Origin: Betaproteobacteria bacterium
Lineage (GTDB): Bacteria; Pseudomonadota; Gammaproteobacteria; Burkholderiales; Casimicrobiaceae
Length of the DNA: 42,033 bases
NCBI GenBank assembly: GCA_029884335.1
Contig: JAOUIA010000031.1
Location: 1 to 42,033, forward strand
Reading direction: 5' to 3'
The notes beneath the pieces were generated by a model, which had not been told where the DNA came from, ran no database searches, and saw nothing but the letters and a program-made list of their open reading frames with translations. Below, piece by piece: positions 1-42,033 of the stretch. A program made the translations under genes and the position numbers. Numbering within the stretch: position 1 is the stretch's first letter; each line of letters begins with the position of its first letter.

Positions 1-43
1 CAAGGACGAGCGAGAAATGACGCGCTGCATTGTTGCCGGTCTT

Positions 44-64
44 GCGGGTATTCGCGATACCCGC
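44..64. promoter_or_regulatory. 8-bp perfect inverted repeat
   Basis: The arms GCGGGTAT and ATACCCGC flank a 5-nt loop, so the element can form a hairpin or act as a dyad operator. It lies 113 nt upstream of the cyclic-nucleotide-binding protein start at 177. No T-run follows, which argues against an intrinsic terminator. Function unknown. Confidence 0.35.
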
Positions 65-176
65 TGCGACCGGCGTCGCGCAGCGCGCCATTTTCGTCGT
101 CCTTGCGCGAACAGGCGTGGTTGCTGCGCTGCGATATCGCAAGGAACTCCCGGTACGGGACACTTGGAGGGAAGCG

Positions 177-656
177 ATGCAAACGAGTGAAATGATCGCC
201 GCGCTGCGGCGCCACCCGTTCGACAAGGACTTCGCGGCGCCGCACATCGAGCGCCTCGCCTCCCTCGCGAGCGAAGCGCACTTCGACCGCGACCAGATGA
301 TCTTCCGCGAAGGCGAAGAGTTCTCGAAGTTCTACCTGATCATCGCCGGGCGCGTTGCGCTGGAGATGGCCACCCCCGAGGGACCGCTGCGCGTGCAGAC
401 GCTCTCCGCCGGCGACGAGCTCGGCTGGTCGGCCGTGCTCGAAGGACAGGGCAAGTACTTCCAGGCTCGCGCGCTCGAGCCCGTCACGGCGATCGCCTTC
501 GAGGGCGGCGAGCTGATGGCCGCGTGCAAGGCCGACCCCGCGTTCGGCTACGCGTTCATCTTCCGCGTGCTCGAGGTCGTCTCCGAGCGCCTGAGCGCCA
601 CGCGGCTGCAGGTCCTCGACCACTTCGCGCCGGCCGCCAAGCGCGCGGGCGCCTGA
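177..656 (+). CDS. Cyclic nucleotide-binding domain protein (Crp-like sensor without DNA-binding domain)
   Basis: A 159-residue protein made almost entirely of one cNMP-binding beta-roll (about residues 25-135). It shows the family pattern of a hydrophobic strand, then a REGEE segment, then the FYLIIAGRVAL strand and an acidic GDELGW turn before the phosphate-binding region. No helix-turn-helix follows, so unlike Crp/Fnr it is not expected to bind DNA; it probably acts as a small ligand-binding or protein-interaction module. I start it at ATG 177 because GGAGG lies at 166-170, six bases upstream. An in-frame ATG at 30 would add 49 residues unlike the family. It converges with the haloperoxidase gene. 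The canonical Arg that contacts the cyclic phosphate is not evident, so the ligand cannot be predicted. Confidence 0.8.
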   Translation: MQTSEMIAALRRHPFDKDFAAPHIERLASLASEAHFDRDQMIFREGEEFSKFYLIIAGRVALEMATPEGPLRVQTLSAGDELGWSAVLEGQGKYFQARALEPVTAIAFEGGELMAACKADPAFGYAFIFRVLEVVSERLSATRLQVLDHFAPAAKRAGA

Positions 657-663
657 CCGGCAA

Positions 664-692
664 GGGCGGACGGCGCAGGACGCCGCCCGCCC
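664..692. terminator. Possible bidirectional terminator hairpin
   Basis: The arms GGGCGGACGGCG (664-675) and CGCCGCCCGCCC (681-692) pair over 12 positions with one mismatch around a CAGGA loop, between two convergent genes. No U-tract follows on either strand, so efficiency is doubtful. Confidence 0.4.
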
Positions 693-707
693 ACCCGGGT
701 ACCGCCT

Positions 708-1904
708 TCAGTGCGGCGGCTGCAGAAGCCGCTCGACGGCGAGCGTCCCGATCGACCGACCCATCGCCGCCCCGACTTCCGTCGAGGTGCGGAAGTGGAT
801 GCCTTCCCAGATGCGCGCATTCCCGACCTCGGCGACGAAGTCGTCCGCGCTCGCCCAGCGGCGCGTCGCGCCCTTCGCGGTGGGGCTCGACGTGGCCAGC
901 ACGGGCAACGGCCGGCCGCCGGCGTCGGCCGCGATCACCGTCGCGACGGCGGCGGCGAGGATGCTGTGCGCGCTGGGGTACTCCGGGTGCATCGGCGCCT
1001 CGATGAACGAGACCCACGCGGGATCGCGCTGCGTCGCGTCGTTGCCGTCGATGTCGCCGTTGCGTATCGCGGTCGCCGGGCGCCAGAACCCGTAGTGGTA
1101 CTTGGCGTCGAAGACCGCGACCATCGCATCGTCCATCGCCTGCGCCGCCGCGGCGTACAGCCGCGCGTTCTCCCGGGTGTCGCGGCCGGGAGCCGCGGCG
1201 AGCGAGCGCACGACGCCGAAGTAGATCGGCGGCAGCGAGTACTCCCAGAAGCGGGCGATCTCCGTCTGCTCGGGCGTGCGCCGCGCGCTGCCGCGAGCGC
1301 CGATCGCCCGCACTTCGTCGTAGTCGCGCGCCCACGTGGCGCTCCCCAGCGCCGGCGGCGGACCCGGGCGGAACTGCGTCGCGCTGGACATCAGCCAGGG
1401 CTTGCGCTGCGCCCACGGCAGCGCCGCCGGCTGCGCCGTGGGCACATACGCTCCCGCCGTCGTGTGCGGTCGGTACGTGTCCGCGCCGCCCGGACCGTCG
1501 TCGGAGCGGGCCGCGAGGATGGTCGCGGCCGCGCGCTCGCCGGCGGCGATGCCCTCGGACTTCGCGGGACCGTCCGCCATGGCGGCAAGCGCCGCGCGAT
1601 AGGCCGCGTCGATCGCCGCCTGCTGGGCCGGCAGCAGCCTCGACAGCGTCGTGCGGCTCGCCGCCGCGACGATCGCGTCCACGCTTGCCCCGCGCGGCGC
1701 CGCCGACACGCCCTCGTGGACGGCGGTCTGCACCAGGGCCATCACCCGGATCGCCGGCGGCGTTCCGAGCTTCGCCTCGATGACGATCTCTCCCGCCCTC
1801 GCGTTCCAGTCGATCACCGCGTCGGCCCTCGCCTCCGGCGCGGAGCCGCCGAGCCACGCCGCGAACAGCAGGGCCGTCATGGCGATTGTCGTTGCATCCT
1901 TCAT
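708..1904 (-). CDS. Vanadium-dependent haloperoxidase/PAP2-superfamily exported protein
   Basis: 398 residues with an N-terminal signal peptide (hydrophobic stretch about 8-20, cleavage near ARA-D). The C-terminal half carries the three vanadate/phosphate-binding motifs of the vanadium haloperoxidase and acid phosphatase superfamily: K268-x6-R275 within KYHYGFWRP, P310-S-A-H313 (the usual PSGH), and R364-x5-H370. These positions coordinate vanadate or phosphate in characterised members. An export signal puts it in the periplasm or outside. AAAGGAA precedes ATG 1904. It lies 28 nt downstream of a methyltransferase gene on the same strand, probably co-transcribed. Peroxidase and phosphatase activity cannot be separated by sequence; the bacterial subfamily with the FWRP motif is usually annotated vanadium-dependent haloperoxidase. 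Confidence 0.85.
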   Translation of the reverse strand: MKDATTIAMTALLFAAWLGGSAPEARADAVIDWNARAGEIVIEAKLGTPPAIRVMALVQTAVHEGVSAAPRGASVDAIVAAASRTTLSRLLPAQQAAIDAAYRAALAAMADGPAKSEGIAAGERAAATILAARSDDGPGGADTYRPHTTAGAYVPTAQPAALPWAQRKPWLMSSATQFRPGPPPALGSATWARDYDEVRAIGARGSARRTPEQTEIARFWEYSLPPIYFGVVRSLAAAPGRDTRENARLYAAAAQAMDDAMVAVFDAKYHYGFWRPATAIRNGDIDGNDATQRDPAWVSFIEAPMHPEYPSAHSILAAAVATVIAADAGGRPLPVLATSSPTAKGATRRWASADDFVAEVGNARIWEGIHFRTSTEVGAAMGRSIGTLAVERLLQPPH

Positions 1905-1932
1905 GGTCGTTCCTTTCGTCGTGGAGTCGGGG

Positions 1933-2742
1933 TCACGCCTTGGCGACGACGACTTCGAGGTACTCGCTCGGCACGACCAGCGCGCGGCCGAGCGCGCGGT
2001 TGTGGCGCTCGAGAAGCGCGGTCAGGTCGCGTTCCAGCTCGCGTGCCTTCTCGCCCGGCAACGCCCCGAACGCCTTTTGCACGGGGCCGTACCAGGTGCG
2101 GAACACCTCGATGAAGTGGGCCGGCGAGCGGTAGCGGAAGTTGAAGCTGCGCGCGGTCACGCTGATGGACCCGGCGGCGGGGAACAGCTCCTCGAGGTGA
2201 GCCTGCACGCCCCACAGCGCCGGCGAGGGCGACCCCGGCGGCGGCGGCAGGTGCCGGCCGATCGTCGCGAACATCCCGCCGACGAGGCTTGCCGGCGTCC
2301 AGTTGGCGAGCCCGATGCGCCCGCCCGGGCGGCACACGCGGAAGAGCTCGGCGGCGGCGCGTCGATGGTCGGGCGCGAACATCACGCCGAACGTCGAGAG
2401 GACGGCGTCGAAGCTCGCGTCGGCGAACGGCAGCGCCTCCGCGTCCGCGACCTCGAACTTCACGGCGAGGCGCTCGGCGGCGGCGCGCTCGGCGCCGCGT
2501 TCGAGCAGCGTGCCGACGTAGTCGGTCGAGGTCACCTTGCAGCCGCGGCGCGCGGCGGCGAGCGTCGCGTTGCCGTTGCCGGCCGCGACGTCGAGCACGC
2601 TGTCGTCCCAGCCGAGGTCGCAGGCCTCGGCGAGCTGCTCGCCGACGATCTGCAGCGTGGTGCCTATGACGGCGTAGTCGCCGCTCGCCCAGGCGGCCTG
2701 CTGGCGGGCCTTGACGGCGGCGAAGTCGAACGGTGCATTCAT
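1933..2742 (-). CDS. Class I SAM-dependent methyltransferase (UbiE/Methyltransf_11 type)
   Basis: 269 residues with a Rossmann-type methyltransferase core. Motif I is VLDVAAGNGNA (about residues 49-59), followed by an acidic strand end (STDYVG), the DAEALPFADASFD segment typical of ubiquinone/menaquinone-type methyltransferases, and the FRVCRPGGRIGLANW post-motif. The C-terminal third has an aromatic-rich substrate-cap region (RTWYGPVQKAF). AAGGAG lies seven bases before ATG 2742, a good ribosome binding site. It is first in a two-gene minus-strand unit with the haloperoxidase. The substrate is unknown; soluble small-molecule methylation is the likely activity. Confidence 0.85.
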   Translation of the reverse strand: MNAPFDFAAVKARQQAAWASGDYAVIGTTLQIVGEQLAEACDLGWDDSVLDVAAGNGNATLAAARRGCKVTSTDYVGTLLERGAERAAAERLAVKFEVADAEALPFADASFDAVLSTFGVMFAPDHRRAAAELFRVCRPGGRIGLANWTPASLVGGMFATIGRHLPPPPGSPSPALWGVQAHLEELFPAAGSISVTARSFNFRYRSPAHFIEVFRTWYGPVQKAFGALPGEKARELERDLTALLERHNRALGRALVVPSEYLEVVVAKA

Positions 2743-2998
2743 GGTCCTGCTCCTTGGTCGTTGGGTTGGATGTCGCGGACGCCGGTTCTCGGTGTCGACG
2801 CGGGCCGAATGCTGCGCGCCGCGGCGCCGGCGCGTCCTGCCGCGGCGTCGCCATCTCCTGCCCGATCGTCCGCGCTGCGCCGCGGCGCGGCGCCGGCCTG
2901 CCCGCGCGTCCGCGTGTGCTGCCCGAGCGTCCGGAGCGCTTGGCGCGGCGCGCGCGCGGGTTCACAATCCGCCGCTCGCAGGCCCTGGGAGCAAGGCA

Positions 2999-3142
2999 AT
3001 GGCGGTGCGGGAGATCGTGAACGAGATCGAGCGGATGCGCGGCGCGTTCGCGCGCGGCGCGCAACCCGGGATGTCCGGGGACGCGGCGGCGCTCGCCATG
3101 ACCCGGGCGGTCGGCGTGTCCGTCGTCGCGAACGCGAGATGA
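2999..3142 (+). CDS. Small ORF (47 aa) translationally coupled to the AraC-type regulator
   Basis: A 47-codon frame beginning MAVREIVNEIERMRGAF. GGGAG at 2987-2991 sits seven bases before the ATG. Its TGA overlaps the regulator's ATG as ATGA (3139-3142), the classic coupling arrangement. Third-position GC is high, as in neighbouring genes. No domain is recognised: the N-terminal half is probably an amphipathic helix and the rest is alanine-rich. It may be a real small protein or a leader peptide whose translation sets expression of the regulator. Support is the Shine-Dalgarno sequence and the overlap only. Confidence 0.45.
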   Translation: MAVREIVNEIERMRGAFARGAQPGMSGDAAALAMTRAVGVSVVANAR

Positions 3143-4158
3143 CCGTGGACGCGCTCTCCGAGATCCTGCGCGTCGTGCGCCTGACCGGCGCGATCTTCAT
3201 CCAGGGCCGCTTCAGCGCCCCGTGGTGCTACCACTCGCCGCGCGCGGACGTCGCGGCGCCCCACCTCGAGCCCGCCGCCGAGCGCGTCGTGGTCTTCCAC
3301 ATGATCACCGAAGGCGAGTGCTTCGTGGAGCTCGACGGCGACGTCCCCACACGGCTGTCGGCCGGCGACGTGGTCGTGTTCCCGCAGGGGGACGCGCACC
3401 TCATGATGTCCGAGCCGGGGCTGCAGCCGCCGAAAGGCGCGCGGCTCGCTGAGCTGCTCGCGCGCCGGCCGCGCCAGCTCGTGTACGGCGGCGGCGGCGC
3501 GGTCACGCGCTTCGTCTGCGGCTACCTCGCCTGCGACGCGCGGCTTGCGCGCATGCTGCTGGGCGGAATGCCGCGCGTGCTGCAGGTGAACGTTCGCGGC
3601 TCCAACGCCGGCATCTGGCTGGAGTCGTCATTGCACTACGCGCTCGCCGAGGCGCGCTCGCCGCGGCCCGGCGGCAGCGGCGTGCTGGCGAAGCTCGCCG
3701 AGCTGCTGTTCATCGAGGTGCTGCGGCTGTACATCGACCGCCAGAGCGCCGGCCGCACCGGCTGGCTCGCCGGCGTGGGGGACCGCATCGTGGGGGCGGC
3801 GCTGAACGAGATGCACTCGCGGCCCGCGCACGCGTGGACGCTCGACGAGCTCGCGCGCAGCGCGGGCACGTCGCGCTCCGTGCTGGCGGAGCGCTTCCAG
3901 CACCTGGTCGGCAGCCCGCCGATGCAGTACCTGACGCAGTGGCGGATGCTGCTCGCCGCGAACCTGCTGTCCCGCAGCAACGCGCCGCTGTCGCGGATCG
4001 CCGAGGACGTCGGCTACCAGACCGACACGGCGTTCATCCGCGCGTTCCGCCGCGAGTACGGCGCGCCGCCCGCGGCGTGGCGTCGCAGCCGCACGGCGGG
4101 CGACGGGTCGGGGGACGCCGAGGCTACGAAGCGCGCGGCGCCGCGGGCAGGCGGCTGA
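3139..4158 (+). CDS. AraC-family transcriptional regulator with N-terminal cupin domain
   Basis: 339 residues. The N-terminal part (about 1-190) is a cupin-type ligand domain (AraC_binding_2/cupin_6 style: SAPWCYHSP, VVVFHMITEGECFVELDG, SAGDVVVFPQGDAH). The C-terminal 100 residues hold two helix-turn-helix motifs: TLDELARSAGTSRSVLAERF and SRIAEDVGYQTDTAFIRAFRREYG, ending in the family-typical PPAAWR. Such proteins usually control a divergent or adjacent oxidoreductase or efflux gene. The closest divergent gene is the methyltransferase at 2742, and the convergent neighbour is an MFS transporter; either could be a target. The start at 3139 gives the common N-terminus MTVDALSEILR and overlaps the small upstream ORF. 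Its 3' end overlaps that of the transporter gene by 35 nt. Confidence 0.9.
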   Translation: MTVDALSEILRVVRLTGAIFIQGRFSAPWCYHSPRADVAAPHLEPAAERVVVFHMITEGECFVELDGDVPTRLSAGDVVVFPQGDAHLMMSEPGLQPPKGARLAELLARRPRQLVYGGGGAVTRFVCGYLACDARLARMLLGGMPRVLQVNVRGSNAGIWLESSLHYALAEARSPRPGGSGVLAKLAELLFIEVLRLYIDRQSAGRTGWLAGVGDRIVGAALNEMHSRPAHAWTLDELARSAGTSRSVLAERFQHLVGSPPMQYLTQWRMLLAANLLSRSNAPLSRIAEDVGYQTDTAFIRAFRREYGAPPAAWRRSRTAGDGSGDAEATKRAAPRAGG

Positions 4159-5287
4159 TCACCGCCAGCGTGACCAGCGAGGTCGCCGCCATCAGCCACA
4201 GCAGCGCGGTGAATCCCGCCTGCTTCACCACGGGCCCGATCAGCCACACGGCGAGCGAGCTCGCGCCGAACGACACGGCAAGCCGCATGCCCGACACGCG
4301 CGAACGCATGCGGTCGTCGACGTAACGCACGATCATCGCGTCGGTGAACGGAATCGAGCCGAAGATCGCCGCCATGAACAGGAACTGGACGGCGTAGAAC
4401 GCCCATCCGTCGACGAAGCTCGCGAGCGCGATCAGTGCCGCCTGCACGGCGACGATGCCGGCGTAGAGCGGTTTGAGCGCGTGCCGGTCGATCAGCCGTC
4501 CGACGACGAGCTGCGCGAGCGCCGCCACCCCATACACGGCCGCGAGCAGCGTCCCGAGCAGCGCGGGGTCGCGAGAGATCGCGGCGAAGCGCTCGGCGAG
4601 CATCTCGTAGTTCGCATTGGTCGAGAAGTTGAACAACAGGCTCCCCGACGTCGCGGCGGCCGTCATGATGAACAACAGCTGCGCCATCGACGTGCTCGCC
4701 GGAGCAGTCGGTGCGGCCTCGCGCTTGGCGGGCGGCGCCTCCTCCTTCGCCGTGACCAGCGCGAACGCGATGCCGCACGCGATGCTGATCGCGCCGGGCA
4801 CGATGAACGCCGTGCGCCACCCGAAGTACTTGACGAGGACACCCGTGACCACCGCGGCGAGCGCCACGCCGAGGTTGCCGGCCAGCCCGTTGACGCCGAT
4901 GGCCCAGCCCGGCCGCTGCGATCCCTGCACGAGCATGGGGATGCCGACCGGGTGGTAGATCGACGCGAAGCAGCCGAGCAGTGCGAGCGCCAGCGCGACC
5001 TGCAGCGGCGAGTTCGCGAGCCCCGTGAGGATCGCCGTCGCGCCGATCCCGGCGAAGAACACGATCATCATCGGCCGCCGTCCCCACAGGTCGCCGAGCC
5101 TGCCGGAGGGCAGCGAGCCTATGCCGAAGAAGAAGAACGCCGCCACGCTGTAGGGCATGAGGTCCTCCCACCGCGAGACGCCGAACTCCAGCGCGATGCT
5201 GGTGACGGCCGTCGCGAAGACGAGCAGGAACATGTGGTCCAGCGCGTGGCCCAGGTTCAGCAGGAGGCGGGTGGGGCGGTTGGTCAT
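4124..5287 (-). CDS. MFS transporter
   Basis: 387 residues with about 12 hydrophobic segments in two six-helix halves separated by a charged loop (AKEEAPPAKREAAPTAP, near residue 195). The loop after helix 2 carries the major-facilitator signature in the form GRLGDLWGRRP, and the second half has the matching GRLIDRHALKP. The pattern of MFS permeases such as fosmidomycin/cyanate-type exporters fits best; the substrate cannot be assigned. GGAG precedes ATG 5287 at about nine bases. The gene is convergent with the AraC-type regulator (35-nt tail overlap) and downstream of tRNA-Phe on the same strand. Confidence 0.88.
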   Translation of the reverse strand: MTNRPTRLLLNLGHALDHMFLLVFATAVTSIALEFGVSRWEDLMPYSVAAFFFFGIGSLPSGRLGDLWGRRPMMIVFFAGIGATAILTGLANSPLQVALALALLGCFASIYHPVGIPMLVQGSQRPGWAIGVNGLAGNLGVALAAVVTGVLVKYFGWRTAFIVPGAISIACGIAFALVTAKEEAPPAKREAAPTAPASTSMAQLLFIMTAAATSGSLLFNFSTNANYEMLAERFAAISRDPALLGTLLAAVYGVAALAQLVVGRLIDRHALKPLYAGIVAVQAALIALASFVDGWAFYAVQFLFMAAIFGSIPFTDAMIVRYVDDRMRSRVSGMRLAVSFGASSLAVWLIGPVVKQAGFTALLWLMAATSLVTLAVISRLPAAPRAS

Positions 5288-5390
5288 CGCCGCGGGGCTC
5301 CGGCCGGCGCGCCGCGCTTGCGCGCGCCAAGTCGTGCCGGTGGAGGCGGTGTCTCGGGAAAGCGCGTGGCAGGTCGCGCGCGGGCGCCCC

Positions 5391-5425
5391 AGAAACGAAG
5401 ACGCCCGGACGCGGAGGCCCGGGCG
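5391..5425 (-). terminator. Intrinsic terminator-like hairpin after tRNA-Phe
   Basis: On the minus strand a CGCCCGG...CCGGGCG stem (7 bp, 10-nt loop; 5402-5425) is followed by the T-rich TCTTCGTTTCT. It lies nine nucleotides past the tRNA 3' end, a fitting place for tRNA transcript termination. Confidence 0.6.
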
Positions 5426-5433
5426 CGGCGATT

Positions 5434-5509
<76 letters not shown>

Positions 5510-5518
5510 GAGCGCCGG

Positions 5519-5524
5519 AGTATA
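5519..5524 (-). promoter_or_regulatory. Probable -10 element of the tRNA-Phe promoter
   Basis: TATACT on the minus strand, ending 9 nt upstream of the mature tRNA 5' end and followed by a GC-rich discriminator (CCGGCGC), as is common for stable-RNA promoters. No convincing -35 box is visible. Confidence 0.5.
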
Positions 5525-5553
5525 GCAAAGATTCCCCTTCCTCCCGCCGCCGG

Positions 5554-6450
5554 TCAGCCGAGGAAGGCGACGAGTTCGGCGAGCGTTTCCTCCGCCGCCT
5601 CCTCGGCGAGGTAGTGCCCCGAGGGCAGCGCGCGCCCGCGCACGTCGAGCGCGACCTCGCGCCAGTCGGCGAGGCAGTCGAACTGCGTGCCGACCACGCC
5701 GCGCTCGCCCCACAGCGCCAGCAGCGGGCAGGCGACCTTGCGTCCCGCGGCGAAGTCGGCGTCGTCGTGCGCGAGGTCGATCGTCGCGGCGGCACGATAG
5801 TCCTCGCAGGTCGCGTGGATCGTCGCTGCGTTCGCAAAGCAGCGCTCGTACTCGGCGAGCGCTCGCGCATCGAAGATCGACAGGCCCGCCGAGCCCCAGC
5901 CGCCCATCTTGCGGCGCAGGTAGAAGAGGGGGTCGCCGCCGATCAGCCGCTCGGGCAGGTCGAACGGCTGGCTCAGGAAGAACCAGTGGTAGTACGCCGC
6001 GGCGAACGCGAGGTCGGTGCCGCGGAACATCCTGCGCGTTGGCGAGATGTCGAGCACCGCGACGCGCTCGACGCACTGCGGGTGGTCGAGGCACAGGCGG
6101 TGCGCGACGCGGCCGCCACGGTCGTGGCCGACGAGGCGGAAGCGCGCGAAGCCCAGCTCGCGCATGACCTCGACCATGTCCTGCGCCATCGCGCGCTTGC
6201 TGTACGCCGCGTGCGAGGCATCGCTCGCCGGCTTGCCCGAGTCGCCGTAGCCGCGCAGGTCCGGGCACACGACGGTGAACGACGCGGAAAGCCGCGGCGC
6301 GACCCTGTGCCACATCGCGTGCGTCTGCGGATAGCCGTGCAGCAGGAGCAGCGGCGGCCCCTCGCCGCCGACCACGCAGTGGATGGACGTGCCCTGCGCC
6401 GCGACGAGGCGCGGCGTGAAGCCGGGGAACAGCGCTGCGTCGGCGCTCAT
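5554..6450 (-). CDS. Haloacetate/fluoroacetate dehalogenase-type alpha/beta hydrolase
   Basis: 298 residues, an alpha/beta hydrolase with all landmarks of the fluoroacetate dehalogenase group. LLLLHGYPQTHAMW forms the oxyanion region. The nucleophile is D110 in GHDRGGR, with carboxylate-binding R111 and R114, D134 in VLDISP as charge relay, and H279 in PSGHY as base. The halide pocket trio H155-W156 (YYHWFF) and Y218 (CEDYRA) is also present. In the characterised Rhodopseudomonas enzyme RPA1163, equivalent residues cleave the C-F bond of fluoroacetate to glycolate and fluoride. No signal peptide is present, so it is cytoplasmic. The ATG at 6450 gives the family's usual length. Chloroacetate or another 2-haloacid could be the real substrate, and some homologues with similar pockets are not defluorinases. 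Confidence 0.88.
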   Translation of the reverse strand: MSADAALFPGFTPRLVAAQGTSIHCVVGGEGPPLLLLHGYPQTHAMWHRVAPRLSASFTVVCPDLRGYGDSGKPASDASHAAYSKRAMAQDMVEVMRELGFARFRLVGHDRGGRVAHRLCLDHPQCVERVAVLDISPTRRMFRGTDLAFAAAYYHWFFLSQPFDLPERLIGGDPLFYLRRKMGGWGSAGLSIFDARALAEYERCFANAATIHATCEDYRAAATIDLAHDDADFAAGRKVACPLLALWGERGVVGTQFDCLADWREVALDVRGRALPSGHYLAEEAAEETLAELVAFLG

Positions 6451-6616
6451 CGATCGGCCCTTCGATTCGTCAGCTGCGATTATCGCCTCGCGCCGCCGTT
6501 GCCGCTCGCGGATCGCCCACAGCCGGATGCGGTTGGCGGCGGCCTCGTCGGCACCGCACGGGATTTCGCGCAACGCCGGATTGATACCATTGCGGATTAT
6601 CCGCCTCGCCGTTCCC

Positions 6617-7924
6617 ATGGATCCCGCCGACTGCTTCCGCCTGCCCCGCCTCCTGCTTCCGCGCGAAGGCATCGATCTTTCCAGGTGGGCGGTGGTCGCC
6701 TGCGACCAGTACACGTCCGAGCCCGAGTACTGGGAACGCGTGGAGCGCGAGGTCGGCGACGCGCCCTCGACGCTGCACCTGGTGTTTCCCGAGGTCCACC
6801 TGGGCAAGCCGGATGCGAGCGCGCGCATCGGGCTCATCCAGCGGACGATGCGGGAATACGTCGCGAGCGGAGTCTTCCGCGAGCACATCGGCGCCGTGTA
6901 CGTCGAGCGCACGATCGGCGGCCGCGCGCGCCGCGGCCTGATGCTCGAGCTCGACCTCGAGGCCTACGACTTCGGCCGCGACTCGAAGAGCCCCATCCGT
7001 CCGACCGAAGGCACGATGGTCGAGCGCATCGCGCCGCGGCTCGAGGTGCGGAAGGCGGCGGAGCTCGAGTTGCCGCACGTGCTCGTGCTCATCGACGATC
7101 CGGGCCGGACGGTCATCGAGCCGATCGGCGACGCAGTCGCGTCGCTCGCGCGCCTCTACGCCTCGGACCTCATGCTGCGCGGGGGCCACGTCGCCGGCTA
7201 CGCGGTCGATGCGGAACACGCGCGCCGCGCGACCGCGGCGCTGCGCGAGCTCGCCGAGCCCGCGGCGTTCGCGGCACGCTACGGCGTGCCGCAGGGAACG
7301 CCGCCGATGCTGTTCGCCGTCGGCGACGGCAACCACTCGCTCGCAACCGCGAAGGCGCACTGGGACGCGATCAGGGCGAGCGCCCCGCGCGATCACCCCG
7401 CCCGCTACGCGCTGGTCGAGGTCGAGAACATCCACGATCCCGCGCTCGCGTTCGAACCGATCCACCGGCTGCTGTTCGGCGTGACGGCCGACGTGCGCCG
7501 CGCTCTCGGCGAAGCGATCGCCGGGGCGAAGTTCGTCGACGTGCCGTCCGCCGCCGCGATGCGCGATCGCGTGCGCCAGGCCGGCACGGCGCGGCAGGCG
7601 ATCGGGCTCGCCGGTCCGGGCGCGCGCTATTGCGTGTTGGAGATCGCGGATCCGCCGTCGACGCTCGCCGTCGGGACGATCCAGCCGTTCGTCGACGCGC
7701 TCGTCGCGCGCGGCGGCGCGGCGAGCGTCGACTACGTGCACGGCGACGAGGCGCTCGAGCGGCTCGCGCTGCAGGACGGCGCCGTCGGCCTCCACCTGCC
7801 GCAGGTCAGCAAGGAGGGCCTGCTGCGCATGGTCGTGCGCGAGGGCCCGCTGCCGCGCAAGACGTTCTCGATGGGCGAGGCGGACGAGAAACGCTACTAC
7901 GTCGAGGCGCGCCGCATACGGTAG
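6617..7924 (+). CDS. DUF1015 family protein
   Basis: 435 residues matching the DUF1015 family over its whole length. The family landmarks are the early WAVVACDQYTSEPEYW segment, VERTIGGRARRGLMLELDLEAYDF, the central GDGNHSLATAKAHW motif, VEVENIHDPALAFEPIHRLLF, and the C-terminal end LPRKTFSMGEADEKRYYVEARRI. The conserved His/Asp/Asn in GDGNHS suggests an active or metal site, but no biochemical function is established to my knowledge. ATG 6617 fits the usual MDPADCFRLPRLLLP-like start; upstream in-frame sequence is not protein-like. Divergent from the dehalogenase gene (166-nt gap) and convergent with the nuclease gene (17-nt gap). Confidence 0.88.
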   Translation: MDPADCFRLPRLLLPREGIDLSRWAVVACDQYTSEPEYWERVEREVGDAPSTLHLVFPEVHLGKPDASARIGLIQRTMREYVASGVFREHIGAVYVERTIGGRARRGLMLELDLEAYDFGRDSKSPIRPTEGTMVERIAPRLEVRKAAELELPHVLVLIDDPGRTVIEPIGDAVASLARLYASDLMLRGGHVAGYAVDAEHARRATAALRELAEPAAFAARYGVPQGTPPMLFAVGDGNHSLATAKAHWDAIRASAPRDHPARYALVEVENIHDPALAFEPIHRLLFGVTADVRRALGEAIAGAKFVDVPSAAAMRDRVRQAGTARQAIGLAGPGARYCVLEIADPPSTLAVGTIQPFVDALVARGGAASVDYVHGDEALERLALQDGAVGLHLPQVSKEGLLRMVVREGPLPRKTFSMGEADEKRYYVEARRIR

Positions 7925-7941
7925 CCGTCGCGACGCGACGT

Positions 7942-8439
7942 TCACTTCCCCGACGGCTGAGCGCTGCGCGGCTGCCGCTCGCGGAACGCCCACGGCGCCT
8001 CGGGATGCGCGTCGCGCCACAGGCCACGGCGCTCGCGCCGCGCCTCGTCCTCCAGCGCCGGCAGCGCGGCGTCGTGCGCGAAGCGGCGGAACACCCAGGC
8101 CCAGCCGTCGCGCACCTGCGCCGCGTTGACGTCGACGTCGCCGACGCGCAGGACGCCGAGCGCTCGACCGAAGCTGTCGCGGCCGCGCAGGTCGACGGTG
8201 ACCTCGCGCCCCGCAACGCGAGCTGCGAGCGCCCGCCGCGCGGCGTTCGCGTACGGCTGGCCGCGCTCGGGGGCGTCGATGCCGGCCATGCGCACGCGCA
8301 CCTCGCGCGTGCCGGCCAGCACGGTCAGCGTGTCGCCGTCGTGCACCGCAACGACGCGGCCGGCGAGCGTCGCCGCGGCCGTCGCGCCGCAGCATGCGAC
8401 GAGGAACAGCGCCGCGGCGAGGCCGCGCCGCAAGCTCAT
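7942..8439 (-). CDS. Exported thermonuclease-like (SNase) protein
   Basis: 165 residues. After a short N-terminal export signal comes a staphylococcal-nuclease-type OB fold: VHDGDTLTV, VRMAGIDAPERGQPY, GRDSFGRALG. The catalytic residues map to R50, E58 and R92, with D34, D36 and D55 as calcium ligands. Activity would be calcium-dependent cleavage of DNA/RNA in the periplasm or at the membrane. The signal region reads LFLVACCG and contains a possible lipobox LVAC (C16), so it may be a lipoprotein instead of a freely secreted enzyme. Its ATG overlaps the stop of the upstream dehydrogenase gene as ATGA (8436-8439), implying translational coupling. Confidence 0.85.
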   Translation of the reverse strand: MSLRRGLAAALFLVACCGATAAATLAGRVVAVHDGDTLTVLAGTREVRVRMAGIDAPERGQPYANAARRALAARVAGREVTVDLRGRDSFGRALGVLRVGDVDVNAAQVRDGWAWVFRRFAHDAALPALEDEARRERRGLWRDAHPEAPWAFRERQPRSAQPSGK

Positions 8440-9506
8440 TCCGAATTGCCGCCCGCCCCCCGCGCCAGCGCGTCGACCCGCGCGGCGTCGATGCCGACGC
8501 TCGCGGCGGCGACGACGATGTCGCGCCACGTCGCGTCGTCGAGCGGGACGCCGTCGCGCTCGCGCTGCGCCCGCGCGGCGCGTTCGACGTCGCCGGGAGC
8601 GAGCACGGCTTGCCCCGGCGACAAGGGCGGCGAGGCCTTCACCCAGTCGACCAGGCGGCGGACCTCGCGCAGCGTGTCGCCCGCCGGGTCATAGACTGCG
8701 GGCGCGATCGTGATCGACAACATGTTGTTGCGCAGTACCGTGTCGGCGGGGTCGGAGCTGCGGCCGGTCGTCAGCGCGCCAGCTAGCAGGTCCGTGATGA
8801 TCGACAGCCCCGAGCCCTTGTGCCCGCCGATCGTGAGCAGCGCGCCGCCGGCGTAGAAGTCCTGCGGATCCGTCGTAGGGCGCCCCTGTGCGTCGACGAT
8901 CCAGCCCTCCGGCACGCGCTCGCCCTTGTTCACCGCGACCATCAGCTTGCCCTCGGCGACGGTGGACGTGGTGATGTCGAGGATCACCGGCTCGCCGCCG
9001 GCCTGAGGAATGCCGACGCACATCGGGTTGGTCGACAGGCGCCGGTCGCTGCCGCCGTAGGGCGCGACACGCTGCGCGCCCGACGTGTTGAGGAAGTGCA
9101 GCGACACGCAGCCCGCCTCGGCCGCCAGCTGGGCCCAGTCGCCCAGCCGGCCCAGATGGCCGCAGTTGCGCAGGCCCACCATCGCGATGCCGTTGCGCTT
9201 CGCCTTGTCGACACCCAGGCGGCCCGCGTACTCGCCGACGACCTGGCCGAAGCCGCGCTCGCCGTCGACGATCGCGATCGCGTCGCTGTCGAACACGAGG
9301 CGCGGCGTCGCATTCGCGCGCAGGTTGCCCGCGCGCAGCCACTCGAGGTAGCGGCTCACGCGGATCACGCCGTGCGACTCGTGGCCGACGAGGTTGGAGT
9401 CGACCAGCCGCCGCGCAACGGTGCGGGCTTCTGCCGCGCCGCAGCCGGCAGCATCCATGATCGCGGCGACGACGTCGACGAGCGCCGCGGCGCGCAGGTT
9501 GGGCAT
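8436..9506 (-). CDS. Ldh2/YbiC-family NAD(P)-dependent 2-hydroxyacid dehydrogenase (malate/lactate type)
   Basis: 356 residues of the Ldh_2 family (malate/L-sulfolactate/ureidoglycolate dehydrogenases, E. coli YbiC/HcxB). Signature elements are the early NLVGHESHGVIR stretch with the substrate-contacting His-Gly pair, DGERGFGQVVG, VGLRNCGHLGRLGDW, the LSTNPMCVGIPQ and VILDITTSTVAEGK core, and GGHKGSGLSIITDLLAG for dinucleotide binding. It likely oxidises a 2-hydroxycarboxylate with NAD(P)+. AGAGGA lies six bases before ATG 9506. Length and lack of signal peptide fit a cytoplasmic enzyme. The downstream nuclease overlaps it by 4 nt although no functional link is apparent. The exact substrate is not predictable. 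Confidence 0.88.
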   Translation of the reverse strand: MPNLRAAALVDVVAAIMDAAGCGAAEARTVARRLVDSNLVGHESHGVIRVSRYLEWLRAGNLRANATPRLVFDSDAIAIVDGERGFGQVVGEYAGRLGVDKAKRNGIAMVGLRNCGHLGRLGDWAQLAAEAGCVSLHFLNTSGAQRVAPYGGSDRRLSTNPMCVGIPQAGGEPVILDITTSTVAEGKLMVAVNKGERVPEGWIVDAQGRPTTDPQDFYAGGALLTIGGHKGSGLSIITDLLAGALTTGRSSDPADTVLRNNMLSITIAPAVYDPAGDTLREVRRLVDWVKASPPLSPGQAVLAPGDVERAARAQRERDGVPLDDATWRDIVVAAASVGIDAARVDALARGAGGNSE

Positions 9507-9591
9507 CGATGGTCCTCTTGCGCACCGCTGGCGGTGCGATCGGGTGAGCGGTGGATCTTAGCGCACCGCTGCCGGCATCCGTCCGGTCGGC

Positions 9592-9619
9592 TTGCGCCGC
9601 GGCACAGTCGCGCTATAGT
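9592..9619 (+). promoter_or_regulatory. Sigma70-like promoter for the PDZ pseudoprotease gene
   Basis: TTGCGC (9592-9597) and TATAGT (9614-9619) are spaced by 16 bp and lie 31 nt upstream of ATG 9651, which has a GGAGG ribosome binding site. The -35 is only partly conserved. Confidence 0.5.
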
Positions 9620-9650
9620 CGGCCGTGCGAGTCTCCCTGGCGGAGGTCTA

Positions 9651-10751
9651 ATGTTCCGTTCCCACGTCGAACGCCCGGCCCGCGCGGTGCCCGGGCCTGC
9701 TGCAGTCGCGCTGCTCGTCGCGCTCGCCCTGACACTTGCCGCGGCCGCGCGCGCCGCCGCTCCCGAGAGCGCGGAGAAGGCGCCCGACGTGCCGAAGCGG
9801 CCGGCGGCGGACGCGCCCAAGGCCGACGAGGACGGCATCGATCCCGACAAGCTGTACTCGGCGCTGGTGCGGGTGCAGACGACCGCCGTTCCCAACGCGC
9901 GCAGCAACGCGACGCTCGGCCGCGAGCGCGAGGGCACGGGGACCGTCATCGCCAGCGGCGGAGTCATCCTCACCATCGGCTACCTGCTGGTGGAAGCCGA
10001 CGACGTCAAGGTGACCGACAACCGCGGCCGCAGCTACCCGGCGCGCGTGCTCGCCTATGACCACCCGACCGGACTGGGCCTGCTCAAGACCACCGTGCCG
10101 TTCAACGTCGAGCCGGTGAAGATGGGCTCCTCGGCGAAGCTCGCCGACAAGGAGCCCGTGCTCATCGCCGGATGGGGCGGCATCCCCGACACGGCGCTCG
10201 CCTACGTGGTGTCGAGGCGCCCGTTCGCGGCGAGCTGGGAGTACCTGCTCGACGAGGCGATCTTCACCAGCCCGCCGACCACCGGCTGGAGCGGCGCGGC
10301 GCTGGTCGACCGCAAGGGCACCATCGTCGGCGTGGGCTCGCTCGTCGTGCGCGAGGCCACGATCGACGACCCGAAGGTGCCGGGCAACATGTTCGTCCCG
10401 ATCGATGCGCTCAAGCCGATCCTCGACGACATGATCCGCACCGGCCGTCGCAAGGAGGCGCCGCGGCCCTGGCTCGGGCTCGCCGCCGAGGAAGTGCAGG
10501 GCCGGCTGATCGTCGCGCGCGTCTCGCCGGATGGCCCGGCGGATGCCGCCGGCATCCGCCCGGGCGACATCATCCTCGGCGTGGGCGAGGAGCCCGTGCG
10601 CACGCAGACCGAGTTCTACCGCAAGGTGTGGGCGAAGGGTCAGGCCGGCGCGGAGGTGTCCCTGCGCGTGCTGCAGGGCATCGACATCAGGCAGATGCGC
10701 GTGCGCTCGATCGATCGCGTCGAGTACTTCCGGCCGGCGACGATGCACTAG
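9651..10751 (+). CDS. Exported trypsin-like/PDZ protein with degenerate catalytic triad
   Basis: 366 residues: signal peptide (hydrophobic 16-34), a trypsin/HtrA-type fold (about 68-245), then one PDZ domain (about 265-350, with GLAAEEVQGRLIVARVSPDGPADAAGIRPGDII). In HtrA proteases the catalytic His lies in a TNxH motif; here the position reads LTIGYLL, so His is Y111. The Asp of the usual D-L-A-L-L-K is glycine (G141 in TGLGLLK). The Ser equivalent S214 remains, in GWSGAAL in place of GNSGGP. A charge relay is therefore missing and the protein is probably a non-proteolytic chaperone-like or scaffold protein of the periplasm. Similar ILTIGYL-type proteins occur widely in proteobacteria, so the loss is not a local accident. 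The start has GGAGG at good spacing. Confidence 0.85.
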   Translation: MFRSHVERPARAVPGPAAVALLVALALTLAAAARAAAPESAEKAPDVPKRPAADAPKADEDGIDPDKLYSALVRVQTTAVPNARSNATLGREREGTGTVIASGGVILTIGYLLVEADDVKVTDNRGRSYPARVLAYDHPTGLGLLKTTVPFNVEPVKMGSSAKLADKEPVLIAGWGGIPDTALAYVVSRRPFAASWEYLLDEAIFTSPPTTGWSGAALVDRKGTIVGVGSLVVREATIDDPKVPGNMFVPIDALKPILDDMIRTGRRKEAPRPWLGLAAEEVQGRLIVARVSPDGPADAAGIRPGDIILGVGEEPVRTQTEFYRKVWAKGQAGAEVSLRVLQGIDIRQMRVRSIDRVEYFRPATMH

Positions 10752-10941
10752 CAAGTCGATGCAAGAGGCGTTCGGGCGCGCGGTGGATGCCGCGACGTTG
10801 TCGCAGCGCCCTTTGCATCGAGCGAAGGATCACGCGAGCATCCTCGGGGCGGCCCGTCGGGCGCTCGCCGGCAACGGCTCGAAGCAACGCGCGCCGTGCA
10901 CGCGTTTGTGCTCCAGGCGTCGCCTTGCATCATGCTGCCAG

Positions 10942-11122
10942 CCCTCACCCCCGACCCCTCTCCCCGCTGTCGCGGGGAGAGGGGCGACGATTGCGCGACG
11001 CACCCGCTTCTCTCCCCTCTCCCGCCGTCAGGCGGGAGAGGGGTCGGGGGTGAGGGCCGTCAGGCGGGAGAGGGGTCGGGGGTGAGGGCCGTCAGGCGGG
11101 AGAGGGGTCGGGGGTGAGGGGG
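10942..11122. repeat. REP-like palindromic array with three tandem 32-bp copies
   Basis: An intergenic array of inverted and direct copies of a CCCTCACCCCCGACCCCTC / GAGGGGTCGGGGGTGAGGG element. Starts at 11027, 11059 and 11091 mark three identical tandem 32-bp units. The left end is an inverted copy, so the array can fold into large hairpins. Related elements sit at 15693-15733 and 18823-18952. The remaining stretch between genes (10752-10941) shows no credible coding potential, only a few weak direct repeats. Such REP elements are dispersed non-autonomous repeats; here they also separate the pseudoprotease gene from the convergent enolase-superfamily gene and could terminate both transcripts. 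Confidence 0.85.
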
Positions 11123-11144
11123 ACGCCCTGCGCAAGCCGCGCGT

Positions 11145-12296
11145 TCACGCGGGCACGGCGTACTTCGCGAGCACCTCGCGGTTCACCTCGATGCCGAGCC
11201 CGGGCTCGTTCGGAATCGCGACCCAGCCACTCTCGTGCGCAAGCGGTCGCGCGACCAGCTCGCGGCGGAACGGGTGCGAGGACTGGTCGTACTCGAGGAT
11301 CGGCTCATCCGCGAAGAGCGACGGGTGCGCCACCGGAAGTGCCGCGATGAGGTGCAGCGATGCGGCCTGCCCAATAGCCGAGCCCCAGACGTGCGGGTTG
11401 ACGGCGACGCCGTGCGCGTGCGCGAGCGCCGCGATGTGCCGGCACGCCGTGAAGCCCCCCGCCGCGGCGATGTCCGGCTGCACGACATCCACTGCGCGGG
11501 CGCCGATCAGCTCGCGGAAGCCGAACAGCGTGAACTCGTTCTCGCCGCCGGCGATCGGGCAGCCGACCGCGTTGCGCACCTCGCGGTATCCCGCCAGGTC
11601 CTCCTGCGCGACCGGTTCCTCGTACCAGCGCAGCGCGCAGTCCTCGAGCGCGCGCCCGAGGCGGATCGCGTCGGCGACGCCATACGCGTGATTGGTGTCG
11701 ATCATCAGCGTCACCGGCTCGCCGGCGAGCGCGGCGCGCACCTCGCGCATCACGGCGAGGTCGTCGTCGACGCCGAAGCCCAGCTTGACCTTCATCGCGC
11801 GAAAGCCGGCAGCCAGGTGGCGCTGCGCCTCCTCGGCCAGCCGCCTGCCCTCGCCGCGCCCGCGCACGCGGTAGAACCCGGTCGCGTAGGCCTGCACGCG
11901 CTCGCGGAACGCGCCGCCGAGCAGCGCGTGCACCGGACGGCCCAGCGACTTGCCGAGCAGGTCCCACAGCGCGATGTCGACCGCGCCGATCGCGCCGATC
12001 ACCGCGCCCTTGAGCCCGTAGTCGCGCGACTGGTTGTACATCCGGTGCCACAGCACCTCGGGACGCGACGCGTCGGCGCCGATGAGCATCGGACGCAGCG
12101 CAGAGCGCACGGTCGCCGCCGCGATCTCCGGGGGCTGCAGCCCCTGGCACAGCGCCTCGCCCCAGCCGGAGAGGCCCTCGTCGGTGACGACCTCGACGAT
12201 CGTGGCGGCGCGGCGGCGCACCCAGCCCTGCGAGAACGCGAACGGCTCGGCCAGGTCGCTCGAGAGTGCCCAGGCCCGGATGTCGGCGATCTTCAA
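11145..12296 (-). CDS. Enolase-superfamily enzyme (mandelate racemase/muconate lactonizing family)
   Basis: 383 residues with an N-terminal capping domain and a TIM barrel. The catalytic set is complete: K169-x-K171 (MKVKLG), metal ligands D200 (MIDTNHAY), E226 (YEEP) and E252 (GGENEF), D275 and the general base H302 (NPHVWGS). The KxK plus His-Asp dyad places it in the mandelate racemase subgroup, which includes sugar-acid dehydratases, racemases and D-galactarolactone cycloisomerases. A 2-hydroxyacid or sugar-acid substrate is the likely kind. It starts with TTG 12296, chosen because GGAGAAGAG lies just upstream and the N-terminus MKIADIRAW matches the family. It appears monocistronic: divergent to the spermidine-synthase-like gene and bordered downstream by the REP array. 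Confidence 0.9.
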   Translation of the reverse strand: MKIADIRAWALSSDLAEPFAFSQGWVRRRAATIVEVVTDEGLSGWGEALCQGLQPPEIAAATVRSALRPMLIGADASRPEVLWHRMYNQSRDYGLKGAVIGAIGAVDIALWDLLGKSLGRPVHALLGGAFRERVQAYATGFYRVRGRGEGRRLAEEAQRHLAAGFRAMKVKLGFGVDDDLAVMREVRAALAGEPVTLMIDTNHAYGVADAIRLGRALEDCALRWYEEPVAQEDLAGYREVRNAVGCPIAGGENEFTLFGFRELIGARAVDVVQPDIAAAGGFTACRHIAALAHAHGVAVNPHVWGSAIGQAASLHLIAALPVAHPSLFADEPILEYDQSSHPFRRELVARPLAHESGWVAIPNEPGLGIEVNREVLAKYAVPA

Positions 12297-12372
12297 CGCT
12301 CTTCTCCCGTGTCGCGGCCGCGCGCCGCGACCTCATTCTGCCTCGCGACCGGGCCTGCGCGCATGCATTCCG

Positions 12373-12378
12373 TACAAT
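12373..12378 (+). promoter_or_regulatory. Probable -10 element upstream of the spermidine-synthase-like gene
   Basis: TACAAT 37 nt before ATG 12415, within a TACAATGCGCGC context. No clear -35 box is seen and the start codon lacks an obvious Shine-Dalgarno sequence. Confidence 0.35.
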
Positions 12379-12414
12379 GCGCGCTTCGCCCGCCGCGGCA
12401 CGCGCCCGCTCCCG

Positions 12415-14466
12415 ATGCTCCTGTACGCCGCCACCATCTTCGTCAGCGCGTTCCTGCTGTTCCTCGTCCAGCCGGTGATGGCGAAGCAGATCCTGCCGTG
12501 GTTCGGCGGCTCCGCCACGGTGTGGACCACGTGCCTCGTGTTCTTCCAGACTGCGCTGCTGGCCGGCTACACCTACGCGGACTGGACCGTGCGCAGGCTG
12601 GCGCCGCGACGCGCCGTCCTGCTGCACGTCGCGCTGCTCGCGGCGAGCCTCGCCGTGCTGCCGATCGTTCCCGGCGACCGCTGGAAGCCCGCCGGCGACG
12701 AGAACCCGTCGTGGCTGATCCTCGGCATGCTGGCGTTCACCATCGGGCTGCCCTACTTCCTGCTCTCGACGACGAGCCCGCTGGCGCAGGCGTGGTTCGC
12801 GCGCCGCTTCCCGTCCGCGAGCCCGTACCGGCTGTTTGCGCTCTCGAACCTCGCGTCGATGCTGGCGCTGCTCGGCTATCCGTTCCTGCTCGAGCCCTGG
12901 AGCGCCACGCGCGGGCAGGCGGTCGGCTGGTCGCTGGGCTACGTCGCCTTCGCCGCGCTGTGCGCCGCAGCCGGATTCGCGAGCCTGCGCGGCGCGAGCG
13001 CGAGGCACGTGCCGGCGGGGTGGCAAGGGGGCGGCCACGGGCTGCCGCTTCCCGTCACCGACCCGGCGCACGACGACCCGCCGCCGGCCGCACGGCAACT
13101 GCTGTGGTGCACGCTCGCGGCGACGGCGTCGATCCTGCTGCTCGCCGTGTCGAACCACATCACGCAGAACATCGCGTCGGTGCCGCTGCTGTGGATCGTG
13201 CCGCTCGCGCTGTACCTGCTCACCTTCATCCTCACGTTCGACGGCACCGGCTGGTACAGGCGGGACATCGTGCTGTCGACGACGGCGGCGGTGCTCGGCG
13301 TCATGGCGTGGACGCTGGCCGACCCGAGCCTCACGCACGAGCTGGAGATCCAGGTCGGCGTGTTCTGCACCGGCTTGTTCCTCGCGTGCATGTTCTGCCA
13401 CGGCGAGCTGACCCGCATCAAGCCGAGCCCCCGCTTTCTCACGCGCTTCTACCTGATGATCTCGCTCGGCGGCGCGGTCGGCGCCGTGCTGGTGGGCATC
13501 CTCGCCCCGCTCCTGCTGCCCGCTCACTTCGAGCTTCCCGCGGGGCTCGTGCTGTGCGGCCTGCTGCTGCTCTGGCAGGTGCGCCGCGACTACCCGCTGT
13601 TCGGCGTGCTCGGCCTCGCTTCGCTCGCGGTGACGGTCGGCTGCGCGATCTGGGGCACGACCGAGTTCTACCGCGGCGCGATCAGCGTCTCGCGCAACTT
13701 CTACGGCGTGCTGCGGGTGCAGGAGGCCGACGAAGGCAGCGCGAACCACCGGCGCAGCCTGATCCACGGGACGATCCTGCACGGCAACCAGTACCTCGAC
13801 CCCGTGCTCCGGCGCCAGGCGACCACCTACTACACGAAGACGTCGGGCGTCGGGCGCGCGCTCGAGTCGCTGCACCCGCGCACGCAACCGCTGCGCGTGG
13901 CCGTGATCGGGCTCGGCACCGGCTCGCTCGCCGTCTACGGGGCGAAAGGCGACACGTACCGCTTCTACGAGATCAACCCGGACGTCGTCGATCTCGCGCG
14001 GCGCGACTTCAGCTACCTCGCCGACAGCGAAGCGAACGTCGAGACTGCGCTCGGCGACGCGCGGCTCGTGCTCGAGCGCGAGCCGGCGCAGGGGTTCGAC
14101 CTGCTCGCCATCGACGCGTTCTCGTCCGACTCGATCCCCGTGCACCTCATCACGCGCGAGGCCCTGGCGATCTACCTCAAGCACGTCAAGCCCGACGGCC
14201 TGATCGCGTTCCACGTCACCAACCGCTTCCTCGACCTCGTTCCCGTCGTCGACGCGCTGGCCAAGGCGCACGGGCTCGCCGCGACGTGGATCGAGGACTC
14301 GGGCGAGGCGGCGATCGCGAGCCGCAGCGACTGGGTCCTGCTCTCGCGCGACGCGAAGCGCCTCGCCGCGCCGCTCGTCGCCGAAGTCGCGCAGCCGCTG
14401 CGCTCGCGCGACGACTGGCGCCTGTGGACCGACGACTTCAACAACCTGGTGCAGGTCCTCAAGTGA
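12415..14466 (+). CDS. Membrane-fused spermidine synthase-like protein
   Basis: 683 residues. The first about 430 are mostly hydrophobic, with some 10-11 membrane segments, starting with LLYAATIFVSAFLLFLVQPVMAKQ, the hallmark start of the fused MFS/spermidine-synthase-like family. The last about 220 residues form a soluble Rossmann domain of the spermidine synthase type: AVIGLGTGSLAVYG (nucleotide-binding loop), YEINPDVVDLA, GDARLVL and IDAFSSDSIPVHLIT. In true SpeE the last motif carries the Asp that activates putrescine in a different context, so aminopropyl transfer is unproven and the substrate unknown. It lies upstream of mtnA on the same strand (135-nt gap). Since aminopropyltransferases release methylthioadenosine, that neighbourhood is suggestive but not proof. 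Confidence 0.85.
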   Translation: MLLYAATIFVSAFLLFLVQPVMAKQILPWFGGSATVWTTCLVFFQTALLAGYTYADWTVRRLAPRRAVLLHVALLAASLAVLPIVPGDRWKPAGDENPSWLILGMLAFTIGLPYFLLSTTSPLAQAWFARRFPSASPYRLFALSNLASMLALLGYPFLLEPWSATRGQAVGWSLGYVAFAALCAAAGFASLRGASARHVPAGWQGGGHGLPLPVTDPAHDDPPPAARQLLWCTLAATASILLLAVSNHITQNIASVPLLWIVPLALYLLTFILTFDGTGWYRRDIVLSTTAAVLGVMAWTLADPSLTHELEIQVGVFCTGLFLACMFCHGELTRIKPSPRFLTRFYLMISLGGAVGAVLVGILAPLLLPAHFELPAGLVLCGLLLLWQVRRDYPLFGVLGLASLAVTVGCAIWGTTEFYRGAISVSRNFYGVLRVQEADEGSANHRRSLIHGTILHGNQYLDPVLRRQATTYYTKTSGVGRALESLHPRTQPLRVAVIGLGTGSLAVYGAKGDTYRFYEINPDVVDLARRDFSYLADSEANVETALGDARLVLEREPAQGFDLLAIDAFSSDSIPVHLITREALAIYLKHVKPDGLIAFHVTNRFLDLVPVVDALAKAHGLAATWIEDSGEAAIASRSDWVLLSRDAKRLAAPLVAEVAQPLRSRDDWRLWTDDFNNLVQVLK

Positions 14467-14601
14467 CGCAGCGGCGCTTGCCCCCGGAGCGCGCCTGCGC
14501 CATGCTCGCCGCATGAGCCCGACGGGCCGCCCCGAGGGCAAATTCGCCCCGAAGCGCGCTAGGGCCTGTTCACGCTATGGCCGCGCGCGGAGGGTAGTCC
14601 A

Positions 14602-15750
14602 GTGAGCGTGCCGCACCGCGATCCGGCCGGCTACCGCGCGCTGCGGCGCGCGCCGGGCGCGCGCGCGATCGACGTCCTCGACCAGCGCGCGCTGCCGCAC
14701 TCGTGCGTGGAAGTGCGTCTCGCCGATGCGGCGACCGCCGCGGCCGCGATACGCGAGATGTGGGTGCGCGGCGCGCCGCTGATCGGCGCGGTCGGCGCCT
14801 ACGCGCTGGCGATGGCGCTCGACCGCGACGCCTCCGACGCGGCGCTCGCCCGGGCGCACGCGATGCTCGATGCGACGCGGCCGACCGCGGTGAACCTCCG
14901 CTGGGCGCTCGACCGCGTGCGTGCCGCGGTGGCCGGACTGCCCGGCGCCGAGCGCGCCGACGCCGCATGGCGCGAGGCCGACGCGATCGCCGAAGAGGAC
15001 GAGGCGATCAACCGCGCGATCGGCACGCACGGCCTGGCGCTGCTCGAGGCGATCGCGCGCCGCGGCGGCGCGCCGGTGCAGGTGATGACGCACTGCAACG
15101 CCGGCGCGCTCGCCACCTGCGGCTTCGGCACGGCGACCGCGCCGATCTTCCTCGCGCACGCCGCCGGCCTGCCGCTGCACGTGTGGGTATCGGAGACGCG
15201 GCCGCGGCTGCAGGGCGCCAACCTCACGGCGTGGGAGATGGAGCGCCGCGGCATTCCCTACACGCTGTGCGCCGACGCGGCGAGCGCCGCGCTCATGCGG
15301 CGCGGCGACGTCGACGCGGTGCTCGTCGGCGCCGACCGCGTCGCGCGCAACGGCGACGTGTGCAACAAGATCGGCACCTACGACAAGGCGCTCGCGGCGC
15401 GCGAGCACGGCGTGCCGCTGTACGCCGCCGTGCCGTCGCCGACGATCGACTGGTCGCTGGCCGACGGCGAGTCGATCCCGATCGAGGAGCGCCCGGCGGA
15501 CGAGGTGCTGCGCGTCGCCGGCCGCGACGACGAGGGCAGGCTGCGCGCGGTCGCCATCGCGCCGCAGGGAGCGCGCGCAGTCAACTTCGCGTTCGACGTG
15601 ACGCCGGCGCGGCTGATCGCGGCGCTGTTGACTGAGCGGGGCGCCGCTCAGGCGACCGCCGAAGCGCTGGGTGCGCTGTTCCCGGAGCGCTGCCCTCACC
15701 CCCAACCCCTCTCCCGCGCTGCAGGAGAGGGGGGCCGGTCGGCGGGATGA
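14602..15750 (+). CDS. mtnA: S-methyl-5-thioribose-1-phosphate isomerase (MtnA) with repeat-encoded C-terminus
   Basis: 382 residues, full-length MtnA, which isomerises 5-methylthioribose-1-phosphate to methylthioribulose-1-phosphate in methylthioadenosine salvage. The catalytic Cys is C165 in THCNAGALATCGFGTA and the Asp is D245 in VGADRVARNGDVCNKIGTY. Further signatures are MWVRGAPLIGAVGAYALA, SETRPRLQGANLTAWEM and NFAFDVTPARLIAALLTERG. A GTG start at 14602 is chosen because GGAGGG (14589-14594) lies seven bases upstream. The last about 19 residues (from RCPHPQPLSRAAGEGG) are encoded by a REP-type repeat and do not belong to the family, so insertion of the repeat has replaced the native tail. 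The class II aldolase gene begins 4 nt after the stop, and the two are surely co-transcribed. Confidence 0.95.
   Translation: MSVPHRDPAGYRALRRAPGARAIDVLDQRALPHSCVEVRLADAATAAAAIREMWVRGAPLIGAVGAYALAMALDRDASDAALARAHAMLDATRPTAVNLRWALDRVRAAVAGLPGAERADAAWREADAIAEEDEAINRAIGTHGLALLEAIARRGGAPVQVMTHCNAGALATCGFGTATAPIFLAHAAGLPLHVWVSETRPRLQGANLTAWEMERRGIPYTLCADAASAALMRRGDVDAVLVGADRVARNGDVCNKIGTYDKALAAREHGVPLYAAVPSPTIDWSLADGESIPIEERPADEVLRVAGRDDEGRLRAVAIAPQGARAVNFAFDVTPARLIAALLTERGAAQATAEALGALFPERCPHPQPLSRAAGEGGRSAG
15693..15733. repeat. REP-like palindrome inside the 3' end of mtnA
   Basis: CCCTCACCCCCAACCCCTC followed by an inverted partner CAGGAGAGGGGGG, same family as the arrays at 10942-11122 and 18823-18952. 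It is translated in the mtnA frame and ends about 20 nt before the aldolase start codon. Confidence 0.8.
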
Positions 15751-15754
15751 CGAG

Positions 15755-16399
15755 GTGAGTACATCTGCAGAGACCGCACTGCGCGAGGCGATCGTCGCGA
15801 GCGCGCGTGCGATGAACGCCGCAGGCATCAACCGCGGCACGGCGGGCAACGTGAGCGCGCGCGTGGCCGGCGGCTTCCTCGTCACGCCGAGCGCCATGCG
15901 CTACGAGGACCTCGGCCCGGACGACGTCGTGCGGGTCGGCATGGACGGGACGCCGGGCGGCGCGCGCAAGCCGTCGTCGGAGTGGCGCTTCCATCGCGAC
16001 ATCTATGCCACGCGGCCCGAGGCCGGCGCCGTCGTCCACACGCACGGGCCCTTCTCGGCCGCCCTCGCCTGCCATGGGCGCGGCATCCCCGCGTTCCACT
16101 ACATGGTCGCGCGCGCCGGCGGGCGCGACATCCGCTGCGCCCCCTACGCGAGGTTCGGCACGCAGGAACTGTCCGACCGCGCGCTCGCCGCGCTCGAGGG
16201 CCGGCGGGCGTGCCTGCTCGCCCACCACGGCGCCATCGCCTTCGGCGCCGACCTCGACGCCGCGTTCGCGCTTGCCGCCGAGGTCGAGACGCTCGCGGAG
16301 ATGTACTGGCGGGCGCTGGCCATTGGCGAGCCCCCGCGACTCACGGATGACGAGATGGACGCCGTGATCGCGAAGTTCGCCGGCTACGGCCAGCGCTGA
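15755..16399 (+). CDS. Class II aldolase (FucA/Ald2-like), partner of MtnA
   Basis: 214 residues of the class II aldolase/adducin family, the length of L-fuculose-phosphate aldolase. Motifs are INRGTAGNVSAR (phosphate loop), the catalytic acid E76 in PSSEWRFH, zinc ligands H95 and H97 in VVHTHGP and H158 in AHHGAI. The family also contains MtnB dehydratase, but the PSSEW segment and overall pattern look like the aldolases. MtnA followed directly by such an aldolase is the arrangement reported for the DHAP shunt, in which methylthioribulose-1-P or 5-deoxyribulose-1-P is cleaved to DHAP and an aldehyde. GTG 15755 is preferred over an in-frame upstream ATG because translation from that ATG would read through the REP element. 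The MTA phosphorylase and kinase genes are not in the window. Confidence 0.85.
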   Translation: MSTSAETALREAIVASARAMNAAGINRGTAGNVSARVAGGFLVTPSAMRYEDLGPDDVVRVGMDGTPGGARKPSSEWRFHRDIYATRPEAGAVVHTHGPFSAALACHGRGIPAFHYMVARAGGRDIRCAPYARFGTQELSDRALAALEGRRACLLAHHGAIAFGADLDAAFALAAEVETLAEMYWRALAIGEPPRLTDDEMDAVIAKFAGYGQR

Positions 16400-16434
16400 C
16401 GCCCTGCGCATGCGGATGGCATAAGCCACCCGCT

Positions 16435-16477
16435 GCAACGACGATCCGCATCGGCGCTGCACGATGCGCGTCGTTGC
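16435..16477. terminator. Strong extended hairpin downstream of the aldolase gene
   Basis: GCAACGACG (16435-16443) pairs with CGTCGTTGC (16469-16477). Inside it CGCATCG pairs with CGATGCG around an 8-nt loop, leaving a 3-nt bulge: 16 base pairs in all. It starts 36 nt after the aldolase stop. There is no U-tract, so it may be a transcript-stabilising or Rho-related element and not a classic terminator. Confidence 0.5.
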
Positions 16478-16642
16478 ACAACCGTGCGCGCCAATGGTGT
16501 GCGCTTGCTCTCATCGCATCGTAGACCACACGCTGTTCTTGCTCGCGAATCCGACGAGCGGAGCGCGAAAAACCGTCCAGAATCATGCCATTCGCATACC
16601 CGGCGCGCATAATGGACTCTCCCCTTCGCGGCTCCCACGAAC

Positions 16643-18814
16643 ATGTTCCGCACGCGCCTCGTCGTCGCAACGCTCTCGGCCGCCGCGTTCTTCGCCGTTG
16701 CGGTCGACGCGCTCGCCAGCCACCCGCTGTCGGCCAAGGCTCCGGTTCCCACGGCGCCCTCCGCCGACGCGCGCCAGGAGACCACGGGCGGGCGCGTTGA
16801 GCGGCTGACCGTTCGCGACGAGCGCCACGGCGCGACGCTGAGCTACCACTCGCTTCGCACCGCGAGCGGCGAGCGCGTCGCCCTCAAGTGGCTGGCGGCC
16901 GGCGAGGCCGTGCCCGGGGCGACGATCCGCGTCGAGGGCAGGCGCACCGATGGCACGCTGTTCGTCGACTCGGCAGCGACGCTCGCCGCGCCGGCGGCCG
17001 ACTACAGCAGCGCGCCGCCGGCGAACACGCGGCGCTACACCGGCACGCTCGAGTTCCTGCACGCGGACGACTTCGACCGCGACCGCTGCGAGATCCAGTA
17101 CGTGCTCGCCGGCGAGGACGGCGCGCACCTGCGCCTCGATCTCGCGGTCGTGCCCGACGTGCTCGAGAAGGGCATGCGGCTGGCCGTCGACGGCGTGCCG
17201 TCCGCCGACGGCCTGTCCGTCGAGCCGAGCACCATGGTCATCCAGGCCGACGGCGCGCCGGCCGCGGATCTCGCCGCCGACGTCTCGGGCACCACGCAGG
17301 TGCTGGTCATCCTGATCAAGTACGCCGACACCGCGACCGAGCCCTACACGCAGGCGCAGATCACGAGCACCGTGTTCTCGTCCGCGAGCGGCGTGGCGAA
17401 CTACTTCCGCGAGTCGAGCTACGGCCGGCACATGCTCGCCGGGACGGTCACGCCCTGGTTCACGGCCAGCTTCGCCCGCCCGACCACCTGCGACTACAGC
17501 CGCGTTTCCAACGAGGCGATGACCCTCGCGCGCAACGCAGGCTACGTCACAGCGAACTACCAGAAGTTCGTCTACGTGTTCCCCTCGCTGCCGGGCTGCG
17601 GATGGGCCGGGCTGGGCGGAGGGTCGAGCGCCTGGATCAACCAGGCGGCCAGCGTGCTGGTCATCGGCCACGAGCTCGGGCACACGTTCGGCATCGGCCA
17701 CGCCTCCAGCCTGCGATGCAACGTCAGCGGAGCCACCCATCCGATCGACGGCACGTGCACGCGCAGCGAGTACGGCGACGGCTTCTCGATCATGGGCAAC
17801 AGCCGCCCTGGGCACCTCTCCGCCCCGCACAAGGTGGAGCTGGGCTACGTCCAGCCGGCCCAGTACCGCACGCACGCCGGCGGCACCGCCACGTACGCGC
17901 TCTCGCCGTACGAGACTCCCGGCGGCACGACCTACGCGCTGAAGATACCGGCCTCCCCGCGACGCACCTACTGGATCGAGTTCCGCCAGCCGACGGGCTT
18001 CGACGCTTTCATGGGGACCGGCGCGACGGAGGGCGCGCTGTTCCACACGTCGTGGCCGTCCGACTGGTCGTGCGACAGCTGCCTGCTCGACATGACGCCG
18101 GCGACGGCGACGACGTTCTCCGACGCCGCGCTGCCGGTCGGCGCGACGTTCGCCGATACGCTCACGGGCATGTCGGTCACCGTGCAGTCGAAGACGGCGA
18201 CGGCGCTCTCTGTGAGCGTGACGACGCCTACCCGCCCGACGTACGCCGACGTGCCCGCCACGCACAGCGCGTACTCGGCGATCGAGACGCTGGCCTGGCA
18301 CGGCGTGGCCGTCGAGTGCGGTACCAGCCCGCTGCGCTATTGCCCGGACGTGCCGATCACGCGCGCCGAAACGGCGGCGTTCATCGAGCGCGCGAAGCGG
18401 GGCCCGAGCTACGCGTTCACCGCCACCGGCACGCGCTTCGCCGACGTGCCGATCACGCACTGGGCGGCGAAGTACATCGAGCAGCTGCACATCGACGGCA
18501 TCACCTCGGGCTGCGCGACGAGTCCGCTGCGCTACTGCCCGGACGGAAATCTCACACGCGCGCAGATGGCGCCCTTGCTGCTGCGCGGCCGCTACGGCTC
18601 GACGTTCAACCCCGGCACGGCGACGGGAAGCGTGTTCGTCGACCTGCCGACTTCGCACATGTTCGCCGCCTGGATCGAGCGGCTCTACAGCTACCAGATC
18701 ACGCTGGGCTGCGTGGCCAGCCCGCGCCAGTACTGCCCCGACGGCACGGTCACCCGCGCGCAGATGGCGCTGTTCCTCATGCGGGCGTTCGGGCTCGTGC
18801 CGCCCGCGCTCTGA
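16643..18814 (+). CDS. Secreted metzincin (M11 gametolysin-like) protease with three C-terminal Cys-SLH-like repeats
   Basis: 723 residues. A signal peptide (cleavage near ALA-S) is followed by a poorly recognised N-terminal region, then a zinc protease domain with HELGHTFGIGH (ligands H343, H347, H353; base E344) and a Met-turn at M384 (FSIMGN), which together define a metzincin; the layout resembles gametolysin-type M11 peptidases. The C-terminal 190 residues contain three SLH-like repeats (about 533-590, 598-652, 664-718), each with the pattern F-x-D-V/L, an aromatic I-E helix, GC...YCP and [IVL]TRA[EQ]. Each repeat has a Cys pair that canonical SLH domains lack. The Arg of the SLH TRAE glycan-binding motif is kept in all three. 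It heads the cluster of SLH-like secreted proteins. The start has a weak ribosome binding site. Confidence 0.85.
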   Translation: MFRTRLVVATLSAAAFFAVAVDALASHPLSAKAPVPTAPSADARQETTGGRVERLTVRDERHGATLSYHSLRTASGERVALKWLAAGEAVPGATIRVEGRRTDGTLFVDSAATLAAPAADYSSAPPANTRRYTGTLEFLHADDFDRDRCEIQYVLAGEDGAHLRLDLAVVPDVLEKGMRLAVDGVPSADGLSVEPSTMVIQADGAPAADLAADVSGTTQVLVILIKYADTATEPYTQAQITSTVFSSASGVANYFRESSYGRHMLAGTVTPWFTASFARPTTCDYSRVSNEAMTLARNAGYVTANYQKFVYVFPSLPGCGWAGLGGGSSAWINQAASVLVIGHELGHTFGIGHASSLRCNVSGATHPIDGTCTRSEYGDGFSIMGNSRPGHLSAPHKVELGYVQPAQYRTHAGGTATYALSPYETPGGTTYALKIPASPRRTYWIEFRQPTGFDAFMGTGATEGALFHTSWPSDWSCDSCLLDMTPATATTFSDAALPVGATFADTLTGMSVTVQSKTATALSVSVTTPTRPTYADVPATHSAYSAIETLAWHGVAVECGTSPLRYCPDVPITRAETAAFIERAKRGPSYAFTATGTRFADVPITHWAAKYIEQLHIDGITSGCATSPLRYCPDGNLTRAQMAPLLLRGRYGSTFNPGTATGSVFVDLPTSHMFAAWIERLYSYQITLGCVASPRQYCPDGTVTRAQMALFLMRAFGLVPPAL

Positions 18815-18822
18815 CGCGAGCG

Positions 18823-18952
18823 TCCCCTCGCCCCCGGTCCCTCTCCCGCCCGACGCCCCTCACCCCCAACCCCTCTCCCACCTGACGGCGGGAGAGGGGA
18901 GCGCTTCTCCCCTCTCCACGCGATAGCGGGGAGACAGGTCGGGGGTGAGGGC
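18823..18952. repeat. REP-like palindromic repeat cluster
   Basis: Several inverted and direct copies of the CCCTCACCCCCAACCCCTC family, including a hairpin around CCCACCTGACGGCGGGAGAGG, directly after the metalloprotease stop. The 269-nt gap to the next gene holds no other coding signal apart from a possible promoter near 19042. Confidence 0.8.
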
Positions 18953-19041
18953 GCCGGCGTTGCCGCGAAGTCCCCTGCCGAGCTTGATCGCTGCCGAGGC
19001 AGGTCATCGCCACGTCGGCCGGCGGAGGACGGGTTCCGGCG

Positions 19042-19047
19042 TAGAAT
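19042..19047 (+). promoter_or_regulatory. Probable -10 element for the SLH-like paralogue at 19084
   Basis: TAGAAT lies 37 nt before the TTG start and beyond the REP cluster. No convincing -35 box is seen. GGAG at 19072-19075 provides the ribosome binding site. Confidence 0.4.
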
Positions 19048-19083
19048 TGCCGGGTTTCATCGATCCTCGCCGGAGACTCCCCC

Positions 19084-19812
19084 TTGCAACTCAAGCGACT
19101 CCTCGTGGCCAGCTCCTTCGCGCTCGCCGCCCTCACCGCAGTGCCCGCCTCGGCGCAGAACTGCGTCGGCTTCACCGACGTGCTCGCCACCGATCCGATC
19201 TGCCCCAGCGTCGAATGGTTGAGGAACCGCGCCATCACGCTGGGTTGCACCGGCACGGCCTATTGCCCGGCCGATCCGGTGACGCGCGGCACCATGGCGC
19301 TGTTCATGAACCGCCTCGGCACCGCGCTCACTCCCACGTTCCTGCGCAAGCGCGAGCCGCCCGCCGGGGGCTCGGTCGCACTGAACTTCGTCGGCCAGCA
19401 AAACCTCTGCGCCACCGACGCGCTCACCATCAATGGCCATCCGCGCACGGCGATCGTGCGCGGGCTCGTCAACCTGTTCACGCCCAGCGGCGGCATGGGC
19501 ATCAAGGCGTGGGTCGTCTATTCGACGGACGGCGGCACGACGTGGATCACGCCGGCGACCAGCGACGGCCTCGCGTACGCGTCCCTCTACTCGGGCCAGA
19601 CGCCGACCAACGACGTCTCGCTGCACCCGATGAACGTGATCGACCTCAACGTGGGCTCGAGCTACCGCTTCGCGCTGGCGGCGATCCGCACCGCCGGCAC
19701 GGGCGACGTGGCCAACGCCTACTGCGAGAACCTCGTGCAGCTCGTCAACCGCAACGGCGCGACCTCCCCGCTCGACGTCGGCACGAGCGGCGTGCACGGG
19801 CGCGGCGACTGA
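19084..19812 (+). CDS. Secreted SLH-like/Asp-box paralogue 1
   Basis: 242 residues from a TTG start (eight bases after GGAG). The signal peptide ends at PASAQ. It is followed by one SLH-like half domain (about 25-80): CVGFTDVLATDPICP, VEWLRNRAITLGC, AYCPADPVTRGTMALFMNRLG. A beta-rich domain (about 85-242) follows, with the Asp-box-like YSTDGGTTW, a Cys in NLCATD and a Cys in YCENLVQLVNRNGA. Four Cys in the first part and two in the second are shared with the paralogues at 20530-21356, 21652, 27408 and the C-terminus of the subtilase at 24436. No enzyme motif is seen, so a structural or binding role at the cell surface is my inference. Confidence 0.75.
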   Translation: MQLKRLLVASSFALAALTAVPASAQNCVGFTDVLATDPICPSVEWLRNRAITLGCTGTAYCPADPVTRGTMALFMNRLGTALTPTFLRKREPPAGGSVALNFVGQQNLCATDALTINGHPRTAIVRGLVNLFTPSGGMGIKAWVVYSTDGGTTWITPATSDGLAYASLYSGQTPTNDVSLHPMNVIDLNVGSSYRFALAAIRTAGTGDVANAYCENLVQLVNRNGATSPLDVGTSGVHGRGD

Positions 19813-19835
19813 TCACCGGGGCCCTGCGCACGAAC

Positions 19836-19860
19836 GAAGGCCCGCGTTTCGCGGGCCTTC
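19836..19860. terminator. Bidirectional terminator hairpin
   Basis: GAAGGCCCGCG and CGCGGGCCTTC form a perfect 11-bp stem with a TTT loop, 23 nt after the stop of the plus-strand paralogue and inside an 88-nt gap between convergent genes. A short T-containing tail follows (GCGCTTTCGG). Confidence 0.75.
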
Positions 19861-19875
19861 GCGCTTTCGGGGAAC

Positions 19876-19894
19876 GGGCCGCGCCGCGCGGCCC
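19876..19894. terminator. Second hairpin in the convergent gap
   Basis: GGGCCGCG and CGCGGCCC pair over 8 bp with a 3-nt loop, just beyond the stop of the minus-strand Adhesin_E-like gene. Together with 19836-19860 it likely isolates the two convergent transcripts. Confidence 0.45.
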
Positions 19895-19900
19895 GCGGGG

Positions 19901-20398
19901 CTACTTCGCCGCTGGCGCAGGGGAAGGCGCGGGCGGGGGCGCAGCCGGAGCCCCGGGCTTCGCCTTGGCAGCCTCCTCCATCAGCATCTTCTGCTGCTCC
20001 GGGGGGATGCACGCGCGGAAGATCAGCAGCTCCGCGATGCTGTCCGGCAGCGCCGTCTCGAATTCGAGCGTCTTGCTCGTCTGCCGGCCCAGCGACTGGC
20101 CCTTGCCCATCGCGTCCTTGTAGAGGATCAGGTCGGCGAGTGCCGTCGAGGCCTTCGCGCAGTCGACCGCGAACAGGCGCACCGCCGAGCGCGCCTGGTT
20201 CGCGGGCACCTCGTCGCGGAGGTTGTCGAGCTGCCACACCATCTTGTGGCCGTCCTGGTCGCGGATGCGCGTCGGGTCGAAGAACACGTCGACCGTCTTC
20301 TCGCCGAGCCTGGTCGAGGCCATCGGTTCCCACGCCGCAGCAGCAGGCGCGGCAACCGTGGCGAGTGCGGCGGCAAGCGCGATGCGGCGCAGGTTCAT
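19901..20398 (-). CDS. Adhesin_E-like exported protein
   Basis: 165 residues with a signal peptide (MNLRRIALAAALATVAAPAAAA). The mature part resembles the surface-adhesin protein E family of Betaproteobacteria and Pasteurellaceae: a VFFDPTRIRDQDGHKMVW strand pair, SAVRLFAVDC, LADLILYKDAMGKG and a distal Cys in FRACIPP that would bond with the first. The C-terminus is a Pro/Ala tail. Members of this family are small secreted proteins; the Haemophilus protein E binds host matrix, but most environmental homologues have no known role. Earlier in-frame starts (20428 and 20434) exist; neither has a ribosome binding site, so the exact start is uncertain. It lies among the SLH-like genes but lacks their module. 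Confidence 0.7.
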   Translation of the reverse strand: MNLRRIALAAALATVAAPAAAAWEPMASTRLGEKTVDVFFDPTRIRDQDGHKMVWQLDNLRDEVPANQARSAVRLFAVDCAKASTALADLILYKDAMGKGQSLGRQTSKTLEFETALPDSIAELLIFRACIPPEQQKMLMEEAAKAKPGAPAAPPPAPSPAPAAK

Positions 20399-20465
20399 GG
20401 CAGGGCGCGGAGCGGGTCGGGGCATGGCGGGCATGTTAACGCGAACCGCGCGGCGCCGACGCTCC

Positions 20466-20503
20466 AAGCAAAACCGGCGGGACCTCGCGGTGCCCGCCGG
20501 TTT
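20466..20503 (-). terminator. Intrinsic terminator of the frameshifted SLH-like paralogue
   Basis: On the minus strand an 11-bp stem AAACCGGCGGG/CCCGCCGGTTT ends in TTTTGCTT, 27 nt past the stop codon. Stem and T-run are both good. Confidence 0.75.
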
Positions 20504-20529
20504 CGGGGATGCGCTGGCGCGCGCGGGAC

Positions 20530-21356
20530 CTACGGGTACGGCCGGCCCTGCGGCGGCGCGGCGTCCGCAGGGGGGTTGTACTCCGCGCCGTCGAACGGTC
20601 GCGTGGCGCTGCTGCGGCTCGCGATCGACACGATGTTCGTGCAGTTCACGGCGACGTTCGAGGTCGTGCCGGTCAAGCGCTGCACGCGCATGCCGAACTT
20701 GTAGGACTTGTTCACCGCGAGGTCGAGGTAGCCGTTCGGGTAGGTGCTGACGTCGTGCACGGGCACGAACGCGGCGCCCTGGTACATCGCCAGGAAGTGC
20801 GCCGTGATCGGCACCGGCAGCCAGGTCGTCGAAGCGGGTTGCCCGGGGTCAGTGACGGTGTAGACCATGTCAACGACCAGCTGACCGCTCGCCGACGGGT
20901 TGTAGAGGTTCATCCGGCCGGTGAAGTGCGCGCGGCGCGGGTAGCTGTCCGCCGGAATCACGAACTCGCCGGTCGCGCAGCGGACGACGCCCCCCGGGGG
21001 GGAAAGGTCCAGCTGCGACACGGAGTCGAACTGGGCACCGGCTCGATGATCGTCGGCGTCAGCTTGTCGCCTTCGCGCTTGAGGAAGATCGCCATCTGGA
21101 GCCGCGTGACCGGGTCGTTCGGACAGTACGCCGTGCCCGCGCCGCACCCCAGCGTTATCGAGCGGTTGCGGACCCACTCGACCTCGGGGCAGAACTGGTT
21201 GCTCTGCAGCACGTCGGTGAAGCCGGCGAAGCCCGGGTAGGCGGCGCCACCCACGAGGCCGGGGCTGGCAGCGACAGCGGCGCAGTTCTGCGCGCCTGCG
21301 GGCAGCGCGACGACGGCGAGCAGCGCGGCGGCGGGGAGGAGGTGGCGGATGCGCAT
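20530..21356 (-). pseudogene. Secreted SLH-like/Asp-box paralogue 2, interrupted by a frameshift
   Basis: The N-terminal part begins at ATG 21356 with a signal peptide ending PAGAQN, then an SLH-like half (FTDVLQSNQFCPEVEW, NRSITLGCGAG, YCPNDPVTRLQMAIFLKREG) up to LTPTIIEPVP. At about 21033-21035, a GGG run on the plus strand, the frame changes by -1. The beta-rich domain then continues from QFDSVSQLDLS to the stop at 20530, with C in VVRCATGEF, the variant VYTVTDPGQPASTTW, and NCTNIVSIAS near the end. One extra base in the run would give an intact protein of about 275 residues matching the other paralogues. A sequencing or assembly error, a recent mutation or phase variation would all fit. 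A TATAAT -10 box lies 85 nt upstream, so the gene is probably transcribed. It is divergent from the gene at 21652. Confidence 0.75.
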
Positions 21357-21425
21357 GGGGAGCCCCTGTGGTTTCGGATGGTGGATCGTTTCTTTCGGGC
21401 TCTGGTCGGCCCGTAATCGGAGACG

Positions 21426-21468
21426 ATTGTATGGAAACGGATTATATGCCGATAGCATGGGCGACGAA
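21426..21468 (-). promoter_or_regulatory. AT-rich promoter region with perfect TATAAT
   Basis: On the minus strand TATAAT (21441-21446) and a second -10-like TACAAT (21426-21431) lie in an AT-rich island, 70-90 nt before ATG 21356. The -35 candidate TTCGTC (21463-21468) at 16 bp is weak. This 295-nt divergent intergenic region (21357-21651) has no other recognisable element. Confidence 0.5.
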
Positions 21469-21651
21469 CGGTCGTCCCGGAAACAACGCAGCTGCCCTGA
21501 AGGCCGGCCTTCATAGTGCGGATGGCTCCGGCCGGGGTCGACCTGAACACTTCAGGCACGCCCGGGTTCGCCGGTCGAGTCGTGTCGTTTCATGTCCACG
21601 GCATGCCGCTCGTCGGGCGCCCGGGGCGCGAGCCGGCCCGCCGGGGAAGCC

Positions 21652-22380
21652 GTGGCACCATGGCGGCTCGCACCCCGCGTCCCGCCGGAGGCCCGCATTC
21701 ACCGCATCCGCCCCCTCGCCGCCTTCGCCCTCGCCCTGGGCCTGACGCCGACCCACGCGATGGCCCGGTCCTGCGCCGGCTTCACGGACGTGTCGGCCGC
21801 CGACCCGCTGGTCTGCCCGGCGGTCCAGTGGGTGCGCAATCGCTCGATCACGCTGGGCTGCGGAACCGGCACCACCTACTGCCCCAGCGACCCGGTGACC
21901 CGCGCCGCCATGGCGCTGTTCATGAACCGTCTCGGCGTGGCCCTGAGCCCGCAGCTTGCGTTCGCCGAGGCGTCCCTGGGAGCGGTCGATCCCGACCTCT
22001 CGCCGGTCCTGTGCCAGACGGCGGCCACCGCCGCGGCCACGTACCCGCGGCAGGCGCTCGTCTCGGCGGCTTTCGCGGGGCTCGCGACGGCCGACGCCGG
22101 GTTCTCGGTCCAGCCCCAGGCGAGCACGGACGGCGGCGCCAGCTGGGCGCCGCTCGGTACGGTGGCGATCGGGGAGACTGTGGTCGGCCCTACCTGGGGC
22201 AACGCCGGTGCGGTGGGCACGATGCAGATCCCGGCAGGCCAGGCCGTCCGCTTCGCCATCCGCGTCAGCCGCGCCGCTGGCGGCGGCGACTTCTCGCAGG
22301 CGCGCTGCCAGGTCCTGGCCAACGTGATGAACGCGAACGGCGCCTCGCCGCCGTTCGACGGGGTGCTCGCCGTGCGTTGA
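21652..22380 (+). CDS. Secreted SLH-like/Asp-box paralogue 3
   Basis: About 242 residues. After a signal peptide (IRPLAAFALALGLTPTHAMA) comes the SLH-like half: CAGFTDVSAADPLVCP, VQWVRNRSITLGC, YCPSDPVTRAAMALFMNRLG. The beta-rich domain follows, with VLCQTA, the Asp-box-like ASTDGGASW and CQVLANVMNANGASPPFD. The start is uncertain. GTG 21652 has a GGGGAAG ahead of it; ATG 21592 would add an arginine-rich leader unlike a signal peptide. GGAGG at 21687-21691 sits five bases before an ATT codon (21697) that would give an ideal signal peptide, hinting at a non-canonical start. The metalloprotease gene follows at 78 nt, so they may be co-transcribed. Confidence 0.75.
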   Translation: MAPWRLAPRVPPEARIHRIRPLAAFALALGLTPTHAMARSCAGFTDVSAADPLVCPAVQWVRNRSITLGCGTGTTYCPSDPVTRAAMALFMNRLGVALSPQLAFAEASLGAVDPDLSPVLCQTAATAAATYPRQALVSAAFAGLATADAGFSVQPQASTDGGASWAPLGTVAIGETVVGPTWGNAGAVGTMQIPAGQAVRFAIRVSRAAGGGDFSQARCQVLANVMNANGASPPFDGVLAVR

Positions 22381-22457
22381 CCGGCGGCACGCGCGCTACT
22401 CGACACCCAATTTTGGCAAGCGCACACTGTTGCCCGCCGCAAACTAGGGAGATGAAC

Positions 22458-24329
22458 ATGGACGCAACCCTCCGTTCCACGTTGCCGTTCGCCTTCCTGA
22501 TGGCCGCGCTGATGCACGCGGCTCCGGCGCCGGCACAGGGCACGGCGGCGCGCCTGTTCGGGCCCACCGTCGCACCGGCCGCAGTGTCGACCGTGGTCGA
22601 CCGCGCGGCGATCCGAACTCGCGCCGTGCGTCCCGACCTCGGTGCCGTGGACGAGTTGGCCAGACGCCACGTCGCCACGAACGAGGCGTCGCGCTTCACG
22701 CTCGATCTCTTCCCCGGCCTCGAGCTCGACGCCGAGGTCATCGCGGCGGAAGTGCGCACTACGGGCACCACAGTGTTCGCGAAGCTCGTCGGCATCGAGC
22801 TCGGCACCGCCGTGCTGACGCACGAGGCCGGCGTGCTGGTCGCCACCATCGACTTTCCCGGCGGCAACTTTGCTGTCGAGCTCGACGCGGGCGGCGACTA
22901 CCGCATCGTGCAGAAGGCGGCGCAGTTCGAGCCGCCCGAGGCTCCGCCGCGCCTGCATTTCGCGCCGGCTCCGACGTTGGACGCGTTCGCCGAGCCGGAC
23001 GTCCCCGTCGACTCCGGGCGGCTGATCGACGTGATGATCGTGTGGACGCCGGCGGCGCAGACCGCGGCGGGCGGCGCTGCCGCGATGCAGGCCCTCGCGC
23101 AGGCCTCGATCGACAACGCGAACCTCACCTACCTCAACAGCGGCGTCGCGCAGCGGGTGCGGCTGGTCCACGCCCAGCAGGTGACCTACACCGAGGTGGC
23201 ATCCGGCCCGGGCTGCAGCGATCCGTTCGACTGCGCGCTCGACGCCATCACCAACGGCACCGTGGCGGGGTTGCATGCGCTGCGCGACACGCACGGTGCC
23301 GACCTGGTGTCGTTGTTCATCAATTCGACGACGTACTGCGGCCTCGCGTGGCTCCCGATCCCCTCGGCGGGAACGGCGCATCTAGGCTACTCGGTGCTCT
23401 ACTGGAGCGGCTGCCCAGTCAGCAACAAGTCATTCGTGCACGAGCTCGGCCACAACATGGGCGCGCACCACGACCCGTACGTCGCGCCGGGCCCAGGTGC
23501 GTACACGTACTCGCACGGGATGGTGAACCTCGCGGGGCGCTGGCGGACCGTGCTCGCGTACAACGACCAATGCGCCGCGACGACGCCCTTCACGTCGTGC
23601 ACGCGCGTGCAGTATCTATCCAACCCGCAGCTCACCTACAGCGGCGCGCCGACGGGCGACGCCGCCGTGCGCAACAACGCGTACACGCTGAACAAGACAG
23701 CCAAGGCGATCGCCGCGTACCGTCCGACGTCGTCGATGCACCCGGTGCCGCAGCGCTTCACCGACGTCGCCGCCAGCCACATGTTCTACGGCTACATGGA
23801 GTTCCTCGCCCAGGCCGGCATCACGAGCGGCTGCGGCACGGGGCTGTACTGCCCCGACTCGGTGGTCACCCGCCGCCAGATGGCGGTGTTCCTCGAGCGA
23901 CAGCTGCGCGCGTCGAACTGGACGCCGCCGGCGGGGACGGGCCTGTTCATCGACGTGCCGCCCGGCGCGCAATTCCGCGACTACATCGAGGCGCTGCGCA
24001 ACGACGCCATCACCAGCGGCTGCACGACGACGACGTACTGCCCGGACGACCCGGTGACGCGCGCGCAGATGGCCGTCTTCGTCTTGCGCACGATGTGCGG
24101 CGCCGCGTACGTGCCGAGCATGCCCGCCGTGCAGCGGTTCACCGACGTCGCGCCGTCGCACGCGTTCTACCGCTTCATCGACAAATTGGCCGCGCTGGGC
24201 ATCACCAGCGGCTGCAGCGTTTCGCCAGCGCGGTACTGTCCCGACGATCCGGTGACGCGCAGCCAGATGGCCGTGTTCCTCGAGCGCTCGTTCCCGGCGA
24301 AGGTGCCGACGGAGGCCTGCGCGCTTTAA
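22458..24329 (+). CDS. Secreted metzincin (M12B/reprolysin-like) protease with three C-terminal Cys-SLH-like repeats
   Basis: 623 residues: signal peptide (to PAPAQG), a propeptide-like region, then a metzincin domain with HELGHNMGAHHD (zinc ligands H328, H332, H338; base E329) and IDVMIVWTP upstream, as in bacterial reprolysin-type peptidases. The last 190 residues hold three SLH-like repeats (about 433-485, 496-548, 561-613), each ending GC...YCPD..VTR.QMAVF. The Arg of the TRxQ motif is conserved in all. Of two nearby ATGs, 22458 is chosen because GGGAG (22447-22451) is six bases upstream; 22452 would leave no spacing. It differs from the metalloprotease at 16643 in the catalytic domain but shares the C-terminal architecture, so the two proteases probably attach to the same target. 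Confidence 0.88.
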   Translation: MDATLRSTLPFAFLMAALMHAAPAPAQGTAARLFGPTVAPAAVSTVVDRAAIRTRAVRPDLGAVDELARRHVATNEASRFTLDLFPGLELDAEVIAAEVRTTGTTVFAKLVGIELGTAVLTHEAGVLVATIDFPGGNFAVELDAGGDYRIVQKAAQFEPPEAPPRLHFAPAPTLDAFAEPDVPVDSGRLIDVMIVWTPAAQTAAGGAAAMQALAQASIDNANLTYLNSGVAQRVRLVHAQQVTYTEVASGPGCSDPFDCALDAITNGTVAGLHALRDTHGADLVSLFINSTTYCGLAWLPIPSAGTAHLGYSVLYWSGCPVSNKSFVHELGHNMGAHHDPYVAPGPGAYTYSHGMVNLAGRWRTVLAYNDQCAATTPFTSCTRVQYLSNPQLTYSGAPTGDAAVRNNAYTLNKTAKAIAAYRPTSSMHPVPQRFTDVAASHMFYGYMEFLAQAGITSGCGTGLYCPDSVVTRRQMAVFLERQLRASNWTPPAGTGLFIDVPPGAQFRDYIEALRNDAITSGCTTTTYCPDDPVTRAQMAVFVLRTMCGAAYVPSMPAVQRFTDVAPSHAFYRFIDKLAALGITSGCSVSPARYCPDDPVTRSQMAVFLERSFPAKVPTEACAL

Positions 24330-24435
24330 ACCGCGTCGACATCCCGGACAATCCCGGCTTGCGGCGCCCGAGGGGCTTCCCTCGCGCGGACGACCGGCGC
24401 ATCATGCCCCCTCGTTTGCCGGCGAGAGGGGATCG

Positions 24436-27390
24436 ATGGGGACCGCAGTTCACGCCACGGTCAAGGTGAGCTCTCGCCGCTTTGCGCCTGCCGCGTTGCT
24501 GGCGCTCTGCGCGATAGCGTACGCGCTGCCAGCGGCGGCCCAGCCGACGCACCTCGTCGTGCGCTTCCGCGACGCGGCGACCGGCACATCGTCCCCGGCG
24601 GACGTCGCGCGGCTGCAGACGATCGCGGCGGCGGCGCGCACGGGGCTCGCGCAGATCGAGATCACCCGCGACGGCGCCTATCGCATCGCGCTCGCTCCGC
24701 CGCTCTCCGACGACGGCATGCGCGCGGCGCTCACGCAGTTGCGCAACGAACCGTCCGTGCTCTACGCGGATCCGCACGCCACGCCCATTGCTGCGGCGCC
24801 GGCCCGAGAGCCAGGTCCGCCGATCGACCGCATCATCGTCAAGTACCGCGACGCGCAGGTCGCGGCCGACGCCGCGGCGGACCTGCCGCTTGCGCCTGCG
24901 CGCGTGGCGCAGCTCGCCGCGCGGGCCGGGCGCGCGATGGCGTTCAGCCGGGCGGTCAACTGGGCCGGCGCGCACGTCCTCGATGTCTTCCCCCGGGTGT
25001 CGCTGGAGGAAGCCGAGGCGATCGCGCGCGCGATCGAGCAGGACCCGGACGTCGAGTGGGCGCAGCCCGACTACCGGCTCTTTCCGCAACTGATACCCGA
25101 CGACCCGCTGTGGGCGAGCCAGTGGCACTACATGGCGCCGCCGGGCGAGATCGCCGGTGCCAACCTGCCGCTTGCCTGGGACAGGACGACCGGCTGGTCG
25201 GGCGCCCGCATCGCCGTGATCGATACCGGCGTTCTCGCCGGCCACCCCGACCTCGCCGGCCGCGTCATCGGCGGCTACGATTTCATCTCGAACACTTTCG
25301 TTGCGAACGACGGCGACGGCCGCGACGCCGACCCCTCCGACCCGGGCGACTCGACGCTCGCCAACGAGTGCTTCGCAGGCTGGCCCGGCGCGAACAGCTC
25401 GTGGCACGGCACGCACGTCGGTGGAACGATAGGCGCGGCGACCAACAACGCGCTGGGGGTTGCGGGAATCAACCACGTGAGCCGCGTCGTGCACGCGCGC
25501 GCGCTCGGCAAGTGCGGCGGCTCCAGCGTGGACGTCGCCGACGCCATCGTCTGGTCCGCCGGCGGCAGCGTCGCCGGGGTGCCGGCGAACCCGTTCCCGG
25601 CGAAGGTGATCAACATGTCGCTGGGCGGCGGCGGCATGTGTACCGGCATTCCAGGTGATCCGATCACCCAGGGCGCGATCAACGCCGCACTCGGCTTCGG
25701 CGCGTCGGTGATCGTGGCGGCGGGCAACTCCAACTCCGACGCCGCCAACTTCAACCCGGCTAGCTGCAGCGGCGTGCTCACGGTCGCAGCACTCGGCCGG
25801 CAGGGCCAGCGCGCGTCGTACAGCAACTTCGGTACCGTCGTCGAGCTCGCCGCGCCCGGCGGGTCGATCGCGGACAACGTACCGAACAACCAGACGGTGC
25901 TGTCGACCTCCAACAGCGGAACCACGGTGCCGCTCGCCAATGGCATGAACTACCGGAGCTACCAGGGTACGAGCATGGCGACCCCGCACGTCGCCGGCGT
26001 CGCCTCGCTGCTCTACGCGCTCAAGCCCTCGCTCACGGGCTCGCAGGTGACGAACATCCTGCAGACGAATTCGCGGCCGTTCCCGAGCGGAACGTTGCGC
26101 AACTGCACCACGACGATCTGCGGCGCCGGAATGCTCGACGCGAACTTGGCGCTCACCAGCGTGCTTAACACCGGCGGGCCGGGCGGGGTGCCGCTCGTGG
26201 TGCCCACCTCGCTGGCGGTCGCCTCGTCCGCGAACCCGGCCCTCCAGGGCAGCCTCGTGACTTTCACTGCGACGATCGCAGGCGCGTCGGGCGGCACGAT
26301 GGCGTTCCTCGCCGACGACGTCTTGCTGGCGGGCTGCTCCGCGCAGCCGATCAACTCGGGCCAGGCACAGTGCCAGTCGAACACCCTGCCCAACGGCACG
26401 CACTCGATCCGCGCGTCGTACAGCGGCAGCGCAACGCACACGCCCAGGGACTCGCCGATCCTCCTGCAGGCCGTCGTCCCCTCGACACCGCAGCCTTCGA
26501 CGACAACCGTCGCCTCCACCGGCACCAATCCGACCGTGCAGGGCGCTTCGGCGACGCTGACGGCCACGGTGACCGGCATCGCCCCGTCCGGCACCGTCGA
26601 GTTCCGCGCCAACAACGTGCCGATCGCCGGCTGCGTCGCCGTCGCGCTGCCAGGCCCCGGCAACCAGCGCACCGCGCAGTGCAACACGACGACGCTACCG
26701 ATCGGGCAGCTCGCGATCAGCGCGATCTACTCGGGCGACAGCGCGAACCTGACCTCGGCGGGGACGACGTCGCACGGCGTCTACACGCCGAGCGCGTGCA
26801 AGACGTTCAACGATCTCGCGTCCAACGATCCGTTCTGCCCGAACGTGCACTGGCTGTACAACCGCTCGATCACGCTCGGCTGCGACAACGTCAACTACTG
26901 CCCGAACCTGCCGGTGATCCGCCTGCAGATGGCGGCGTTCATGAACCGCGACGGCACGGCGATGACGCCCGTCGACCTGCCGCTGGTGGCAGGGCAGATC
27001 GGAATGTCCCTGGGCGGCGGCAACACGGTCACCTGCTTCAGTCCCACTGCGAGCTTCACCGCGGCGAACTTCCCGCGCCGCGCGCGGCTGCGCGGCTTCG
27101 CCAACCTGTTCGGCGCCAACGCGAACACAACCGTCGCCGTGCAGTACGCGTTCTCGACCGACGGCGGCGCAACCTGGGGACTGGTCCCCGACAGCTCGGC
27201 CCGCACCCGCGTCGCGTCGGCCGCCGACGAGGACCGCACCGTCAACGTCGTCGGCGAGATGGACCTCGCCGTCGGCCAGACCTACCTGTTCGGACTGGCC
27301 TTCTCCGCCTCGCCGTCGGTCGCGCTCACGGTCTACTGCGCGAACCAGGCGCGAGTCCACAACCGCAACGGCACCGCGGTGCCGTACTGA
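24436..27390 (+). CDS. Secreted subtilisin-like (S8) protease with Ig-like repeats and SLH-like/Asp-box module
   Basis: 984 residues. A signal peptide (to PAAAQ) is followed by an I9-type propeptide region (about 37-215). The subtilisin domain has the triad D263 (AVIDTGV), H324 (SSWHGTHVGG) and S513 (GTSMATPHVAG) with oxyanion N431 (AAGNSNSD). Two Ig-like domains follow (about 595-680 and 690-780; each has a SGGTMAF/SGTVEF plus ASYSGS/AIYSGD pattern). Residues about 785-984 repeat the whole stand-alone paralogue module: CKTFNDLASNDPFCPNVHW, NRSITLGC, NYCPNLPVIRLQMAAFMNRDG, then VTCFSP, YAFSTDGGATW and YCANQARVHNRNG. It is thus an exact fusion of protease and paralogue module. In VIRLQ the usual Thr is Ile. 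AGAGGGG precedes the ATG. The paralogue at 27408 follows after 17 nt, surely one operon. Confidence 0.9.
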   Translation: MGTAVHATVKVSSRRFAPAALLALCAIAYALPAAAQPTHLVVRFRDAATGTSSPADVARLQTIAAAARTGLAQIEITRDGAYRIALAPPLSDDGMRAALTQLRNEPSVLYADPHATPIAAAPAREPGPPIDRIIVKYRDAQVAADAAADLPLAPARVAQLAARAGRAMAFSRAVNWAGAHVLDVFPRVSLEEAEAIARAIEQDPDVEWAQPDYRLFPQLIPDDPLWASQWHYMAPPGEIAGANLPLAWDRTTGWSGARIAVIDTGVLAGHPDLAGRVIGGYDFISNTFVANDGDGRDADPSDPGDSTLANECFAGWPGANSSWHGTHVGGTIGAATNNALGVAGINHVSRVVHARALGKCGGSSVDVADAIVWSAGGSVAGVPANPFPAKVINMSLGGGGMCTGIPGDPITQGAINAALGFGASVIVAAGNSNSDAANFNPASCSGVLTVAALGRQGQRASYSNFGTVVELAAPGGSIADNVPNNQTVLSTSNSGTTVPLANGMNYRSYQGTSMATPHVAGVASLLYALKPSLTGSQVTNILQTNSRPFPSGTLRNCTTTICGAGMLDANLALTSVLNTGGPGGVPLVVPTSLAVASSANPALQGSLVTFTATIAGASGGTMAFLADDVLLAGCSAQPINSGQAQCQSNTLPNGTHSIRASYSGSATHTPRDSPILLQAVVPSTPQPSTTTVASTGTNPTVQGASATLTATVTGIAPSGTVEFRANNVPIAGCVAVALPGPGNQRTAQCNTTTLPIGQLAISAIYSGDSANLTSAGTTSHGVYTPSACKTFNDLASNDPFCPNVHWLYNRSITLGCDNVNYCPNLPVIRLQMAAFMNRDGTAMTPVDLPLVAGQIGMSLGGGNTVTCFSPTASFTAANFPRRARLRGFANLFGANANTTVAVQYAFSTDGGATWGLVPDSSARTRVASAADEDRTVNVVGEMDLAVGQTYLFGLAFSASPSVALTVYCANQARVHNRNGTAVPY

Positions 27391-27407
27391 ACGCAGGAGA
27401 GCCAGCC

Positions 27408-28124
27408 ATGCGAACCCTCCGTGCCCTCGTATTCGTCGCGGCGCTCGCGCCGCTTGGCGCGCTGGCGCAGCAGTGCGTCGGCTTCGGCGACGTGCTCGCG
27501 AGCAGCCCGTTCTGCCCGAACGTCGAGTGGGTGAAGAACCGCGGCGTCACGCTCGGCTGCGGGACCGGCGCCAACTATTGCCCGAACGACCCGGTGACCC
27601 GGCTGCAGATGGCGATCTTCCTCAACCGGCTCGGCACCGCACTCACGCCGGTCGACCTCGCGCCGGCCGTATCGGGCCCCGTGGCCGGCATCTCGCCGGC
27701 CGGCAACCCGATCCTCTGCCAAACCGCGGACTTCGCCAACGCGGCGACCTCGTTCCCGCGCCGCGCGGTGATCAATGGCGCCGCGATCCTCTCCATTCCC
27801 ACGGCGAACATCGACGTCTCGGCGCGGATCGTCTACTCGACGGACGCGGGTACGACGTGGACCGCGATCAACAACTCCGACCAGTACCAGATCCTGCGCA
27901 CGGGCCTGTCGCCGGCCGACCACGCGACGCTGAACCCATTCGGCGCGGTCGACATCAATGTCAACCAGTCGATGCGCTTTGGTATCCGGCTCGGCCAGTT
28001 CGCGGGATCGGGCACGATCACCGCGGCCTGCACGACGCTCGTGCAGATCTGGAACCGCAACGGCGCCTCCACTCCGTTCGACGCGCAGGGCCTGTCGACG
28101 CCGCCGAGCCGCCAGCCCGGCTGA
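27408..28124 (+). CDS. Secreted SLH-like/Asp-box paralogue 4
   Basis: 238 residues with a clear signal peptide (to LGALAQQ) and a good ribosome binding site (GCAGGAGA). The SLH-like half reads CVGFGDVLASSPFCPNVEW, NRGVTLGCGTG, NYCPNDPVTRLQMAIFLNRLG. The beta-rich domain has ILCQTADF, FPRRAVI, YSTDAGTTW and ACTTLVQIWNRNGASTPFD. It is the closest stand-alone match to the C-terminal module of the subtilase encoded 17 nt upstream, so the pair may have arisen by duplication of one module. No enzymatic motif is seen. Surface location by the SLH-like half is an inference. Confidence 0.8.
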   Translation: MRTLRALVFVAALAPLGALAQQCVGFGDVLASSPFCPNVEWVKNRGVTLGCGTGANYCPNDPVTRLQMAIFLNRLGTALTPVDLAPAVSGPVAGISPAGNPILCQTADFANAATSFPRRAVINGAAILSIPTANIDVSARIVYSTDAGTTWTAINNSDQYQILRTGLSPADHATLNPFGAVDINVNQSMRFGIRLGQFAGSGTITAACTTLVQIWNRNGASTPFDAQGLSTPPSRQPG

Positions 28125-28192
28125 CGGCCGCCGGCTCTCCGCGGCAGGGCGCCGCCGCGAAGGGCAACGGGCTTGTGGGACAATGCGCGCCC

Positions 28193-29323
28193 ATGACATC
28201 GCCCGCGCCAGCGCGGGTCGCCTGCGTTCTCGGCACCCGTCCCGAAGTGGTGAAGATGGCGCCGGTGATTGCGGCGCTCGCGCGCGATCCCAGGTTCACA
28301 CCGGTCGTCATCAATACCGGGCAGCATCGGGAGCTTCTCGCCGAGACGATGACGCTGTTCGGGATCGTTCCCGACGTCGCGCTCGACCTCATGCAACCGG
28401 GCCAGCGGCTCGCCGGGTTCCTCGGCCGCTGCGTGGAATCGCTCGACCGCGCGCTGTTCGACATGGACCCCGCCGCAGTCGTCGCGCAGGGCGACACGTC
28501 GACCGTGCTTGCTGCGGCGCTGTGCGCGTTCTACCAGGACCGGCCGTTCTTCCACGTCGAGGCGGGCCTGCGCACCGGCGACTTCCGCAACCCGTTTCCC
28601 GAGGAGATGAACCGCGAGGTCGCCTCGCGCTTCGCCGCGCTGCACTTCGCGCCCACCGAGGCGGCGCGCGCGAACCTGCTCGCCGAGCGCGTGCCCGACG
28701 GGCGCATCGTCGTCACCGGCAACACGGTGATCGACGCGCTGCTGATGGTGCGCGACCTCGCCTTTCCGCACGGCCTGCCCCTGGACCCGAAGCGCCGGCT
28801 GATCGTCGTGACGGCGCATCGGCGCGAGAACTTCGGCGCGCCGATGCGCGGCATGCTGCGCGCGCTCAAGGCGATTGCGTCGCGCTGGCCGGATGTCGAG
28901 ATCGTCTACCCGGCGCACCCGAATCCGGAGGTTCGCCGCGCCATCGCCGACGAGATCGGCGAAAGCGCCCTGGTGCGCGTCGTGGAGCCCCTGTCGTACG
29001 GGCCGTTCGTGTCGCTGCTCGACGAGGCGACGCTGATCCTCACCGACTCCGGCGGCATCCAGGAGGAGGCGCCCGCCCTGGGCAAGCCCGTGCTCGTGCT
29101 GCGCGACGAGACCGAGCGGCCCGAGGCGATCGACGCGGGTGTGGCGCGACTGGTGGGCACCGACGAGGCGCGCATCGTCGAGGAGACCGCGCGGCTGCTC
29201 GACGATCCGGCGTGGTACCGCCAGATGGCCCGGGGCGCGTCGCCCTATGGCGATGGCCAGGCCGCCCGGCGCATCGTCGCGGCCATCGGACGCCACCTTG
29301 AAGCCACGGCTCGTCCTCGTTAG
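28193..29323 (+). CDS. wecB: UDP-N-acetylglucosamine 2-epimerase (non-hydrolysing)
   Basis: 376 residues, the length of E. coli WecB. Family motifs: GTRPEVVKMAPV at the start, GDTSTVLAAA, HVEAGLRTGDFRNPFPEEMNR, VTGNTVIDA, TAHRRENFG, and DSGGIQEEAP near the C-terminus. The enzyme interconverts UDP-GlcNAc and UDP-ManNAc, supplying ManNAc for surface glycans. No Shine-Dalgarno sequence is visible; a -10-like GACAAT ends only nine bases before the ATG, so the transcript may be nearly leaderless. The next gene, a glycosyltransferase, begins inside its 3' end. It is the first gene of the polysaccharide region and follows the SLH-like cluster by 68 nt. Confidence 0.95.
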   Translation: MTSPAPARVACVLGTRPEVVKMAPVIAALARDPRFTPVVINTGQHRELLAETMTLFGIVPDVALDLMQPGQRLAGFLGRCVESLDRALFDMDPAAVVAQGDTSTVLAAALCAFYQDRPFFHVEAGLRTGDFRNPFPEEMNREVASRFAALHFAPTEAARANLLAERVPDGRIVVTGNTVIDALLMVRDLAFPHGLPLDPKRRLIVVTAHRRENFGAPMRGMLRALKAIASRWPDVEIVYPAHPNPEVRRAIADEIGESALVRVVEPLSYGPFVSLLDEATLILTDSGGIQEEAPALGKPVLVLRDETERPEAIDAGVARLVGTDEARIVEETARLLDDPAWYRQMARGASPYGDGQAARRIVAAIGRHLEATARPR

Positions 29324-30374
29324 CCACGTCGACTGGGGCCACGTCCGCCAACGGCCCCACCACCTCGCGGCGGGGCTCGCCGCGCGCTACGACGTCACGG
29401 TGATCGCGCCGCTTGCGCGCAAGCGGTCCTCGCTGGTCACGCAGCCCGCGCGCGGCGCGCGCGTCGTCCACGTGCTGCGCGTGCCCGGCTCGTATCGCAG
29501 CGCCGTCGTCGCCCGCCTCAATGCGACGGTCGCGCGATGGCAATGCGCGCCGCGCATCCGCGCGGCAGCCGCCGTGGTCGTCACCTCGCCGGAGCTGTGG
29601 CCGTGGATCGCGCCCGACGTCGGCCGCCGCCCGCTCGTCTACGATTGCATGGACGACGCGCTGGCGTTCGACCAGGACGCGGGCGTGCGCGACCTCAAGG
29701 CGCGCTGGGAGCGCGAGCTCATCGCGCGGGCGGACGTCACCGTCTGCTCCAGCGACGAGCTCGCCGCGCGCATGCGCTCGCGCGGCGCGCCCGCGGAAAG
29801 GCTGCGGGTGATCCCGAACGGCTGGGATCCGGAGGCGTTCCCCGTGCAGCCTTCGCAGGCGCTGCCCGCGGCAGGACCGCTGGTGCTCGCCTACTTCGGC
29901 ACGATCGCGCGCTGGCTCGACACCGACGCGCTGCGCGCCGTCGTCGCCGCGTGCCCCGGGGCGTCGATCCGACTGATCGGCCCGGTCGACGGCGCGGCGC
30001 CCACGGCGATCGAGCGGGTCGCGACCGAGCCGCCGTGGCCGCACGACGCGCTCGCCGCCGCGGTCGCCGACGCCAACGCCATGCTGCTGCCGTTTCGCGT
30101 CGGCGATCTCACGCGCGCCGTCGACCCGGTGAAGCTCTACGAGTACGTCGCGCTGGGCAAGCCGGTCGCCGCGTCGTACTGGCCCGCGCTCGACCGCTTC
30201 GCGCCGTTCGTCACGTTCTACCGCGACCCTGCGCATCTCGCCACGCTCGTGCGCGAGCGCGCGCTCCCGGCGCCGCCCGACGCCGCCGCGCGCACGGCGT
30301 TCCTCGCGCCGCAATCGTGGCGCTCGCGCGCCGAGGCGCTGGCCGACGCGATCGAGGCCACGCGGGGCCATTGA
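29298..30374 (+). CDS. Glycosyltransferase (GT4-like, GT-B fold)
   Basis: 358 residues from a TTG start at 29298, giving MKPRLVLVSHVDWGHVRQRPHHLAAGLA, a form widespread in glycosyltransferases that recognise their acceptor with an N-terminal HVRQRPHH motif. The second half has VIPNGWDPEAF (nucleotide-sugar binding), LAYFGTIARWLD, and the acidic E in KLYEYVALGKPVAASYWPALDRF. The start overlaps wecB by 26 nt, implying translational coupling, and there is no good alternative start. It would transfer a sugar, perhaps ManNAc or a derivative, onto a lipid-linked glycan; donor and acceptor are not predictable. Confidence 0.85.
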   Translation: MKPRLVLVSHVDWGHVRQRPHHLAAGLAARYDVTVIAPLARKRSSLVTQPARGARVVHVLRVPGSYRSAVVARLNATVARWQCAPRIRAAAAVVVTSPELWPWIAPDVGRRPLVYDCMDDALAFDQDAGVRDLKARWERELIARADVTVCSSDELAARMRSRGAPAERLRVIPNGWDPEAFPVQPSQALPAAGPLVLAYFGTIARWLDTDALRAVVAACPGASIRLIGPVDGAAPTAIERVATEPPWPHDALAAAVADANAMLLPFRVGDLTRAVDPVKLYEYVALGKPVAASYWPALDRFAPFVTFYRDPAHLATLVRERALPAPPDAAARTAFLAPQSWRSRAEALADAIEATRGH

Positions 30375-30411
30375 GAGTCCGGCAATGCGGTCGCGCCACG
30401 ATCCCGCTTAT

Positions 30412-30575
30412 CGTCGTCCCCGCTGAAGCGGGGACCCGGCGTCTTCGCCTATCGACGACACTGGACTCCCGCCTGCCCAGGAATGACGAAGTCCCACCGT
30501 CGTCCCCGCGGAAGCGGGGACCCAGCGTCTTAGGCTACCCACGACACTGGATTCCCGCTTGCGCGGGAATGACGA
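30412..30575. repeat. Two direct copies of a palindromic intergenic repeat
   Basis: Copies at 30412-30489 and 30498-30575 of a 78-nt element that starts CGTCGTCCCCGC and ends GGGAATGACGA or GGAATGACGA. Each contains a GTCCCCGC-GAAGCGGGGAC hairpin and, in the second copy, a second ATTCCCGCTTGCGCGGGAAT hairpin. They differ at several positions. The element resembles a very common proteobacterial REP type. It sits in the 237-nt gap between convergent glycan genes, which contains nothing else. Confidence 0.85.
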
Positions 30576-30611
30576 GGTGAGAGGGCGCGCCGTCGCCCGC
30601 TCTCCGAAGTG

Positions 30612-31553
30612 TCACTGCACGCGGCGCAGCCAGAGGCTGGAGCCCGGTCCCTTCAGGAACACCGGCACCGCGCGCTCGACGTCCTGGCGCATGAACTGCG
30701 TGGCGTAATCGGAGAAGAAGTCGATCTCGAACGCGTTGTTGTACTGCAGAAACGCGCGCAGCAGGTAGGCCTCGTTCCACGCCGCGCCGATCTCCAGCAG
30801 CCAGTGCTTCGGGTACTCGAACGGCCAGAAGACGTCGTGGAAGTGCACCAGCACGCCGGGCGCGAGCGCGGGCAGGACGGAGAAGAGGATGTGGTTGACG
30901 TCGCTGTCGCAGCGGCTGACGTGCGTCGAGTCGACGAACAGGATGTCGCCGGCGGCGAGCCCGGCGAACGTCGCCGGGCTCGCGTCCTGGACCCGCACGG
31001 GCAGCACCTCCATGCGCTCGCGGTCGCCGTCGTGCAGGCCGGCGACCATGCGCTCCGGATGCGGGTCGAGGCTGGTGATCCGCGCCTTGCCGCCGAGGAA
31101 GCGCTCGTTGACGTCCAGCATCAGCCACGTCGATGCGCCGGAGCCGATCTCCACGATGCGCTTCGGGCGAATGAGCCGCATCATCGAGTAGAGAACCGCC
31201 GCGTCGCCGCGCGAATAAGTCGTGTTCTCCAGCGCAAATCGCAGCGCGGGGTCCGGTTCCTCGGTGTAGGGAAACTCCGCGTTGAACCGCGCGAAGCCCG
31301 CGAGCCGCTCGCGAATGCGCGCCTCGTCGACGCGCACGCCCGGCAGCTCGCGCGCGCCGGCGTCGAAGATCCGGTCCTGGTCGCGCTCAATCTCCGCGTA
31401 GCTCGGGATCGGCGAGTAGTAGTGGCCGGGCGCGGCAAAGCGAAGGAAGAGATCCTGCTTGCCCTGTCCGGCCGCGGCCGACTCCTCCGTCGCGGCGCTG
31501 CGCCCGCGCAATGCGGCCAGCGCCCTCGCCAGACGATCGATCACGCTCGTCAT
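30612..31553 (-). CDS. Class I SAM-dependent methyltransferase (Methyltransf_24 type)
   Basis: 313 residues. The SAM-binding core starts at IVEIGSGASTWLML (about 133-146), then SLDPHP, DASPATFAGLAAGDILFVDSTH and VHFHDVFWPFEYP. This is the pattern of the CmcI/Methyltransf_24 group, often found in surface polysaccharide and sugar-modifying loci. It would methylate a sugar or a glycan end, a modification that can stop chain growth; the exact role is not shown. ATG 31553 overlaps the stop of the upstream glycosyltransferase as ATGA. It is the last gene of the operon. Confidence 0.82.
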   Translation of the reverse strand: MTSVIDRLARALAALRGRSAATEESAAAGQGKQDLFLRFAAPGHYYSPIPSYAEIERDQDRIFDAGARELPGVRVDEARIRERLAGFARFNAEFPYTEEPDPALRFALENTTYSRGDAAVLYSMMRLIRPKRIVEIGSGASTWLMLDVNERFLGGKARITSLDPHPERMVAGLHDGDRERMEVLPVRVQDASPATFAGLAAGDILFVDSTHVSRCDSDVNHILFSVLPALAPGVLVHFHDVFWPFEYPKHWLLEIGAAWNEAYLLRAFLQYNNAFEIDFFSDYATQFMRQDVERAVPVFLKGPGSSLWLRRVQ

Positions 31554-33493
31554 GCCGTCCCGCCCGCTGCCTGCGGCGCGCCGACGAGCGCGGGAAGCAC
31601 GCGACGCAGCGCCTCGGTCCACTGCCGCTCCCAGCGCGCCTGCGAGAGCGTGGCCGCCACCTCAACCCCGCGCTCCGCCAGCGCCGCGCAGAGCGCGCGA
31701 TCGCCGACGAGCCGCCCGATGCCCTGCTGCAGCGCCAGCGCGCCGGGCTTCACCAGCAGGCCGTTGTAGCCGTCCAGCACCAGGTTCGGCAGGCCGCCCA
31801 CCGTCGTCGCGATCACCGCGTTGCGGGTGGCCATCGCCTCGATGCACGACAGCGAGGTGCCTTCGGCCCAGTTCGTCGGAATGAGCGCGATGTGGCTCGC
31901 CTCGTAGGCACGGTGCATGTCGCGTATCGGCAGCTCGAACCAGCGTGCGCGGTCGCCGTGCCGTGCGACGAACGCGCGCGCCAGCGCCGCTTCCGGCTCG
32001 TTCGCGCCGCCGCACAGGTGCACGTCGATCGGCGCGCCCCGCGCGAGCAGCCGGTCGCAGGCCTCGAGCGTGTCCTGGAAGCCGCGCGCCTTGTACAGGC
32101 GCCGCGGATAGAGGACGGTGAGCCGCGCGGCGGAGAAGTCCTTCGGCGAGGGGCGGAAGACGCCGAGGTCGACGTAGTTGGGCACGTAGTCGAGCGCCTG
32201 CGCGAGCTGCCAGTCGTGACAACGCACCCAGTTGATGAAGTTGGTGTCCACGCAGACGCAGGCGTCGACGCGCTGCAGCGCGTCGAAGAGCAGGCGGTCG
32301 CGCTGTGGGGAATGCGTCGCCAGCGTGTTCGTCCCCGCGTCCCAGTGGATGCCGTGGTTGATGCCGACCACGCGCTGCCGCCCCGCCAGCCGCGCGGCGA
32401 GCTCGACCGGCGACGCGATGACCAGCGCGGCGTCGGCGACGTGCCGCGAGTAGCCTTCGGACATGTGCGCGAGGTCGAACTGCGCCGCAAGCGGCAGCCC
32501 GACGACAGGCACGCCCTGGCACTCGCGCTCGAACGCGTGGTGCGCGTTCTGCAGGATGCGCGGCTCGAGCCCGAGACGACGGCACAGCAGCGCGAGGTCG
32601 AGCACGTAGCGCTCGGCGCCGCCGTTGTACATGCGCTCGCCCTGCCAGTCGAAGAAGTTGAACGTGAGGATGTCCACGCGGCGCGTCGCCGGCGCCGCGA
32701 CCGCGGCCCGCCGGTGCTTCCCGCTCCATTCGCCCAGGCGGGCGAGCGCCGGCGCGAGCGACGCGGCGTCCTCGGCCCCGTCCGCCACCAGCAGCGCTGC
32801 CGGCGACGGGGGCGGAGGCGTGGCGCAAAGCACGAGGTCGGCACGCGCCAGCAGCGCGGCGTGGTCGTCGCGCTCCGCCGTCGCGTCGGCCCCCTCGCCC
32901 GCCGGCGTCGGGACTGCGTCGTAGATCACGAACGCGTGGCGCAGCAGCCGCGCCACGTAGGCAAAGCGCGGCGCGTCGACGTAGAGCGCCACGGGCTCGT
33001 CGGCGAAATTCGCGAAGGCGTCGGGAAACAGGTGCGCGAGGTGCAGGCGCTCCTCGAGCCGCTCGACCGTCGGCACCGCGCTGTCGATGGGCAGAACGAG
33101 CCCGACGTACCCGGCCTTCGCGAACGCGCGCATCACCCGCCCGGCACGCGCACCCGCCTCGTGCCCCGCGACCGGGCAGAGCACCACGCCGCGCACGTCG
33201 CTTGCGTCCTCCACCAGCCGCTCGACCAACCGCTGCCGCCACAGCGGCGCCTGCGCCGCGTAGCGGCGGCAGAAGTCGAATTGCGCGTCGCGCATGCGCG
33301 CGTAGCCCGTTGCCTGCGCCGGTGCCGCGAGCGGCTCGCCGCTGGTGGACGCAAAGCTCCGCGTGCGCGACACCGCCTCGCGCCAGCCGTAGAGCGCGGC
33401 CATGCCCACGAAGCGGCGCGCGAGCCTGAGCACGCCCTTCTCGCGGATGCGGGCAAGCAGGCGCGACGCGCCCGATGATGCGCGTTCAGTCAT
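31550..33493 (-). CDS. Glycosyltransferase family 4-type protein with long N-terminal extension
   Basis: 647 residues. The C-terminal about 380 residues form a GT-B glycosyltransferase: NGGAERYVLDLALLCRRLG for the acceptor half, VGINHGIHWD, DYVPNYVDLGVFRP, VLYPRRLYKARGF, and the family EGTSLSCIEAMATRNAVIATTVGGLP with the conserved E-x7-E type pair in the nucleotide-sugar half. The N-terminal about 260 residues contain a separate, Rossmann-like region (GVVLCPVAGHEAGARAGRVMRA) not assigned to a family. The start at 33493 overlaps the GT2 gene by 8 nt and the stop overlaps the methyltransferase by 4 nt. It is cytoplasmic or membrane-associated, acting on a lipid-linked glycan. Confidence 0.85.
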   Translation of the reverse strand: MTERASSGASRLLARIREKGVLRLARRFVGMAALYGWREAVSRTRSFASTSGEPLAAPAQATGYARMRDAQFDFCRRYAAQAPLWRQRLVERLVEDASDVRGVVLCPVAGHEAGARAGRVMRAFAKAGYVGLVLPIDSAVPTVERLEERLHLAHLFPDAFANFADEPVALYVDAPRFAYVARLLRHAFVIYDAVPTPAGEGADATAERDDHAALLARADLVLCATPPPPSPAALLVADGAEDAASLAPALARLGEWSGKHRRAAVAAPATRRVDILTFNFFDWQGERMYNGGAERYVLDLALLCRRLGLEPRILQNAHHAFERECQGVPVVGLPLAAQFDLAHMSEGYSRHVADAALVIASPVELAARLAGRQRVVGINHGIHWDAGTNTLATHSPQRDRLLFDALQRVDACVCVDTNFINWVRCHDWQLAQALDYVPNYVDLGVFRPSPKDFSAARLTVLYPRRLYKARGFQDTLEACDRLLARGAPIDVHLCGGANEPEAALARAFVARHGDRARWFELPIRDMHRAYEASHIALIPTNWAEGTSLSCIEAMATRNAVIATTVGGLPNLVLDGYNGLLVKPGALALQQGIGRLVGDRALCAALAERGVEVAATLSQARWERQWTEALRRVLPALVGAPQAAGGTA

Positions 33494-35147
33494 CGCCCGC
33501 GCTCCAGCCGAGCCGCGGCCCGGCGGCGACCGGACCGGGCGCGAAGTCGAACGGATTGCCTTCCCGCGCGAGCCAGGGGTGGTGCGCCGGGTCGGTCGCG
33601 GCGGCGCGCTTTCCCCAGCGCGCGAGGAACCGGCCCTCCTCCTCAGCGAGGCGCACGCGCTCGGCAGGCTCGACCTCGTAGCCGCGCGACGCGCCTTCGA
33701 CGTGCAGCACGCGCGCGTACGGCGTCACCACGTTGGCGTAGCCCGCGCGCTCGAGGCGCAGGCACAAGTCCACCTCGTTGTGCGACACGGCGAATCCCTC
33801 GTCGAAGCCGCCGACGGCAGTGAACTTGCGCCGCTCGACGGCGAGGCAGGCGCCCATCACGGCACTCACGCGCCGGCGCGACGCCGACCACCCGACGGCG
33901 GCCGCGTCGCCCGGCGCGAACCCGGCGAGCGCGCTGGTCGCGGTGCGGTTCACGCCCACGAGCACGCCGGCCGACTGCACGCGGCCATCCTCGTAGAACA
34001 GCCAGGGTCCCGCGGCGCCGGTCCACGGCCGCGCAGCGAGCGCAACCAGCTCCGCGACCCCGTCGGGCGACGCGAAGCGCGCGTCGTTGTTGAGGAACAG
34101 GAGCACGCTGCCGCTCGCCTGCGCAGTGCCGGCGTTGCACAGCGCCGCGAAGTTGAACGGCTCGGGGCGAGGGACGACGCGCAGGCTCCGCGCGCGCGCC
34201 AGCTCCCGGCACAGCGACGCGACTTCCGGATCGGTCGAGCCATTGTCGACGACGACGATCTCCACCGCGCGGCCCTCCAGCGCGACGGGGAGCGACGCCA
34301 CGCAGCGTCGCAACAACTCGGCCCGGTCGCGCACCGCAACCACGACCGAGAGCGTGACCTCCGCAGGTGCCCGAAAGCGCACCGTGGGGGCGCTGCCGGA
34401 GTCGAACCCGACGTCCGCCCCGCGATGCCGCGCGGCCTCCACTCCCCGGCGCGCGTGGCGCAGGCGCCACTCCACGCCGGAATCGGGCACCTCGCCGATC
34501 GCGTGGCAGGCGATGCCCGGCACGTGCAGCACGCGCGCGCCGGTGGTCGCTGCGAGTTCGGCCACCGCTGCCGAGATCGCCTCGCCCGCCGGCGCGCGTT
34601 CGCTCGCCGTGAGCGCCGCACGGTCGCGCACCAGCAGCAGCGGGCCGCAGGGATTGCGCTCGAAGGCCTGCTCGGCGTCCCACGCCGAGGCCAGCACCGG
34701 ACGCTCGCGGCGGCCCTGCGCGTCGAGATGATCGTAGTCGGCGTACGCTGCCTGCGCATCGGGAAACGCGGCGAGCGCGGCAGCGAAGCGGCCGGCGAGG
34801 GATGCGTCGGGCGCCACGTCGGCGCCGACCCATAGCACCGCATCGGCGCCGGCGTTCGGCGCGGGCAGACTCGCCGCCAGCCGCGCGGCCACGCGCGCAC
34901 GTGCCGTCTCGCTGGCGAGATCGACGCGCACTTCCCGCCACGGCGACGCGGTCGGCGCAACCTCCGGCGAATCCACGCTCTCCCGGAGCCACGCGCGATA
35001 CTCGGTCGCATCCGGGCTGCAGGCACGCAGCCGCGCCAGCATGCCGGGCAGTTCACCGCGCAGCGCCAGCCTGACGACGCGCACGCCGAACCACCAGAGG
35101 CGCTGCGGGCTGCGCGTGGCATCGCGCAGGCGGCTGACCACCCTCAT
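33486..35147 (-). CDS. Glycosyltransferase family 2-type protein
   Basis: 553 residues. The catalytic GT-A domain (about 285-500) has VTLSVVVAVRDRAELLRRCVASL, VVDNGSTD, LLFLNNDARFASPDGV (DxD-like NND), and GGFDEGFAVSHNEVDLCLRLERAGY with the catalytic-type acidic pair, as in rhamnosyltransferase-like GT2 enzymes. The N-terminal 270 residues also look like a degenerate GT-A domain (AYADYDHLDAQG), so this may be a tandem or two-domain transferase. The ATG overlaps the stop of the pyruvyltransferase gene as ATGA. Its sugar donor is unknown. Confidence 0.88.
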   Translation of the reverse strand: MRVVSRLRDATRSPQRLWWFGVRVVRLALRGELPGMLARLRACSPDATEYRAWLRESVDSPEVAPTASPWREVRVDLASETARARVAARLAASLPAPNAGADAVLWVGADVAPDASLAGRFAAALAAFPDAQAAYADYDHLDAQGRRERPVLASAWDAEQAFERNPCGPLLLVRDRAALTASERAPAGEAISAAVAELAATTGARVLHVPGIACHAIGEVPDSGVEWRLRHARRGVEAARHRGADVGFDSGSAPTVRFRAPAEVTLSVVVAVRDRAELLRRCVASLPVALEGRAVEIVVVDNGSTDPEVASLCRELARARSLRVVPRPEPFNFAALCNAGTAQASGSVLLFLNNDARFASPDGVAELVALAARPWTGAAGPWLFYEDGRVQSAGVLVGVNRTATSALAGFAPGDAAAVGWSASRRRVSAVMGACLAVERRKFTAVGGFDEGFAVSHNEVDLCLRLERAGYANVVTPYARVLHVEGASRGYEVEPAERVRLAEEEGRFLARWGKRAAATDPAHHPWLAREGNPFDFAPGPVAAGPRLGWSAGDD

Positions 35148-36655
35148 CGCGAGCCGCGCCAGGCGCGCCACGCCGCGAGGACGCGCCGCGCCGGCTCCGC
35201 GTAGCGATACGAACGCGAGCCGGCGATCGCCTCGTGCGCGGCCTGCCAGCGAACGGCATCCCCGCGCGCCGCGTCGCGCTCGGCCAGCGCCTGCGCGAGG
35301 GCCTGCGCAAGCCGCGCGGCTTCCTCCCTGCCCTCGGCGATCTCGGCCGCCGCGCGCGCGATCTGGTCCAGCACGACCCTGCCCTGGTCGAGCTCGCGGT
35401 GCAGCCTCCGCTCCGCCGCGGCCGCGAGCCCCGGCGCCGCCGCGGCCTGCCGCGCCCAGGTCGCGAGCCAGCGCGCGCGCGGCGCCGCGTCGGGCGCGCC
35501 CGCCGTGGCCGCCATCGCCCGCCAGAGCACGTCGCGGTGCTCGAGCGAGCGAGCGGCGAGCTCCGCGACGCGCGCCGGCGCCATGCAGTACGCGCCCGCC
35601 CCGGTCGCCGCGGAGATCGCCGGCGCCAGCCGCTCGCCGATCGCCGTCAGCGGCACGCGCTGCGCGTCCGGCACGCCGGCCTCGTCCGCAAGCGCTGCGA
35701 CCTTGCCGTCGTACTCGATCGCGACAGCCGGGCGTCCGGCAACGTGCGCGAGAAGCGCGCCGTGCATGCGCATCGCGAGCACTGCATCGCAACCGGCAAT
35801 GACGCCGTACGCTTCGTCGAGGTCGTCGCCCCGCCACGACGCGTGGACACCCGGCAGGCGCGCGCGCATCCGCTCCGAAATCGACGGGTCGTGCTCCGCC
35901 CCGCGCCGGAAGTCGATCCACAGGCACGCCCAGTCGCCCGCGAGCGAGGGGCCGAACGCCGCGGCGAAGCGATCCTCCCAAGCGGCGTCGAAAGCCCAGT
36001 CGCGCAGCAGCACCGCCAGCACCTTGCGCCCGCGCAGCGACTCGTCCACGCGCGACGGCGTGCGCGGCGACGCGTCGGCCGGCCGCCACGCCCAGCCCGG
36101 ATCGGGCGCCACCGGCCACCGCGCGGCACAGCCGACGTCGCGCAACAGCGCGGCCGACTCGCGATCGCGCAGCGACGCCGCGTACGCGCTGGCGAAGACG
36201 TGGCTCGCGATGCGCCGCGCGCTCGCTCCCCGCAGTGGCCCCACCCCCTGCGCGAGCGCGACGTACGGAACGTCGAGCGCCGTCGCAAGCAGCGCGTACT
36301 GCGCGAACTGCGTCGCCCCGAACGCGGGGAACCGCTCCAGCGCGTCCTCGTCAAGCTCGTCGTAGTCCTGCAGCAGGCCGCCCCCGCCGAGAACCAGCAG
36401 GTCCGCGCCCGCAACCGCGTCGGCCATCGCCGCGGCGTCCGAGTAGCCGACGCCGCGCATCCCGTGCGCGCGCTCGGTGTACGCCGGATCGACGCTGATC
36501 GCGGATGCCTCTCCGCCGGCCTCGCGCACCCAGCCGGCGATCACGCGCAGCAGGAGCTCGTCGCCGAGGTTCCCGGACCCGTAGTTGCCGGCCAGCACGA
36601 CGCGGCGCGGACGCGCGCGCAGCCCTTCGACGAGGCCTTCGGTGGCCGCGCTCAC
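35144..36655 (-). CDS. csaB: CsaB-type polysaccharide pyruvyl transferase with C-terminal coiled-coil tail
   Basis: 503 residues from GTG 36655 (GTGA overlap with the exporter ATPase gene). Residues about 17-350 match polysaccharide pyruvyl transferases, with CsaB-like landmarks: AGNYGSGNLGDELLL (22-36), LGGGGLLQD, ALAQGVGPLRG, SLRDRESAALLRDVG, and LAMRMHGALLAHVAGRP followed by IEYDGKVAALADEAG. CsaB adds a ketal pyruvate from PEP onto glycans, in Gram-positives onto the ManNAc of the cell-wall polysaccharide that SLH domains bind. Residues about 380-503 form an Ala/Glu-rich likely coiled coil ending in AGSRSYRYAEPARRVLAAWR, a tail more usual for glycosyltransferases. The gene symbol is by family resemblance only. 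Pyruvylation of another exported glycan is also possible. Confidence 0.85.
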   Translation of the reverse strand: MSAATEGLVEGLRARPRRVVLAGNYGSGNLGDELLLRVIAGWVREAGGEASAISVDPAYTERAHGMRGVGYSDAAAMADAVAGADLLVLGGGGLLQDYDELDEDALERFPAFGATQFAQYALLATALDVPYVALAQGVGPLRGASARRIASHVFASAYAASLRDRESAALLRDVGCAARWPVAPDPGWAWRPADASPRTPSRVDESLRGRKVLAVLLRDWAFDAAWEDRFAAAFGPSLAGDWACLWIDFRRGAEHDPSISERMRARLPGVHASWRGDDLDEAYGVIAGCDAVLAMRMHGALLAHVAGRPAVAIEYDGKVAALADEAGVPDAQRVPLTAIGERLAPAISAATGAGAYCMAPARVAELAARSLEHRDVLWRAMAATAGAPDAAPRARWLATWARQAAAAPGLAAAAERRLHRELDQGRVVLDQIARAAAEIAEGREEAARLAQALAQALAERDAARGDAVRWQAAHEAIAGSRSYRYAEPARRVLAAWRAWRGSR

Positions 36656-37905
36656 GCTGCCGCCTCGAAGCGCGCCGACGGCTCCAGCCAACCGGTGCCG
36701 CCGTGCGACCGCGGCAGAACGTCGAAGTGGCCGGCATAGTTGAGACGGTGGTGGCGCAGGTACTCGCCGCCGGCGGCATCGCCCGCGCCGAGCGCGAGCA
36801 CGTAGCGGCTGCCGCCGCAGTCCGCGCGCAGGTGCCAACGGCACTCGCGGGTCGTGCCGGCGGCGGCTGGCGGGAGGCGCCTGTCCATGTACGCGGTCGT
36901 CGACGCCCACAGCGCGATGTCGTCGACGCTGCGCAGCTGGATGCCGAAGCACGGTGCGGGATTCGCGCGGTGGAACCGCACGGCGAAGCGCACGACGACC
37001 TCCTCGCCGTGCGAGAAGCAGGCCTTCTCCGCGCCCGCCGCGTCGGTGATGCGCACCGACAGGATCTCGGTGGCCGGCTGCGTCTCCGCGGCAACCGACG
37101 CCGCAGGTGCCACCTCCGGCGATGGGGCCGGCGGCGCGGCGGAGAGCGCCACCCCGCCCTCCGCGCTCACCACGTCGTTCCCGTACTGCTCGAGCACCTC
37201 GCGGCAGGGCCCGAGCATCTTGAGCCGCCCGGCCTCGAGGTAGGCCGCGCGGTCGCAGAACTCGATCACCATGTTCGGCGAATGGCTGACGAGCAGGATC
37301 GCCACTCCGGCGCGCTGCATCTCGCGCACGCGGCTCAGGCACTTCTGCTGGAACGCGGTGTCGCCGACCGCGAGCGCCTCGTCGACCAGCAGCACGTCGG
37401 GCGTCGCGTGCGCCGCGACGGCGAACGCGAGGCGCACGGTCATGCCGCTCGAGTACGTCTTGACCGGCTGGTCGATGAACGCGCCGATGCCGGCGAACTG
37501 CTCGATCGCGCCGATGCGCTCGTCCATCTCGCGCCGCGGAATGCCGAGGATGGAACCGTTGAGGTAGACGTTCTGCCGGCCGGTGAACTCGGGGTCGAAG
37601 CCGCTGCCGAGCTCGAGCAGCGCCGCCACGCGGCCGTGCGTGCGCACGCCGCCCGTCGTCGGCGCCAGCGTGCCGGCGACCAGCTCGAGCAGCGTCGACT
37701 TGCCCGAGCCGTTGCGGCCCACGATGCCCACGGTCTCGCCCCGCCGCACCTCGAAGGACACGTCGGACAGCGCCCAGAAGTCGCGGTGGAAGCTGCGCCT
37801 GCCGCGCAGCAGCGTCTGCAGCAGCCGGTGGTGCGGGCGGTCGTAGATCTCGTAGCGCTTGCCGAGTCCTGCGAGCCTGATCGCCGCGCCGGGTTCAGAG
37901 GACAT
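36652..37905 (-). CDS. wzt: ABC transporter ATPase for polysaccharide export (Wzt/TagH-like) with C-terminal glycan-recognition domain
   Basis: 417 residues. ATPase domain: Walker A GRNGSGKST (63-71), Q-loop region (GSGFDPEFTGRQNVYLNG), signature YSSGM, Walker B VLLVDEALAVGD, and H-loop VSHSP. The pattern is that of O-antigen and capsule ATPases of the Wzt/KpsT/TagH class. Residues about 265-417 form a Wzt_C-like beta domain (ILSVRITDAAGAEKACFSHGEEVVVRFAVRFH). In E. coli O9a Wzt this domain reads the chain-end modification before export. The operon's last gene encodes a methyltransferase that could provide such a cap (inference). It overlaps the permease gene by 11 nt and the pyruvyltransferase by 4. 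Confidence 0.9.
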   Translation of the reverse strand: MSSEPGAAIRLAGLGKRYEIYDRPHHRLLQTLLRGRRSFHRDFWALSDVSFEVRRGETVGIVGRNGSGKSTLLELVAGTLAPTTGGVRTHGRVAALLELGSGFDPEFTGRQNVYLNGSILGIPRREMDERIGAIEQFAGIGAFIDQPVKTYSSGMTVRLAFAVAAHATPDVLLVDEALAVGDTAFQQKCLSRVREMQRAGVAILLVSHSPNMVIEFCDRAAYLEAGRLKMLGPCREVLEQYGNDVVSAEGGVALSAAPPAPSPEVAPAASVAAETQPATEILSVRITDAAGAEKACFSHGEEVVVRFAVRFHRANPAPCFGIQLRSVDDIALWASTTAYMDRRLPPAAAGTTRECRWHLRADCGGSRYVLALGAGDAAGGEYLRHHRLNYAGHFDVLPRSHGGTGWLEPSARFEAAA

Positions 37906-38752
37906 CGGCGAACCCCTTGCGCGTGCCCTGGAACCAGGCGTAGCCGGCCCAGGCGAGAACGCCCGCGACGAGCGTGTAGAGCGCCAGCGCCTCGAAGTCC
38001 GGCGGGCGCCCCTCCATCAGCACGCGCCGCGCGTTCTCCACCGGCACGGTCAGCGGGCTGGCCTGCACCAGCGCACGCAGCGTCCCGCGCAGCGCGTCGA
38101 GCGGGTAGAAGACCGGGCTCGCGAACAGCAGCACCGTGGCGACGACCGGCATCACGTGGCCGATGTCGCGCAGGTACACGCCCAGCGACGCGAGCACCCA
38201 CGCGCAGCCCAGCGCGAAGAGCGCGAGCGGCAGGACGACCGCCGGCAGCCACAGCGCGGTGGCGGGCGGCGCGCCGCGCAGCGCGAGGTGGAACGCGAGC
38301 CAGATCGCGAAGCCGATGGCGAAGTGGAACAGCGCGGTCCCGAGGCTCACCACGGGCAGCACGTCGAGCGGGAAGACGACCTTCTTGACGAAATTAGGAT
38401 GCCCGACGACCAGCCCGGGTGCGCGCGTCAGCAATTCGGCGAGCAGCCCGTGCAGCAGCAGGCCGACGAACAGCAGCAGCGCGAAATCGGCGCGGCCGCC
38501 TTCGGCGCCGCCCCAGCGCGACGGGAACACCTCGGTGAAGAAGAACGTGTAGACGGCCAGCATGAGGAGCGGGTGAACCGCGACCCAGAACAGGCCGCCC
38601 GCGGAGCCGCGGTAACGCGAGCGCGCGTCGCGCTCGGTCATCTGCCACACGAGGTCGCGGTAGTGCCAGAGACGCCGCGCGAGGCTGAACGGACCCAGGG
38701 GTTCCTGCATGAATGAGTGCGAGGCGACGCGCGTTGCCGATCGGTGCGGCAT
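37895..38752 (-). CDS. wzm: ABC-2-type polysaccharide export permease (Wzm-like)
   Basis: 285 residues (271 if ATG 38710 is used) with six or so hydrophobic segments. The N-terminal cytoplasmic amphipathic part has WHYRDLVWQMTERDARSRYRG, the classical start of O-antigen/teichoic acid ABC-2 permeases. Later landmarks are FWVAVHPLLMLAVYTFFFTEVF, GHPNFVKKVVFPLDVLPVVSL and the YLRDIGHVMPVVATVLLFASPVFYP pair. With the ATPase it would export an undecaprenyl-linked polysaccharide across the inner membrane. The ATG at 38752 has a GCGGGATAG upstream; ATG 38710 has no clear ribosome binding site. The 22-nt gap to the preceding gene is the only non-overlapping junction of the operon. Confidence 0.9.
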   Translation of the reverse strand: MPHRSATRVASHSFMQEPLGPFSLARRLWHYRDLVWQMTERDARSRYRGSAGGLFWVAVHPLLMLAVYTFFFTEVFPSRWGGAEGGRADFALLLFVGLLLHGLLAELLTRAPGLVVGHPNFVKKVVFPLDVLPVVSLGTALFHFAIGFAIWLAFHLALRGAPPATALWLPAVVLPLALFALGCAWVLASLGVYLRDIGHVMPVVATVLLFASPVFYPLDALRGTLRALVQASPLTVPVENARRVLMEGRPPDFEALALYTLVAGVLAWAGYAWFQGTRKGFADVL

Positions 38753-38774
38753 TCTATCCCGCCGCCGCAGCGCC

Positions 38775-40373
38775 CTACGGCGGCACGGTCGCGAGGCGCC
38801 GGGCCAGGCGCGCCCCGATGCGGTGGGCGTTGGCCATCACGGCCAGCGTGTGCGACTTCGCCGGCAGCGTGGGCAGGGCCGAGGCATCCGCCAAGTGCAC
38901 GCCCTCGAGCCCGCGCAGTTCGCCGTCGGCGTCGCACTCGCCGGGCCGCGGACTGGCGCGCATCGGCATCGTGCCCGCGTAATGGACGTCGGCGCCCGCC
39001 GCGCCGCGCCGGAACGAACCGGGGAGCATGCGCGCTCCCGACGCGGCGAAGGCAGCTGCAAGCCGAGCGCGCACGCGCTCGCCGAATTCGGCGGCGTCCT
39101 CCGCTTCGCCGCCGGTCACGACCAGCGTGCCGTCGTCGCGCAGCTCCACGCGCGAGCGGGTGAGCCGTGACGGCAGGAAGCAGTTCGCGACGATGCACGA
39201 GGGCAGCAGCGCGCGCAGCAGCGGTGCCGCGCCTGCTGCCGACAACGGCGCGTGCCGCAGGAACTCGGTCATCGGCAGCCCGTGCGTGGAGAACGTGTAG
39301 CCGCAAACCTCCTGCGGTGCGTCGCCGTCCAGCGTGAATGCGAGTTGTGCAGTGGCGGGACCCGGCACTGCATGCGCGCCGGTGAATCTCGGCAGCCACA
39401 GCGCGAAGGCCGCCATCGGCAGGTGCAGGAGCTGCGCGGCGCGGAAGCCTGCCAGCGAGCGCATCGCGATCGCGGTCGACGCCACCGTGCCGGCGGCAAG
39501 CACGACACGGCGCGCCGCGACCGTCTTGCCGCCCCCGTCCGGGCCGCGCGTGCGCGCGAGCCATCCGGCGGCGCCGCGCTCGAGGCGCTCCACGACGTGC
39601 GCGGGGAGGTGGACGAATCCCGCGTGGCGGCGAAGGCCCGCAAGATCGTGCCGGGACGAGTACGTCGCGCGCCGCGGGCAGCCCCACAGGCACAAGCCAC
39701 GCGCATCGCAGCCCTGGCGGCCCCCCGGCGCGTCCTGCGCGAGAACGGCAAGGCGAGCGCGGCCCATGCGGAAGCCATCCGCCTTCGCCGCCCGGCGCGA
39801 ACCCGCGTAGCACCCGGCGAGCCAGGCGTGCAGCCGGTCCAGCGGGATCGCGCCGCGCGCGAGGTCGTCGACGCCGAAGAACGCCGCGAGGTCGTCGTCC
39901 GCGGCGCCGGAGAGCCCCACGCGAGCGGCCACGCTGGCGTAGGCCGCGTCGAGCTCGCGCGCGTCGATCGATGCGTCGCCCCAGTCCGAGGCCGCGAAGC
40001 GAGTCACGCCGCAGCCCCACGCGTTCGACAGGCCGCCGACCGCCATCGACCCTACGAGCGCGAAGCGCTGCGCGACGACGCGATTGGCGGCGGCGAAGTC
40101 GCGGAACGCGAAGGCGAGCGTGGCCGCGCGGAACTTCGGCGAGTTCGCCTCCGCCGCGCGCAGCGCGTGCAGGTCCGCGCCGAGGAGCCATCGCGCCTGC
40201 CCCGGGTCGGTCGCGCGCAGGTCGAGATACTCCCCGTCCGGCACATCGGTCCCGGGCTGCGCGCCGCCGTCGACCATCGCGACGCGCCACCCTGCCTCAA
40301 CGAGCGGGAACGCCGCGGCGACGCCGGCAGGTCCGCTGCCGACGACCAGCACGTCGAAGTCGGGCGGCGTCAT
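38775..40373 (-). CDS. GMC-family FAD-dependent oxidoreductase
   Basis: 532 residues. The FAD-binding start is FDVLVVGSGPAGVAAAFPLVEAG; further GMC markers are GSMAVGGLSNAWG, the Cys-rich CDARGLCLWGCPRRATYS (about 220-240) and a C-terminal GMC_oxred_C segment (HYAGTMPM, GVHLADASALPTLPAKSHTLAVMANAHRIG) with the catalytic-type His and Asn. GMC enzymes oxidise alcohols and sugars. Within a glycan locus it may oxidise a sugar hydroxyl, but I know of no characterised homologue here. ATG 40373 overlaps the SDR gene's stop as ATGA. The extended-SDR protein plus FAD enzyme order recalls epimerisation by oxidation and reduction, although the FAD enzyme is not of the DprE1 fold. Confidence 0.88.
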   Translation of the reverse strand: MTPPDFDVLVVGSGPAGVAAAFPLVEAGWRVAMVDGGAQPGTDVPDGEYLDLRATDPGQARWLLGADLHALRAAEANSPKFRAATLAFAFRDFAAANRVVAQRFALVGSMAVGGLSNAWGCGVTRFAASDWGDASIDARELDAAYASVAARVGLSGAADDDLAAFFGVDDLARGAIPLDRLHAWLAGCYAGSRRAAKADGFRMGRARLAVLAQDAPGGRQGCDARGLCLWGCPRRATYSSRHDLAGLRRHAGFVHLPAHVVERLERGAAGWLARTRGPDGGGKTVAARRVVLAAGTVASTAIAMRSLAGFRAAQLLHLPMAAFALWLPRFTGAHAVPGPATAQLAFTLDGDAPQEVCGYTFSTHGLPMTEFLRHAPLSAAGAAPLLRALLPSCIVANCFLPSRLTRSRVELRDDGTLVVTGGEAEDAAEFGERVRARLAAAFAASGARMLPGSFRRGAAGADVHYAGTMPMRASPRPGECDADGELRGLEGVHLADASALPTLPAKSHTLAVMANAHRIGARLARRLATVPP

Positions 40374-41605
40374 CCGCGGCTGCGGCGCGTGTTGAGCGCC
40401 AGGCTCGCGGCCCGCGCGAGCGCCTCGGCGGGCAGCGCAGCGAGCGCCGCCGCGAAGCGGCGCGCCCGCGATCCGCGGCCGGCAAGCGCAAGAAAGCGGC
40501 GCGCCCCTTGCGGCGAAGCTTCGGCGATCGCTGCCGCCGCGTGCACCCGCCACTGCCACTCCGCATCCGCTGCGCGCAGCCGCGGCTGGTCGAGCGCGCG
40601 CAGCAGGCACGGAATGCGCAGGCCCCAGCGTGGCAGCGGCAGCGGCTGCGCATCGCGCAGCGCCTCGATCGCGCGCGCGTAGCGTCGTACCAGCGCCGGA
40701 CCGGGTGCGGCGCCCAGCACGTAGCGCAGCAGCGCGGCACCCTCGCGCACGCACGCGCGTCGGACGGCGCGTCGCGCGAAGACCTCCCGCGAGGAGCGCA
40801 ACGCGAGGCCCAGCGCGGCGAGGTCGCTCGCAGTGGCCATCGGCGGGATCGCCAGCAGCGAGCGAGCGCGATCGGCAAGCGAGCGCGCCCCGATCGCCGC
40901 TGCGAGCGCGGCACCCGCGCGCACCAGCGCCGCGGGAACGGGAACGCGCCGCGGCGCGCGCCCGAACGCCGCCGCCAGCTCGTGCATCCACGCGGAGAAC
41001 GGTTGCGGCTCCGGCTCCGCCAGGTGCAGCACGCGGCCGAACCACCGCTCGGGCGACTCGAGCACACGCAGCAGCGCCGCCGCGAGGTCGTCGACGTGCA
41101 CCGGCTGCACGCAGGGCGCCGGCACGATGGCCGGCAGCACTACCGCGCGGCGCGCGGCGCGCAGCAGCGTCGCGTACAGCCCGCCCGCCTCGCCTCCGTA
41201 CACCAGCCCCGGGCGCACGACAATGCCTCCGGCCGCGAGCACGACCTCCTCGATCGAGTGCTTGGTCCGGCCGTACGCGGTGGGTGCGTCGGCACGTGCG
41301 ACCTGGCTCGAGACGAACAGCACGTACGTGCCACGCTTGCGCGCCTCCTCCAGCAACGTCCGCGCGGCCGCGATCTCGAGTTCCGGGCCGTCGCTGCCAT
41401 CGGTGAGCACTGCGAGGTGCACGATGGGCGTGGCTTCCGCATGGAGCACCGGAGCAGGCGTGCGCAGGTCGTAGGGCACCGAGGCGTCGGCGTGCGCGGA
41501 CGCGTGGCGCGAAGCTGCGACCACCCGCCAGCCGGCGCTCCGCGCCGCGCGGGCGAAGTGCGAGCCGACGTAGCCCGTCGCGCCGGTCACGGTCACGCTT
41601 CTCAT
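40370..41605 (-). CDS. NAD(P)-dependent epimerase/dehydratase (extended SDR)
   Basis: 411 residues. The Rossmann motif GATGYVGSHFA lies near the N-terminus. VFVSSQ and the Y-x3-K pair in AYGRTKHS match extended SDRs, and RPGLVYGGEAGGLY is the usual post-motif. The C-terminal third (about 290-411) is Ala/Arg-rich and not assigned to a known domain; it is longer than needed for a sugar epimerase. It probably acts on a nucleotide-sugar or a polyprenyl-linked sugar. Start and stop both overlap neighbours by 4 nt. Confidence 0.85.
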   Translation of the reverse strand: MRSVTVTGATGYVGSHFARAARSAGWRVVAASRHASAHADASVPYDLRTPAPVLHAEATPIVHLAVLTDGSDGPELEIAAARTLLEEARKRGTYVLFVSSQVARADAPTAYGRTKHSIEEVVLAAGGIVVRPGLVYGGEAGGLYATLLRAARRAVVLPAIVPAPCVQPVHVDDLAAALLRVLESPERWFGRVLHLAEPEPQPFSAWMHELAAAFGRAPRRVPVPAALVRAGAALAAAIGARSLADRARSLLAIPPMATASDLAALGLALRSSREVFARRAVRRACVREGAALLRYVLGAAPGPALVRRYARAIEALRDAQPLPLPRWGLRIPCLLRALDQPRLRAADAEWQWRVHAAAAIAEASPQGARRFLALAGRGSRARRFAAALAALPAEALARAASLALNTRRSRG

Positions 41606-41976
41606 CGGTCGGCGCGGCCGAACACCGCGTGGCGGGTGAGCAGGAACGTGAGGCCGACGCAGACCACGTCGGCGAGGAACTTCGCGGCGACCGGGTGCGG
41701 CACGACGTGCAGCAGCGCGGCGAGCAGCGCCGAGGCGAGCGGAACGTTGAGAGCAAGCAGGATCGCGTAGCGCACGGCCTCGCCAGCCCTCGCCGCGCCG
41801 CCCAGGCGGAACGTGAATGCCCGATGGGCGAAGAATGCGAAGCCGCCGGCGGCAATCTTGGCGGCGACGTTCGCCGGAATCGGCCCGGCGACGCCCCCGT
41901 GGAGCAGGACCAGGAACGTCCCCATGTCCAGCGCATAGGCCGCCAGCTGCACCGCGACGTAGCGCGCGAACGTCAT
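41602..41976 (-). CDS. GtrA-family membrane protein (polyprenyl-sugar flippase-like)
   Basis: 124 residues with four hydrophobic segments, the size and topology of GtrA. N-terminal FARYVAVQLAAYALDMGTFLVLLH and the central AAKIAAGGFAFFAHRAFTF, then AAKFLADVVCVGLTFLLTRHAVF, fit the family. GtrA-type proteins are thought to translocate polyprenyl-phosphate sugars used in glycan decoration. Its ATG overlaps the stop of a further gene at the window end by 4 nt. Confidence 0.9.
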   Translation of the reverse strand: MTFARYVAVQLAAYALDMGTFLVLLHGGVAGPIPANVAAKIAAGGFAFFAHRAFTFRLGGAARAGEAVRYAILLALNVPLASALLAALLHVVPHPVAAKFLADVVCVGLTFLLTRHAVFGRADR

Positions 41977-42033
41977 GCGGCCGTTCGCCGGCGCAGGACG
42001 ACGATCTGGTGCAGGGCGAGCGAAGCCGGCGCC
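41973..42033 (-). CDS. Partial upstream gene of the glycan operon (C-terminal 19 codons)
   Basis: Reading from the window edge, the frame ends ...LALHQIVVLRRRTAA followed by TGA, which overlaps the GtrA ATG as ATGA. It is likely the 3' end of another gene of the same operon. Too short to name; a biosynthetic enzyme is expected. Confidence 0.6.
   Translation of the reverse strand, partial: APASLALHQIVVLRRRTAA

Follow-up and report, generated by a model that had tools for sequence, protein, structure and literature searches.

On balance, we consider it somewhat more likely than not that the stretch of DNA analyzed here (42,033 nucleotides from a betaproteobacterium of the family Casimicrobiaceae, hereafter the window) encodes a single SLH-type protein display system, including a pyruvylated glycan that would be made, exported and docked on by secreted proteins. 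In Gram-positive bacteria, the SLH module docks proteins onto a pyruvate-decorated wall sugar. What the sequences show directly is the gene content, the SLH identity of the modules, linkage and co-occurrence of the genes, intact transferase motifs and, in four other genomes, fusions of the pyruvyltransferase with glycosyltransferases.

Eleven SLH modules are spread over seven secreted products of the window: two metalloproteases, one subtilase and four small proteins, one of which is frameshifted. Apart from the frameshift, genes and coordinates agree with the original prediction, which had already assigned SLH-like modules to these seven (Table 1). The wecB gene, the three glycosyltransferase genes and wzm/wzt expected in the same window were all found by profile matches, with one methyltransferase gene besides them in the glycan part. 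A distance of 68 bases separates the end of the last SLH gene from wecB, which shares its strand. The csaB gene is encoded opposite to the SLH genes, and the gap between them, first given as about 7 kb, comes to about 8 kb when taken from the last SLH module to the csaB match. GC content is 0.70-0.77 along the window, so there is no compositional island. A tRNA-Phe is the sole Rfam match in the window at gathering scores.

Table 1. Features of the window, with the profile matches that define them
Feature	Coordinates	Strand	Evidence and remarks
Metalloprotease A (M11/M6-like)	16643..18814	+	PF05548 31.6 bits, SLH 29.5 bits; TIGR03296 45 bits, below cut-off
Small secreted protein B	19084..19812	+	One SLH module and C-terminal domain of ~140 aa
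Neighbor C, Adhesin_E domain protein	19901..20467	-	PF16747 57.3 bits
Small secreted protein D, one SLH module	20530..21458	-	Two separate A1 profile matches
Small secreted protein E, one SLH module	21592..22380	+	SLH 14.7 bits; start codon uncertain
Metalloprotease F (reprolysin-like)	22452..24329	+	SLH 78.2 bits, Reprolysin_4/5 ~47 bits; start picked by eye
Subtilase G	24436..27390	+	S8 domain PF00082 148.7 bits; two Big_3_5 PF16640 68.8 bits; SLH 14 bits
Small secreted protein H, one SLH module from 27480	27408..28124	+	PF00395 and A1 profile matches
wecB, UDP-GlcNAc 2-epimerase	28193..29323	+	TIGR00236 433.9 bits
Glycosyltransferase GTj (GT4-type domains)	29298..30374	+	PF13579 48.9, PF13439 44.4 bits; start approximate
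Methyltransferase	30612..31622	-	PF13578 47.5 bits
Glycosyltransferase group 1 (GT1L)	31550..33493	-	PF13692 65 bits
Glycosyltransferase family 2 (GT2M)	33486..35147	-	PF00535 53.2 bits; start approximate
CsaB-like pyruvyltransferase	35144..36655	-	PF04230 97.2 bits, TIGR03609 160.3 bits; start inferred
Wzt, ABC ATPase and Wzt_C domain	36652..37905	-	PF00005 80.5, PF14524 62 bits
Wzm, ABC-2 permease	37895..38752	-	PF01061 84.1 bits

Both metalloproteases end in three SLH modules (at about 18239-18790 in A, whose N-terminus resembles a signal peptide by eye, and from 23754 in F), and subtilase G carries a single module at 26803-26934 together with a C-terminal domain shared with the small proteins (an A1 profile match running to 27390). 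A profile built on the small proteins matched Asp-box sialidase stretches and, weakly, SLH, and gave no family assignment for their C-terminal domain. Protein D is broken across two reading frames in this assembly (20958-21458 and 20530-21177); BroJett026, a genome of the same genus (G015), has an intact relative of it, as well as a protein 63% identical to protein H and, in its cluster, a copy of neighbor C (81% identity, tblastn). The small SLH family defined by profile A1 has 14 near-full-length matches over 7 contigs of the window's genome, where S74/YadA-head-like proteins are found as further cargo.

By profile, the window modules clearly belong to the SLH family, where the original prediction had spoken of SLH-like modules. 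Profile A4, built from 40 three-module rows (120 aligned modules, 2 rows from the window), matches the Bacillus anthracis Sap SLH chains (best 3e-41) as well as SbsB, OmpM, SlpA and SpaA. Against PF00395 (gathering cut-off 20.8 bits), A and F pass (29.5 and 78.2 bits), D, E, G and H individually fall under the cut-off at 12.3-14.7 bits, and protein B gives no match at E up to 1 in the protein scan and 14.6 bits in a six-frame search.

The residues that would contact the ligand are kept in part. According to the SpaA study (PMC6081394), pyruvyl-ManNAc at the non-reducing end is the target of SLH domains, and the pyruvyl sugar is bound by three residues, Gly29, Arg43 and Trp13, the last of which stacks on the sugar. 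The arginine of the TRAE motif, predicted to be present in every copy, is indeed found in 11/11 window modules, with Thr in 10/11 and Glu in 1/11; in SLH numbering, Arg43 is kept in 11/11, Gly29 in 10/11 and Trp13 in 1/11. The A4 alignment shows the same pattern (120/120, 111/120 and 12/120 modules, respectively), with an aromatic residue one position after the Trp13 site in 93/120, and every window module has a Cys pair adjoining Gly29. These features bear on an alternative that we rate as somewhat unlikely, namely that the SLH proteins do dock on the product of the cluster but recognize some other anionic group or sugar, with the CsaB-like enzyme merely decorating repeat units. The widespread loss of Trp13 (1/11 in the window, 12/120 in A4) and the new Cys pair would fit such a ligand, as would the reports that Klebsiella pneumoniae O1 export does not need pyruvate (PMC11231755) and that every repeat is pyruvylated in Paenibacillus alvei (PMC6081394), but Arg43 is invariant across all 120 aligned modules and SLH genes are repeatedly linked to CsaB-like genes.

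Turning to the pyruvyltransferase, the proposed CsaB-type enzyme has a PF04230 match (97.2 bits), but its TIGR03609 score of 160.3 bits lies below the equivalog cut-off of 213.1, and we therefore class it as CsaB-like only. It is the only PF04230 match in the window's genome. Residues corresponding to the PEP site of P. alvei CsaB, given as R148, R306, H308 and K328 (PMC10435577), were placed by motif and spacing; the two arginines and the histidine occur in 41/41 aligned rows and the lysine in 40/41, controls included, so that their retention is no test of CsaB membership. The enzymes of the window, BroJett026 and Rhodocyclaceae fen_999 (G110) form one clade (support 100/99). A further CsaB-like protein, from a relative without an SLH match (G097; 176 bits), sits in another, starred clade with those of G105 and G550. 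The original prediction that this cluster builds a protein-docking pyruvylated glycan stands in part. Linkage in particular speaks for it, and of the refuting outcomes it named, those that sequence can address (no conserved linkage, a module unlike SLH by profile) were not observed. The exact ligand is left without support by the absence of Trp13 from 10/11 modules, and CsaB membership by the sub-cut-off score.

The CsaB-like enzyme also has a C-terminal extension, whose coiled-coil character is unproved: its heptad power exceeds that of 98% of shuffles, yet the heptad is not the main period, and no 42-aa stretch of the tail passes a stricter Pro/Gly filter. Among six proteins put through the heptad test, only that of G119 gave a clear signal. 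The BroJett026 enzyme is without this extension, and the actinobacterial CsaB proteins examined stop soon after the domain, except that of G113. In four other genomes (G110, G113, G114 and G119), the pyruvyltransferase is fused N-terminal to glycosyltransferase domains, an arrangement that suggests a chain cap, and GT1L homologues in Acidobacteriota adjoin CsaB or are fused to it.

Conserved linkage of SLH genes with csaB, wecB and wzm, for which the original prediction had proposed a search, is seen among relatives. BroJett026 retains an SLH - wecB - glycosyltransferase block (89% identity for wecB, 78% for GTj) and a wzm - csaB - GT2 - GT1 block, 11.5 kb apart on one contig, and fen_999 retains wzm - wzt - csaB. 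Two of the glycan assignments score above their cut-offs, with WecB at 433.9 bits against the TIGR00236 equivalog cut-off of 210.15 and Wzt_C at 62 bits against a PF14524 cut-off of 30.4 (46.7 bits in fen_999). In a set of 100 relatives that includes the window's own genome, the small SLH family occurs in 2 and a CsaB-like match scoring 100 bits or more in 3, those 2 among them, each with both on one contig (Fisher p = 6e-4; 0.02 without the window's genome). G110 and G179 have no SLH gene within ~10 kb of their csaB, and one genome, G086, has SLH and no CsaB-like match at E up to 1e-3.

The linkage extends to SLH-rich genomes, most of which belong to other phyla: 9/19 pyruvyltransferase loci have SLH genes nearby (~1.9 expected), as do 11/13 in a second locus set (~1.4 expected), thus beyond the density expectation, compared with 0/7 control loci from Pseudomonadota genomes without an SLH match (drawn from 18 such genomes with a CsaB-like match). 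The expectation assumes that each gene contributes two detected modules and that genes are placed at random, and is rough because SLH genes cluster; the genomes were picked for SLH content, and 13/19 sub-100-bit matches were taken in (left out were two of G118 and one each of G119, G122, G138 and G139). TIGR03609 matches are absent from 12/43 SLH genomes. Across 199 Acidobacteriota, CsaB-like genes occur in 6/7 genomes that have three or more SLH hits vs. 5/192 others (p = 4e-8); SLH modules accompany 4/11 Acidobacteriota CsaB-like loci of at least 100 bits (including the G114 locus, also among the 19), and the 7 weaker loci examined gave one 15-bit SLH hit, in a 50-aa frame. In tblastn searches with window proteins across the 19 loci (L121-L139), WecB-like genes were found in 6/19 vs. 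0/7 controls, a suggestive link between wecB and CsaB-like loci, and Wzt-like genes in 5/19, but since these also occur in 2/7 controls the exporter link is not specific.

Across 398 Pseudomonadota, a TIGR03609-type match (E up to 1e-20) is present in 2/3 genomes that have two or more SLH hits vs. 18/395 others (p = 0.007, or 0.09 when the window's genome is left out) and in 2/11 with at least 1 hit vs. 18/387 (p = 0.10), the other 9/11, G157 included, having no CsaB-like match at that threshold; without the window's own genome, only a weak association is left. This weakness, together with the scattering of the SLH family over the genome (14 near-full-length matches, 7 contigs) and the opposite strands of csaB and the SLH genes, would be expected if an ordinary polysaccharide cluster merely adjoined genes for secreted proteins that use SLH only for trimerization. 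We regard such adjacency without shared function as very improbable, given that linkage and co-occurrence are repeated in unrelated phyla and that this cluster holds the genome's sole PF04230 gene.

In the display system that we favor, WecB would supply UDP-ManNAc, the glycosyltransferases would assemble a lipid-linked glycan, the CsaB-like enzyme would place a pyruvyl ketal on it, and Wzm/Wzt would carry the chain out of the cell. Proteases and small proteins exported by Sec would next attach to the pyruvylated glycan by means of SLH trimers, formed in A and F by three modules of one chain and in the small proteins probably by three subunits with one module each, so that the latter would be homotrimers. 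The ligand would be pyruvyl-ManNAc, although we infer ManNAc to be the pyruvylated sugar only from wecB. Display is presumed to occur at the outer membrane surface, on an LPS-type or other lipid anchor. A periplasmic location, with the SLH proteins tied to a peptidoglycan-linked pyruvylated polymer like OmpM and SlpA in other diderms, appears decidedly unlikely to us: the signal peptides noticed by eye on the SLH proteins are of Sec type only, and SLH proteins of other diderms are described as binding wall polymers or peptidoglycan (PMC10628300), but Wzm/Wzt with a Wzt_C domain is of the O-antigen exporter type (PMC11231755), the protease and S74/YadA-head-like cargo suggests a surface place, and no SLH-barrel fusion occurs among the SLH proteins scanned.

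The most speculative part of the proposed display system is that the pyruvyl group might be a chain cap read by Wzt_C before export. That a single pyruvyl-ManNAc cap could serve as chain end, as Wzt_C-read export license and as docking site for disulfide-stapled SLH proteins, homotrimers among them, is an extension that we hold to be unlikely. In ABC-dependent O-antigen systems, terminators are followed by glycosyltransferase modules and a Wzt domain reads the cap (PMC11231755). Capped systems of this kind (K. pneumoniae O12 WbbB and O7 ORF6, Escherichia coli O9a WbdD) combine a chain terminator and a coiled-coil ruler with a Wzt carbohydrate-binding module. They have Wzm and a Wzt with C-terminal domain in common with the window, and the N-terminal position of the pyruvyltransferase in the four fusions is a further likeness. 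They differ in that the window enzyme is a pyruvyltransferase, that its ruler is only putative, and that the product is also a putative protein docking site.

Among known SLH systems, the anchoring of B. anthracis Sap and P. alvei SpaA with CsaB and MnaA shares SLH Gly29 and Arg43, a CsaB-like enzyme and a UDP-GlcNAc 2-epimerase; the window differs in its betaproteobacterial host, its ABC exporter with Wzt_C, its single-module small proteins, the Cys pair in each module, the near-complete loss of Trp13 and a CsaB score below the equivalog cut-off. The single SLH domain of LysBT1, like those of the small proteins here, stands alone in its chain; it trimerizes and binds some Gram-negative surfaces, its authors proposing an LPS ligand (PMC12285257). 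LysBT1 is a phage endolysin of a Gram-positive host with no glycan gene cluster, and it keeps Trp13 and has cysteines that form no disulfide. OmpM and Deinococcus radiodurans SlpA are diderm SLH proteins that form trimers in which each chain has a single SLH (PMC10628300), but they carry an outer membrane barrel and bind wall polymer or peptidoglycan, whereas no outer membrane barrel family is among the Pfam matches of the SLH proteins scanned here. Caulobacter RsaA, held on LPS O-antigen, is likewise a proteobacterial surface protein retained by a glycan, a likeness that holds only if the SLH proteins are located as proposed, and its binding relies on an N-terminal domain of its own and on calcium (PMC12175726).

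Bacteria of other phyla also have SLH genes paired with CsaB-like genes. If the pairing works in a betaproteobacterium that uses an ABC exporter, it would show how a proteobacterial surface can retain proteases and other proteins without covalent attachment, and the decoration of an exported glycan could be tied to protein display. It would also suggest a function for a secreted family that is so far uncharacterized and has 14 near-full-length matches in the window's genome, and, should the reading of a cap prove true, SLH/pyruvate anchoring would extend to LPS-type Proteobacteria.

The window comes from a 3.66 Mb draft genome of 120 contigs (95.6% complete), and the region in question is divided into an SLH gene block and a glycan block; wecB opens the latter, 68 bases past the end of the final SLH gene and on that gene's strand, and the csaB-wzt-wzm group lies on the opposite strand. 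The original prediction that the metalloproteases A and F, the subtilase G and the small secreted proteins B, D, E and H all carry SLH-like modules was borne out. The pyruvyltransferase is the sole PF04230 (pyruvyltransferase domain) match of its genome (E up to 0.001), and this CsaB-like protein scores under its family cut-off. The frame split of D may be a sequencing error or a pseudogene. In BroJett026, a metagenome-assembled genome (MAG) of the same genus, wzt likewise has a GtrA gene close by. Among the titles listed in searches of open-access literature, none reports an SLH, CsaB-like and Wzm/Wzt arrangement.

Features of the window and of other SLH loci in its genome and in BroJett026
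Feature	Location	Strand	Remarks
SLH gene block	16.6-28.1 kb		2 metalloproteases, 1 subtilase, 4 small secreted proteins; 11 SLH modules in total
Glycan block	28.2-38.8 kb		wecB, 3 glycosyltransferases, methyltransferase, CsaB-like pyruvyltransferase, wzt with C-terminal Wzt_C domain, wzm
Small SLH protein D	20530-21458	minus	split across two reading frames; intact relative in BroJett026
C-terminal domain of the small proteins, example	27670-28121		~140-aa domain after single SLH
Adhesin_E domain gene	19901-20467		within SLH cluster; 81% identity in BroJett026 cluster
GMC oxidoreductase-like, epimerase and GtrA genes	38775-41976	minus	upstream of wzm, same direction
IF-2B family and class II aldolase genes	14602-16399		adjoining (Pfam); IF-2B gene presumably MtnA-like, the pair as in methionine salvage
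810-aa frame	12034-14466		nothing in Pfam at E up to 0.001; a hydrophobic half is followed by an end resembling a spermidine-synthase-type domain
SLH + Peptidase_S74	L005, 235-2142 (contig C118)		window's genome
SLH + Peptidase_S74	L009, 79-2460 (contig C8)		window's genome
SLH + Peptidase_S74	L053, L055, L060, L061		BroJett026
Three SLH modules, then teneurin-like RHS/YD-shell and NHL domains	L116, 1-8307 (contig 27)		BroJett026; 2769-aa frame

We compared the modules with known SLH domains. Against Pfam SLH (PF00395), A and F score above the cut-off, D, E, G and H reach 12.3-14.7 bits, and B gives no match in the protein scan and 14.6 bits in a six-frame search. A 40-row profile of triple-module SLH proteins (A4) matched SLH domains of known structure, those of Sap (best, 3e-41), SbsB, OmpM, SlpA and SpaA, so that the profile comparison proposed for the module came out in favour of SLH. 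Two module types are present in the window, triple (A and F) versus single (the small proteins and G), the single type having a W-x-x-N-R stretch and one more Cys. Two Cys, one following position 29 and one in YCP, occur in 11/11 window modules and, together, in 97 of the 120 modules of A4; in the LysBT1 SLH protein the Cys make no disulfide (portions of PMC12285257). In the SpaA protein of P. alvei, Gly29, Trp13 and Arg43 from three neighbouring modules hold the pyruvyl sugar (excerpts of PMC6081394). Arg43 is found in 11/11 window modules, as had been claimed for every copy, with Gly29 in 10/11 and Trp13 in 1/11; the corresponding A4 counts are 120/120, 111/120 and 12/120, with an aromatic residue at the position after Trp13 in 93/120. 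With Arg43 and Gly29 retained and Trp13 mostly lost, the pocket has held on to its charged part and its stacking part has changed.

In the small proteins, the ~140-aa domain has an S-x-D-G-G-x-x-W-like stretch and is Asp-box-like, with weak sialidase matches and two largely conserved Cys. Among 10 other SLH proteins scanned, 6 single-module proteins carry a Peptidase_S74 chaperone domain, 4 of these 6 also matching YadA_head, UspA1_rep or beta-roll weakly to moderately. These families are familiar from trimeric fibres, and from their domain make-up the six proteins look like trimeric fibres standing on an SLH foot. Such S74/YadA-type partners support homotrimers as the probable state of single-module SLH proteins.

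We then searched 100 relatives (22 of the genus, the window's own genome counted). A profile of the small SLH family (A1) matched two genomes, the window's and BroJett026; the CsaB family model TIGR03609 reached at least 100 bits in three (these two and G097), and Pfam SLH (E up to 0.001) was found in three (these two and G086). Extra copies of the small family lie elsewhere in both genomes, the window's genome holding 14 A1 matches on 7 contigs, each covering at least 190 of 217 model positions. On one contig of BroJett026, wecB and a glycosyltransferase lie between the end of the csaB match (12,230) and the start of the cluster's first SLH module (23,712); identities with the window are 89% for WecB, 72% for Wzm, 65% for Wzt and 52% for CsaB, and wzt and wzm are on opposite strands. 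The conserved linkage anticipated by the original prediction held in this genome, with SLH, csaB and wecB on one contig. In Pseudomonadota at large, the SLH-CsaB association is weak. Among 398 Pseudomonadota, 20 have a TIGR03609 match (E up to 1e-20), the window's genome and G379 being the 2 that score at least 100 bits, and 11 have SLH; with the window's genome removed, the association gives p = 0.09. SLH occurs with no CsaB-like match in genomes G086 (contig C6; E up to 1e-3) and G157 (contig C4; E up to 1e-20 only).

In Acidobacteriota (n = 199), CsaB-like matches of at least 100 bits occur in 6/7 genomes with at least three SLH matches vs. 5/192 others (p = 4e-8; 6e-7 omitting the centre genome G114), and such matches in 8/48 with at least one SLH match vs. 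3/151 (p = 6e-4). A scan of named genomes with one pattern returned 225 stretches and 156 relatives; the best 80 of these, making up 77 loci, represent 43 distinct genomes by title, including BroJett026, many Acidimicrobiia and further Actinomycetota, Acidobacteriota, and single Nitrospira, Chloroflexi, Rhodocyclaceae and others. TIGR03609 matched 31/43 at E up to 1e-3 and 20/43 at 100 bits or more, with no match at E up to 1e-3 in 12 of these 43 SLH genomes. We took loci of up to 10 kb per side for 19 of the 20 matches of at least 100 bits (BroJett026 excluded) and for 13 weaker ones, and found SLH genes at 9/19 (~1.9 expected) and 11/13 (~1.4 expected), the expectations being rough, from genome-wide SLH counts, and many genomes being drafts. 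At 0/7 Pseudomonadota loci with a CsaB-like match, from genomes without an SLH match, was an SLH gene nearby; the G179 locus also has none nearby despite 17 SLH matches in its genome. By tblastn with the window proteins, WecB-like genes occur at 6/19 loci vs. 0/7 controls and Wzt-like genes at 5/19 vs. 2/7.

None of the frames that hold the 13 weaker matches is shorter than 740 aa; the only one scanned, in G135, is a GT2-pyruvyltransferase fusion followed by SLH-GSDH and M15 peptidase-SLH genes. Five loci from Acidimicrobiia and other MAGs (L145, L147, L149, L150 and L151) share a recurrent block, a long-frame pyruvyltransferase ringed by four SLH-triple genes at similar spacing; the L149 block has GSDH and M15 peptidase cargo, and the pyruvyltransferase is a GT2 fusion in the one block scanned.

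The enzyme set reads as a pathway from UDP-ManNAc to SLH docking, in which the wecB product would supply UDP-ManNAc, the glycan would be assembled and then pyruvylated by the CsaB-like enzyme, the ABC exporter would move it out, and the SLH proteins would dock on the exported glycan. The P. alvei CsaB residues are taken from part of PMC10435577, and pyruvate is the subject of a review (PMC6801904, in part).

The CsaB-like enzyme might additionally act as a chain terminator. In G110 (Rhodocyclaceae fen_999), G113, G114 and G119, an N-terminal pyruvyltransferase domain is followed by a spacer and then one or two glycosyltransferase domains; in Acidobacteriota, homologues of the window glycosyltransferases adjoin CsaB, and G110 has wzm, wzt (with Wzt_C) and csaB in one direction. 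In the CsaB tree, the window, BroJett026 and G110 group together (100/99), apart from G097, inside a larger SLH-positive group with weak support. Against such a role, the C-terminal extension of the window's CsaB is missing from that of BroJett026, the actinobacterial CsaB proteins inspected stop shortly past the domain (G113 excepted), the heptad signal of the window CsaB tail is weak and not its main period, and, among 6 proteins under a stricter filter, only G119 shows a clear heptad signal. In ABC-dependent O-antigen systems, the relevant sections of PMC11231755 describe a coiled-coil ruler whose distal end carries the terminator, after which glycosyltransferase modules may come, and a carbohydrate-binding module on Wzt that recognises the terminal group; some chains of K. 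pneumoniae O1 end in a pyruvate, which is dispensable for export (same sections). SLH domains recognise pyruvyl-ManNAc at the non-reducing end (PMC6081394, in part). Together, the pyruvyltransferase-glycosyltransferase fusions, these terminator systems and SLH binding of terminal pyruvyl-ManNAc suggest, by analogy, that the CsaB-like enzyme might end the chain with a pyruvyl cap, which Wzt would read before the SLH proteins do.
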